This document shows, piece after piece, positions 1 through 64,000 of a stretch of 64,000 nucleotides of DNA. The stretch is from the NCBI GenBank assembly GCA_026874595.1, contig CM049307.1, positions 53,105,370 through 53,169,369 on the forward strand, in the 5' to 3' direction. How positions within the stretch are numbered: position 1 is the stretch's first letter; the number at the start of each line of letters is the position of its first letter. The stretch comes from Sipunculus nudus. Its lineage: Eukaryota > Annelida > Sipuncula > Golfingiida > Sipunculidae. The notes under the pieces were generated by a model, which saw only the letters and a list, made by a program, of their open reading frames with translations, did no database searches and was not told the origin of the DNA. The position numbers and the translations under genes are program-made.

Positions 1-546
1 TATAAATTTTATATCTAAATTTACAGTTATTGAAGCAGCAATAAATACTTTGATAAGACCTGGTACACCATCTGGTAATAGGGGGTTAGTTAATATGTTA
101 ACTCTGGTTTTCTACATGTACACCCAAAACACACAGTAACACGTACACACTCTTGTATTATCTACTTTATTATACTAAAAAGGCACTACCTACACTAAAT
201 ACCTTATAAATTGATGGATAAACTACAGTAGTTAGGGTGAGCATGGACATCAAAATGGGTAATAACAAGAAGGATTGTATGGCATGTTTACCATCGTTAC
301 TTCAAAGGTAAAGACATTAATCCTTGTTTACCATGATTAACCTCTCAGGGGTAAGGGAAACCCTGAAATACTATAGCGGCCATATCTCTCTACAGATTTA
401 CAGTATTTCGTAAAAATTTGTTTTTAAGCACAACTAATTTCAGTTTACTTTAGTACCGTGGATGAACTGGGGTCACGGAAATGATGATTTGTAATGTCAT
501 TTATGTCAAAATCTAAAATAAAAAAAAGTGCGACTCCGGGTATAAG
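1..546. other. No gene seen; AT-rich sequence at window start
   Basis: I see no exon-like open frame, RNA gene or clear repeat here. The sequence is AT-rich with scattered stop codons in all frames. A similar stretch recurs near 8340-8640 (shared phrases such as gggcactaccta and the taaaatgtgtaatcaaaagg-like segment), so this is probably an old interspersed repeat. Confidence 0.5.
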
Positions 547-2429
547 ACAAGTGGTCCATGGGCCATGACGCTCAGCTAATTTTGACTGGGTGCTCATTTC
601 CTATTATTAATTTTTTATATTGTGTGTGAGAATAGCCTATGGCTAATGTTACTGTGTTGAAAAATGGACAGAAAACTAGATATTTCTTGGCACTGCAGGT
701 GCCATAGTATCTCAAGACAATTAACCCCCCCCCCCCTCCCCCCAGCCCTTGATAAGATACATTTTACCTGTAAGTTTGGTGACTGTACCAACAATTTTTT
801 TGAGTTATTGTCGTAATTTCATTTTAACATTATCGCTGCTATGACCTTGAACAAATGTATCAAGGTCATCCATGTTCAAATTTGACCTAGCCATTGATAA
901 GATGCATCAAACTTGTGGGTTTGCTGACTGAACCTCAAATTCTTACAAAGTTATTCCGTTTAAACATCATTTTAGCAAGAAAACACCTTTGGCGCCACCT
1001 GTCTTTTGCAGAAAACAATGCTATCAATGATCTTATGTCAATTTGATTTTTGGACCAAACCATGCATCCCTCAGTGAGTTCACATCTGTGACCTTTAAAA
1101 ATGCATCAAGGTCATCCATATTCGAACTTTCACTAGCCCTTGATAAGATGCATCTAAACTGTAGGTTTGGTGACTATACCACAAATTCTTGTTGAGTTAT
1201 TGCCCTAATATCATTTGAGCATAATCGCTGCTGTGACCTTGAAAAAATGCATCAAGGTCATCCATGTTTGAACTTGACCTAGCCGTTGATAAGATGCATC
1301 AAACCTGTGGGTTTGGTGACTGTACCTCAAATTCTTAAAAGGTTTTTGCACTAATATCATTTTAGCATAATCGCTGCTGTGACCTTGAAACAAGGGACCC
1401 ATGGGTAACGGCGCTCAGCTGTTATATATGATAAAAAATATGATTTAAAAATGAGGCACATGCTTGTTTTGTGTGGAAATAAATATAAGCTGTATTATGA
1501 GTTGTGGGTGTTTAGCTTATGTATGATTTGATATTATCTTTGGAGACAAGGAAGAGGATTGATTTCATTTATTTTATTAACAAATGGAGTGCTATTGTCA
1601 CACAGATTTTGACTTGGCCATATAACTTATAAGCAGAACATATACTATAAGAGTTTAACTATTTATTAAAAATAATTACAAATTGTCCCAAATATAATTT
1701 TTATTAAAAATAATAAGAGAATCGTATATTTTTTATAATAAAATACAACTGAAATGATTATTAAAATAGTATCAAAGAATATATTCATGAATGCATTCAT
1801 GAATAATTTTGAAAGTATTTGCACTGGTATTCATTTACTTTCATTTTTACCTGAATTCCCATTCTTATGCAAGAAATTTTATAATGGAGTACATATTCAT
1901 ACATTTGCAAAGTATTCGCACCATGTCTGGTATTTATTCAGTTTTCACCAAACAATGATGTTGAGAATCCAGAATATACAAAATTCACACATTTAAATAA
2001 TGATCATAAGTACCTGGTTTTATGGCTTTTATTCATATTAAAAACTAGATGTGTCGGTACGACACGAATGCCCCCGCCTGGGGCAAATTAGAAACATTTG
2101 TTAAATTTTGTAAAATTTTTCAAGTTCAGGAGGTGTTGTAATGTCAAAAGTAGGTCAAGAAGAGCAAAATGCAAACTCGATCTGTAACGGGTCATTATCA
2201 AGGAACACACCAAAAATCAGGCCAGTATGCAGGCATTGTGAAAAAAAAGTCTATTCATGTGCATTTTTCATAAAAATTTCTGTCTTTCATGAAATTTTTT
2301 ATGTTCAGGATCTGTCATATGGTCAAAAATAGGTTAACTGGGACGAAACGCGAACTCGACCTGTAAGTGGTCATTATGCGCCCACAGACCAGACATTGGG
2401 CCAGTATCTGTAAGCATTGCATTGCGAAA

Positions 2430-3096
2430 CTAGAATATTAGCAAAACCTGGTAATCAGTTATAAATTTAAATTTGAGAGGTATGTACCATGTTTTATAAC
2501 AATCCACCAAATGCTTCCTGAGAAATATCCCCCTAAGTTTTTTTTTCTATACTAAGCTCTGTGACCTTGAAAAGTAGGTCAAGACCACCCATCTCTGAAC
2601 CTGACCAAGATTTTGTAAATATGATGCAAAAGCACTGAAGTAATGAAGTTCCTTAGTTGAATACCTTTGGAGATATCCTGCACAAAGGCCAAAATTGAAA
2701 AATCCGATAAAATTTCATTAAAAAATCAGGAATTGCAGGTGACGCCACCAAAACTGTGCAGCACGTACAGACCATCAGTCCCAATGATCATAGTAAGTTT
2801 TGTGAAAATCCACACAATGGTTCCTGAGATATAAGCTTCTGAGTGTTTTTCTATAATCAGCTCTAAAATGTAGAAAAATGGGTCAAGGTCACCCATCTTC
2901 GAACTTGACCGAGATTTTATCGATATACATCCTCACTGATGAAATAAATTCCAACGGTGAATCCTTTTAGAGATATCCTGCTCACAAGGTTAAAGTTAAC
3001 AGACGCGGAGCGGACGGACGGACGGACATCCGACAGACAGATGGACGGATAGCTTCGGTGACGACAATAGCCCATCAGCCTACGAGATGAGGGCTA
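2430..3096 (+). mobile_element. Family F non-autonomous element nested in A
   Basis: It starts CTAGAATATTAGC at 2430. It ends after GGACGGACGGACGGAC with the hairpin TAGCCCATC...GATGAGGGCTA (3068-3096). Removing it joins ATTGCGAAA to AAAACGGCTGTAC, which restores the family-A unit phrase ATTGCGAAAAAAAGTCCGTAC (seven As, as in the intact units at 3270 and 3450). The insertion is clean, without target duplication, in an oligo-A tract. Length is 667 bp. Confidence 0.7.
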
Positions 3097-3118
3097 AAAA
3101 CGGCTGTACATGTACATT

Positions 3119-3835
3119 TGTCATGAAAATTTATATTTTTCATGAAATTTTCTATGTTTAGGAGCCATAAAACAATCAAAAGTAGGTCAACCGGGACGAA
3201 ACGCGAACTCGATCTGTAACTGGTCATTATCTGCTTACACATAAATAATCAGGCCAATATCTGCAGGCATTGCGAAAAAAAGTCCGTACATGTGTATTTG
3301 TCATGAAAATTTCTATTTTTCATGAAATTTACTAAGTTAAGGAGCCGTAAATGGTCAAAAGTAGGTCAACCGGGAGGAAACGCGAACTCGATCTGTAACT
3401 GGTCAATATCTGCATACACACCAAAAATCAGGCCAATATCTGCAGGCATTGCGAAAAAAAGTCCGTACATGTGTATTTGTCATGAAAATTTCTATTTTTC
3501 ATGAAATTTTCTAAGTTAAGGAGCCGTAAAACGGTCAAAAGTAGGTCAACCGAGAGGAAACGCGAACTCGATCCGTAACTGGTCAATATCTGCATACACA
3601 CAAAAATCAGGCCAATATCTGCAGGCATTGTGAAAGAAAGTCCGTACATGTGTATTTGTCATGAAAATTTCTATTTTTCATGAAATTTTCTAAGTTAAGG
3701 AGCGTAAAACGGTCAAAAGTAGGTCAACCGGGACGAAACGCGAACTCGATCTGTAACTGGTCATTATCTGCCCACACACCAAAAATCAGGCCAATATCTG
3801 CAGGCATTGCGAAAAAAAGGCCGTACAACTGTTTG
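3119..3835 (+). repeat. ~180-bp tandem repeat inside family A (4 units)
   Basis: Units begin at the phrase TCATGAAAATTTCTATTTTT at about 3119, 3300, 3480 and 3659, giving a period of 179-181. A diverged unit lies at 2265, before the family-F insertion. Each unit contains a perfect small hairpin, TCATGAAAA...TTTTCATGA, and the phrase GGTCAAAAGTAGGTCAACC. Confidence 0.8.
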
Positions 3836-4559
3836 ATCTCGGAAGGACGGAAGGACGGACATGGGTAAAACTACATGCCCCGGCCACTTTGTGGCGGGGG
3901 CATAAAAATAAATGTAATATATTCATTTTGGACTAATTTCACATCAATGTACACACTAGACACAGCATGAATCTAGATTAATATTATCAACTGCATCTTT
4001 GTCTATCATTAATTTCCTTCATATGATCCTTAATCATTAGTAATGAATAATATGATTTATTTTTTTATCATTAAAATTGAACTAAAAAATACCATAGGTA
4101 ACTGCATGGTGTTATTTGGAATACCTGACATTCTATCAATCGAAACAAGATTCTTATATCATCAGTACCTTCAAGTTAATTTCCTGTTATTATCAACTAA
4201 CAAATTCCTTTTCAAATTTTCTTTAATTTGTTATTAAAAAGCAATAAAAATTTATTAATTTATTGTTTATTGTTATGTTGTTAGTTAAAACTACTAGATG
4301 AGTTGGGTTGAACACCTGGATCAACTGTGGCTGGCCATAAGCTGCCTGGCTGCCCCAGTGTATGCCCCGCGTCAAGCGTGCATAATTTGATGAAAGGTCA
4401 ACAAGTTCAACATACAGGTGACTCAAGAGGGGCTGGGGAGAGCCAAGGTCTGACATGGTCTCATAAAGACATTATTAAAAGCTACAATTTTTGGCCAATT
4501 CCTTTTAGCTTTTTAAACTAAAAAGCTGAAATCCTTATGTATGCATGATATGAAAATTA

Positions 4560-5800
4560 TATCTATAGTGCTCTCAGGAAACAAACGTGCCATGGTCAAA
4601 TTTGGGCAAAATTTAAGGTACTAATTTTATTTTTATACTAATAACTTATAAAATTTGAAAAATTCAAACTAATTTTGGGTATTCAATTGAAACTTGATTA
4701 AATAATGTTACATCCCTGACAAAAAATCTCTAGCTTCAGCAATCCTCTTGTTAAGGGAGTAAATATATTTCTTGATTTTTTACAAAGTGCATTATGTTTG
4801 GGCCCATAACTTAAAACAATTACACAATACTGACATCATTTCTGGCATGTGCATAGAGACTGTATAGCAAATTTGTATATTATATATGATTAAAGTCAGA
4901 TCAGTTGTTTTGATATTAGGCAGTCTTGAAGTGTAAACAATGGGTTTTTAATGGAAAAATGAAGTTTTTCATTAATATCTCGAAGGTATTAAGTCCTAGT
5001 GACCAAATTCTTGGCATGGTAGGGGATTTTGGAGACATCTAATTGTATGCCAAATTTTTGGAACTGAGAGCTGAAGCTGGGGAGCTGAGCTCTTGCAAAC
5101 TGCATAACACTAGCTTGATGTAAACAAGGTGTTACATGGTGCTTAAAAACTTGAATAAAATCTACAGTTTTTGATCAACTGGTTTCAAATTTTTGGTGTT
5201 AACAGACAAAATGCTAACAAAAACATGCTGTGAAAAATAAAATCCACAGTACTTACAGGAAAAAAAACGTGCCATGGTCAAAGTTGGGCAAAATGTAAGG
5301 TACCAATTTTTTATTTTTGTTAATATTTCAAAAAATTTAAAAGATTTTAATCTAATTTTGGGTATTAATTTTGATTAATAAAAGTTATATTACTGGAAAA
5401 AAGTCCATAGCTTTAACATGTTTTGTGTTAAGTGATCAAATATATTTCCTGATTTTTTACAAAATGCATTTTGTTTGGGCCCATAACTTTTTTAAATTAT
5501 ATAATACAGACATAATTTCTGGGATGTACATAGGAACTATAAAGGGGAATATTCATGGTAAATATGAGGAAAAACAGATGAGCAGTTTTGATATTAGGCA
5601 TTCCTGAAGTGTGAAAATAGGTTTTTAATAAAAAATTGAGGTTTTTCCTTAATTTCTCAAAGGAACGAAGTCACAAAGACCCAGTTTTCGGCTTGGGAGG
5701 AGATCTTGGGGACATCTAACATTATGCCGTCTTTGGATTCCTAGGTCTTACGGTTTCAAAACGTGCCACATCAATGGACGGCCAGACGGACGGACGACGG
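4560..5800 (+). repeat. ~675-bp duplicated unit in the body of H
   Basis: The phrase GTGCCATGGTCAAA followed by TGGGCAAAAT and AAGGTAC occurs at about 4588 and 5268, and the sequence after both copies is alignable to the end of H. The same body recurs, inverted, at 20685-21990 and in direct orientation at 23990-24660. It is non-coding and AT-rich. A further CTAGATGAG start-like motif is at 4294. Confidence 0.65.
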
Positions 5801-6639
5801 ACAATGGACCATGACTATAGCTCAGATGACTTATAGTCAGCTGAGCTAAAAATGCATCAAGGTCATCCATGTTTAAAATTTACCTAGCCCTTGATAAGAT
5901 GCATCTCTAAACTGTAGGTTTGGTGACTGTACCTCAAATTCTTACAAAATTATTGCGTTTACATCATTTTAACGAGAAAACGACACAAGGTGGCGCCACC
6001 TGCCTTCTGCAAAAGACAAAGCTATCCAAGATCTTCGGTCAATTTGATTTTTTTATCATTCCATGTATCCCTTACTGAGATATTATAGATTTTGTGTGAA
6101 TTTCACCAAATATGGGAATATTAAAGGTCAAGCCCACTCTCATAGGAAAGGTCATGACCCCAATTTAAATAAACATCATGCCATAACCCATATGTATGTA
6201 TATGCATAATATCAAAGATATCTGTCCATTAGTTTTTGACTTATAATTCTCACAGTACTGTCAAGTGGCAATTTTGGGGGTATTAAAAGGCATGAAAACA
6301 AGAAAAGAAAGATAGTCGGCACCACCAGTTTCTGGAACTTGACAACCCTATCCCTGATCTTCGATCAACTTGATTTTGGGAATCCATGCAAGATTTTTTG
6401 AGATATTTAAGAATTTGTGAGATTTTCCCCAAAACTGGACCTATTCAAGGTCAAGGACACTCTCCTAGTTAAGATCATGACCTCTTTTTGAATAGGTGTT
6501 GTCCTCTCACCCATATCTATACATATACCGTGAAATATTTTTTGAGTTATCGCGCCAACAAGATTTATATGCGGCGGCGGCGGGGGGACCGGCATGAAAA
6601 CATAGTATCCCCCGACTTTGTCTGGGGATACAATAAATA

Positions 6640-7930
6640 TTTCAGGATTCATAGGAGACCTGGCCAGGACCCCCCTGGATTTCACAATAGACGGTTCAAA
6701 GGAAAATGGATATAAATTGTACGCTGTCTGGGTGCTCAAAATCATATTTCTGGTCCATAGTTAGCATTATATACGTCACTATGACCCAATTTCGGGTTTC
6801 CAAGGGGAACTGCAAGGGACTTCCCTGAATGTCATGTTAGAAGAGTCTAGGGCTAATGGATACAATTTGTGTTTTCGGCCTGTAGGTCACAAAATATAGG
6901 TCACTATGGCCTAAATTCAGGTTTCCAAGGAGATATGCCTAGAACCTCCCTTGATATTGTGTTAGCAGATTCTAGGAGTCTAATGGATACAATTTGTGCC
7001 TTGTGTAACTTTATGTTTGCTCAAACCATTTTTTAGTGCAAGGGTCACAGAATATAGGTCACCATGAATTAATTTCAGGTGTCCAAGGACATTTGACTAG
7101 GACGACCCTGAATTTAATGTAAGAAGATTCTAGGCCTAATTGATACAATTGTTCCCCGTCTGACTGTCTGGGTGCTTATATGACATCTTTTCTGATAGAT
7201 TGCAAAATAACGGTCATTGTGAACTTATTTCAGTTTTCAAAGGACATTTGCCAAAGACTTCTCAGAATGTTAAATCAGGACATTCTAGGCTAAACAGATA
7301 CAATGTGTGCCCTAACTGACTGTTTGGGTGCATATATGACTTCTTTTTCCTATAGGTCGCAAAATATAGGTCATGGCGACTTAATTTAAGTTTTCCCAGG
7401 ACATTTGCCAAGGACGTATCAGAACGTTACATTAGAAGATTCTAGGCCTAAAAAATACAATCTATGCTGACTTTGTGGGTGCTCAAATCCTGTTTTTGGC
7501 CTGTGGGTCACATAATATAGGTCACTATGATGAAATTTCAGGTTTCAAAGGAGATTTGCAAAGAACCTCCAAAGATATTGTGTGAGAAGATTCTAGGCCA
7601 AACAGACATAATTTGTGCTTTGTCTGTCTGGGTGCTTAAAACCATTTATCAGCCCATAGGTCACAGAATATAGGTCACCATTACCTAATTTCAGGTTTCC
7701 AAGGACATTTGCCTAATTCCTGTCATGTCGGAGGATTCTAGGCCTAATTGATACAATTTGTGCACCATCTGACTGACTGGATGCTTATATGACTTCTTTT
7801 CCTTTAGGTAACATAATATAGGTCATGGTGACCTAACTTCGGGTTTCCAAGGAGAAACGCCCAGGACCTCCCTTAATGTACAGTTAGAAGTTTCTAGGTC
7901 TAACCGTTACGATTTTTGCCCTGTTAACAG
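6640..7930 (+). repeat. Diverged ~150-bp tandem array (about 8 units)
   Basis: The phrases GGTTTCCAAGG (6797, 6930, 7079, 7233, 7390, 7531, 7694, 7842, with variants), TTCTAGGCCTAA and GATACAATTTGTG recur every 133-163 bases. It ends at the GACGGACGG run at 7931, as expected for the body of a family-H element. No unit is coding. Confidence 0.7.
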
Positions 7931-7990
7931 ACGGACGGACGCCAGACAAAGGGTGATCGCTATGGCTCAGATGACTTACAGTTCATATTT

Positions 7991-9182
7991 CCCATGGGTT
8001 GATTTTGGTGTAGACTTTCATTATGTCTAACTACATACCTTAAGAAAATGCATTGTGCAAACAGTAATTCTTTTGCAATTATTTTGACCTTTTTCACTAG
8101 TTCTACTGGGCTATCTGGCAGCAAGTCAGATAAACCAGACCTTTGCAAATGGCGTTTTGCAAAAAGAGACCTTTCTACATCCACTCACATTGCAGTTTTT
8201 ACAAACATCTTGTTGTTAAACAAGTTCATACAACCTTCACGAAGGCCTTATAAGAACTTTTCATAACCTTAATTGTTCTTAGGTCAATTACATATACACA
8301 GAGGAAGCCAGAAATCACAAATTCTTTTTGAAAAGGCATGTTAAAGGGCATCTTTAAATATTTTAAAAGGGCACTACCTAATCTTGAATACTTTATATAA
8401 ATTAATGGAGAAAAAATTACAGTATAGTTATAGTGACCAAGGATATCGAAATGTGTAATCAAAAGGTTTGTATTGCATATATTGCATCAATCGTTTCTTC
8501 AAATGTAAAGACGTTAATGCTCGTATATTATGATTAACCACTTGGGGGTAGGGGTCATATCTCTCTACAGAAACACAGCATTTCTTCCAAGTTTGTTTTA
8601 AAAAGACAGCTAAGATATTATAGAATGTATCTCACTATAAAATACAACACTATATGTGTGCATAGATGCAAGGGATGAGAAAGAAGTCTGTAAAGTGACC
8701 CTATGTAAGGCCAAAACACACTGGCGCGGTCGGCACGTGCCCGTCATTCGTGCGGAAAGCAGGCGGCAAGCGTTCACGCGACAGGTATGCGGCATTTTCA
8801 TAGCGGATTGGCGCGGGCAGTACGCGGCAAATTTTGTCGAATAGTTTTGGAATATCGTGACTTTTATATGTTTGTCTCAGAAATATACCCCTGTATAGCG
8901 TAAATTTCAAGATATCACTCGGTTTATTTTAAGAAAAATAAAGCAGAATCATATTTTTATCCGAAATACATTAACTTTACACTTTTTTGTATCTAATGTG
9001 GTTGGAAATGGTGTGAGTAATATGAGGATTTGTAATGTCATTTATGTGAAAATCTTATATTTAAATAAAATTGCGATTCCCCGTGTAAATTGATTTTGGT
9101 AGACTTTCAGTATGTCAAACTACATACCTTATGAAAAAGCATTGTGCAAACTGAAATTCTGTTGCAATTTTTTTTTACCCTT
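7991..9182. other. No gene seen; unique-looking sequence with one CpG-rich block
   Basis: Two related segments (8020-8230 and 9090-9200) share the phrases gattttggt-gtagactttca and cattgtgcaaac. The second leads into the last zinc-finger relics. The block 8703-8835 is strikingly richer in CpG (GGCGCGGTCGGCACGTGCC and GCGGCAAGCG-type motifs) than its surroundings and may be a transposon end or a short CpG-rich regulatory piece. No splice-consistent coding frame was found. Confidence 0.45.
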
Positions 9183-11838
<2,656 letters not shown>

Positions 11839-11954
11839 TTATTTTTAAAATTTAATATTGATCCTCTTAAGTCCTGCATATCTATCTTAGTCATTATAAT
11901 TTCAGCAAAATGGACGTTTCGCACCTGCAAGTTTCAGACTAGGACATTTGAAAA

Positions 11955-14900
11955 CTAGAATATGGATAATCGACAAGCGACTATGTGTATCCGCAGAAAT
12001 CAGAGTGGGACAGGTGAAGTGAGGCATGGATTAAGTGGCAAGGGGAAAAGAGTGAGGTGTGTGCATATTAGCATGGATGTCTGCAGCGTAAACGTGAATA
12101 TAGGTGGTGCCCCCTGTCATAGAATCGAGAAAATTGTCAAGGATGTATAAACCTGCAAAATTTCAGGTGGATAAGTCAAACCATTGCTGAGATATGAGTG
12201 ATTTTATACCAAGGTAGATGAACAGATGGACGCTGTGCATAAGTGGTTGCAGGTGGCGCCACCAGTTTTGCCTATGATGGAGAGGTATGTGAGATATATA
12301 CAACAGCAAAATTTTGGCCCAATTGGTCAAACGGTTCCCGAGATATGAGCTACGATGTCTGCAGAGTAAACGTGAATGTAGGTGGTGCCACCTGTAAAAA
12401 AATCGAGAAAGCTGTCCAAGATGTATTAACCTGCAAAATTTTAGGTGGATAAGTCAAGCCATTTCTGAGATATGAGTGATTTTATCCCAAGACAGATGAA
12501 CAGATGGACGCTGTGCATTAGTGGTTGCAGGTGGCGCCACCAGTTTTGCCTATGATGAAGAGCTATGCGAGATCTATACACATGCAAAATTTTGGCCCAA
12601 TTGGTCAAACAGTTCCCGAGATATGAGCTTGGACGTCTGCAGAGTAAACCTGAATGTAGGTGGCGCCACCTTTCATAAAATCAAGGGAGCTGTGCAGGAT
12701 GCATAAACCTGCAAAATATCAGGAGGAAAAGTCATACCACTGCTGAGATATGAGTGATTTTATCCCAAGGCAGATGAACAGATGGACGCTGTGCATAAGT
12801 GGTTGCAGGTGGCGCCACAAGTTTTGCCTATTATAAAGAGCTATGTGAGATCTATACACATGCAACATTTTGGCCCAATCGGTCAAAAGGTTCTCGAGAT
12901 ATGAGCTTGGATGTCTGCAGAGTAAACCTGAATGTAGGTGGCGCCACCTATCATAAAATCAAGAGACCTGTCCAGGATATATAAACCTGCAAAATTTCAG
13001 GTGGATAAGTCACACCACTGCTGAGATATGAGTGATTTTATCCCAAGCCAGATGAACAGATGGACTCTGTGCATAAATGGTTGCAGGTGGCGCCACCAGT
13101 TTTGCCTATGATGAAGAGCTGTCTGAGATCTATAAACCTGCAAAATTTTAGGTGGATAAGACAAGCCACTTCCGAGATATAAGTGATTTTATTCCAAGGC
13201 AAATGAACTGATGGACGCTGTCCATAATCGGTTGCAGGTGGCGCCACCAGTTTTGCCTATGATAAAGAGCTATGTGAAATCTATACACATGCAAAATTTT
13301 GGCCCAATTGGTCAAACAGTTCCCGAGATATGAGCTTGGATATCTGCAGAGTAAACCTGAATGTAGGTGGCGCCACCTTTCATAAAATCAAGAGAGCTGT
13401 GCAGGATGTATAAACCTGCAAAATATCAGGTGGAAAAGTCACATCACTGCTGAGATACGAGTGATTTTATCCCAAGGCAGATGAACAGATGGATGCTGTG
13501 CATAAATGGTTGTAGGTGGCGCCACCTGTTTTGCCTACCGTAAAGAGCTATGTGAGATCTATACACATGCAAAATTTTGGCCAAATCGGTCAAACGTTCC
13601 CGAGATATGAGCTACAATGTCTGCAGAGTAAACCTGAATGTAGGTGGCGCCACCTGTCATTAAATCGAGAAAGCTGTCCAGGATGTATAAACCTGCAAAA
13701 TTTCAGGTGGATAAGTCAAGCCACTTCTGAGATATGAGTGATTTTATCCCAAGGCAGATGAACAGATGGACTCTGTGCAAAAATGGTTGCAGGTGGCGCC
13801 ACCTGTTTTGCCTATGATGAAGAGCTGTCTGAGATCTATACACATGCAAAATTTTTGCCAAATCGGTCAAACGGTTCCCGAGATATGAGCTTGGATGTCT
13901 GCAGAGTAAACCTGAATGTAGGTGGCGCCACCTGTCAAAAAATCGAGAAAGCTGTGCAGGATGTATAAACCTGCAAAATTTTAGGTGGATAAGTCAAGCC
14001 ATTTCTGAGATATAAGTGATTTTATTCCAAGGCAAATGAACTGATGGACGCTGTCCATAATTGGTTGCACGTGGCGCCACCAGTTTTGCCTATGATAAAG
14101 AGCTATGTGAAATCTAAACACATACAAAATTTTGGCCCAATTGGTCAAACAGTTCCCGAGATATGAGCTTGGATATCTGCAGAGTAAATCACTGCTGAGA
14201 TACGAGTGATTTTATCCCAAGGCAGTTGAACAGATGATTGCTGTGCATAAATGGTTGTAGGTGGCGCCACCTGTTTTGCCTATGATGAAGAGCTATGTGG
14301 GATCTATACACATGCAAAATTTTGGCCAAATCGGTCAAACGTTCCCGAGATATGAGCTTCGATGTCTGCAGAGTAAACCTGAATGTAGGTGGCGCCACCT
14401 CTCATTAAATCGAGAAAGCTGTCCAGGATGTATAAAAAACCTGCAAAATTTCAGGTGGATAAGTCAAGCCACTTCTGAGATATGAGTAATTTATTCCAAG
14501 ACAAATGAACAGATGGACGCTGTGCATAAGTGGTTGCAGGTGGCGTCACCAGTTTTGCCTATGATGAAGAGCTATGTGGGATCTATACACATGCAAAATT
14601 TTGGCCAAATCGGTCAAACGTTCCCAAGATATGAGCTTGGATGTCTGCAGAGTAAACCTGAATGCAGGTGGCGCCCCATGTCATTAAATCGAGAAAGCTG
14701 TCCAGGATGTATAAACCTGCAAAATTTCAGGTGGATAAGTCAAACCCCTCTTGAGATATGAGTGATTTTATCCAAAGGCAGATGAACAGATATACGCTGT
14801 GCATAAGTGGCTGCAGGTGGCGCCACCAGTTTTGCCTACTGTAAAGAGCTATGTGAGATCTATACACATGCAAAGTTTTCGCCAAATCGGTCAAAAGGTT

Positions 14901-16130
14901 CCCAAGATATGAGCTTGGATGTCTGCAGAGTAAACCTGAATGTAGGTGGCGCCACCTATCATAAAATCAAGAGACCTGTCCAGGATATATAAACCTGCTA
15001 AATTTCAGGTGGATAAGTCACACCACTGTTGAGATATGAGTGATTTTATCCAAAGGCAGATGAACAGATATACGCTGTGCATAAGTGGCTGCAGGTGGCG
15101 CCACCAGTTTTGCCTACTGTAAAGAGCTATGTGAGATCTATACACATGCAAAGTTTTGGCCAAATCGGTCAAAAGGTTCCCAAGATATGAGCTTGGATGT
15201 CTGCAGAGTAAACCTGAATGTAGGTGGCGCCCCATGTCATTAAATCGAGAAAGCAGTCCAGGATGTATAAACCTGCAAAATTTCAGGTGGATAAGTCAAA
15301 CCCCTCTTGAGATATGAGTGATTTTATCCAAAGGCAGATGAACATATATACGCTGTGCATAAGTGGCTGCAGGTGGCGCCACCAGTTTTGCCTACTGTAA
15401 AGAGCTATGTGAGATCTATACACATGCAAAGTTTTGGCCAAATCGGTCAAAAGGTTCCCAATATATGAGCTTGGATGTCTGCAGAGTAAACCTGAATGTA
15501 GGTGGCGCCACCTATCATAAAATCAAGAGAGCTGTCCAGGATATATAAACCTGCATAATTTCAGGTGGATAAGTCACACCACTGTTGAGATATGAGTGAT
15601 TTTATCCAAAGGCAGATAAACAGATGGACGCTGTGCATAAATGGTTGCAGGTGGCACCACCAGTATTGCCTATGATGAAGAGCTGTCTGAGATCTATACA
15701 CATGCAAAATTTTGGCCAAATCGGTCAAACGGTTCCTGAGATATGATCGTGATGGTCTGCAGAGTAAATGTGAATGTAGGTGGGGCCACCTGTCATAAAA
15801 TCGAGAAAGCTGTCCAGGATGTATAAACCTGCAAAATTTCAGGTGGAAAAGTCAAACCACTGCTGAGATATGAGTTATATTATCCCAAGGCAGAAGAACA
15901 GATGGACGCTGTGCAAAAATGGTTGCAGGTGGCGCCACCATTTTTAATGTATGTTATTGAGCTATCAAAGAGCTACATTTGTGCAAAAATTTTAGCCTGA
16001 TCTGTCAAACGGTTCCTGAGATATGTAGGTTTATGTGTGGAAACAGACGCACAAATGGATGCTGGGCAGCAAGGAAAGGTCAGAGGTCAACCAAAAATGA
16101 GGACGCAGCAGTTCACATGTGACCTGATGA
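11955..16130 (+). repeat. 278-bp tandem array of family C (about 14 units)
   Basis: It opens with a family-C 5' end (CTAGAATATGG, hairpin around CGACAAGCG, GTGTATCCGC). Unit marks (TGGTTGCAGG) fall at 12243, 12521, 12799, 13077, 13228, 13506, 13783, 14061, 14251, 14530, 14807, 15085, 15363, 15641 and 15919. Spacing is 277-279 except for two shortened units (151 and 190). Each unit has two copies of the palindrome GGTGGCGCCACC or a near version, about 129 and 149 bp apart, so it is a dimer of two related halves. The small open frames here are by-products. No C-type 3' hairpin was found at its right end. Confidence 0.85.
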
Positions 16131-16990
16131 TAAACCTGATTCATTTAAAATGCAAACCAAGTTTTTCAAACAGTTGAAGGATATAGTTCCAATAATCTGG
16201 GAATTCTGCATATAGACACATTGTCTAGACACCAGTCAGAGCCAGGTCAGTTGCCATGGTGATGTCTGGACCCCACCTGTTTGTACTGAGTGACCTCTTG
16301 ACTTGGCTGCTGAAACTCAGCATGTTGTCAAATCTGTTTTCAAACACAGAAAGCCTTTTTCAATTGGCTACAATGCTTTTTTAAAGCTGTATTTACCCAA
16401 TCTATTCTTATAAAACTGGCAGAACCCCACCATAGAATAATTCTTGTAAAGTTTAAACCAATCAGCTTAACAGTTTCATCATAAATCAGTGTATAAGCTA
16501 GAAGAGTTTAAAATTACATTTTCGCTTGTAAAAAACACATCAATGTAGGTGGCGCTAACAATACCTCAATTTCAGATATGACATATGTGACAAACATTTG
16601 TGTTAGTTTTGGTGATTATAGCTCTAGCTGTTTCTGATAGTTTAATTTAAGTGTGCTTTTTTGGACAGATTACTAAGTTCAACCTCCTGTAACTTTGCCA
16701 AAAATCTCCGAACTGGTACCATTCAAACAAACTTGAGAGAGGTTGTTCCAGGGATCATTTCTGTGAAATACTGCACAATTTGGCTGGACAGTTTTGGAGA
16801 AGAAGATTTTTAAAGCTTTTTTTAGCTTTTTCCCAATAAAATCTAAGAAAATGCTGTTAGAAAAAAATAAACAAAATCCAGTTTTTCAGATGACTGATTA
16901 TTTGCAAAAATTTGGTTATGTTGGCTTCTGCCATTTTTGAGATAGCTATAGTTAACGTACAGACGACACACGACACACGACGTATGAGGT
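16131..16990 (+). repeat. Family G body
   Basis: This non-coding segment is shared with 33700-34250 and 63592-64000 (phrases CAAACCAAGTTTTT, ACACCAGTCAGAGCCAG and AACTTGAGA-AG-TTGTTCCAGGGATCATTTCTGTG). It includes a diverged GGTGGCGCTA motif at 16548 and ends in the ACGACACACGACG-type run before the 3' terminus. Confidence 0.65.
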
Positions 16991-17030
16991 ACGACCCCCC
17001 ACCATCGCATAAGCTCACAGGTTCGCTTAA

Positions 17031-18568
<1,538 letters not shown>

Positions 18569-18628
18569 GAATGGTTTTTCCCCAGTGTGTTTCCTTGCAT
18601 GGTCTGTGAAGTTCCTTTTTACCCTAAA

Positions 18629-18637
18629 ACCTTAACC
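18629..18637 (-). other. In-frame TAA stop inside a finger
   Basis: On the minus strand the finger reads CEDCG-stop-GFRVKRNFTDHARKHTGEK. A lysine codon AAA changed to TAA is the simplest explanation, because CGKGF or CGKCF is the family pattern. No frameshift is present here, so this is a single-base nonsense lesion, a polymorphism or a sequencing error. Confidence 0.75.
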
Positions 18638-19596
18638 ACAGTCTTCACAAATGTATGGTTTTCCATGACAGTGTTTCCTTTGATGTGCCAACAGGGAGTG
18701 TCTTGTGGGGAAGCAGTCACCACAATCTTTACACATGCAAGGTTTACTCAAAGTGTGTATTTTCTTGTGTTTCCCACAGAAAGCAGTGAACCTTTGATCA
18801 GATAAAATGTCATTCAGATAAACACGTAAGAAAGTCTTTACCTGATGACTCGCTTCAGGGAAAGCAGTGTTATTTTTGGCACACTTGTTCATAGTCCTGT
18901 ACAAACCTGTCTTTGTGACAGCTGAAACACGGTCACCAACTGAAGAACAAGAGTTTTTAATCGAACTACGTTGTTTCTGGATGAGTACTTTCAGATTTCT
19001 AGAGACAGGCTTACCACAGTTGTCACACTTATACATAGTCCTCTGCAAGCCTTTCTCACTGACAGTTGAAACATGGTCACCAACTGAAGGACAAGTGTTT
19101 TCTATTCGACTTGGTTGTTTTTGGATGGCTACTTTCAGATTTCCTGAGATAGGCTTGTCGACAGTCGAAACATGGCCAACAGTTGAAGAACTTGGTTGTT
19201 TATGTTTGTTTAGCACTTCCGGATTACTAGAGACAGGCCCGTCACACTTGTTCATATCACTGTGCAAACCTTTCTCAGTGACAGCTGAAACATTTGCACC
19301 CTTTGAAGTACATGTGTTTTCTATCAAACATGCTTGTTTTTGTTCAGGACCAGCTGGCACTGTAGCTGTGTTTTTACATTTCCTGATAAGTACCTTCATA
19401 TTTTCTGAGATACATTTTAAACAGTTGTCACATCTGTACATGGTTCTGTGAGAGCCCATCTTGGTCACTTTCACAACATGACCACCAAATGATGAGCATG
19501 TGTTTTCTGTTGAGCTTACTCCTTTTCCTACAGAATTTGTTTCAAAGTCAGCTCTGTTTTCTGCATCCATGGGGCAAGCTGTTTGTATCATCTTAA
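18632..19596 (-). pseudogene. N-terminal exon of the zinc-finger gene with CxxC repeats
   Basis: The open frame runs to 19618 (ATG, 328 residues). However, TTTTTATTTTGTAG immediately upstream of 19596 is a good splice acceptor, so the exon probably begins at 19596; M10 (19591) is another possible start. Residues about 38-80, 99-140, 172-215 and 220-250 are copies of one motif: ENTC-x-S-x-G-x-H-V, then a K/R-T-M-x-K-C-D-N-C-G-K core, then S-x-N-x-K-V-L-I-x-K. Only two copies keep a CxxC pair. A half finger (FCGKHKKIH, 280-288) and a full finger (C296, C299, H312, H316) follow before the stop. I do not recognise the repeat as a named domain. Function beyond probable nuclear DNA binding is unknown. 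Confidence 0.65.
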
Positions 19597-19611
19597 CTAC
19601 AAAATAAAAAA
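19597..19611 (-). promoter_or_regulatory. Predicted 3' splice site of the zinc-finger exon
   Basis: The minus strand reads a pyrimidine tract ending in TTTTGTAG directly before the coding frame. This suggests that the exon is internal or last and that upstream exons (for example an N-terminal domain) lie to the right. None could be identified before the repeats at 20654. Confidence 0.5.
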
Positions 19612-19619
19612 GTGACATG

Positions 19620-20653
19620 TATTATATACATGAAACAGTATTCTTCATCAGTTTAGGGTACTAATTACGCTGGTAATATGGTTAATATATTTAATATGGT
19701 TACTAAAAGCAGCATTCAACATCTGATTTTTAAACAAGGGACCTATGGGTCACAACGCTCAGCCGAATTTTGTAAAATTTTAGCAAATGCAAAATTTACT
19801 TATTTCTTTTGTTTTTTTTAATAAATTAACACTTGAAAGGCTAAAAGGAAATGGCCCCGCTATTTGGTGATAAGCAAATACAGGTAACCCAAAAATCACA
19901 GAGGCATGGGTAAAGTGAGGCACTGAATGTTCCTGACAAGAAAAAACTCAAAATTTGTGGCTTCACAGATGCCAAAGTATCAAAAGACAGATGGATGAAA
20001 CTACAGAAAAATATTGGCAGATGACAGGCCATAACAAGTATTTAAAGAGTACACAGAAGGAAGTGGAAACTGTTGAGTGGCACCACTGGTCTTAGGTATG
20101 AGCTAAATATTGCAAGACATGTAAAATTTCTGGCCCATATGTCAAAGCACTCCTGAATTAAGTCCATCGACATGTTCCATTAAAACAGATTAAGCAATGT
20201 GAAAATAATAGTACTAGGTGGCACCACCAGTCATATGTATGCGATATAGCAATAAAAGACGTATATTTCCCTGTGCCTGAAAAAGTACACAGATTGAAGC
20301 CACATGAAAACAGTTTAATGGCACAAAAGGTCTTATGCAAGAGCTAAATAATCCCGGACGTGTGAAATTTCAGGCAAAAACGTCATATCACTCAAGCACC
20401 ACCCATTTTGTCTATCACAAAATTATCAAGGATGGATAAATTTGAAAATTTCAGACTGATATATGGTGAAACTCCTCATATAAATGCAATTTTCAACAAA
20501 AACATACCTACAGATGGATACAAGATGAAACTGATTGTAGGTGTCCCATGCAGTTTGCATATAAGATAAACCATTCCAAAATCTATGGAAATGCAAATTT
20601 TTGGGTGAATACATAAACCACTCCTGAGAAAAGGGCAATATATTCAAAGACAA
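19620..20653. other. No gene; intron or intergenic with diverged C-like repeats
   Basis: A family-H-like 5' end (ACAAGGGACCTATGGGTC) is at 19734. From 20060 to 20560 are diverged units with GTGGCACCACCAGTC and CAAAATTTC-GGCAA phrases related to the 278-bp family. No coding exon was recognised. Confidence 0.5.
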
Positions 20654-23600
20654 GGGACCCATGGTCATGACTTTTTTTAGCTCAGCTGACTATAAGTCAT
20701 CTGAGCTATAGTCATGGTCCATTGTCCGTCGTCCGTCCGTCTGTCTGTCCGTCCATCCGTCTGGATGTCCGTCCGTAAGACTGGCACGTTTCGACACTGT
20801 TGGACCTACGAATCTGAATTTCGGCATACAGTTAGATGTCCCCATAATCTCCTACCATGCCAAAAATTGGGTCAATAGGACTTCGTTCCTTTGAGATATT
20901 AAGGAAAAACCTCAATTTTTTATTAGAAATCTATTTTCACACTTCAGGACTGCCTAATATCAAAACCACTCATCCAGTTTTCTTCATATTTACCATAAAT
21001 ATTCCTCTATATAGTTCCTATGTACATGCCAGATATTAAGTCAGTATTTTATAATTTAAAAAAGTTATGGGCCCAAACATAATGGACTTTGTAAAAAAAT
21101 CAGGATGATATTTGGTCACTTAAGACCAAAAGTGTTAAAGGTAGGGACTTTTTTCCAGTAATACAACTTTAATTAATCAAAATTTAATTGCATACCAAAA
21201 ATTAGATCAAAATTTGTTAAATTTTTTTAAATATTGGCAAAAATATAAAATTGGTACCTTAAATTTTGCCCAACTTTGGCCATGGCACGTTTTTTTCCTG
21301 TAAGTACTGTGGATTTAATTTTCACACCATGTATACATAAGGATTTAATCTGTTAAAATCTGAAATTTGAAAATAAAAGCTGCAAAATTAGGCTAGTTAT
21401 TGAATTTTTTTTGGAGGCTCTTGTTGTATTCCCTTACATTGTCAAGCAGTCCACTTTGATGACTGTAGGTCATTCAGTGCACATCTCTATGCTCCCCAGG
21501 CTGTTGACATTATTTTAGATGTCCCCAAAATCTCCTACCATACCGAAAATTGGGTCATTAGGACTTTGTTCCTTCGAGATATTAAGGAAAAAAAACTCCG
21601 TTTTCCATAAAAAAAAGCCATTGTTACACTTCAAGGCTGCCTAATATCAAAACCACTGATCTGTTTTTGATCGTATTTAGTATTCACATTCTTTTATACA
21701 TTTTCTATTAACATACCAAAAATTAGGTCAGTATTGGGTATTATTTTGAAGTTATGGGCCAAAACATAATGCAATTTTTTAAAAAATCAGGAAATATATT
21801 TACTCACCTAACATGAGAATTGCTGAACCTAGAGACTTTTTTTCAGGAATATAACTTTATTTAATCAAGATTCAATTGTTTACCCAAAATTAGATCTGAA
21901 TTTTGCAAATTTTTCAAGTTATTAGCATAAATAAAAAATCAATACCTTAAATTTTGTCCAACTTTGGCACTGTTGATTTACAGTGTTGAAGTGTTGTTTA
22001 CATCTAGCCCACCTAGTAGTACAGCCTTCACTTGCATTATGTAACCCACCCCAGGCAGCTTACCTTGGCCCAGCTTGGCCACTACTAGCAGGCTTCCCCT
22101 CTGCCCTGCACTCATCCCCCCTCCAGCGGGTGCATAAACTAGATGAATGTTATTATTTTATTTTATTCTTGGACATGCTACATTTTAGATTTTGTATTGA
22201 ACCACCAGGGTTACAATGATTAAAGTGTACATTTAATTGTGTCCACAAAGTGGTGTATTGCTGTGAAAGTGTGGATGTTCATGAGATAAGTAATTCCTTA
22301 CTTCAGAGGAGTAAAAACTTCACCAGGTGTGAAACTGACTATTAATTCAAGTAATTAATTAAAACTGGGATAGTAATTAGCACAATGATATTGTTTGTCC
22401 CTCATTCAACCAACAGTGTGTATACTTTATTTGAAAAGATGTTTTATTTTATCAAATTTACTTTTATTTTATTTTGGTGAATAAAATTAAGCATGTCCTG
22501 AAAACTCCAATGTGGAGAATATTCTTGTAGATGCCATGTTGTGGCATTATTTTCTTTTAAAATTAGTTTAAACATTTATGATTTAAAAATAATAAAATAT
22601 ATGTGTATGCATAATATGACCCAATTTTTTTACTCTGTATATATAATGATTGCAACTTTTGCAACAATTCTAATATTTTAACTTATATTTTCAGGTTTTT
22701 TAATTAAGAATTTATAAACCTGTAAATAAAAAAATGATTCAGATAAAAACTTCTTAATGGAAAAAGTGGATCTGCTTAAAAAAATAGGATTATATATAAA
22801 CTTAAAAGCATTATTCTCTTGAAAGTGAAATTAAGGTATTAGTCCATTCTGTCCACTTGCCTGTCCATCTGTAAATTTTCGTATGCAACACAGTATCTCA
22901 AAACTTTTACTGTTTTTCTTCATGACAGTCTTGTCAGAGTATTAGTTTGCAATCATATATTTAGAACTTTACTATAACCAAGTAGGAGGGTCCCTTTCCT
23001 CTTAGCTTTTCATATTCTTATATAAATGAAAAACATTACAATAGAATATTTCTACATCCACCTTCGTGCTGCCCTCACTTTTCCCTTCTCCGAACCCCAT
23101 CCCAAAGTCAGCCTCAGTAAGCAAGAACAAGACGAATCAGATATATTCATACTTTAAAATTTGTATAACTATTCGTCCATAGGTACCTATGTACATGCCA
23201 GAAATTATGTCAATATTGTGTAATATGTAGACATAGTGGGCATCACAATAATGTACCTTGTCAAGACTAAAGAGATATTGTGTCATACAGTCACATATTC
23301 ATAAATCACTTCATCAGCATAGTTAATCATAACATCATATCTGTCAAATTGAATGCTTGCAGACTACCATACACTTTAGATCCTTCAACAAATAACCTTA
23401 TCATCATTCTACTACTGCTTATTACTGCTGTCATTGATTTCATATTTGCTCAAATATATCACAATTTTCAACCCCTCCTAAATAAATAAAAAATAAACCA
23501 CTTTATTTGACTCTATTAATCCATCAGTCAGGTAATTTCATTTATCATTTACTCACATATTACATAACATTCCTTCATAATAGCCCAACATGTATATGAT

Positions 23601-24660
23601 ATTCATAAGCTTTATCGACTCGATATAGTATCACAGTGGAGAAACATTTATAGTCCAATCACGATCAGCTGAGCGCCGTGACCCATGGGTCCCTTGTTTT
23701 AATTTTAGCCAATTATTTTGGTTTTTCATAGATATAAGCATTTGATAAGCTAAGAGGAAATTGCCCTGCTAAAACTGCAGACAGCCTGATCAAGCTCAAC
23801 TCATAGAGAGAGGGCTTGCCCTAGTGATGGGATTGCATAACATTATGCCAACAACTTGGGGGGGAATCATAGAGAGCTGCACTGAATGACCTACAGTGAC
23901 CAAAGTGGACTGCTTGACAATTTACGGGAATACAACAAGAGCCTCCAAAAAAAATCAATAACTAGCCTAATTTTGCAGCTTTTTTTTCAAATTTCAGATT
24001 TTAACAGATTAAATCCTTATGTGCACATGCTGTGAAAATTAAATCCACAGTACTTACAAGAAAAAAATGTGCCGTGGCCAAAGCTGGGCAAAATTTAAGG
24101 TACCAATTTTTTATTTTTGTTAATATTTTGAAAAATTTAAAAGATTTTGATCTAATTTTGGGTATACAATTCAATTTTGATTAATTAAAAATATATAACT
24201 GGAAAAAAAGTCTTTAGCTTTAACATGTTTTGTGTTAAGCGATCAAATATCTTTCCAGATTTTTTACAAAATGCATTATGTTTGAGCCAATAACTTTTTT
24301 AAATGACATAATACAGATCTTATTTCTGGCATGTACATAGGAACTATATAGAGGAATATTTATGGTAAATATGAGGAAAAACAGATGAGTGTTTTTGATA
24401 TTAGGCAGTCCTGAAGTGTGAAAATAGGTTTTCAATAAAAAATTGAGGTTTTTCCTTAATTTCTCATAGGAACGAAGTTGCAAAGACCCAGTTTTCAGCT
24501 TGGTAGGAGATCTTGGGGACATCGAACGTTATGCCAAATTTTGGATTCCTAGGTCCTACAGTTTCAAAACGTGCCACATCTACGGATGGACGGACATTCG
24601 GAAGGACTATGGACAATGCACCAGGACTATTGCTGAGATGACCTATAGTCAGCTGAGATA
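20654..24660 (+). mobile_element. Family H copy, interrupted by an inverted H copy
   Basis: The 5' end is ACAAGGGACCCATGGTC at 20654. The H body resumes at about 23690 (unit with GGCAAAATTTAAGGTACC at 24090) and the 3' end is the hairpin remnant at 24636-24660 (GCTGAGATGACC...AGTCAGCTGAGATAA). Another H element is inserted in the opposite orientation just after the start, between T residues. Confidence 0.55.
20685..23683 (-). mobile_element. Family H copy, inverted and nested
   Basis: On the minus strand it starts ACAAGGGACCCATGGGTC at about 23683, with CGGCGCTCAGCTGA. It ends in the hairpin AGCTCAGATGACT...AGTCAGCTGAGCTAA near 20685, preceded by a long GACGGACGG-type run (20720-20780). The body includes two units of the ~675-bp repeat and about 1.6 kb of unique AT-rich sequence (22000-23640). 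No convincing coding exon. Confidence 0.6.
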
Positions 24661-24661
24661 A

Positions 24662-25264
24662 CTAGAATACGGGAAGTCAACAAGCAATTACGTGTATCCG
24701 CCAAAATCAGAGTGGGACGGGTGAAGTGAGGCATGGATTGAGTGGCAAGGGGAAATAGAGTGAGGTGTGTTGCATAATAACCTGGATGTCTGCAGCCGAA
24801 ATGTATATGTAGGCTGCCACCTACCACAAAATCCAGAGAGCGGTCCAAGTTGTATACATACATTTTAGGCAGATAAGTCAAACCACTACTTGTATATGAG
24901 TGATTTTATTCCACAGCAGACAAACAGAAGGACGCTATGCAAAAATGGTGGCAGGTTGCGCCACAAATATTGTGTATGACTGAGAGCTATGTGAGATCTA
25001 TACACATACAAAATTTCCCGAGATATGTGGGTTTATGTGTGGAAACAGACGCACAAATGGACGCTGGGCAGAAAAAGGGTCAGAGGTCAACCAAAAATGA
25101 GGGCGCAGCAGTTCACATGTGCTATGAACATGATTCCTAATTTAAAAAAATTCTGCCCAGTGGTTACGGAGGAGTTCTCCAGAAACCTATGCAGCAGTGG
25201 CAGTGGCAGAAGTGTCCAACTGCAAACATAGTATCTGCAAAACTCTGATTTGGCGGATACAATG
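24662..25264 (+). mobile_element. Family C short copy
   Basis: CTAGAATACGG at 24662 is followed by TGTATCCGCCAAAATCAGAG at 24693-24712. The right end CTCTGATTTGGCGGATACA (25243-25261) is its reverse complement apart from one A. The 3' end also forms a local hairpin, GTATCTGC...GGCGGATAC. About 1.5 internal 278-bp-type units lie between. No coding potential. Confidence 0.75.
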
Positions 25265-26168
25265 ATTGTAGCTGTCTTGTATACAACAAAGAGATATATA
25301 CATATGCCCAATTTCAGACTGATATGTCAAACCCCTCCTGTGAAATAAGCAAGGACATACACTGTGCCAAAATTATTGCAGGTGGCACCACCAGTTTTGT
25401 ACACTATAAAGCTACCCGATATGTATAAACATGCCCAATTTTATGCTGATGTATCGAATTCTTCTGCAGAAATAAGCAGGCGCATACACTGCAAAAGTCA
25501 ATGTAGGTGGCACCACCTGTCTTGTAAATGAGAATACCATCAAAGTCGCAGAGACAGGTCAAAATATCAGGCCAATACATCAAACTTCCCCAGAGTTTGG
25601 TGCACTGGGCTGACGAGGCTTAGGTGAGTAAGGCAGTTGCCCCCGAGTGACCTGTGACAAATTGCTGCCTCAAGCTACTGCACAGAGTGAACTCTTGACC
25701 TGCACCTGGCTAGACTGAGTGAACTATTGACCTGTACCTGGCTGCACTGAGAGAATTCGACCTGACACAGTTTGCAGTCTGCCAAAGCTAAAAAATAGAT
25801 CCAGGCTGAAATTTGGTGCCAAATCTGATGCAGTGAGCAGTCTGCCAAAGCCATAAATAGAATGCAGCTACTGCACTGAGTGAACTCTTGACTTATACCT
25901 GGCGGCACTTCTTCCAATCCTGGCACTGTGCAAAAACTATTTATAGAGCTGACATCATCTTGGCTAATGGTCAACATCAAGGCATTGGCAGTCTGCCAAT
26001 GGTAAACCAAGTGCTGCCATCTGTACATAAAAGTGGTCCCTACTTGAACTTGAAATAACGTTGAAATTAATTTTCGTAATTCAAAATGCTTTTCAGCTGA
26101 CTTTTATAAAAAAGAAATTAGGAATACATGTAAAATTATTACAGATGCATACTGGATGCAAAATTAAA
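25265..26168. other. No gene; diverged C-like and unrelated repeats
   Basis: Diverged units with GGTGGCACCACC lie at 25380 and 25507. From 25610 to 26000 is a low-complexity series of related phrases (GAGTGAACT-TTGACCTG-ACCTGGCT, repeated about four times, and CAGTCTGCCAA, four times). The 117-residue open frame on the minus strand here is repeat-derived. Confidence 0.5.
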
Positions 26169-27936
26169 CTAGAATACGGGTAGTCGACAAGCGACTACGT
26201 GTATCCGCCTAAATCAGAGTGGAACGGGTGAAGTGAGGCATGGATTAAGTGGCAAGGGGAAATAGAGTGAAGTGTTGCATATTAGCATGTATGTCTGCAG
26301 CCAAATTGTGTATGAAGGTTGCCACCCCCCCCCCCCCCCACCACAAAATCCAGAGGGCCGTCCCAGTTGTATACATATGCAAAATTTAAGGCAGATAATT
26401 AAAACCACTACATGTACATGAGTGATTTTAGCCCGTGGCAGACAATCAGATGAACGCTGAGCAAAAATGGTTGCAGGTGACGGCACCAGTTTTGCATATG
26501 ATAAAGAGCTATGTGAGAACTATACACATGCAAAACTTTGGCCCAATCGGTCAAACGGTTCCCAAGATATGAGCTTGGAAGTCTGCTGCATAAACTAGAA
26601 TGCAGGTGGCTCCACCTGTCATAAAATCAAGAGAGCTGTCGGGGATGTATAAACCTGCAAAATTTTAGCCAGATATGTCAAACCACTGCCGAGATATGAG
26701 TGATTTTATCCCATGGCAGACAAACAGACAGGAGCTGTGCAAAAATGGCTGCAGGTGGCACCACCAGTTTTGCGTATGTTATAAAGCTCTCCAAGGGCTA
26801 CGTTTGCGCAAAAAAATTTCCCTGATCGGTCTAACGGTTCCCGAGATATGAGCTTGGATGTCTGCAGCGTAAACGTGAATGTAGGTGGCGCCACCTGTCA
26901 TAAAATCAGAAAAGCTATCCAGGATGTATACGCATGCCAAATTTCAGGTGAATTAGTCAAGTCACTGCAGAGATATGAGTGATTTTAACCCAAGGCAGAC
27001 AAACAGATGGACACTGTGCAAACATGGTTGCAGGTGGCGCCACCATTTTTTGTGTATGTTATAAAGCTCTCCAAGGGCTACATTTGTGCAAAAAAATTTT
27101 CCTGATCCGTCAAACGGTTCCCGAGATATGAGCTTGGATGTCTGCAGCGTAAACGTGAATGTAGGTGGCGCCACCTGTCACAAAATCAGAAAAGCTATCC
27201 AGGATATATACGCATGCCAAATTTCAGGTGAATTAGTCAAGTCACTGCAGAGATATGAGTGATTTTAACCCAAGGCAGACGAACAGATGGACAATGTGCA
27301 AACATGGTTGCAGGTGGCGCCACCATTTTTTGTGTATGTTATAAAGCTCTCCAAGGGCTACATTTGTGAAAAAAATTTTCCTGATCGGTCAAACGGTTCC
27401 CTAGATATGAGCTTGGATGTCTGCAGCGTAAACGTGAATGTAGGTGGCGCCACCTGTCACAAAATCAGAAAAGCCATCCAGGATGTATACGCATGCCAAA
27501 TTTCAGATGAATTTGTCATGTCACTGCAGAGATATGAGTGATTTTAACCTAAGGCAGATGAACAGATGGACACTGTGCAAACATGGTTGCAGGTGGCGCC
27601 ATCCTTTTTTGTGTATGTTATAAAGCTCTCCAAGGGCTACATTTGTGCAAAAAAATTTTCCTGATCCGTCAAACGGTTCCCGAGATATGTGGGTTTATGT
27701 GTGGAAACAGACGCACAAACGAACGCAGAGCGCAGAGGAAAGGTCAGAGGTCAAAACAAAATCGGGGCGCAGCAGTTCACATGTGACCCGAACATTATCC
27801 CGGGTTTCGTAAAATTCCGCCCAGCGGTTACGGAGGAGTTCTCCGGAAACCTACGCGGCGGCGGCAGCGGCGGCGGCGGCGGCGGCGTGCAGCTGAAAAC
27901 ATAGTATCCGCAAAACTCTGTTTTGGCGGATACAAT
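26169..27936 (+). mobile_element. Family C element with internal 278-bp array, both ends present
   Basis: The 5' end is CTAGAATACGGGTAGTCG at 26169, hairpin GTAGTCG...CGACTAC (26179-26197), then TGTATCCGCCTAAATCAGAG (26200). The internal units at 26750, 27027, 27305 and 27583 are 277-278 bp apart and carry GGTGGCGCCACC. The 3' module is a GCGGCGGCGG run (27854-27888), AAACATA, and the hairpin GTATCCGCAAAA...TTTTGGCGGATAC (27904-27933). This is the best-preserved member of the family. Confidence 0.8.
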
Positions 27937-28611
27937 TACAGATGTACCATACTGATGGCAAATTCTTGAAATAAGTTGAGTAGGGATACCGATAGTTTAT
28001 AATCCATGTACAATTGTATTTATATAGCCACAGAGAGCTGAATATCCATGAATATCCCATTGCCTGGTGTGATGAATAACTTAAATTATAAATCTAATTT
28101 TTTAAACGCTTTAAAAAAAACTTTTTTTGTCAATATTAACCAAAGATAACCTGAACTCTAAATGTCTAGTGGCATGATGTAATAGATGCTGATAAACTGG
28201 TGCCAGGCTAGATGTAACAGCATCACACAGCTGACATATATGATAAAATGACTCAATTCAATCTCCAAAATTCAGCCAAAAATTATTCTTGTAAAATATT
28301 TAACAAACTGGCTTCAGTGGCATCAGTCAAAAATAGTTTTGCAAGTTTATAACCCATATATGAAGATACAGCAAACTGGCTAAGTTATGCTTCCTGTAAC
28401 TCAGCCAAAAAGCACTGAACCAAAACCATTTGAACCAACTTGAATTATCATCATCTGAGGATAATTAATGTGTGAGATTTAAGAAATTGGCCTAGTGGTT
28501 TTTGAGGAGAAGATCTGTGTAGCCACTGAACTAAAATGGGATGTTATGGCATATGACTAAATTCAGCTTCCCATAACTTAGCCAAAAGTCACTGAACAGA
28601 GACCATTTAAA
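27937..28611. other. No gene; G-like body fragments
   Basis: The segment contains CAGCCAAAAA, AACTTGAATTATCATC and GGCCTAGTGGTTTTTGAGGAGAAGAT phrases that resemble the family-G body (compare 16650-16810). No open frame with coding character. Confidence 0.5.
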
Positions 28612-31600
28612 CTAGATGACCTGAGGTCACGCGCTTGCCGGAAATGATGTAAAGTTAGTCAGATGAACGAGCAGTGTCAAAGTGAAAGAAAATAATCCAT
28701 AGTTTGTGAAGAAAGAACCAATATTAACAAAGTTCTAAAGAAAATAAGATTTTGATATATTTTGATCACCTTGACCTTGATCTTTAACTTATTTGAATAA
28801 TAAACATAGGGCTTCCAGATATCATCACGATATATGACAAGTGTAATTTACAAAACGATTCCTGCAAAACTGTGGCCAGTAGAATGCTACATGTGAGACG
28901 CAAGAACCAGGAAGCAGGCGAAATTGAGGACAACTGACAAACAGACAAACATACTGACCCAAGATTGAGAACAGATGACTTAATCATGTTATGAAGAAAC
29001 CTAAGAGGAAGATAATAAGCTATAATTTATGTAAATGAGGTTAATAGTTTTGGAGATATGGCCAAAAAATGATATGTTGTGCAAGTTTGAGTGCAGCGCC
29101 CCCTAGCGGCCAATTCTGGAAAATGAAAAATCGGTTTCGAGATATTAGTGTGAGACATAAGATGTAATAGTTTTAAAAAGATTCTTTCAAAACTGTGTCC
29201 TGTAGAATGCTATATGTGAGACGCAAGAACCGGCAAGCAAGCGGATTTGAGGACAACTAAGAAACAGACGGACACACAGACAAAGTGACAGAAGATTGAG
29301 ACCAGATGACTAAACGAATTCATGAAGAAGACTTAGTTGAAAAAAATAAACTATAGTTTTTGTAATTGAGGCTTATAATTTTGGTGATATTGCCGAAACA
29401 TGATAAGTTGGAGAGGTTTGCACCCAGCGCCCCCTAGCGGCCAAATTAAAAAAATGAAAAATTGGTTTCGAGATAATAGTGTAGGACTTAAGATATGCCA
29501 GTTTCAAAAAGATTCCTGCAAAACTGTGGCCTCCAGGGCAAGATTACTGAAATCTCGAAATATCTCGTTTGACGAGATATTATACGAGATATTGCGAGAC
29601 TCTTAATAGAATCTTGTAGTACTAGGTGAATGCTACTTGAAGCAAAAAACTAGACCTCTGTAGCTTTAAAACTGACAAATTTAGAAAAATATCAGCACTT
29701 TTCACCAAAAATGCGTTACCATGGTTACCACAAATTGAGTCAGCTACACACCAGAAAACAGGCCTTGGAATGACGATTAAAATGAGCTACTGTTGAAGTA
29801 GATATGACCAATATTAACACAGATATGAACAAAAAACCGTTTTGTGTACTTTTGATGACCTTGACCTTGACATTTGACCTATAATGCCCAAAAACAATAG
29901 GCCTCCAGGACTTTTGCTTGTCTACCAGCTGTATAAGTTTGAAAGCAATTGCTGGAAAATTGTGGCCTGTAGAGAGTACACAGACAGACAGACAGACAGA
30001 CAGACAAACTAGATGACCTGAGGTCACGCGCTTGCCGGAAATGATGTAAAGTTAGTCAGATGAACGAGCAGTGTCAAAGTGAAAGAAAATAATCCATAGT
30101 TTGTGAAGAAAGAACCAATATTAACAAAGTTCTAAAGAAAATAAGATTTTGATATATTTTGATCACCTTGACCTTGACCTTTGACTTATTTGAATAATAA
30201 TCATAGGACTTCCAGATATCATCACGATATATGACAAGTGTAATTTACAAAACGATTCCTGCAAAACTGTGGCCAGTAGAATGTTACATGTGAGACGCAA
30301 GAACCAGGAAGCAGGCGAAATTGAGGAAAACTGGCAAACAGACAAACATACTGACCCAATATTGAGAACAGATGACTTAATCATGTTATGAAGAAACCTA
30401 AGAGGAAGATAATAAGCAATAGATTATGTAAATGAGGTTAATAGTTTTGGAGATATGGCCAAAAAATGATATGTTGTGCAAGTTTGAGTGCACCGCCCCC
30501 TAGCGGCCAATTCTGGAAAATGAAAAATCGGTTTCGAGATATTAGTGTAAGACATAAGATGTAATAGTTTTAAAAGGATTCTTTCAAAACTGTGGCCTGT
30601 AGAATGCTATATGTGAGACGCAAGAACCGGCAAGCAAGCGAATTTGAGGACAACTGAGAAACAGACTGACACACAGACAAAGTGACTCAAGATTGAGACC
30701 AAATGAATACACCAGGTTTTTGGAAAGACCCAGAGGAAGAAAATAAGCTATAGTTTATGTAAATGATGTTTATAGTTTTGGAGATATGGCCAAAAAATGA
30801 TATGTTGTGCAAGTTTGAGTGCACCGCCCCCTAGCGGCCAATTCTGGAAAATGAAAAATCAGTTTCGAGATATTAGTGTAAGACATAAGATGTAATAGTT
30901 TTAAAAAGATTCTTTCAAAACTGTGTCCTGTAGAATGCTATATGTGAGACGAAAGAACCGGCAAGCAAGTTGATTAGAGGACAACTGAGAAACAGACGGA
31001 CACACAGACAAAGTGCGAAAGATTGAGACCAGATGACTAAACGAATTCATGAAGAAGACTTAGATGAAAATAATAAACTATAGTTTTTGTAATTGAGGCT
31101 TATAATTTTGGAGATATTGCCAAAACATGATATGTTGGAGAGGTTTGCACCCAGCGCCCCCTAGCGGCCGAATTAAAAAAATGAAAAATTGATTTCGAGA
31201 TAATAGTGTAGGACTTAAGATATGCCAGTTTCAAAAAGATTCCTGCAAAACTGTGGCCTCCAGGGCAAGATTACTGAAATCTCGAAATATCTCGTTTGAC
31301 GAGATATTATACGAGATATTTCGAGACTCTTAATAGAATCTTGTAGTACTAGGTGAATGCTACCTGAAGCAAAAAACTAGACCTCTGTAGCTTTAAAACT
31401 GACAAATTTAGAAAAATATCAGCACTTTTCCCCAAAAATGCGTTACCATGGTTACCGCAAATTGAGTCAGCTACACACCAGAAGACCGGCCTTGGAATGA
31501 CGATTAAAATGAGCTACTGTTGAAGTAGATACGACCAATATTAACACAGATATGAACAAAAAACCGTTTTGTATACTTTTGATGACCTTGACCTTGACAT

Positions 31601-33691
31601 TTGACCTATAATGCCCAAAAACAATAGGCCTCCAGGACTTTTGCTTGTCTACCAGCTGTATAAGTTTGAAAGCAATTGCTGGAAAATTGTGGCCTGTAGA
31701 GAGTACACAGACAGACAGACAGACAGACAAACAAACTAGATGACCTGAGGTCACGCGCTTGCCGGAAATGATGTAAAGTTAGTCAGATGAACGAGCAGTG
31801 TCAAAGTGAAAGAAAATAATCCATAGTTTGTAAAGAAAGAACCAATATTAATAAAGTTCTAAAGAAAATAAGATTTTGATATATTTTGATCAACTTGACC
31901 TTGGCCTTTGACTTATTTGAATAATAAACATAGGACTTCCAGAAATCATCACGATATATGACAAGTGTAATTTACAAAACGATTCCTGCAAAACTGTGGC
32001 CAGTAGAATGCTACATGTGAGACGCAAGAACCAGGAAGCAGGCGAAATTGAGGACAACTGACAAACAGACAACATACTGACAAACTGACCCAAGATTGTG
32101 AACAGATGACTTAATCATGTTATGAAGAAACCTGAGAGGAAGATAATAAGCTATAGTTTGTGTAAATGAGGTTTATAGTTTTGGAGATATGGCCAAAAAA
32201 TGATATGTTGTGCAAGTTTGAGTGCACCGCCCCCTAGCGGCCAATTCTGGAAAATGAAAAATCCGTTTCGAGATATTAGTGTAAGACATAAGATGTAATA
32301 GTTTTAAAAGGATTCTTTCAAAACTGTGGCCTGTATAATGCTATATGTGAGACACAAGAACCGGCAAGCAAGCGGATTTGAGGACAACTGAGAAACAGAC
32401 GGACACACAGACAAAATGACTCAAGATTGAGACCAAATGAATACACCAGTTTTTTTTAAAGACCCAGAGGAAGATAATAAGCTATAGTTTATGTAAATGA
32501 GGTTTATAGTTTTGGAGATATGGCCAAAAAATGATATGTTGTGCAAGTTTGAGTGCACCGCCCCCTAGCGGCCAATTCTGGAAAATGAAAAATCTGTTTC
32601 GAGATATTAGTGTAAGACATTACCTGTAACAGTTTTAAAAGGATTCTTTCAAAACTGTGGCCTGTAGAATGCTATATAAGAGACGCCAGAACCGGTAAGC
32701 AGGCGATTTTGAGGACAACTGAGAAACAGACGGACACACTGACAAAGTGACTCAAGATTATGTCAAAATGACTCCACCAGAATTTTGAAAAGACTCAGAT
32801 GAAGAAAATAAGCTATGGTTTATGTAATTGAGGCTCACAGTTTTGGAGATATGGCCAAAACATGATAAGTTGGGGAGGTTTGCATACAGCACCACCTAGT
32901 GGCTGCATTCAAAAAATGGAAAAACGATTTCGAGATAATAGTGTAGGACTTACGATATGAAAGTTTCAAAAAGATTCCTGCAAAACTGTGACCTCCAGGG
33001 CAAGATTACTGAAATCTCGAAATATCTCGTTTGACGAGATATTATACGAGATATCGCGAGACTTTTAATAAAATCTTGCAGTACTTGTTAAATGCTACCT
33101 GATGCAAAAAACTAGACCTCTCTAGCTTTAAAACTGACAAAGTTAGAAAAATAAGACCCCTTATTTCAGAATATCATGACTTTTTCCCCAAAATACGTAA
33201 CCATGGTTACGGCAAATTTGAAAGAGCTACACACCAGAAGAAAGGCCTGGGAATGACGTTTAAAATGAGCTATGTTTGAAGAAGATACCACTAACAGTTA
33301 CAAAGATATGAAGAAAAAACCGTTTTGAGAAGTTTTGATGACCTTGACCTTGACCTTGGACCTATGTCGCCCAATAACAATAGGCCTCGAGGACTTTTGC
33401 TTGTCTATCAGCTGTGTAAGTTTAAAAGCAATTGCTGCAAAATTGTGGCCTGTAGAGAGTACACAGACAGACAGACAAACAAACAAACAGACAAACAGAC
33501 ATCCGCGACTGACTAACCTGCTTGCAGAAATCGAAGATTTCCGGCAAGCAACAAACAGACAAACAGACATCCGCGACTGACCAACCTGCTTGCAGAAATC
33601 GAAGATTTCCGGCAAGCAACAAACAAACAGACAAACAGACATCCGCGACTGACCAACCTGCTTGCAGAAATCGAAGATTTCCGGCAAGCAA
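28612..33691 (+). mobile_element. Family D head-to-tail array (three starts, three end hairpins)
   Basis: Three 5' ends (CTAGATGACCTGAGGTCA, then GCTTGCCGGAAAT) lie at 28612, 30009 and 31736, with no 3' end between them. At the right end the terminal hairpin GCTTGCAGAAATC...GATTTCCGGCAAGC occurs three times in a 68-72-bp repeat (33520-33549, 33588-33617, 33660-33689). Its right arm is the reverse complement of the 5' motif GCTTGCCGGAAAT. Bodies contain GACCTTGACC clusters, CCCCCTAGCGG motifs and CAGACAGACAGA runs. No proteins; the CLSVCLSVC-type frames are translations of the simple repeats. Confidence 0.75.
29095..32905 (-). repeat. Eight CTCF-core-like motifs in the D array
   Basis: Minus-strand CCGCTAGGGGGCG(C/G) occurs at about 29095-29111, 29426-29442, 30492-30508, 30822-30839, 31153-31169, 32225-32242 and 32556-32573. 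A variant, CCACTAGGTGGTGC, is at 32887-32905. They match the core CCASYAGRKGGCRS with about one mismatch, all in the same orientation. Spacing follows the ~330-bp subrepeat. Binding is inference. Confidence 0.55.
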
Positions 33692-34304
33692 CAAACTTCA
33701 GAAAGCAGTACTTGGGGATCATTTCTGTGTGATATTAAACATTTTGGCCATATGGTTTCTGAGAAGAAGTTTTTTGTAGCCCTCAGTGTGATACAGGCAC
33801 TGATGACCCCGTACAAAAAAGCGAATGCAGGTTGCGCCACCAATACCTCAATTTCAGATACGACCTATGTGACCAACATTAGCATAAAATTTGGTGATGA
33901 TAGCTCCAGCCCTTTCTGAGATTTAAATTTTAATATGCTTTTTTGGACAGATGACAAAGATCAACCTCCTGTAACTCGGCCAAAAATCTCTGAATTGGAA
34001 CCATTCAAATAAACTTGAGAAAGATTGTTCCAGGGATCATTTCTGTGAAATATAGGACAATTTGGCTGGACAGTTTCAGAGAAGAAGATTTTTAAAGCTT
34101 TTTTAGCTTTTTCCAAATAAAATCTAAGAAAATGCAGTAAGAAAAAAATAAACAAAACCCTATATAGTATTTTGGATGACTGATTATTTGCAAAATCTTT
34201 GGTGATGCGAGCTCCTACCGTTTTGAGGTAGCTATGGTTAACGTACAGACAACGCACGACACACAACGGAAGCCGCATCATCGCATAAGCTCACAGGTTC
34301 GCTA
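33692..34304 (+). mobile_element. Family G 3' part
   Basis: It is alignable with 16530-17030: GTTGCGCCACCAATACCTCAATTTCAGATA, TTGTTCCAGGGATCATTTCTGTG and GAGGTAGCTATGGTTAACGT. It ends GCATAAGCTCACAGGTTCGCTAA at 34284-34305. The 5' end is missing at the D boundary. Confidence 0.65.
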
Positions 34305-34620
34305 AAAAATTAACCCTCGGCCTTTTGTAAACTGCCTGCCACTAAAGAGGACTCCGTCTCACGCTTCCCTTGGACAAGGTGGAGTCACTGGTTTATTTGT
34401 AAACCCTAACCCTTGAGAAAAACACCAAATATACATTGGATAGCCATGATCCGTGTGCATACAAATGCCTCGAGAGCGCAACACAACGTATGTGAATGAC
34501 GTAGGCAGGACATGTGCACACAAGCTAAGACTAAGTGGTGTTAACAAGCAGAGGTAGGAATCATGACGGATATGACAAGATGAATAGTGTGAATAAAGGA
34601 TAAATTATACATTATTATGG

Positions 34621-35372
34621 GCTAAGATGGCCAAACTATAGAATCCGTCCTACCGTGCCTGTCCAACTATGATTCTCAGGGCATCTCAGTTGTGACAAAA
34701 CCTGCATGTACCACTCCTATAAGATATGCTTGTATCATTCCTATCTCTATAGAACTTGTTTTTTTTCCTGGTGTATCAATATTTCCTTCATTAACACTGT
34801 CTCATTCTAACACATTTCACAGCATGTCCTCCATTTTTTGAGGTGTTCCATAAAATATTGTTTCTAAATTTTTCCTCCCTCTCCCTAAATGTCATCCTTG
34901 ATTTTAAGGCTAAGCGGGGGTTTTGGGGCGCGGCCCCCAATTTAAAATAAATATATATGTTGATATAAACCTGGGTTACTAACCAAAGCTGGGGTTTGGG
35001 GGCAATGCCCCCAATTTAAAAAAAAAATATTTCTTGACCAAAACATTAATTTCACAATTGACCGTCAGGTGGCGCTACTGTAAAACAGAGTTATAATGAT
35101 CAGGAAACCCCAGTTTGGTATCTCAGCAAGTAAGCTCAGATGGTTAGAGTGCAGTGTCAGAATTCATGAGTGTGCAAGTTCAAACCCAGGTAGTGCCAGA
35201 TCAGTTTATAGTTGTATCATGTGTTACCAATGTAAATAAGACTTTCAGACAGGCAGAAAAATTGAAACTGAGTCTGAGAAATGCTTGAGAGGGGAATTGG
35301 TAGGAGGTAAGGTGAAAGGGTTTGTTTGTCCCTAAACCGGTAAGACGGATTCTATAGTCGCTCTGCTAAGAT
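34621..35372. mobile_element. hAT-like non-autonomous element with 8-bp duplication
   Basis: An inverted pair, CTATAGAATCCGTCCTACCG (34636-34655) and its complement (35338-35357, one mismatch), is bracketed at equal distance (six bases) by the direct repeat GCTAAGAT (34621-34628 and 35365-35372). An 8-bp target duplication is typical of hAT elements. The outer six bases of the two termini do not match each other, so the family is uncertain. The element contains a tRNA-like SINE and GGGGGC-rich repeats at 34914-35015. Confidence 0.5.
35121..35260 (+). mobile_element. tRNA-derived SINE
   Basis: A box-A-like AAGCTCAGATGGTTAGAG (35132-35149) and box-B-like AAGTTCAAACCC (35177-35188) lie about 30 bp apart, as in a tRNA gene. 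The cloverleaf is degraded, and the sequence continues downstream into a non-tRNA tail. Such promoters drive RNA polymerase III transcription of SINEs. It is not a functional tRNA gene because the acceptor stem is not paired. Confidence 0.55.
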
Positions 35373-35519
35373 ATAAGTGACAAGGCTTATAGGATACAAG
35401 TAACATGTATCTATTGTCGATAAAAGGGTCCTGAACGGTAGGCACTACTTCTACAGTCGCACCACGGAATCTCTAGTGGGTAGGCACGGATTCTCTAGTC
35501 GCACCGAGTTTTTATATGG

Positions 35520-35760
35520 TTTAAATTTTGCGCATAAAATTTTGTGATGCTAGCTCCTGTCGTTTTCAAGATAGTATGAGTCAACATACAGACAACGGAG
35601 GATGCCACACAGGTTTGCTAAAAAAAGGTCCTCAGGTCTGGAAAATGGGGGGGGGGGGGGGGGGGGGGGAATCCAGGCATAACAACTTTTTTTGTTTTGA
35701 AAGGGGGGGGGGGGTCCGGACCCCCTCAACACCCCCCAAGCCCCCTTGGACCCGTTTTTG
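35520..35760 (+). repeat. Family G 3' fragment and poly-G/poly-C repeat
   Basis: 35520-35625 matches a family-G 3' end (GATGCTAGCTCCTG..., GGTTTGCTAAAA). It is followed by a 23-base G run (35647-35669), a second G run (35703-35714) and a GGTCCGGACCCCC repeat shared with 47920-48110, 45800-45960 and 61290-61390. Confidence 0.6.
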
Positions 35761-35837
35761 AGGTCATATTACAACACTTACCATCTGTTCCGTAGGCTGG
35801 TACTGTCAGAGAAAAACAAATATACCACTACCAGACC

Positions 35838-36392
35838 TAGCCTGATTTAATTGGACTCAATATTATTATAGGCCCTGCCATATATTGAGTCCAATTGCTA
35901 TACAGTGAGAGTTTTTACAATATAAGCCTCAGACTACACACCATCCATGCCCTTGTAACCAGTGTCTTTAGGTGTTTATTACCCTGTGCCAGCGGTCACT
36001 CTTCAGAGCCGGGCCCGTTGAAACAAAATGTAACATTTTAGCTGTCAATCACTCGAGTCGGCGAGGCTATCAGTGAGGTCATCAAGTTCCACTGTTCTTC
36101 TCTGTCCCTACTAAACTCGCTGGCATGCCTCTGATAAAAAGGTCAGTAAATGTTAAAAAATGATGATCCAAGTTTAATTTTAGTTGCTATCGAAACCATG
36201 AAACACATACTTATTGGTGTTAAAACGGTATAATCCTGTGTCTTGTTGTTTGGCAGTAAACAGGCAGTCAAAGAAGATAGAATGGATCCGTTGCATCTTC
36301 CGTGGCTTATATTTTAGAAACTCTCACTGTATGGCTATCGGACTCAATATATGGCATGGCCTAATAATATTGAGTCAGATTAAATCGGGCTA
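35838..36392. mobile_element. 555-bp MITE with ~80-bp TIRs and 9-bp duplication
   Basis: Termini TAGCC(T/C)GATTTAAT...GACTCAATATTATTA are inverted over about 80 bases (35838-35918 and 36312-36392, about 87% identical by eye). The perfect 9-bp direct repeat TACCAGACC flanks it at 35829-35837 and 36393-36401. Each TIR folds on itself (ATTGGACTCAATAT...ATATTGAGTCCAAT). A 9-bp duplication suggests mobilisation by a Mutator-like transposase. No coding sequence. Confidence 0.8.
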
Positions 36393-36421
36393 TACCAGAC
36401 CCAGAGAGTAGGGGCCGGAGT

Positions 36422-36640
36422 GCTACCCTGTCCTGTAGTGGTACATTTGTACTACTACAGGTCACTGGGCTGTACCAGTACAGGCCACTGTGCTACCCCT
36501 TCTCTGGCCAATCATGGGACTTGATGCCTGACTGGGGGCATAGGAGGATCAGGGCTACCAGGGCAATTAGTGATGAGGACACAGTGGTCAGCTGATTATC
36601 TGCTTTGGTATTACTGTAGTATTAAGATAACAACAACAAT
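36422..36640 (+). repeat. Left arm of a long inverted-repeat pair
   Basis: It begins GCTACCCTGTCCTGTAGTGG and ends TTAAGATAACAACAACAA. Its reverse complement, about 90% identical with small indels, is at 40719-40977. It contains its own hairpin (CCTGTAGTGGTAC...GTACTACTACAGG). Confidence 0.75.
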
Positions 36641-36975
36641 AGTCATGAACCTCCTTTATTGTGTGCACAAATCAAGCAATAGATAAACTCAGAAGTAGGA
36701 ATCTGTTATACTTCTAAGATAATATTAAATATAACAAACAAATTGAAAACTTTTTGTGTTGAATTGGAAGATATAGACCCACTTTGCCATACCAAAAAAT
36801 TCACATATGTGTATTCCCATTTATATGAAAATAAAGTATATTTAATGTGTTGGAAGTCACCTGGAAGTGACAGACAATGCTCAAAATGCATAAAACTTGG
36901 AAGTTGATCACACTGCACCAACCAACAACCAATAACTTTTAGTGGTTTATTTTAGGAAGTTTTATTATATTATAA

Positions 36976-38530
36976 CTAGACATTTCTTGGCACCGCTGGT
37001 GCCATAGTATCGCCAGACAAATGAGGTTTTGTGGTATTTTGTTGATATAATGTGATATAATGCTGACAATACTGTCAAGTCCCATATAGGCAACATTCAT
37101 GAGCCATTTTAAATAGTCTTCGTCCAAAGGTCAAGACCACTCTCAAAGGAAAATGATCCAGTTGTGACTCTGTGGTACACCCAGTGCACTAATTCATTTA
37201 TCACTGACCATCATATCTATTTATAGAATCTGACCATGGCCCAGAACTGCTGATGTTTGGGCAAAACATGATGCAACACCATGTGCAGACCACTAGCTGA
37301 AGCAATCCCCCAGGTTCACTGGAGATTTTCATGATTGTTGGTGATTTTTACCATATATGGCAATATTTAAAGTCAAGTCCACTCTCATATGCAAGGTCAG
37401 GACCCAAATTTAAATATATCTCATCCCATAATCCAAATCTGTGTATATGCATAATATAAAAGAAATCTGTCCATTAGTTTTTGACTTATAATGCTCACAG
37501 TGCTGTCAAGTGGCCCTTTTTAAGATATTCATGATTTTATGTTTTTCACCAAATATGGGAATATTCAAGGTCAAGGTCACTCTCATAGTCACGGTCATGA
37601 CCCCAAATCAATAAACTGCATTCCAAAATATCCAACATTTGAAAAAAAAATTAAATTAAAAAAAAAATAATTTAAATTATATTAAATTTTAAAATTAAAT
37701 TTAAAATTAAATTTAAAATTAAATATACCTCATTCCATAAACCATATCTATATACATGCATAACATGAAAGAAATCTGTCCATTACTGTTTGACTTATAA
37801 TGCTCACAGTATATACTGTCAAGTGGCAATGATGGGGTATTCAAAGGCGCAAAAAACAAGTAAAGAACAATAGGTGGCGCCACCTATCTTCTGCAAAAGA
37901 CAAAACTATCCAAGATCTTCCGTCAACTTAATTTTTGGACCAATCCATGCATCCCTTTTTAAGATATTCATGATTTTATGTGATTTTCACCATATATGGT
38001 AATATTCAAGGTCAAAGCCACTCTCAAAGGAAAGGTCATGACCCCAATTTTAATATACATCATCCTATAACCCATACCTATGTACATGCATAATATTAAA
38101 GAAATCTGTCAATGAGTTTTTGACTTGTGATGCTAAAAGTACTGTCAAGTGGCAATGATGGGGGTATTAAACGGCACAAAAACAAGAAAAGGATACTAGG
38201 TGGCACCACCAGTTTCCGGTACATGACATCACTATCCAAGATCTTTGTCCAACTTGATTTTTGGATAAATCCATGAAAGATTTCTTGAGATATTTAAGAA
38301 TTTAAGTGATTTTCCCCAAAAATGGATCTATTCAAGGTCAAGGTCACTCTCCTAGTTGAGGTCATGACCCCATTTTAAATAGGCTTTGTCCTCTCACCTA
38401 TATCTATAAATGTGTCAAGTTTGAAAAAGATCCTTGAAATATTTTTTGAGTTATTGTGTCCAAAAGAAATCTCTGCGGCGGCGCAACCGTGCCTAAACCA
38501 TAGTATCTCCAGACTATGTATGGCGATACA
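36976..38530 (+). mobile_element. Family B element, both ends present
   Basis: The 5' end is CTAGACATTTCTTGGCACC at 36976 with hairpin GGCACCGCTGGTGCC, then ATAGTATCGCCAGACAAA. The 3' end has TGCGGCGGCGC (38474), ACCATA, and the hairpin GTATCTCCA...TGGCGATAC (38503-38529), followed by AATAA. Internal units repeat (CACTCTCATAGTCAAGGTCATGACCCC and GACTTATAATGCTCACAG, about three times, with GGTGGCGCCACC at 37871). An AT-only patch (37640-37725) interrupts it. Confidence 0.75.
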
Positions 38531-40099
38531 ATAATACATTATATTGTAGTTTATCATATTATCAAGTATTATATGATTTAATATCAAATTAGATCGCCAT
38601 TGTATGAATATATGAATATATTGTCACAATATTATTGAACACATTGTGTATACATATTATTATACCTGTTATGTAATTACATTTAGAATCTTAAGTTTAT
38701 GTATTTGTTTAATTAAAAAAATATGGAGTGTCAAAATTATTTAATTTATAAAAAAAAATAACAATCTTCATAATAAATTTAATTTTTTGTAATTTGTTAT
38801 TTAAGTATTCTATATGGTGAATCATATTTGAAAAAAAATATATTGATGTTTTGTATTGTAATATTAATTTATATAAGTTCTTAAAGTTTAACTATATATT
38901 AAGGAATGATATAGAGTAATTTACAATGGTAAAATACAATTAAGTTTATATTACTTTCATTGAAACTACACATGACAATTTAAAATTCAATTTGTTTGGT
39001 AACTGAATCAAAATACCCCCACTTTCATGAAATACATGAAAACAAAATATAATCTAAAACTTAAAATGATTATATTTAAATTGGGTCTCACTTTTCTGGA
39101 AACATTTAGAAAATATCTGAACTGCATGACTTGTAATTAGGCGTCTTTCTGAAGTGTGCATGCAGACTATGGCGTTGATAATAAAATGATGTCTATGTAT
39201 GATCAGCATTAATTTTCATTGTACGAAATATCATCTTACACGTCACATCGTTATTGACAACTGTTTCATTAAATTGGTTATCAAATTTACGGAAACAATA
39301 AATATAGGTAAACAAAATATAATATAAAACATAATATTTTTCAGGTGCCTTGATAAAAAGGGCAAGGGCCCGCTGAAAGATATAAATATATATATATTTT
39401 GGTTATTTGATATTCATCCAAAGTTTGCCATTTGAAAACCTGTCATATTTTATCATATTTTACATTGTTACATTTAATAATTTTTTTTCATATTTAACTG
39501 TCCATTTAGCATTTATTATTTTTATGAATTATAAATTAATAGATAATTACATTAAGTACCAAGTGAGGGTCGCAGTTAGGGTCTTTGTTATCAGCTGGTG
39601 ATGTTTTTAGCTGCTTGTACAAAGTTGAATCATAATGCAGGGTTTGCCCTTTGTTGTCTTGAATACAATTTTTTTTTATTGCTTGTAGTAGTATGGATGT
39701 GAGCTATATATTTGATGCAGTACATTTATTTGTATTCAATGCATAAATAAATAGGAAATGCTTATTTCCATCCCAAAACTGTGATGCTGGTGCCCCTGAA
39801 ATGTATATATAAATATATAAATTACATCTGGAGACATGATTTTCACTTGAAGGAACTAACTGTTCACTATGGTGGTGTGTTTGTGTATTGTTACTGGTTA
39901 TTGAAGCTTAGTTTAATTAGGTGAGTACCTCCTCATCCATATCCGAGTTGATTTTGTTCTTATGAAAACACACAGTCACACATTAAACAAAAATAGCAAA
40001 CCCTGAGGAATTTCATATGTTTCTTTCCTGAAAGCTGTTTGAACATATATTACATGATAATCATATAGATAAATTATATCACATATTCTGGGTGTAACA

Positions 40100-40102
<3 letters not shown>
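38531..40102. other. No gene; very AT-rich sequence
   Basis: All frames are closed by frequent stops, and no splice-consistent exon or repeat signature was recognised. A family-like phrase, CAAGGGCCCGCTGAAAG, is at about 39361. This region lies between the arms of the long inverted repeat. Confidence 0.5.

Positions 40103-40191
<89 letters not shown>
40103..40191. repeat. (AT)n microsatellite
   Basis: An almost uninterrupted TA run of about 85 bases, followed by several imperfect TGCCATTTTTACC repeats (40200-40268). The open frame through it (MYIYIYIY) is an artefact. Confidence 0.95.
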
Positions 40192-40192
<1 letters not shown>

Positions 40193-40718
40193 TTCAGTGT
40201 GCCATTTTTTCCTAGTTTACATTTGTGCCAATTTTACCTATGCCATTTTTACCTGTGCCATTTTTACCCCTCACCATGGAGTCTATATGATCAGCATTCA
40301 TTTTCATTGCTTCCAAATGAACAGAATCCAGTCAATACAATGGCTTCTTTCTGAACAGCATCAATCTTTATCATACAGCAGATTTTCTATCACTAAAATG
40401 TTAGGGCCTACATATAAACATTTTAAGATACTATGTACTGTATCAACAAAAGATGAGTTAAAATAAAATAAAAATTGTTTTTTTTTAATAATTAGATATA
40501 AGTAGTTATAAGATATAAAAAGATCAAATAGCAATTTTAGTACTAAATTCCATTTCACCATTTTCATTATGTATGACAAGTACATATCATATAAGAATCT
40601 CTTGTGAATGTTCAAATAAAGAAAAGCAGTAACCTCTTTCATTATACAACCATTAATGTAGAGAGAAAGAGAGGAAGAGAGAATGAGTGACAGAAATAGA
40701 GAGTGAGAGAAATAACCT

Positions 40719-40977
40719 TTGTTGTTGTTATCTTAATACTTCAGTTATAACAAAGCAGATAATCAGCTGACCACTGTGTTCTCATCATTTAAGGTCTGGC
40801 ACCAGCCCCAGACACACTAATCAGAATTGCCCTGGTAGCCCTGCTCCTCCTATGCCACCAGTCAGGCATGCAGCACCATGATTGGCCAGAGAAGGGGTAG
40901 CACAGTGGGCTGTACTGGTACAGCCCAGTGTCCTGTAGTAGTACAAATGTAGGCCTACCACTACAGGACAGGGTAGC
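40719..40977 (-). repeat. Right arm of the long inverted-repeat pair
   Basis: It is the reverse complement of 36422-36640, with about 40 extra bases (AGTGTGTCTGGGGCTGGTG in that orientation). Together the arms would bound a 4.56-kb segment. No matching target duplication is visible outside them. Confidence 0.75.
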
Positions 40978-41017
40978 TCTTCGGGTACTGTTGGACCCAG
41001 AAGCCCCCTTATAGTTA

Positions 41018-41104
41018 GTCCATCTCTGGACCCTTGTGTCCTATGTTAGACCTGATGGACGGACACGCAGGTCTAACATAGGACACAAGGGTCCAGAGAT
41101 GGAC
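41018..41104. mobile_element. Foldback insert with perfect 36-bp arms
   Basis: The left arm 41018-41053 (GTCCATCTCTGGACCCTTGT...) and right arm 41069-41104 are perfect reverse complements around a 15-base spacer. The 11-bp direct repeat CCTTATAGTTA flanks it at 41007-41017 and 41107-41117. Perfect arms and duplication suggest a recent insertion of a tiny foldback/MITE; a 9-11-bp duplication fits a Mutator-like transposase. Confidence 0.8.
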
Positions 41105-41152
41105 TACCTTATAGTTATACATAGTAATTTACTAAGCTCAACAATTCAAGTA

Positions 41153-41268
41153 CAGTGAAACGTGTGATAAGGCCACCCATGGGACCGTTTAAACATGCCA
41201 TGGTCTCAGTAATTCACAGGTGGACTTATTAGATAGGTTATCTTTTAGACAGGTTTCACACTTCCTCA
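41153..41268. mobile_element. Short pogo/Tigger-like MITE remnant
   Basis: CAGTGAAACGTGTGATAAGGCC on the left and GACAGGTTTCACAC on the right are imperfect inverted termini of the CAGTGAAACCTG type. The interior contains CCACCCATGGGACC. Assignment rests on terminal similarity only. Confidence 0.4.
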
Positions 41269-41354
41269 CCTGCTCAAAACACCTACACTCGATTAATGCC
41301 GGATGGGTCTAATTTGGGCGATAATAGAAATATTTCCTTCCGGGTTCCGTCAAC

Positions 41355-41472
41355 GGGACCGGCTATACGCACGATATTGTCGTGCACATAGAGGATAGCA
41401 TGCACGACAATATATCGTGTATATTGTTGTGTTACCTGCACGAGATTATCGTGCACATTGTATGCTATGTAC
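41355..41472. repeat. Cluster of CACGATAATCGTGC hairpins
   Basis: ACGATATTGTCGTGCA (41370) is inverted as TGCACGACAATATATCGT (41401), and a third copy, TGCACGAGATTATCGTGCAC, lies at 41438-41457. Each copy is itself near-palindromic and the copies pair with one another. Confidence 0.7.
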
Positions 41473-41861
41473 ACAAAATCACAGTTTCATTTATATTTGA
41501 GTTAAAATTCCGTATACATTATATTATAACCATTCATTTTATTTAGTTACAACCACGCCGCTATTGGTTTAAAAACATCGTGTGTGCGGCGCTGTAATAG
41601 CTAGTTTGGTTCCCTGTCACATAGAGTAAAGTTTGGCCTACTTTAGTCTTTAGCTTAAAACCTTTTATTAAATATATTTAGATTTTTTTAACGTGGATTT
41701 TTTTTTTGCATCAGATTTCTTTGGATATCATTTCATTTCAGGAATACATTTTGAATATTGGAATATGATGATTTGAGGCACAGTGATATAGGCCTGTTGT
41801 TTATCTCTGCATCCAGCTAAGAGGCATACGCGACCAAGGTTTTCAGGAAAAGCTTTCACAA

Positions 41862-42085
41862 CTCACAGGGACGGATCCAGTATTTAGAAAAAGGAGGGGT
41901 TCAGTCCTGGAGTACTAATGGCAACACCTAAAAAAAAGGCCACCGTGTCCGGGGGGGGGGGGGGGGGAGTAGGGGGGTGGGGGTGGGGGTGGGGGAGTCC
42001 GCTAAAATCGATGTACCCATAAAAACATGTTGCGGTGGTTGAAAAAAGGGGGTCCGGGCACCTCCCCTTGATCCGCTTCTTAGTC
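41862..42085. mobile_element. GGATCC-ended MITE with G-quadruplex tract
   Basis: The ends CAGGGACGGATCCAG (41868) and TTGATCCGCTTCT (42068) are inverted versions of the (G)GGGCGGATCCAG terminus also seen at 47917/48107 and 60432. The interior holds an 17-base G run (41951-41967) and four G5-6 blocks separated by single Ts (41972-41995). Confidence 0.5.
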
Positions 42086-43122
42086 GGCGACAGCGGGGCT
42101 CGCTTGGCAGGCTGCCAACAGCAATAGGGGGCGTGTCCCTATATGTTACTGCACCATGCGCAGTGGAGGTTCACACACTGAACTGTCATGTCAATCTGTG
42201 TTGCACTGGTTATTTGTTTTAATGCTTAATTTATAAATCTTAATGTTTTAAATAACACCACTCTTACACACCGTATATTAGACATAATAATATTGCCATT
42301 ATCAACACAAGGAGAAAAATTCAAATTAAGAATGTCATTCGATTATTAAAAAAGTCTTTTCCAGAAATATTTCAGTCACTACATCATGCATGTAGGGCCT
42401 ATTGATATCGGACAATATTATTACTTCTATATACTCAGAGTCATACTTTGAAACCGCTTATAAGCATATTTCTTTGAAAAAAAAAATCTTGAGCAATTAC
42501 TTACAAAAATTTTAAAAATGGTTTCTACTACATATCAAATCTTGATATTGTGCCTATCATAAACACAAAATACATGCCTGATATACCTTCAGACTAATTA
42601 TTAAAACAATATATCAAGATTACCATAATCTATTGAACTCTAAGCCTTTTAACGGAACCACTGACAGAATCTACCATATGCTTGCACCCTTTACTATATC
42701 ATTAATATAATATTAATTAAAGTGTTGTTCATGTAGCTAATTAATTGCATGTGTGTGTGTGTGAGAGCGAGACAAATGTATACCATGTGCAATAAATATG
42801 CTATTTTATGTAAGATGGTTCGGAATAGTACGTTTTATGAGGTTACAACATATTGTTATTTGAAATAATGTCACAGAAGGCAACTAAAGGGGGTTCTGGT
42901 CAGTGGAACGGCAGCAGCAATTATAAAGATAATTTGGAGAATTATTCCAATCGTCTGGGCCCATATTGAACAACATATTCCGATAACACTTAATAAAAAC
43001 TTGAAACAGGCCGCGGGTCACATACACACACATACACACACCCTCTCACACACACACATATATATACTGTTATACAAATGTGATTTACAATCAAAATAGG
43101 GACAAAATACTTAGAGTCAGGC
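42086..43122. other. No gene; AT-rich intergenic sequence
   Basis: No exon, RNA gene or clear element was found. It includes short CA/TG runs (42750-42765 and 43020-43060). Confidence 0.5.
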
Positions 43123-43186
<64 letters not shown>

Positions 43187-43263
43187 ATATTGTATCTTTT
43201 CGACAGAAACATATCTTGTTGTTTCTTATGTGAATAAGGTGTTAACTTTTACATGTTAGAACA

Positions 43264-43324
<61 letters not shown>
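43123..43324. repeat. Two (TA)n microsatellites
   Basis: TA runs at 43124-43190 (with one TTT interruption) and 43266-43324 are separated by 75 bases. The second one directly abuts the left end of a TA-target MITE. Confidence 0.9.
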
Positions 43325-43325
<1 letters not shown>

Positions 43326-43792
43326 TGTGGTTGCCTTTTTATTCGCGAGGGCTTTACAGACACCTGTATGAGAAATAATCGCGAATATGAAACCCTCGGG
43401 AATAAGATGTGCCATCAACAAAGAAGAACAAAAGGGGATTCTTCTGCAAACAGATGATTAGTTATCACACCCCTGGAAACAACCTAATCAACAACCTTAT
43501 GTGTGCATGGTATCGAAACGGGCCCATGCTTAAAAGCAATCATTATTGTAAAACACGTAATATTCACAAGGGATATATTGACTTTGACACAAATCAAAAA
43601 CTACTGACAGAACTATAAATGAGTGAGATATTGTAGGTTTCATTCTAATTTTAAAATCAATACAAATACGAACTGATCGATGTGCTTAGAATACATATCT
43701 TCTGATACAATCGCGAAAATGAAACCCTCGCGAAACGTTCAAAGTGAAGAAATCGCGAAATTTCAGCCTCGCGAATATAAAGCCAACGACAG
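43325..43792. mobile_element. 468-bp TA-target MITE
   Basis: The left end CTGTGGTTGCCTTTTTATTC and right end (reverse complement CTGTCGTTGGCTTTATATTC), both followed by GCGAGG, form about 27-bp TIRs flanked by TA on both sides (43323-43324 and 43793-43794). Several TCGCGA and CCCTCGCGAA phrases repeat inside. A TA duplication points to the Tc1/mariner or PIF group. It ends about 60 bp upstream of the TATA box of the candidate gene. Confidence 0.7.
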
Positions 43793-43855
43793 TATGTGAT
43801 AGTTAACGTGTGACCACCAAATCAGAAGCTCCCACGTGGGTTTGTTACTATTTTC

Positions 43856-43863
43856 TATATAAG
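43856..43863 (+). promoter_or_regulatory. Candidate TATA box
   Basis: TATATAAG lies 107 bp upstream of the favoured start codon of the candidate exon at 43970. A start site about 30 bp downstream would give a 5' leader of roughly 80 bases. This is inference from position and sequence. Confidence 0.4.
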
Positions 43864-43969
43864 GCAAATCGCGTTTCCGTGTATGACACACTGGTTTCGC
43901 AGGGTACAAATATGGGCTGGTGTCAAATTATGGCGGGAAGAACAGTCGACACCTTTTTATCCTTGGAGA

Positions 43970-44069
43970 ATGGCGGACATCAAACTTGATGCAGCTTTTC
44001 CCACGTATACAGAGCTAGAGAAAGCACTGGAAAGGTACTCAAATGAGAAAAATTTACAGGTAGTGAAAG
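43970..44069 (+). CDS. Candidate first coding exon, unrecognised protein
   Basis: ATG at 43970 has a strong Kozak context (GAGAATGGCG, A at -3 and G at +4). The exon encodes 33 residues beginning MADIKLDAAFPTYTELEKAL and ending in ...NLQVVK, and stops at a consensus donor (AAAG|GTAAGA), leaving phase 1. The FPTYTELEKALERYSNEKN stretch is reminiscent of the N-terminal segment of SWIM-type zinc-finger/FAR1-like, transposase-derived proteins. That resemblance is from memory of the pattern and weak. An in-frame upstream ATG at 43883 would add 29 residues of low-complexity-free but unfamiliar sequence. A TATA box lies upstream and a phase-compatible exon at 44790. Confidence 0.45.
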
Positions 44070-44789
44070 GTAAGAATTTTTATTTCGTAAGGAAATTTAC
44101 TTCTTTGAATTATTAGTATTTATTTTACATTAAACTTCATTATTTCAAAATTGTCTTGCAAGTCCGTTCCACAAGGGGCGCTAAGCAAATATTGGTTATG
44201 GGTTTGTATATACAAGTGTATGTATATGCAAATATGTAAAATCTCAGTTTATTTAAAAAATTACCTACGATTAACGATTTATTAAGATTTGACCCGTATT
44301 ACTTACCTTTGCTCCTATTTGGAAAACAATTATTTCCAAAATCTTGTGATCCATACGAATTATAATTTAAATATGCCTTACCATGTTTATTCTTATACAC
44401 TATAGAATATCTTACATATATTACACTGATACAAGCCACAACGAATAGGCCTATCAGTTGTCAGTATATAGTAAAAGTAATAGTTTAGGTGATGTATTAA
44501 CAAACAAAAATATTTAATCGGAGTCAGGATCCATTGTTGTATTCATCATAGTGAGCAAAGGTGAACTTAAGTTTTATTGCAACATTAGCTTCCTTGGGAA
44601 GGTAGATATTGTGATGTGTCCTTATTGCTCTAAAGAGAGAAATTAAAAATTAAATGTTCCACATGGTTGATAATTTGTAGTATACTTTATCTGTAGGTGG
44701 AACCTTGTTACATAAATCACAATTTTGTGGAGTGATATTACATATTAATTGGCCGCAGAAATACTATAATCCTTGTATGATCTTTTCAG

Positions 44790-44830
44790 AACGTTTGAGC
44801 AAACTAACGGGTAACGGCTATCTTTGTGAA
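44790..44830 (+). CDS. Candidate second exon (41 nt)
   Basis: The acceptor ATGATCTTTTCAG ends at 44789 and the donor GTAAGC begins at 44831. The 41 bases plus the one left over from exon 1 make exactly 14 codons (ERLSKLTGNGYLCE) without a stop, ending in phase 0. Phase agreement and both splice signals support it; the exon is too short to identify. Further exons were not found with confidence. Confidence 0.35.
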
Positions 44831-45785
44831 GTAAGCAATGTATGAATAATGAAATGAGTTTCTTTTGTAATAACCTTCATCCTTCAATCTTTCGAATTCT
44901 TCAGATGTAGTCATGACGTGTAATGTACGATGAAATTCAAGCATGTGATACGAGGCAGTTTTACTGAATTAGGGAGCAATTAAATGGTGCATGACGATGG
45001 TTGATTGTAAGCTGCAATTACTTTAGAATCTCATTGCATTTTATAGGAATATAATCTTTTGTGTCATGACATTAAGTTTGTCATTATCAACTTCGATGTA
45101 GGGTCTGGAATGACCTAACATTCATATATCATTAATTTGAATGGAGTTGAACTCAGATTCAATTTGTTGGCTGCAAACCAGATTGCTATGGCTTTTGGTC
45201 CTTCCTTCGCTGTATCTCAGTTAATGTTCGCAAATAGCCAGGGATTGTTTGTATTATATAATTATGTATGTGTGTGTACGTTCCAGTATATATGGTTGTA
45301 TGTGTAAACACAGGAGGCGGAAGGAGGGGAGATGGCATTATTAGTACCATCTTCTGCACTAGGTTGAAATAAGAACTGCAAAAGAATTCAAGCTGTACTG
45401 GTACTACTTTTGGATTTATTCGTGTTCTATTAACCCTGCGCGAAGCGAGAGTTAGTGTTTTCACTCGATTCTGTGTGTGTGTGTAGGATATCTCGAGACG
45501 GTATAACGGATCTTATTAAAATTTATTTTGACACCATTCGGCCATCTGTCGAGCGTGATCCGTTACGTCACAGGTCGCAATGACGGTGCACCACGTGCCG
45601 TTTCCCCTTAAAGGTGTCTGTAATCTCACGTACATCATGGGAAGGGGGGGGGGGGGCGCATGGTTGTTGTTTATTATGTTTATAGTCAAGTACAGCAATA
45701 CCATGATGTCCAGGGTATTTTTTAAAATATTCAGTTAAAATATTACCAAAAATAACGGATGAAATTTAAAAAAATGCAGATCACT
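44831..45785. other. No further exon recognised; intron or intergenic
   Basis: The sequence is AT-rich with an occasional TG run (45470-45484) and a G run (45644-45656). No frame has both splice sites and coding character that I could defend. Downstream sequence to 47690, apart from the repeat at 45786-45960, is likewise featureless. A possible acceptor at 46284 precedes a 60-codon open stretch of doubtful nature. Confidence 0.4.
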
Positions 45786-45960
45786 ATATCTTCCGCGAAG
45801 GTTTTGCGTGAACGGTACGCCCCTCTCCCCCCCCCCCCTTTTTTTTTCTTTGGCCACCGCAATCTTTCATGGCTTCAGAGTAATTTAAGTGGCCTGGACA
45901 CCCCCAAACCCCCTTTTTCTGGACCTGAAGACGGGCATCCCTCAAGATAGTAGAAAGCAT
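45786..45960. repeat. GGATCC/poly-C repeat copy
   Basis: CTCTCCCCCCCCCCC, GGCCTGGACACCCCCAAACCCCC and TCTGGACCTGAAGACGGGC phrases are shared with 47990-48110 (GCGGCCTGGACCCCCC and CCGGACCTGATGACCC). This is a member of the poly-G/C MITE group. Confidence 0.55.
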
Positions 45961-47689
45961 TTTTCAAAGAGGCGTCACCATACGACCCCTTTTTTTATAT
46001 ATATATACGATCCGTCTACATCAACGTGTATTCAGAAGGCGTCAACTCCAAATTTCATGCTTACAATATTAAAATTAAGTGACATGCTCGGTAATTAAAT
46101 AGGGTTGATGCAGTTAGAAGCAAAAGTTAATTAGAGTTTTTATATGAAATCTAGTGGCACACTGAGTGGTAATAGTTAGTATTCGATTTCAAATATTATC
46201 TAAGTGAATCACGATCTAAATAAAGGCACTTAAACATTCAAATTTTAAAGTAAGGACATAGGCCTATATATGTGGGCTTGCAGATCCTATCTGTTAATGA
46301 CTGGGAACGTAGGCTCGGGAACATTGACAGCATTAAACAAGAATATTCTATTCACTCTAGTTACCTTTATAAAAATGGCTCGATCTTGACCTCAATTAAT
46401 AACCTTTTTTTTTTTACAAAATTAAGGCTAAGGAAACTATTGCTGACAGATAAACCATATAACATAGGGTAAAACATAATTCCTCCCTCAACCTAACGGA
46501 GGTATAATAATGAAGCCTTGTAGATCTATTGATTACTTAAATATTTTAAGTTCTTGGTCAGTCTGAGTGTATATAATATATTTACATTGTATACTTTTGA
46601 AATATTTATATAAATACATGTAGGCCTATATAGGCATATTTGCAAGGCAACGGCGTTATAATATAACATAATAACTCCATCGTAAGGCTTTATATATGGT
46701 GCAAGTCCACATCTAATTTTAAGCACTTTGCCTAATGTTTTGCCCCCGACATACGCTGAGCGTTTTACCCCAAACCACGTGACTGTGTTTCATTGCACAC
46801 GGCACATTCCTCGGAATAGTTCAAGACTTGTAACGTTATACATTCAGACAATGCAAGCTTAATTAAATGTGCGATGTGTTGTTTTTTAATTTCTTACCTA
46901 TACTACAACTGACAGAGTTCAATCAATGAGATACACGAGTTAATTTTTACCTTTGTTTTAATGCCGTGAGCTGAATAGCGTCTCCACAGGCCTTTAAGCC
47001 TGGCGAAATTGTACTCAGCTTTTATCATAGGAGGTGCTTGTGAATATTTCATGAACTAAAACACGATATGAAACATCACCTAACAAATACAAGGGGTGAG
47101 CCTTTTGCCCCCTGTGGGCGTCTTGCCCCAGTCTACCCTAACTATGACACTTAGCAACTTTAACACCTCGAACCCCGACGACTTTTGCCCGGGAAACCTT
47201 ACCTGTAGGCCTATCTGTTTCTTATATAAATTATAAGCAATGGAAAATATTTTTCTCTTTCTTCAAATATTATTTACATTCATCTTCAGGAAAAAATGTT
47301 TTCCATTCATGCGGGAGGAAATTCTCAAACGTAATAATAAAAATTATGTAACCAAGACGCCTGTTAACTACTACTATGTTCTTTCACATTCTAAATTCCC
47401 TATAAAAATAGAGTAAGCCTTTATAATAATTTTGATCAATAAAGATCTGTATTGTCAAACAAAATATTACATTTATCATTTTTTTTATTTTAATAATTTA
47501 ATGATTAACAATGATGACTAAATATTATTTGGGGAAACGTTTATTTATTTGATCTGCCATTTTTTATATTTCACAAATGCAAATTAGCAAATGTTAATGA
47601 ATTTCCAGCCTGGACCACTCCTATTCTGGATCAGAGGTCCTTTTATTCAGGTTTTCTTATTAGTAATAGTCGATTAGTCATCTCAGTTG

Positions 47690-49810
47690 CAACGTCAACA
47701 ATTTACAATTTCCGGGCCCATACGTATACTATGCTTCTTGGAATCGCCTATGCTATATCAGCATGCAATGCACCCATGGCCCTTACGCAGCCAGTTTACG
47801 GGTACCTACCGGCCACGGTCACACGAAGTCAGTTTTGATATACATAGGAATAAAAATGAAAATGTATGTGAATGAAAGCAGCAACATCCTATGCCACAAT
47901 TTCCGGGCCAATACCAGAAGCGGATCCGGGGGGGGGGGGGGGGTCCAGGGGGTCCGGACCCCCCCTTTTTTACCCGAAGCAACCATTTTTAAAGGGTTTT
48001 ACACGAAATTTAGCGGCCTGGACCCCCCTTTTCCGGACCTGATGACCCTTTTTTTTAGGACTTTCATTAGTACTCCTGGGTTGGACCCCCCCCCCTTTTC
48101 CTGAATCCTGAATCCGCCCCTGCATACGTATACATGTACTTTGCTTCTAGGCAGCGCCTGTGCTGTATCACCATGTAACGCACCCGTGCCCATGCACAGC
48201 CAGTTTACGGGTACCTACCGGTCACGGTCACACGCACTCAGTTTTGATATACATATGTATAAAAATGTAAATGTATGTGAATGTAAGCATCAACATCCTA
48301 TGCCACGCTTTCCTTGCCCATACGTATACTTTACTTCTTGGAATCGCCTGTGCTATATCACCATGTAATGTACATGTGGCCCTTACGCAGCCAGATAACG
48401 GGTACCTACCGGCCACGGTCACACGCAATCAGTTTTAATATACATATGTATAAAAGTGTAAATGTATGTGAATGTAAGCATCAACATCCTATGCCACAAT
48501 TGCCGGGCCAATGCATGCGTATACTTTACTTCTTGGAATCGCCTGTGCTATATCACCATGTAATGCACCCGTGGCCCTTACGCAGCCAGTTTACGGGTAC
48601 CTACCGGCCACGGTCACAGACTCAACCAGTCAGTAGATGATATCTAGCTAGAAATTAAAGTGTAAATGTATGTGATGGTGAGCAGCAACCTGATATGCCA
48701 CAATTTCCGGGCCCATACGTACGGTATAATTTTTCTTGGAATCGCCTGTGCTATATCACCATGTAATGCACCCGTGGCCCTTACGCAGCCAGTTTACGGG
48801 TACCTACCGGCCACGGTCACAGACTCAACCAGTCAGTAGATGATATCTAGCTAGCAATTAAAGTGTAAATGTATGTGATGGTGAGCAGCAACCTGATATG
48901 CCACAATTTCCGGGCCCATACGTACGGTATAATTTTTCTTGGAATCGCCTGTGCTATATCACCATGTAATGTACCCGTGGCCCTTACGCAGCCAGTTTAC
49001 GGGTACCTACCGGCCACGGTCACAGACTCAACCAGTCAGTAGATGATATCTAGCTAGCAATTAAAGTGTAAATATATGTGATGGTGAGCAGCAACCTGAT
49101 ATGCCACAATTTCCGGGCCCATACGTACGGTATAATTTTTCTTGGAATCGCCTGTGCTATATCACCATGTAATGCACCCGTGGCCCTTACGCAGCCAGTT
49201 CACGGGTACCTACCGGCCACGGTCACAGACTCAACCAGTCAGTAGATGATATCTAGCTAGCAATTAAAGTGTAAATGTATGTGAATGTAAGCAGCACCAT
49301 CCTATGCCACAATTTCCGGGCCCATACGTACGGTATAATTTGCTTCTTAGAATCGCCTGTGCTATATCACTATTTTATGCACCCGTGGGGCATGCACAGC
49401 CAGTTTACGGGCATCTAACGGCCACGGTCAGAGACTCAACCAGTGAGTATTTGATATATATCTAGGAATTAAAGTGTAATTGTATGTGATGGTGAGCAGC
49501 AACCTGATATGCCAAAATTTCCGAGCCCATACGTATACTTTACTTCTTGGAATCGCCTGTGCAATATCACCATGTAATGTACCTGTGGCCGTTACACAGT
49601 TAGTTTACGGGTACCTACCGGCCTCGGTCACACGCAGTCAGTTTTGATAAACATATGTATAAAAATGGAAATGTATGTGAATGTAAGCAGCAACATCCTA
49701 TGCCACGATTTCCGGGCATATACGTATAATTTGCTTCTTGGAATCACCTGTGCTTTATCACCATGTAATGCACCCGTGGCCGTTACACAGCAAGTTAACT
49801 GGGACATGAC
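47690..49810 (+). repeat. ~203-bp satellite array, direct block (10 units)
   Basis: The phrase CAGTTTACGGGTACCTACCG recurs at 47792, 48201, 48392, 48587, 48790, 48993, 49196, 49401 and 49601, with a diverged one at 49791. Spacing is mostly 190-205. Three successive units from 48587 to 49196 are exactly 203 bp and nearly identical. The 409-bp gap (47792-48201) is explained by a GGATCC-type MITE at 47917-48120. Units contain GGCCACGGTCAC, ATAGCACAGGCGATTCC (inverted) and CCGGGCCCATACGTA. Non-coding. Confidence 0.85.
47911..48120. mobile_element. GGATCC-ended MITE inside the satellite
   Basis: AGAAGCGGATCCGGG at 47911 and CTGAATCCGCCCCTGC at 48106 are inverted ends. The interior has a 15-base G run and GGTCCGGACCCCCC. 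It accounts for one double-length satellite unit. Confidence 0.6.
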
Positions 49811-50462
49811 CGCTTTAAACAAACACGAATATAACCAATGAATGGATTGAGCATAGTTAAAAAATGGTTGCACATAAAATATTCCATTCCTTAATAATTT
49901 AACTGGCTTATCGCCATAGATTGTCCCGTACCTACACAAATAAAGCCCTTGGTATAATAACAAATTAGAAATCGGGATAATTCAAAGGCATTATTCTCTA
50001 AAGTTGAAGACGACGATATAAAGCCTGCATATCACTGGGCTGCGACAGCTTTCGACAAAATTGCAAACGGGAAAAAAACTGTCATTGAACATTCGTGGCT
50101 GTTCTCAATTTCCTAGCGTGATTGGCAAAGTGTTGCTACCTTATCGCAGAAATTTTGTACATGTCGAAAAAAATTGGCAAAACAAAATTTCTCTCAAAAT
50201 AGTCGCAGAGGCGTCGCTGTTGTCTCGTGCCCGTCTCGAATATGTCTCGGACTATTCTCAAGTTATTTCCGCGAGTCGATAAGTGAGAGAACTGCGAGCC
50301 AGTGTATAATATGGGAGGGGTTTGCAACCTATGCAACTACATGGCGAATATTTGGAGATAAAAATCAGAATCTGATATTCTGGGCGCGAATTGTCGTGCG
50401 AATATTTAACAAATTTTGTTAGAATGTCTTGTGAACATCGCACGACATTCGCATGACGGGTA
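49811..50462. other. No gene; flank of the LINE
   Basis: The segment 50130-50460 contains many CGA/TCGC motifs (TCGCAGAGGCGTCGCTG, TCTCGTGCCCGTCTCG), including an inverted pair around 50395-50445 (GTCGTGCGAAT...ATTCGCATGAC-like, and TGTCGTGCG-CGCACGACA). It may be another old element. Similar CTAATTCGCG and TCGCAAGCTGTCGC motifs are on the far side of the LINE (54318-54380), so the LINE probably inserted into this sequence. Confidence 0.45.
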
Positions 50463-50874
50463 TAGATTGATATTCTTTATTTCCTCCAGAAACTGAAGAT
50501 TACAATCAGCATTTGTAGAAAAGTAATATATGAATAAACAAAATACATGTAAACAGAAATATGGGATATATATCCTGTAACAATATAAACAGGGTATACA
50601 GGAACAATCAAAATTTGCACAGTATACAGTTAGAAGTGATAGGGTAAGATACAATACAGATCTATTGGTCTGAAAATTATATAATTATTGATTTAAATGG
50701 GACAGAGAACACCGTAGGATATATATATTTTTTGATAACGATGTTCCGTGCTAAATGGGTTTTGACATACAAGATATATTTATGAATATAGTACAGAATC
50801 AAAGAAGAAACAAATCCAGATCGTTAATAACCAATAAAACAAAACAAAAAAAAAAAACACAGAAAACATTTTTT

Positions 50875-53076
50875 TTACTTTAGGTGACCGGAAGCCCAAT
50901 GGAAGCTCAAATCCTTAGGCCACAGATCAAGAATAATACGCTTAATGTTCTTAAAAAATACTGCCGATCTGTGCATCAGGTTTTTATGATCGTTGAAATC
51001 TGACAGACCAGGTGGTAGGCTTAACAGTGTATTAAACAACTGTTCTTCTTCTAAACTCAAGAGAAAAACACTATCCTGTACAGGGAACATATCAGTAAGA
51101 TAATCCCACAAGTTATCTCTCTCTGACTTTGTTACACAACACAGTAATGAGGCATGAAAAATTGGATTGGTATACAAATGACCACAAAAGTGACACAGAT
51201 AAGATGAGCCATTATCGTCAAACATACCACAGTAGGCAAGTAATTTGATCAAGAAGGAGAACACACCAAGAGTTCCTGGAATCTGTCCTGCATATTGCCG
51301 TAACAGTGATGGTGATAAATAATCCTCTTTTACAATACTAAAGCGCTTACATACTGGAGAATCCATTAAACTGTTAAAGAACAAGTTTTCTTCGTTTATT
51401 ACTATTTTACTTGTAACAAGTTCGTCCCATTGCCCTTTTGACGGAATAACGCCTGTACAAAGAAATTTTATTAATGTAGAATCAAGCCCATATTTAAAAA
51501 CAAGCGAAACAAACTCTGCCACACTACCGATCGAACACTTGCGTGATAGCGCATTAAATATTCTATATTTAAGAATACGAACAGGAACCATTGCTTGTCG
51601 AGTTCTACACAACCGTCCGAAATAAAGAAGCTTCAATCTATCCAAAAACGCAGATAAGCATGGTGCACCTAACAAGCTTAGAGCTATGTTAGTAGGGGTT
51701 CTCTTATGAAGATCCTGCATTACTTTAAGGCAAAAGCGATGCATCCGCTCAAGTGAATTCGTTTGGTCAACAGTAAGTGAACACCAAAGTTCACATCCGT
51801 ACAGGGCTCTCGGAAGCACTACCGTTTTATATAACTTTAAACTAGTAAGAGGATTGAGGCCAGATGGCCGTACCCCAGTCCCAATCAGTGACATCAGAGA
51901 ACCTTTACCTTTTCTGCAGGCATCCATAACACATTCTTTCGAAGAAAGTTTAGCTTCTAATGTAATACCCAAGTGTTTATGAGAACGTACCTGTTTTATA
52001 ACATTAGGCCCAAGGGGCCAAACGCGTCCCAAATGATTGAAGGACTGCACCGACTCTCCAAATACGATGACAGCAGATTTATCAGAGTTAAAATTAAATC
52101 TCCACCTACAGGAATAATTAGAGCAAATGTTAATCATAGTTTGCAAACCTCCTGGCGAGAGGGACACAAGACATATGTCATCCGCCTGAGTGGGTGAAAC
52201 CACGTAAATGCCATCTACAAATGCTCCTTGTTGGGACTGACGAAGTTCAATTAGAAGGTCATTTATAAATAACAAATAGAGCCAAGGCGAGAGAACACCC
52301 CCTTGACGTACGGACTGTCTAACATTAAAAAGAGGACTTGTTCTGTTCAAAAACATAACAGCACTTTTCATTTCTGTGCACGCATTAAGTATTAGGCGCC
52401 ATATTAACTCACATATACCAAAATGGTAAAGTTTAACAAAAAGGCCTGTGTGCCACACAACATCAAATGCTTTGGAACTGTCCAGCATACATACATATAC
52501 CTTGGACTGTCGTTCAATGTTAAAGGATATAGTCTCCTTTACGCTGAAAGAAGCATTTAGCGCACCGGTCCCTTTCGAGTAAGCAAACTGCATTGGATCT
52601 GGGAACCGAATTCCCTTAAACACAGTAAAAATTGAGATACGTCTAAGAAGTAACTTTTCCAGCAATTTATACACACAGGGTAGGAGCGTTATACCTCGGT
52701 AATTATCAGGTAAAGAATGACTCTTTAAATGATTTTTTAAGATGGGTACAACAAACCCTACCTTCATTGAGTGAGGGACAAATCCTGTTGTAATACACAT
52801 ATTAAATAAGTTTACTAGATGGGAAATGACCGCTGCTCCACCATATATTATATGCTCATTTGTTAAATTATCCAAACCCCCTGCCTTTCCTAACTTCAGA
52901 CTTTTAATCACAGTAAGTACCTCGTTCTCTGTACATGGGTCATCTAAGATAGGCACATTATTATGTTGCGAGTGTTGTTGTAGGATCTGGAATTCACTCT
53001 CAATTTTATTATAGAAGTCTCCTTCAAAAGAATCAGAGCATAACGGCGTATACAATTTGCTGAATAATCCGCCCAA
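50875..53076 (-). pseudogene. LINE ORF2 reverse transcriptase, long open frame
   Basis: A 734-codon open frame without a natural start; it is the continuation of the linker frame after a one-base loss. RT signatures: AGGLDNLTNEH (65-75), PDNYRGITLL (123-132), motif A LDSSKAFDVVWH (198-209), RQGGVLSPWLY (257-267), motif C QADD (297-300) and KSAVIVFG (333-340). A C-terminal Cys/His cluster (CHFCGH...CC, about 640-660) follows. The protein would copy the element RNA at the nicked target by target-primed reverse transcription. Motif C has Q in place of the usual Y or F, with the two catalytic aspartates kept. The frame has no internal stop, so decay is recent in this part. Confidence 0.85.
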
Positions 53077-53627
53077 CCATCACAAATATCCCCAGGGTCA
53101 TGTAGAGTTACATTATCAAAATTCATGCCTGCTGTAACCTTTGCAGCCACCTTCCTTCGCTTTCTAACTCGAGTCAAAAATTTATTCATATCGATTTCTG
53201 AATCCCTGGCTGTCTCTTCAAACACTTCCCGCTCTCTAATAGAAAAATACTGCCTAAGTTTCCTTCTAAAATCCCTTTTTGCAGCCTTATATTCAACATA
53301 TGAAGCGAAACATTCGCCTCTGGGACGACCCTCATCAACCCATCTGAGTTTCCTCATATTATCGTGCAGGGGTTTCAGTTCATCCCGCCAGCGGGGCTTT
53401 AAGTGAGGACAAAACTTCTTGTGAGGCACAGTATCCCAAGCTGTTTTCACTAGTGCTTGGACCAGACCAGAATAATACTCGTTAATGGATTCTGTACTTA
53501 AGGTATCTTTGACTGGTATGACTAACTGATCCAGCTTGGTGCGTAGAGTATTGCTATAATTACTAATCACAGGATATTTTTGGACCTTTTTCCAGTCAGG
53601 ATGTTTATTGTGAGTAGGCTTATCCAC
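53068..53627 (-). pseudogene. LINE ORF2 linker between endonuclease and RT
   Basis: Reads VDKPTHNKHPDWKK..., a basic region with WRDELKPLHDNMRKLRW and YVEYKAAKRDFRRKLRQY, typical of the segment between endonuclease and RT in non-LTR elements. It ends DICDGWADY, then shifts frame and would continue as FSKLYTPL in the RT frame. A TGA upstream separates it from the endonuclease. Confidence 0.75.
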
Positions 53628-53694
53628 TGGTATCGGCGCTATGGTTAAACCAGCTACTACTGGTCAATGATCAGAAGTATTTAATGAATCATCA

Positions 53695-54306
53695 TCAACG
53701 ATGATACAATACTCGAACTGCAGCCCGTGTTTTTGAATAAAAAATATGATCTATAAGTGATCGTGCGTGCCCATCATAGGGATCAAATGTGTATCGTGGG
53801 CCGCGACAAGTATCCTGCATACACAAAGAAACTAAATCCGCCTCTTCAAGAAACGTGTGCAAGTATTGAACCCTACTACTTAATTTTAGTCTGGAATTCT
53901 GGTAAGGTAATTCGCAGTTTAAATCTCCGAGGATCACGACATCCATCAGCAAAGAATATTCATTATATAAACTATACAATATGTCAATGCTGTCTATGTA
54001 TTGTTGTATTGTATAATTTGAACTCGGGAGATATACACCAATGATAATCAACACTCTACTGTTAGGAAAATCAACGCGCAACCCTATGATACGGTCATCA
54101 TCTATACCCTGTATAAGTGAAATAAACTTATCTAAACTCCGCTTCCAGAGGAAAGCAACACCCCCTTTTCCTCTCCTATGCGAACTTAAGGGGTCTAAAC
54201 TCTTATCTGACACACCCCAGGACGTATAGTTCTTATGTATTGAAGATAAAAAACATAACTTATCATTAAAGAGCCAGTGTTCAAGTACAATGCAGTGTGA
54301 TTGCAA
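53695..54306 (-). pseudogene. LINE apurinic-like endonuclease, N-terminally truncated
   Basis: About 203 residues starting at the EHWLF motif (the usual LQEHWL), so the first ~30-40 residues with the NxRG-type motif are missing. Conserved features: GGVAFLWKRSL, VYLPSS, ILGDLNCEL (GDLN) and SLIDHIFYSK (S-x-IDH). The family nicks target DNA to prime reverse transcription. The frame breaks at the oligo-A after YSK near 53740. Confidence 0.8.
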
Positions 54307-55239
54307 GAAAAATTGTCGCTAATTCGCGTATTCTCTCGCAATTGTTGTGTCTCCAACTAGTCGCAAGCTGTCGCAGTTCAATGAGATACAACCTTAATAT
54401 ATGAAAGACCACATTAAGAAATCTACAACAGATATACAATTAAAATGTGTATGGTGAAAAAGACAACTCAATTCAACATAATGCCAGCATGTTTGGTTTT
54501 CAGACTGACTGATGACTGATCAGATAACATTCTAAATACAGAATGCTCATATATGGCCAGAATGTAAAAACCCAATGTTAAAACGTAAATTTACCAGGTG
54601 ACTGGGAAAAATCACTGACGGCGGCGTGAAGATGTACGGACAACGCCTATGTACGGACAACGGTTACGTATGAATAAAAACAGCCCAATTAAAAACTCTA
54701 CAGAATGATTTTTTTTGCAGACAACGGATATTGAATATGCACCTATGAACACCACCATAAAAGCTTAATTTGACATGGTGAAGGATATACGTGTAGTGCT
54801 CAAAACATCTACGGTCTACGCACACGGATAAATGGAAACAACCTATACTAAGTTATAGAGCGGTTTTTTGGGATCTATGTGCACCGGTGCAAAACCATCG
54901 TAAAGTGTATGTGTGTGTGGGTGTGTGTTGGATGGGTGTGGGGGGGGGGTCCAAAAAGAAAAGTGAGGCAAATTCGCGCATAAAGAAATAAATACTATCC
55001 ATTGAGGCGATGCAGTACTTAAGTCGATATGCCATTTTAAAGAGATAAAAGACCTAAAACCGAACTGAAAAACGTATTAATTAATAAGCAAAAAACTTAT
55101 CCGTGTTCGCATCCGTACAAGTTAACACGTATTGCTTTACACTCCTTTTCCACTAACTACTAACATCCTCACTGGGGCAAACGAATTAAAACACGCTGAC
55201 GATTTGGAATGACGATTTAGATTACATCAAATTTGAGAA

Positions 55240-55241
55240 AT

Positions 55242-55302
<61 letters not shown>
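55240..55302. repeat. (TA)n microsatellite
   Basis: An uninterrupted TA run of about 60 bases. The flanking 54380-55240 has no gene signal; a TGTGTGTGTGGG tract and G run lie at 54905-54948. Confidence 0.95.
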
Positions 55303-55305
<3 letters not shown>

Positions 55306-55980
55306 GCAAATAATGCGAGACATATTAAACACTTCTACTACGCACTGTGTATTTTCGGTTTACATAACTAGAGGATTAATGAAGTCAAAACCACATTTGA
55401 TCAGTAAGAGTATAAATGTTTAATTTTATACAGCTATATACAAAACATTTAACAGTACCGGTATCGCCTTTTCGGTCAATAAGTGCGGGTAATGCATGCG
55501 GATTTTTATACTCCAGCAGTGACTGTTAATCCACTTCAGGGCAGTGGTTTAGCAGCCTTTTAATAGGGGACAGTGATGTTTTATTAAAAACTAGACCAAA
55601 TGTCTGTCACACAGTCAAAGTTTAAGAGCTTGCTCCTAAAACTGCCATTTGGGGCCAACATGCAGGGCCTGAACTCTTATAGCGCCTGCTCCCAAAACTC
55701 CAAGAAACACAAGGTCACTTAAATTCTGAATAACCGACAATCTTTAAGTATTTGAAACCCCTTTTTGGCAAATAATCGGCCAAAAAAAGGGCTTATAGGT
55801 TTGCTCTCAACGTGACGATACTGCATTAGAGACCAATATGCAGGGTCTGCACTGAATAGAGCCTGTTCCCAGAATTACCAAAAACACAAGTCCACTCAAT
55901 TTCTGAATAACCGAAAGTCATTAAGTTGGGAATAACCCCTTTTTGGCTTTATATTATCCCCCCAAAGGGCTTAGACTGAC
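55303..55980. other. No gene; short repeated phrases
   Basis: Two similar ~175-base segments (55630-55800 and 55810-55970) share CTCCCAAAACTCCAAGAAACACAAG-type phrases, TGAATAACCGA and CCCCTTTTTGGC. Non-coding. Confidence 0.5.
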
Positions 55981-56515
55981 AGTCTGTGACCGTGGCCGTT
56001 ATGTCCCCGTAAACCGGTTGTGTAAGGGCCACGGATGCATTACCTGGTGATATAGCACAGGCGATTCCTAGAAGTAAAGTACATGTATACGTATTGGCCA
56101 AGTAATGTGACATAGGAGTTTGCTACTTACATTTACATTTTTATATATATGTAAATTAAATATTGACTGTCTGTGACCGTGGCCGTTAGGTAGCCGTGAT
56201 TGTGTGAGAGGCCAAGGGTACACATTACGTGTTGGTATAGCACAGGCGATTCCTAGAAGCAAAGTATACGTATGGGACCGCCGGAAATTGTGGCATAGGA
56301 TGTTGCTGCTCGCCACCACGTAAAAAATACATTTCCTACATATGAATCAAATACTGACCTGTGACCGTGGCAGTTTTGCCCCGTAAACAGGCTGAGGAAG
56401 GGCCACAAGTGCATTGCATGGTGATATAGCACAGGCGATTCCTAGAAGCAACGTACGCATGGGCCCCGGAATGGTGTCGTAGGAGGTTGTTGCTCATCAT
56501 GACATACGATTGCCT

Positions 56516-56567
<52 letters not shown>

Positions 56568-57245
56568 TAGGAGGTTGTTTCTCGTTATGACATACAATTG
56601 CCTTATATTATACATATATCAAATACTGATTGAATGTCTTTGTGACCGTGGCCGTTTTGTCCCCGTAAACAGGCTGCATGCATAAGGGCCACGAGTGCAT
56701 TGCATGGTGATAAAGCACATGCGATTCCTAAAAGCAAAGTTCGCATGGGCCCCGGAATGGTGTCGTAGGAGGTTGTTGCTCATCATGACAAACAATTGTC
56801 TTATAATGACCACGAGGTGATTATATGTTGATATAGCACAGGCAATTCCTAGAAGCAAGTATACCTGTGGGCCCGGAAAATGTGGCATGGGAAGTTGCTG
56901 CTCGCCACTACATACAAATACATTGTCCTACATATATATAACAATGTTTAAACTGAATGATTATGTCTGTGACCGTGGCCGTTAGGTCCCCGTAAACTGG
57001 CAGTCTAAGGGCCACCAGTGCATTACATGGTGATAAAGCACATGCGATTCCTAGAAGCAAAGTACGCATGGGCCCCGGAATTGGCTTGTAGAAGATGGTT
57101 GCTTATCATGACATACAATTACCTTATATTATACATATATATCAAATACAGACTGGCCGTGTATGTGACCGTGGCCCTTAGGTACCCGGAAACTGGCTGT
57201 ATAAGGGCCACGAGTTCATTACATGGTGATATTTCTTGTAACCAG
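55981..57245 (-). repeat. ~203-bp satellite array, inverted block
   Basis: GTGACCGTGGCCGTTA(G/T)GT-CCCGTAAAC, ATAGCACAGGCGATTCCTAGAAGC and GTGGCATAGGATGTTGCTGCTC are the reverse complements of the phrases in 47690-49810. About seven diverged units start near 55985, 56165, 56360, 56640, 56965 and 57160. A (TA)n run (56519-56566) interrupts one unit. Confidence 0.8.
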
Positions 57246-57361
57246 AGTTTGGGCAGGCCTTTTTTCATGCAGGCCAAGAGAGGTCATATATATTGAGAGA
57301 ATCGGATAAAAAGGGGCAAAGTATATATTAATGGGTCCCGCGTATAGGAAAACGGATACGA

Positions 57362-59545
57362 ATGCTTCTTGAAATTTTATTGGCCGAAACTAGCAAAGCA
57401 ATTATCATACAGGTCATACAGAAATTTCAACTAGGTGATTTCACAAATCATCTAAACCATGCACCCTTTCATGTTGGCGAAATTTTCGATCATGTAAACG
57501 ACCAATTTTGGTATTTTAATAGCCTATATAGAACTAAACTAGATCATCATGCCCTTGTTCAAACAAAAAGATTCGAACAAAACAAGTGTTTATGAAAAGG
57601 AGACTTCGGAAAGCACTGCATAGAAAATCAGCTTTACGCAGAAAATATAATCACTTCCCAACAAAATCAAATTGTGAAATATATAAAAAAACAACGCAAT
57701 TTAGTAACTAAAATACGAAGAGAGTCCATTAGGGAATATTTTCAGGAAAAAATGTACTTCAATTAGAGATAAAGATTTTTGGCCAACAGTTAAACCTTTT
57801 ATCGTAAATAAGTTAAATAAATGTGACAGTAATTTATAACTTATGGACAACAGTGAATTAATAATTGATAAACAAGAGGTTTAAAATGATTTTTATATTA
57901 ATATTGCAAATGAGATTGGGTCTAAAATTGAAACAAATACAATCGATATGTTAGACGAAGAGTTTATTGATTACTCAGTACAAAAGCATAGAAACCATCC
58001 TAGTGTTAAAACAATCATAGACCTTCAAATTAACAGTGGCGTAAACAAATTTCACTTTAAACATATGTGTTAATAAAATACATAAATATATACAAAACTT
58101 AAATCATAAAAAGGCCACTAGTTACGATCAAATTCCAGCCAAAATTTTGACACTTGGTGCAGATCCAGTGGCCCCCTCAAATATGTTGTATTGTTAATAC
58201 AACTTTAGAAACGGGCTCATTTCTGGATAGTCTTAAATGTGTCGAAGTAGTTCCTGTTTACAAACAAATCAGACCATATGACAAAAAAAAATTATCGGCC
58301 TGTGAGTCTATTACCAAGTATCTCTAAAGTTTTTGAAAAGATTATAAATGAACAGATGCAGTAATTTTTAAACTGTGTAGTAAGTAAGGAGATATCTGCA
58401 TATAGAAAAGGACATTGAACAGACAGTGTCTTAATATACCTTCCTGAAATCTGGAAAAAACAACATTAGATAAAAATCAGAAAGTAAGAGCAGTTCTAAT
58501 GGACCTAAGTAAAGCTTTTGATTGTTTACCATTTGACTTATTGGTGGCAACACTGGAAGCATATGGTATGTCAGATATAAGCTCTTCTGCTTATAACTAA
58601 TTATATAAGAAATAGGAAACAGAGAGTTAAAGTTGGGGGTAGCCGTAGCAAGTGGAGCAATATGGCAATATAGAAAATTAATTTTCACAGAAAATATACC
58701 AACATCATGAAAAAAGGTGCAAAATTACTGCATGCACTTAAAAGACTGAGAAACAACATAGACTCAGACTGTTGTCTTACATTACTTAGATGTTATATAC
58801 TGAGTCACATGATGTATTGTTGTACTGTATGGCACTTTACTTATAGGAAAAATACAAAATTAATAGAAAAAATGCAGGAACGAGGTTTACGATATGCCGT
58901 TAAAGACTACATAAACACATAAGATAACCTCCTGTTAAAATCAAATTTACCTTCGCTGGAAACGGCCAGAAGAAGAACAGTGTTCATTACAGTCTTTAAA
59001 ATACTTCATGGTCTAGGCCCAGTGTATCTAAATGAATAACTATGCAAAACAAATAGACATTATAATTTAAGAAATAGTGAAAATAAACTTCTACTACAGT
59101 ATAAAACACAGAAATATGGGGCATCAGGACTCTTCAACATCAAGGTGTGAAAGAGTCGAACTCTCTGCCTGAAGAATTCAAGGCTTGTTCAGAACTCAAT
59201 ACATTTAAAAGATTCTGTATAAAGTATTGTCTTAATCATTTTTAATCTTTATCATATCCCAGTGGTTTTATTATTCCAGTATACAATTTTAACTGAATCA
59301 TCATTTTTGACTGTCATTTTAAAACCAGTATCACCATACAATGAACACGAATGATGGACTGATACTACAGTGGAATGTGTAAACACCATAATTTTTATCT
59401 TGTATCTTGACTCTTATGTTTTATAGTATTGGTTTTCATAACAAAACGTATGTATGTAGTCGGTGACAGAAGCACTGTGAGCTTATTTTGAATATGTTGA
59501 CCATAGAAAACCGACTTTAGATAAAACTGATCTTATCTTATCTTT
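57362..59545 (+). mobile_element. Degraded LINE with deleted catalytic region
   Basis: Pre-RT region (57362-57760: HLNHAPFHVGEIFDHVNDQF..., then RKALHRKSALRRKYNH in another frame), RT fragments (58095-58160 KKATSYDQIPAKIL; 58285-58360 RPVSLLPSISKVFEKII; 58485-58560 VRAVLMDLSKAFDCLPFDLL), then C-terminal part (58707-58922) and the terminal ...NSLPEEFKACSELNTFKRF (59158-59245). Many stops and shifts. The tail carries CTTATCTTATC (59529), a common LINE 3' microsatellite. The endonuclease is absent. It belongs to a different clade from the first LINE. Confidence 0.8.
58707..58922 (+). pseudogene. LINE RT C-terminal fragment
   Basis: 71 residues: KLLHALKRLRNNIDSDCCL...YILSHMMYCCTVWHFTYRKNTKLIEKMQERGLRY, the conserved segment after the RT thumb in CR1-like elements. 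About 130 residues including motif C (xxDD) that should lie between the AFDCLP motif and this fragment are missing; the join is near 58650-58700. Confidence 0.8.
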
Positions 59546-59619
59546 CTATATCAAACGCAGTACGATTATATGAATGTGGTTAAACTCGATTGGAACTTTA
59601 AGTGATTTTTAGTATAAAT

Positions 59620-59621
59620 GT

Positions 59622-59708
<87 letters not shown>

Positions 59709-59725
59709 TATATATATATATGTAA
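59620..59725. repeat. (TA)n microsatellite with AAG interruptions
   Basis: TA runs broken twice by TATAAGTATA at about 59659 and 59705. The following 59726-60240 is AT-rich without features. Confidence 0.95.
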
Positions 59726-60240
59726 ATAATCTCAGAACGTAAAATGTCAGAGCTTTTTTATTGGTCTTTTCATTTTATTGGCTAACCCAATTATACATGA
59801 CAGATTTAACAAAAACAATTTATTATTATTCAACTTCCTTTCATTTCATGGATTTTCTCTTTCGGTTGTAACAAGGTATTATGTTTTAATTTTTTTTATG
59901 ATTTAAAAAAAATATCATAAGTTATATATCGGTACTAGGAATAATATTTCAATCTAATATTATAAGTAAACGAGTACTTATTTCCATAGTATATATATTT
60001 TATACTCACATTATATATTACTTTATTAATATATATTTCATTTATAAAAAAAATATTCCTGTTACCAAATATTGTATATAAAGTATTTATTTTAACAATT
60101 AATATTTTTATTATAGCGATAATTAATTTAAAAAAATATTCCTTGAATAAAATGCACCCAATGTGTGCAAGTTTATAATTTCCTTTCAGGTGGAATAAAA
60201 AAAAAACAATAATGAGCAATTAATTGTCGATTTAACCAAT

Positions 60241-60367
60241 ATTGAAAGAGGAGTACAGAGGCGTAGCCAAGGGGGGCCGCAGGGGGCCATGCCCCCCCCC
60301 CCCCCCCCCCGGCCCCGGCGCATCCAGTACTCGCCGTCCTTTCGGAACTTTACTTAAGCTAATACTA

Positions 60368-60403
<36 letters not shown>

Positions 60404-60480
60404 TCGCGCATTAAATTGCCTTTGCTATAAATGGCGGATCCGGAGGGGGCGCCTTCGGCGCGCGGCCCCCGCTGAGCTGC
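60241..60480. repeat. Poly-C/GGATCC repeat, (TG)n and GGATCCGG end
   Basis: A C run (60293-60310), GGCCCCGGCGCATCC, (TG)12 at 60377-60401 and GGCGGATCCGGAGGGGGCGCC at 60431. Probably a GGATCC-type MITE with a microsatellite. The open frames through it are artefacts. Confidence 0.6.
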
Positions 60481-60609
60481 AATATCTCTCCTTTTATCTA
60501 ATTTCCCAATTTTCTTGATTAATTTTCGTTTTTCATATTTCATTTTATTAATTGGCAATTAGATTTTGTATAGGTTATCTGCAATTTATTACTTTCAAAT
60601 TTATTAGTT

Positions 60610-60773
60610 GAGGATGAGGATATTTATGAACAGCTGCAGAAGAACTGCAGAGCACCAGACCCTGGTTGGGGTCGACCGTGATCAATCTCACGGTTCCTCT
60701 GGTGATACTAGTACTCGAACTCGCGATCTGTGCTCTTAGGAGTCTTGTGTGCTATCTAGATCACGGACTCCGG
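60610..60773 (-). mobile_element. tRNA-derived SINE
   Basis: The minus strand from 60773 reads GGAGTCCGTGATCTAGATAG (box-A-like TGATCTAGATAGCAC) and then CGCGAGTTCGAGTAC (box-B-like GTTCGAGTAC, 60712-60724), at tRNA-like spacing of about 50 bases. A GC-rich tail with a GTGAGATTGATCACGG-type pairing follows to about 60610. The tRNA fold is decayed. Confidence 0.55.
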
Positions 60774-60780
60774 TAAAATT

Positions 60781-61615
60781 GAAAGTTTAAGGCAAAAATA
60801 AAAGGTATGGTTCTCAGGCAACGCCCGCCTCAATTTTTTTCCCCCGCATCAATTTTTTTTATTTTGATTTTCATTTTTCAAGAAGATAAAATAGTACAAT
60901 TTTGATAAGATTTCCTTTGTAATGTAGTGCTTTTACCTGTTTAGCCAAAAATTCTGTATTTTCATGCTTTTCCCTGATCAATATGACATTTTATCAAAAC
61001 ATACAAAAAGGGTAAAAAATAAAATATCGCCCGGCATTTTAAAGGTCATATTTTGCAAGTTATAAACGTATAAATGCCCTTTGTGCCTTTCACTGTAACA
61101 TGTTGAAATCGATTGAAATTTTATATACTAATTTTGAAGAAATTTAAACAGTAAACATTGAGCCTCTCTACAGTTTGACTACCCAACGCAAAGACATAAG
61201 GGAACATAATAATAATATAATAATAATAATAATAATAATAATATATAAATACATATACACGTATATATTACAGTTTTCATAGCACCCATACATGCATATT
61301 AGCACCCCGTTCCCCCCCCCCCCCCCCAATTTTCGAATTTCTGGATCCACCACTGATCATGGCCCCCTTCCCTCCCTCAATCCTGGCTACCCTTGGGGTA
61401 AATGACAAACACGCAGCCACACAAAAACAGGCACAAACAAAAAGTAAAGCTTCCAAAAATAACATCGTTTTATTGGGCACGAAATGACGTGGATTGCATT
61501 GCCCGTTATAAAAAGGTACGAATTGCATTGGTTACGTGCGTATGGTAACGCTTGATCGTGGCTGCAAGCTATGGCTCTTAACCCGAAACCGGGCCTGCTC
61601 CATACCTCCACATTT
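60781..61615. other. No gene; AT-rich with microsatellites
   Basis: Contains an (AAT)n run (61207-61245), a C run (61313-61327) and a TGGATCCACCACTGATCATGG end of the poly-C repeat group (61340). No coding exon recognised. Confidence 0.55.
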
Positions 61616-61624
61616 CCCAAAACG

Positions 61625-62987
61625 GGGTCTGTCTAAAACGCGGAGAATCCGCGGAGAGATGGAGAATTCGTGGAGAATTTGCGGAGAGTTTTTATATTCA
61701 ATGATACTTTTAAATACACATTAAAATCACTTAAAATCTCCAACTATTTTACTCTTGACATATTTGCACACTGTTAAATGACCGAAAATTTTAAAAGCTG
61801 TACATAATTAAGCATTTTATACTGAACAATGTAGACTCACCGCCGAGTGAATGCGTTACGCAAAATCTAACGCACGTCTGAGTCACCAGCTGACATTGAA
61901 AGATCTTTAGACGAAACCGCAAAACACCTTATATTTCAACTGTCTATTGTGCAAACCAAAACAAAACCATGCACATGTATCAAATTAACAGGTGGTGAAC
62001 AAAATATATAATATAATAAATAGATGAAAAAAACTATCACCATGCATTTAGGCCTAAAGTGTAAAGATCCAATATACATGCACAAACAAAAATTGAAACA
62101 CAAACATTCGACTTTACACACTTTATACACAAAAAAATGCTCCTTTAGGTAAATGAATCATATTGGCAGTAGGATTTTTAAAAATAAAAGAAAAAATAAT
62201 CAATATATATTGTGATCACAGTAAAAGAATTATATTTTTTAGCCTCTGTACAAAATACATCACATTTCTTTCTGACACTAATAACACAGAGTATAATAAT
62301 AATAAAAAAAAAAAAAAATATAGCCCAAGGTACACATACATACAGCAATAGCATAAGAACTTATTTGCACAGTCTTAAAAAAACATTTCATTAATTGTTT
62401 TAGTTAATTTAAAGACAAATGCACATTTAAAATGAAACCACTGATTATTTTTCCCATTTTTTATCACAGCCAATAATGTCTTCGAATACATCTCCTAACC
62501 CTCATTCACATTCAATCCCTATGGTACAGTAGCATTATATTTAGGCTTTTGTATTCTAGGAGAAAGTTTAATTTTAGGAAATGTTGTAAAAATGACTGAA
62601 CTGAAACAAGAAACTAAGTGTTTTTGCATTAATCCCTGGTTAAAATGTTCAATTTGTTTAATTTCTGGATTAGAACAAAAATCAACTGCACTTGCAAACG
62701 AAAATAATAACCCACAGTCACCTGGTGCTATTCGTTGTCTCTGGCGTGGCACAAATACAATCTTAAGAGAAGAACCTGCTTGCCCAAACAACTGAGAGCT
62801 GAATTTAACTCCATGTACAGATTTTTAATCATTCGGTCATTTAACAGTAAATATGTTAAGAGTAATATATTTTGAGATTATAAGTGATTTTAATGTGTAT
62901 TTAAAAGTATCATTGCATATAAACTCTCCGCAAATTCTCCGCGAATTCTCCATCTCTCCGCGGATTCTCCGCTTTTTAGACAGACCC
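61625..62987. mobile_element. Mutator-like DNA transposon with ~180-bp TIRs
   Basis: Termini GGGTCTGTCTAAAA are inverted over about 180 bases (61625-61806 against 62810-62987, about 90% identical by eye). The perfect 9-bp direct repeat CCCAAAACG flanks it (61616-61624 and 62988-62996). Within 70 bases of each end are four or five copies of a GCGGAGA/GGAGAATTC motif, likely transposase binding sites. Length 1363 bp. No transposase is present, but a protease-like fragment is encoded on the minus strand. A 9-bp duplication with long TIRs is the hallmark of MULEs. Confidence 0.85.
62519..62791 (-). pseudogene. Ulp1-like (C48) cysteine protease fragment inside the MULE
   Basis: A 90-residue open frame, without a true ATG, has QRQRIAPGDCGLLFSFASAV (around residues 17-36), then FNQGLMQKHLVSCF (50-63). 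Q-x(n)-DCG followed by a hydrophobic helix and F-x-Q-x2-M/L-x2-HL-x2-C is the end of the Ulp1-type peptidase fold, with the cysteine as nucleophile. The upstream catalytic His and Asp regions are absent, so it is a relic or one exon. Upstream reading stops inside the right TIR. Such domains are SUMO-protease-like and are known as passengers of some transposons. Confidence 0.55.
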
Positions 62988-63126
62988 CCCAAAACGTGGC
63001 CGCTTTCTAGCCCTAGCTCCCGTGCTCTTACCTTGCTACGCTGTTCGAGAGCCCTAGAACACTAGTAGAAGATCCTATGAGAAATCTGGAGACATTCACT
63101 TGACAATAAATTTCTGATATATCTGA

Positions 63127-63591
63127 ACAAGGCCTACAGGAAAAGCCTGTGCAAAGTTTGGGAGTATGAATGGAGATTTATTTTTAAAATTTAATATTGA
63201 ACCTCTTATGTCCTGCAAATCTACCTTAGTCATTATGGACGTTTCGGACCTGGAAGTTTCGGACTAGTACATTTTAAAACTAGGAAATATATCAGTCAGG
63301 ATATTTCGTGTATATGCATGTTCTTTTTGCTATGGAGGATTATTGGGACAGATAAACGGACAATTTGGCACATGGTTTCAGAGATGAACATGTTTTTTAG
63401 CTTCTTCCCTATAAAATCTAAGGAAATGCAGTTAGCCAAGAAATAAGCAAAAATTCGATAGAAATTTTAAGATGACTAATTTTTTGCAAAAAAAATTGGT
63501 GATGCTAGCTCCTGCCCCTTTTGAGATAGCTATGACGCACGACGGACAACGGACGATGCCACACCATTACATAAGCTAACATATTCGCTAA
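63127..63591 (+). mobile_element. Family G, short copy
   Basis: The 5' end is ACAAGGCCTACAGG (63127) with hairpin AGGCCTACAGG...CCTGTGC, then the body shared with 11800-11950 (GTTTGGGAGTATGAATGGA, TTTAAAATTTAATATTGA). The 3' end is CATAAGCTAACATATTCGCTA at 63571-63591. Confidence 0.7.
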
Positions 63592-64000
63592 AAAAGCAAA
63601 CCAAGTTTTTTAAACAGTTGAAAGATATACATGTAGTTTCTGTAGTACTAATCCGGGCATTCTGCGTCTAGACGATGTGTCTAGATGTCTAGACGATGTG
63701 TCAGACGTCTAGATACATTGTCTAGACACCAGTCAGAGCCAGCTGCGTCCAGACGATGTGTCTAGATGTCTAGACGATGTGTCAGACGTCTAGATACATT
63801 GTCTAGACACCAGTCAGAGCCAGGTAGGTTGCCATGGTGAAGCTGGACCCCACCTGGTTGAACTGAGTGACCTCTAGACTTGGCTGCTGAAACCTGGCAT
63901 GTTGTCAAATCCGTTTTCAAACACAGAAAGCCTTTTTTCAATTGACTACACTGCTTTTTTAAGCTGCATTCACCCAATCTATCCTTATAAAACTGGCAGA
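63592..64000 (+). repeat. Family G body copy running off the window
   Basis: It aligns with 16145-16430 (CAAACCAAGTTTTT, CACCAGTCAGAGCCAG, CATGTTGTCAAATC, CTTATAAAACTGGCAGA). An 81-bp tandem duplication (63664-63744 and 63745-63825) carries several GTCTAGAC palindromes. Confidence 0.75.

Follow-up and report, generated by a model that had tools for sequence, protein, structure and literature searches.

The window, the whole 64,000-nucleotide stretch of Sipunculus nudus DNA analyzed here, carries several families of repeats, of which A, B, C, D, and G lie on its minus strand, while one whole copy of H lies on its plus strand (Table 1). Read in the direction that we now assign to them, the elements follow one order: a T-run, a 5' subTIR (sub-terminal inverted repeat) with an IR hairpin (the latter missing from G), a set of repeats, a 3' subTIR, a palindrome, and a terminus CT(A or T)GTT, that is, CTAGTT or CTTGTT. 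The repeats inside the elements are satellite-like, and a microsatellite is present, of the GTCC type in A and H and composed of TGTTTGTC in D.

Table 1. Coordinates of the repeat elements in the window and of their terminal features (HINE, non-autonomous Helentron, the assignment that we consider nearly certain).
Feature	Position	Strand	Remarks
Probable family F of the preliminary description	547..7982	-	5' arm loss near 7982; H-like 3' end near 547-580
HINE B1, interrupted by A and an H-type element	674..6631	-	ends, palindrome
B1 5' hairpin	6605-6631	-	
B1 3' subTIR	707-720	-	weak match (6 nt, p 0.15)
B1 palindrome	688-704	-	
HINE A, whole element	2043..3903	-	ends, T-run insertion, empty site in L002
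A 5' subTIR 3893-3903 with complementary IR 3875-3885, hairpin	3875..3903	-	5'-IR run 7 nt, p 0.012
A 3' subTIR	2068..2078	-	11 nt complementary to A 5' subTIR
A 3' palindrome GTGTCG-tac-CGACAC, then terminus CTAGTT	2051..2065	-	palindrome alone p 0.054 versus shuffles
G, 3' side of another copy	11782..11963	-	GGTTCGC, imperfect palindrome, CTTGTT
HINE C1, repeats	11953..16040	-	3' end at 11953; 5' end looked for, not found
HINE H	20679..23698	+	5' subTIR 20679-20689; IR 20697-20707; end CTTGTT
H GTCC microsatellite	20724-20776	+	
H 3' subTIR	23665-23674	+	
H palindrome	23680-23691	+	
HINE C2, short copy	24660..25260	-	hairpin 25231-25260; 3' subTIR 24694-24702; palindrome imperfect
HINE C3, 278-nt satellite-like repeats	26167..27933	-	ends; empty sites in L062 and L007
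C3 5' subTIR/IR hairpin	27904-27933	-	
C3 3' subTIR	26201-26209	-	
C3 palindrome	26180-26198	-	
HINE D, three copies	28610..33689	-	3' ends at 28610, 30007, 31734
D 5' hairpins	33520-33549, 33588-33617, 33660-33689	-	
D 3' palindrome 28617-28629 and 3' subTIR 28633-28645	28617..28645	-	13 nt complementary to 5' subTIR
G, 5' side	33824..34303	-	terminal AGCGAACCTGTG, no clear IR
HINE B2	36974..38529	-	ends; end-complement test
B2 5' subTIR with imperfect IR hairpin	38503-38529	-	
B2 3' subTIR	37007-37015	-	
B2 palindrome	36988-37004	-	

The preliminary description had the two ends inverted: what it called a 3' hairpin is the 5' subTIR with its IR, and its 5' motif is the 3' subTIR. The orientation that it adopted is contradicted by the direction of the RepHel frames, by the sides on which the T-run and the microsatellite lie, and by a palindrome that it did not list. 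This palindrome is found between its 5' motif and the terminus in A, B1, B2, C3, D, and H, and, in the case of G, at loci L064 and L068; HINEs possess a palindrome or stem-loop at this place near the 3' end. An ORF alone does not fix the orientation here, because some published Helentrons have a reversed ORF (as described in PMC4067079); the T-run side, the microsatellite side, and the palindrome position concur with the ORF. As to the subTIRs, those of A (11 nt) and D (13 exact nt) fall into the range characteristic of HINEs, about 11-15 nt on either side, while those of H (10), B2 and C3 (9 exact nt each) are slightly shorter, that of B1 is degenerate (6), and that of G is matched at 10 of 11 positions between copies. 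An IR complementary to the 5' subTIR, as in DINE-1 and Cg_HINE, is present in A, B1, C3, D, and H, imperfect in B2, and absent from G. Of the 20 window frames of at least 120 aa, a single one (33298-33864, 188 aa) overlaps these elements, in D and G, and the combination of internal repeats and a microsatellite with no coding capacity is likewise that of HINEs.

Four of the insertions have an empty site: A (in L002), C3, the C copy of L062, and the outer D copy (in L062 and L008). All four entered T-runs with no target duplication, as expected of HINEs, which insert into TT or T-runs, and the fixed-length duplication typical of TIR transposons and MITEs is found at none of them, in agreement with the preliminary description. 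For B1, no empty site was found.

The motif pairs originally quoted are present in the sequence, and the sub-terminal inverted repeats are indeed complementary between ends. When the first 18 nt of one end were compared to approximately 60 nt of the other, the longest exact complement was 11 nt in A, 9 nt in B2 and in C3, 13 nt in D, and 10 nt in H (each p <= 0.0014, 5000 shuffles), with only 6 nt in B1 (p 0.15) and 7 nt in G (p 0.04), whose two window ends come from different copies. The complementarity is family-specific: among all 5040 permutations of the seven window end-pairs, none exceeds the total for own-family pairing, and two reach it, the true one and the one with B1 and B2 swapped. 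Likewise, the predicted duplex is lowest for the own end pair in six of the seven rows, B1 pairing better with B2. The 5' hairpin alone (the 5' arm against the next 24 nt or so) is significant in A, B1, C3, D, and H (p 0.001-0.026), and not significant in B2 (5 nt, p 0.22) or G (3 nt, p 0.99). By prediction, a duplex between the two ends exceeds the 5' hairpin in stability in six of the seven end-pairs (the exception being B1), and it exceeds the 5' and 3' folds combined in five (the exceptions being A and B1). A structural scan of the retrieved loci and the window, for CT(A/T)GTT with a palindrome and then an upstream complement, returned 25 candidates, 12 of them paired, and the same scan of reversed sequence gave 16 and 3. 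Because a number of the 12 pairs are chance matches, the scan does not enter the family counts.

Family C was surveyed in 20 further copies, with a 5' end search that required an unchanged GTATC, and 17 of these possess a recognizable 5' hairpin within about 2.7 kb. The 9-nt core is identical at both ends in 12 of the 17, changed at one end in 5, and changed in a matched manner at both ends in none, and thus the proposal that pairing is kept by compensatory change gains no support from this family. Post-insertion decay could also yield such one-sided changes, making this an absence of support rather than a disproof. Variant 3' arms of A in L005 are also one-sided. The stems of the B1 and C3 hairpins diverge at one position, where both partners have changed. 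As to the match of 20 nt given for family C, it is that of copy C2; 8 of the 17 genomic copies have a 5' hairpin loop other than the CAGAG type, and in these the complementarity stops after about 9-13 nt. Bodies of the families had been described as unrelated, and this goes too far for B and C, whose hairpins all precede TATG (GATACTATG), so that the two are not wholly unrelated.

Some of the copies are composite or incomplete. The three D copies appear to be nested, the inner two lying within the TGTTTGTC microsatellite of the outer ones. The palindrome of G in the window is imperfect (p 0.42), and a better match for this family, 10 of 11 nt, again between different copies, is the one of the 5' GCGAACCTGTG (in L008 and the window) with the 3' end CACAGGTTTGC (in L064 and L068). 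Family F, for which the preliminary description gave no coordinates, probably represents an H-type element, split by B1 and with its terminal arm lost.

These elements are highly represented in the genome. In its 1.43 Gb, the counted 3' ends range from 4,212 to 16,988 per family in each of four families, A (2078+2134 copies), B (scored by the B2 terminus, 2247+2253), C (by the C3 terminus, 6167+6063), and H (8499+8489), with reversed patterns as controls returning 1+0 for A and 0 for each of the others. No match to the A 3' end was found in viral contigs. A genome with this many counted ends per family is a good place for testing the choice of ends by a Helentron Rep.

The genome also contains 143 matches to Helitron-Rep (PF14214). 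One protein, at C11:50385293, combines PF21107, PF20209, PF02338, PF14214, PF05970, and PF03372, the Helentron domain set with a fused endonuclease, and thus has the Rep-helicase, the C-terminal endonuclease, and the OTU domain often seen in autonomous Helentrons. The termini of the element encoding this protein were looked for and not found. An endonuclease frame is also present at one locus on C13, a piece at C7 is below the Pfam cut-off, and a search of 1999 aa at C17 yielded none. The Rep-helicase element with matching ends that had been envisaged was found in part: at two of the six Rep loci examined for ends, C7 and C17, the H 3' terminus lies downstream of Rep-PIF1 frames, on the same strand, and the H element of the window has 41 and 36 bp in common with these loci. 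At C17, H-type 5' ends are found upstream, and the same 22 kb include one H 3' end. These 5' ends precede repeats like those at 6639-7982 of the window, and they could belong to a separate HINE whose 3' end was lost. At C7, a search of the 12.8 kb preceding the frame, for exact motifs over the whole length and with tolerance over the nearer 5.3 kb, found no H-type 5' end. The remaining four loci, e1 (C11), e2 (C4), and two on C13 (4.5-kb pieces only), show no HINE-type end, and for the Rep elements e1 and e2 an inverted-pair search produced no pair having the expected hairpin and palindrome. In a set of 30 Rep loci with flanks of 1.5 kb, the ends of the window families are represented at L036 alone, by an A-type 5' end that lies on the opposite strand, and neither these 30 nor the six loci examined for ends provide an autonomous partner for A, B, C, D, or G.

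Taken jointly, these data are almost certainly best explained by several families of HINEs, read in the reverse of the first orientation. The order of the termini, insertion into T-runs, the palindromes, and Helentron-type proteins in the same genome all support the class that the preliminary description had proposed. That at least six families share one rule had been considered unusual, but this is to be expected, because the layout has already been published for the class (as described in PMC4067079 and PMC7492417), and the window families are additional members of it. A Helentron HUH Rep-helicase would recognize the single-stranded 5' hairpin and the 3' subTIR with the palindrome, nick at a T, and move one strand, probably via a circle, and this strand would then be joined into T-runs. 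With a single protein lineage having to read both ends, the subTIR, the IR, and the 3' subTIR would change together at family splits; no selection on pairing would be needed for this, although the two ends could also pair in a single-stranded intermediate. It is very unlikely that the original orientation is right and that compensatory selection pairs a 5' motif with a 3' hairpin, even though the ends are matched across families and the single B1/C3 stem difference involves both partners: the RepHel frames, the T-run and microsatellite sides, and the palindrome contradict this orientation, and the core changes in family C are one-sided (with decay as another explanation for these). A further idea, also unlikely, concerns the transferred strand: the 5' subTIR would pair there either with the adjacent IR, as a start hairpin, or with the 3' subTIR, each pairing excluding the other, and a switch between them could move the Rep on from initiation to the joining of ends, family specificity being carried by the base-pairing itself.

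Could the motif and its complement be ordinary TIRs of cut-and-paste MITEs, incidentally including the hairpin? The complementary ends and the abundant non-coding copies would fit, and Pearl elements were initially named MITEs (as recounted in PMC7492417), but with target duplication absent from the four insertions having empty sites, the distance of the repeats from the termini being 0 nt on one side and about 21-35 nt on the other, the palindrome and the IR each on one side only, and the same 3' terminus found behind RepHel frames, this is extremely unlikely. Canonical Helitrons (Helitron1, with 5'-TC, 3'-CTRR, and insertion between A and T, as described in PMC5148889) share a hairpin near the 3' end and the lack of a target duplication, but 5'-TC and 3'-CTRR are absent from the termini, subTIRs are present, the target is a T-run, and the C11 Rep protein has a fused endonuclease and an OTU domain, leaving this assignment practically no probability. 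With the HINE assignment, what was a description of covarying ends becomes a set of oriented Helentron families with insertion sites, copy numbers, and, for H, candidate autonomous loci.

A close likeness, in layout, is to the Cg_HINEs of Crassostrea gigas (as characterized in PMC7492417), with which these elements share the 5' subTIR (11-12 nt in Cg_HINEs), the complementary IR, the left-side GTCC-type microsatellite, satellite-like repeats, the 3' subTIR followed by the palindrome, an oligo-T target, and no TSD. In PMC7492417, the Cg_HINEs could not be related to autonomous elements, whereas in the present genome RepHel frames at two loci are followed by the H 3' terminus. With HINE/DINE-1 and the Helentrons of mites, mosquito, and Drosophila, as presented in PMC4067079, the common features are the subTIRs, the 3' palindrome, and the TT target, along with the IR nested with the 5' subTIR in the case of DINE-1, and a RepHel with a fused endonuclease in the case of the autonomous partners; the mite 3' subTIRs are given there as 38-60 bp from the 3' end, versus about 21-35 bp here. 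Another example is FoHeli1/2 of Fusarium oxysporum (Helitron2 group), in which, according to PMC5148889, the asymmetric inverted repeat is itself part of a terminal hairpin, and for which the same source reports joined ends, evidence for a circle; their termini differ, and fungal Helitrons are described there as having no endonuclease domain. Bivalve Pearl elements, re-categorized as non-autonomous Helentrons in PMC7492417, share central tandem repeats, a likeness of element style only.

On the strand opposite to that used in the preliminary description, the repeat families of the window show in order a T-run, a 5' sub-terminal inverted repeat (subTIR), a short loop and a complementary inverted repeat (IR, not clear in G), followed by a microsatellite in A, D and H (GTCC-type in A and H, TGTTTGTC in D), satellite-like repeats, a 3' subTIR, a palindrome and the end motif CTAGTT (A-D) or CTTGTT (G and H). 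The palindrome, perfect and with 6-7 nt arms in A, B, C (copy C3), D and H, lies between the supposed 5' motif and the terminus, which in the earlier orientation reads AACTAGA (or AACAAG). This layout matches that of non-autonomous Helentrons (HINEs) in PMC7492417, where the left side has a subTIR, a complementary IR and a microsatellite, and the right side a 3' subTIR and then a palindrome; a 3' palindrome, subTIRs and a TT target also appear in PMC4067079. Given the palindrome position and this published layout, the hairpin originally assigned to the 3' end is the 5' end, and the polarity is thus inverted.

The motif pairs quoted originally are present in the sequence, the longest exact end-to-end complements being 11 (A), 6 (B1), 9 (B2), 9 (C3), 13 (D), 10 (H) and 7 nt (G). 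When the first 18 nt of one end were compared with about 60 nt of the other for these seven end-pairs, the own-family total was the maximum among 5040 permutations, attained by two of them, the true pairing and the B1/B2 swap; taken singly, the match is weak in B1 and in G (p 0.15 and 0.04, respectively). Five of the seven, A, B1, C3, D and H, have a significant local hairpin; B2 (p 0.22) and G (p 0.99) do not. At two other loci, L064 and L068, the G 3' ends are better preserved; they agree with other copies' 5' end at 10/11 nt and carry a perfect AGGCCT-gt-AGGCCT palindrome (both read by hand). The 20-nt match proposed for C belongs to copy C2, the hairpin loop not being of the CAGAG type in 8 of 17 genomic copies. 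Among 20 copies of C (each fifth of 100 listed zero-mismatch places, on one contig), 17 have a recognisable 5' hairpin within the stretch examined; the 9-nt core is the same at both ends in 12 and differs at one end only in five, with matched changes in 0/17. The genome search kept the palindrome and terminus constant, as well as the final base of the 3' subTIR, and the 5' search needed GTATC, so that changes in GTATC would escape detection.

In the 1.43-Gb genome, counts of 3' termini, covering A, B, C and H, are 12,230 for C (35 nt, up to 3 mismatches), 16,988 for H (25 nt, up to 2), 4,500 for B (33 nt, up to 3) and 4,212 for A (23 nt, up to 2), with reversed-pattern controls of 0, 0, 0 and 1, respectively; ATGCCCCCGCC occurs 7,835 times (control 107). 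Joined flanks match empty sites for A (at L002), C3 (L062, L007) and the outer D copy (L062, L008), and the C copy of L062 has its empty counterpart at window 26082-26171. At these four insertions the flanks join within T-runs (junctions read by hand) and, as anticipated, no target duplication is seen; the fit is exact for the L062 copy, C3 and D each show a single substitution, and for A the T-run length leaves the exact base of insertion open. The window's three D copies, with as many 3' ends as 5' hairpins (three of each), are best read as including two putative nested insertions into the element's own microsatellite.

Other features of the window
Position	Strand	Feature
9417-11776	minus	83-84-nt tandem repeats
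17027-18501	minus	83-84-nt tandem repeats
17852-18631	minus	Frame, C2H2 zinc-finger array
20651-20679		H-like 3' terminus truncated by 5' end of plus-strand H element
within 26862-26902		Palindrome AGGTGGCGCCACCT, central repeats of C (example); recurs in more than one family
near 37873-37886		Same palindrome, central repeats of B2
47705-49805		~203-nt repeats, flanking the retrotransposon
50875-54318	minus	Non-LTR retrotransposon: 734-aa reverse transcriptase frame, endonuclease frame
55975-57233		~203-nt repeats, inverted relative to the block at 47705
63126-63593	minus	Short G-type element, ends no longer matching

The first tandem array looks like a decayed relative; its sole frame searched (10697-11584) is without a zinc-finger match and gives only a CENP-W match, marginally above cut-off and probably spurious.

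The genome holds at least 143 matches to the Helitron Rep profile PF14214 (150 scored among 195 first-look candidates), some being parts of one gene. One predicted protein (C11:50385293) combines STPR, DUF6570, OTU, Helitron_like_N, PIF1 and Exo_endo_phos domains, which by domain content is a Helentron architecture; the ends of this element were looked for and not found. Of six Rep loci examined for ends, two, C7:71189229 (+) and C17:35630192 (-), have, on the same strand, an H 3' terminus downstream of a Rep-PIF1 frame; no HINE-type end was found at the other four. These termini do not come from an inserted copy of the window H element, since 41 bp (95%, C7) and 36 bp (89%, C17) are shared with it there. 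Some 330 bp ahead of the C7 terminus is a piece that matches an endonuclease weakly (PF14529, E 5e-5, below cut-off); a search of 1999 aa at C17 gave no endonuclease. Upstream at C17, on the same strand, are two H-type 5' ends, with one H 3' end found in the 22 kb; these 5' ends may belong to a separate HINE, because the repeats after them resemble window 6639-7982. As to chance, H 3' ends occur once per about 168 kb per strand by our arithmetic from the genome count, and about 0.8% of frames would thus be followed by one within 1.3 kb, the true rate being higher because the divergence of the C17 end exceeds what the count search mostly allows. Among 30 Rep loci with 1.5-kb flanks, a HINE-type end was present only at L036 (A-type 5' end, other strand).

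Beside the observed anatomy, T-run target and 3' terminus that H shares with Rep-helicase loci, a mechanism may be envisaged in which Rep would recognise the 5' hairpin and the 3' subTIR-palindrome, with nicking at T and then single-strand transfer. Pairing of the two ends with each other is possible: in predicted DNA energies the 5'-3' duplex is better than the 5' hairpin in 6/7 pairs and better than both separate folds combined in 5/7 (not A, B1), and the own partner is best in 6/7 rows (for B1, B2 is best).

The interest above routine lies in the link of H to the Rep-helicase loci and in the empty sites. The original observation is correct and sharp, with its polarity inverted; the rule shared by several families, previously thought unusual, is expected of the HINE architecture that is already known.
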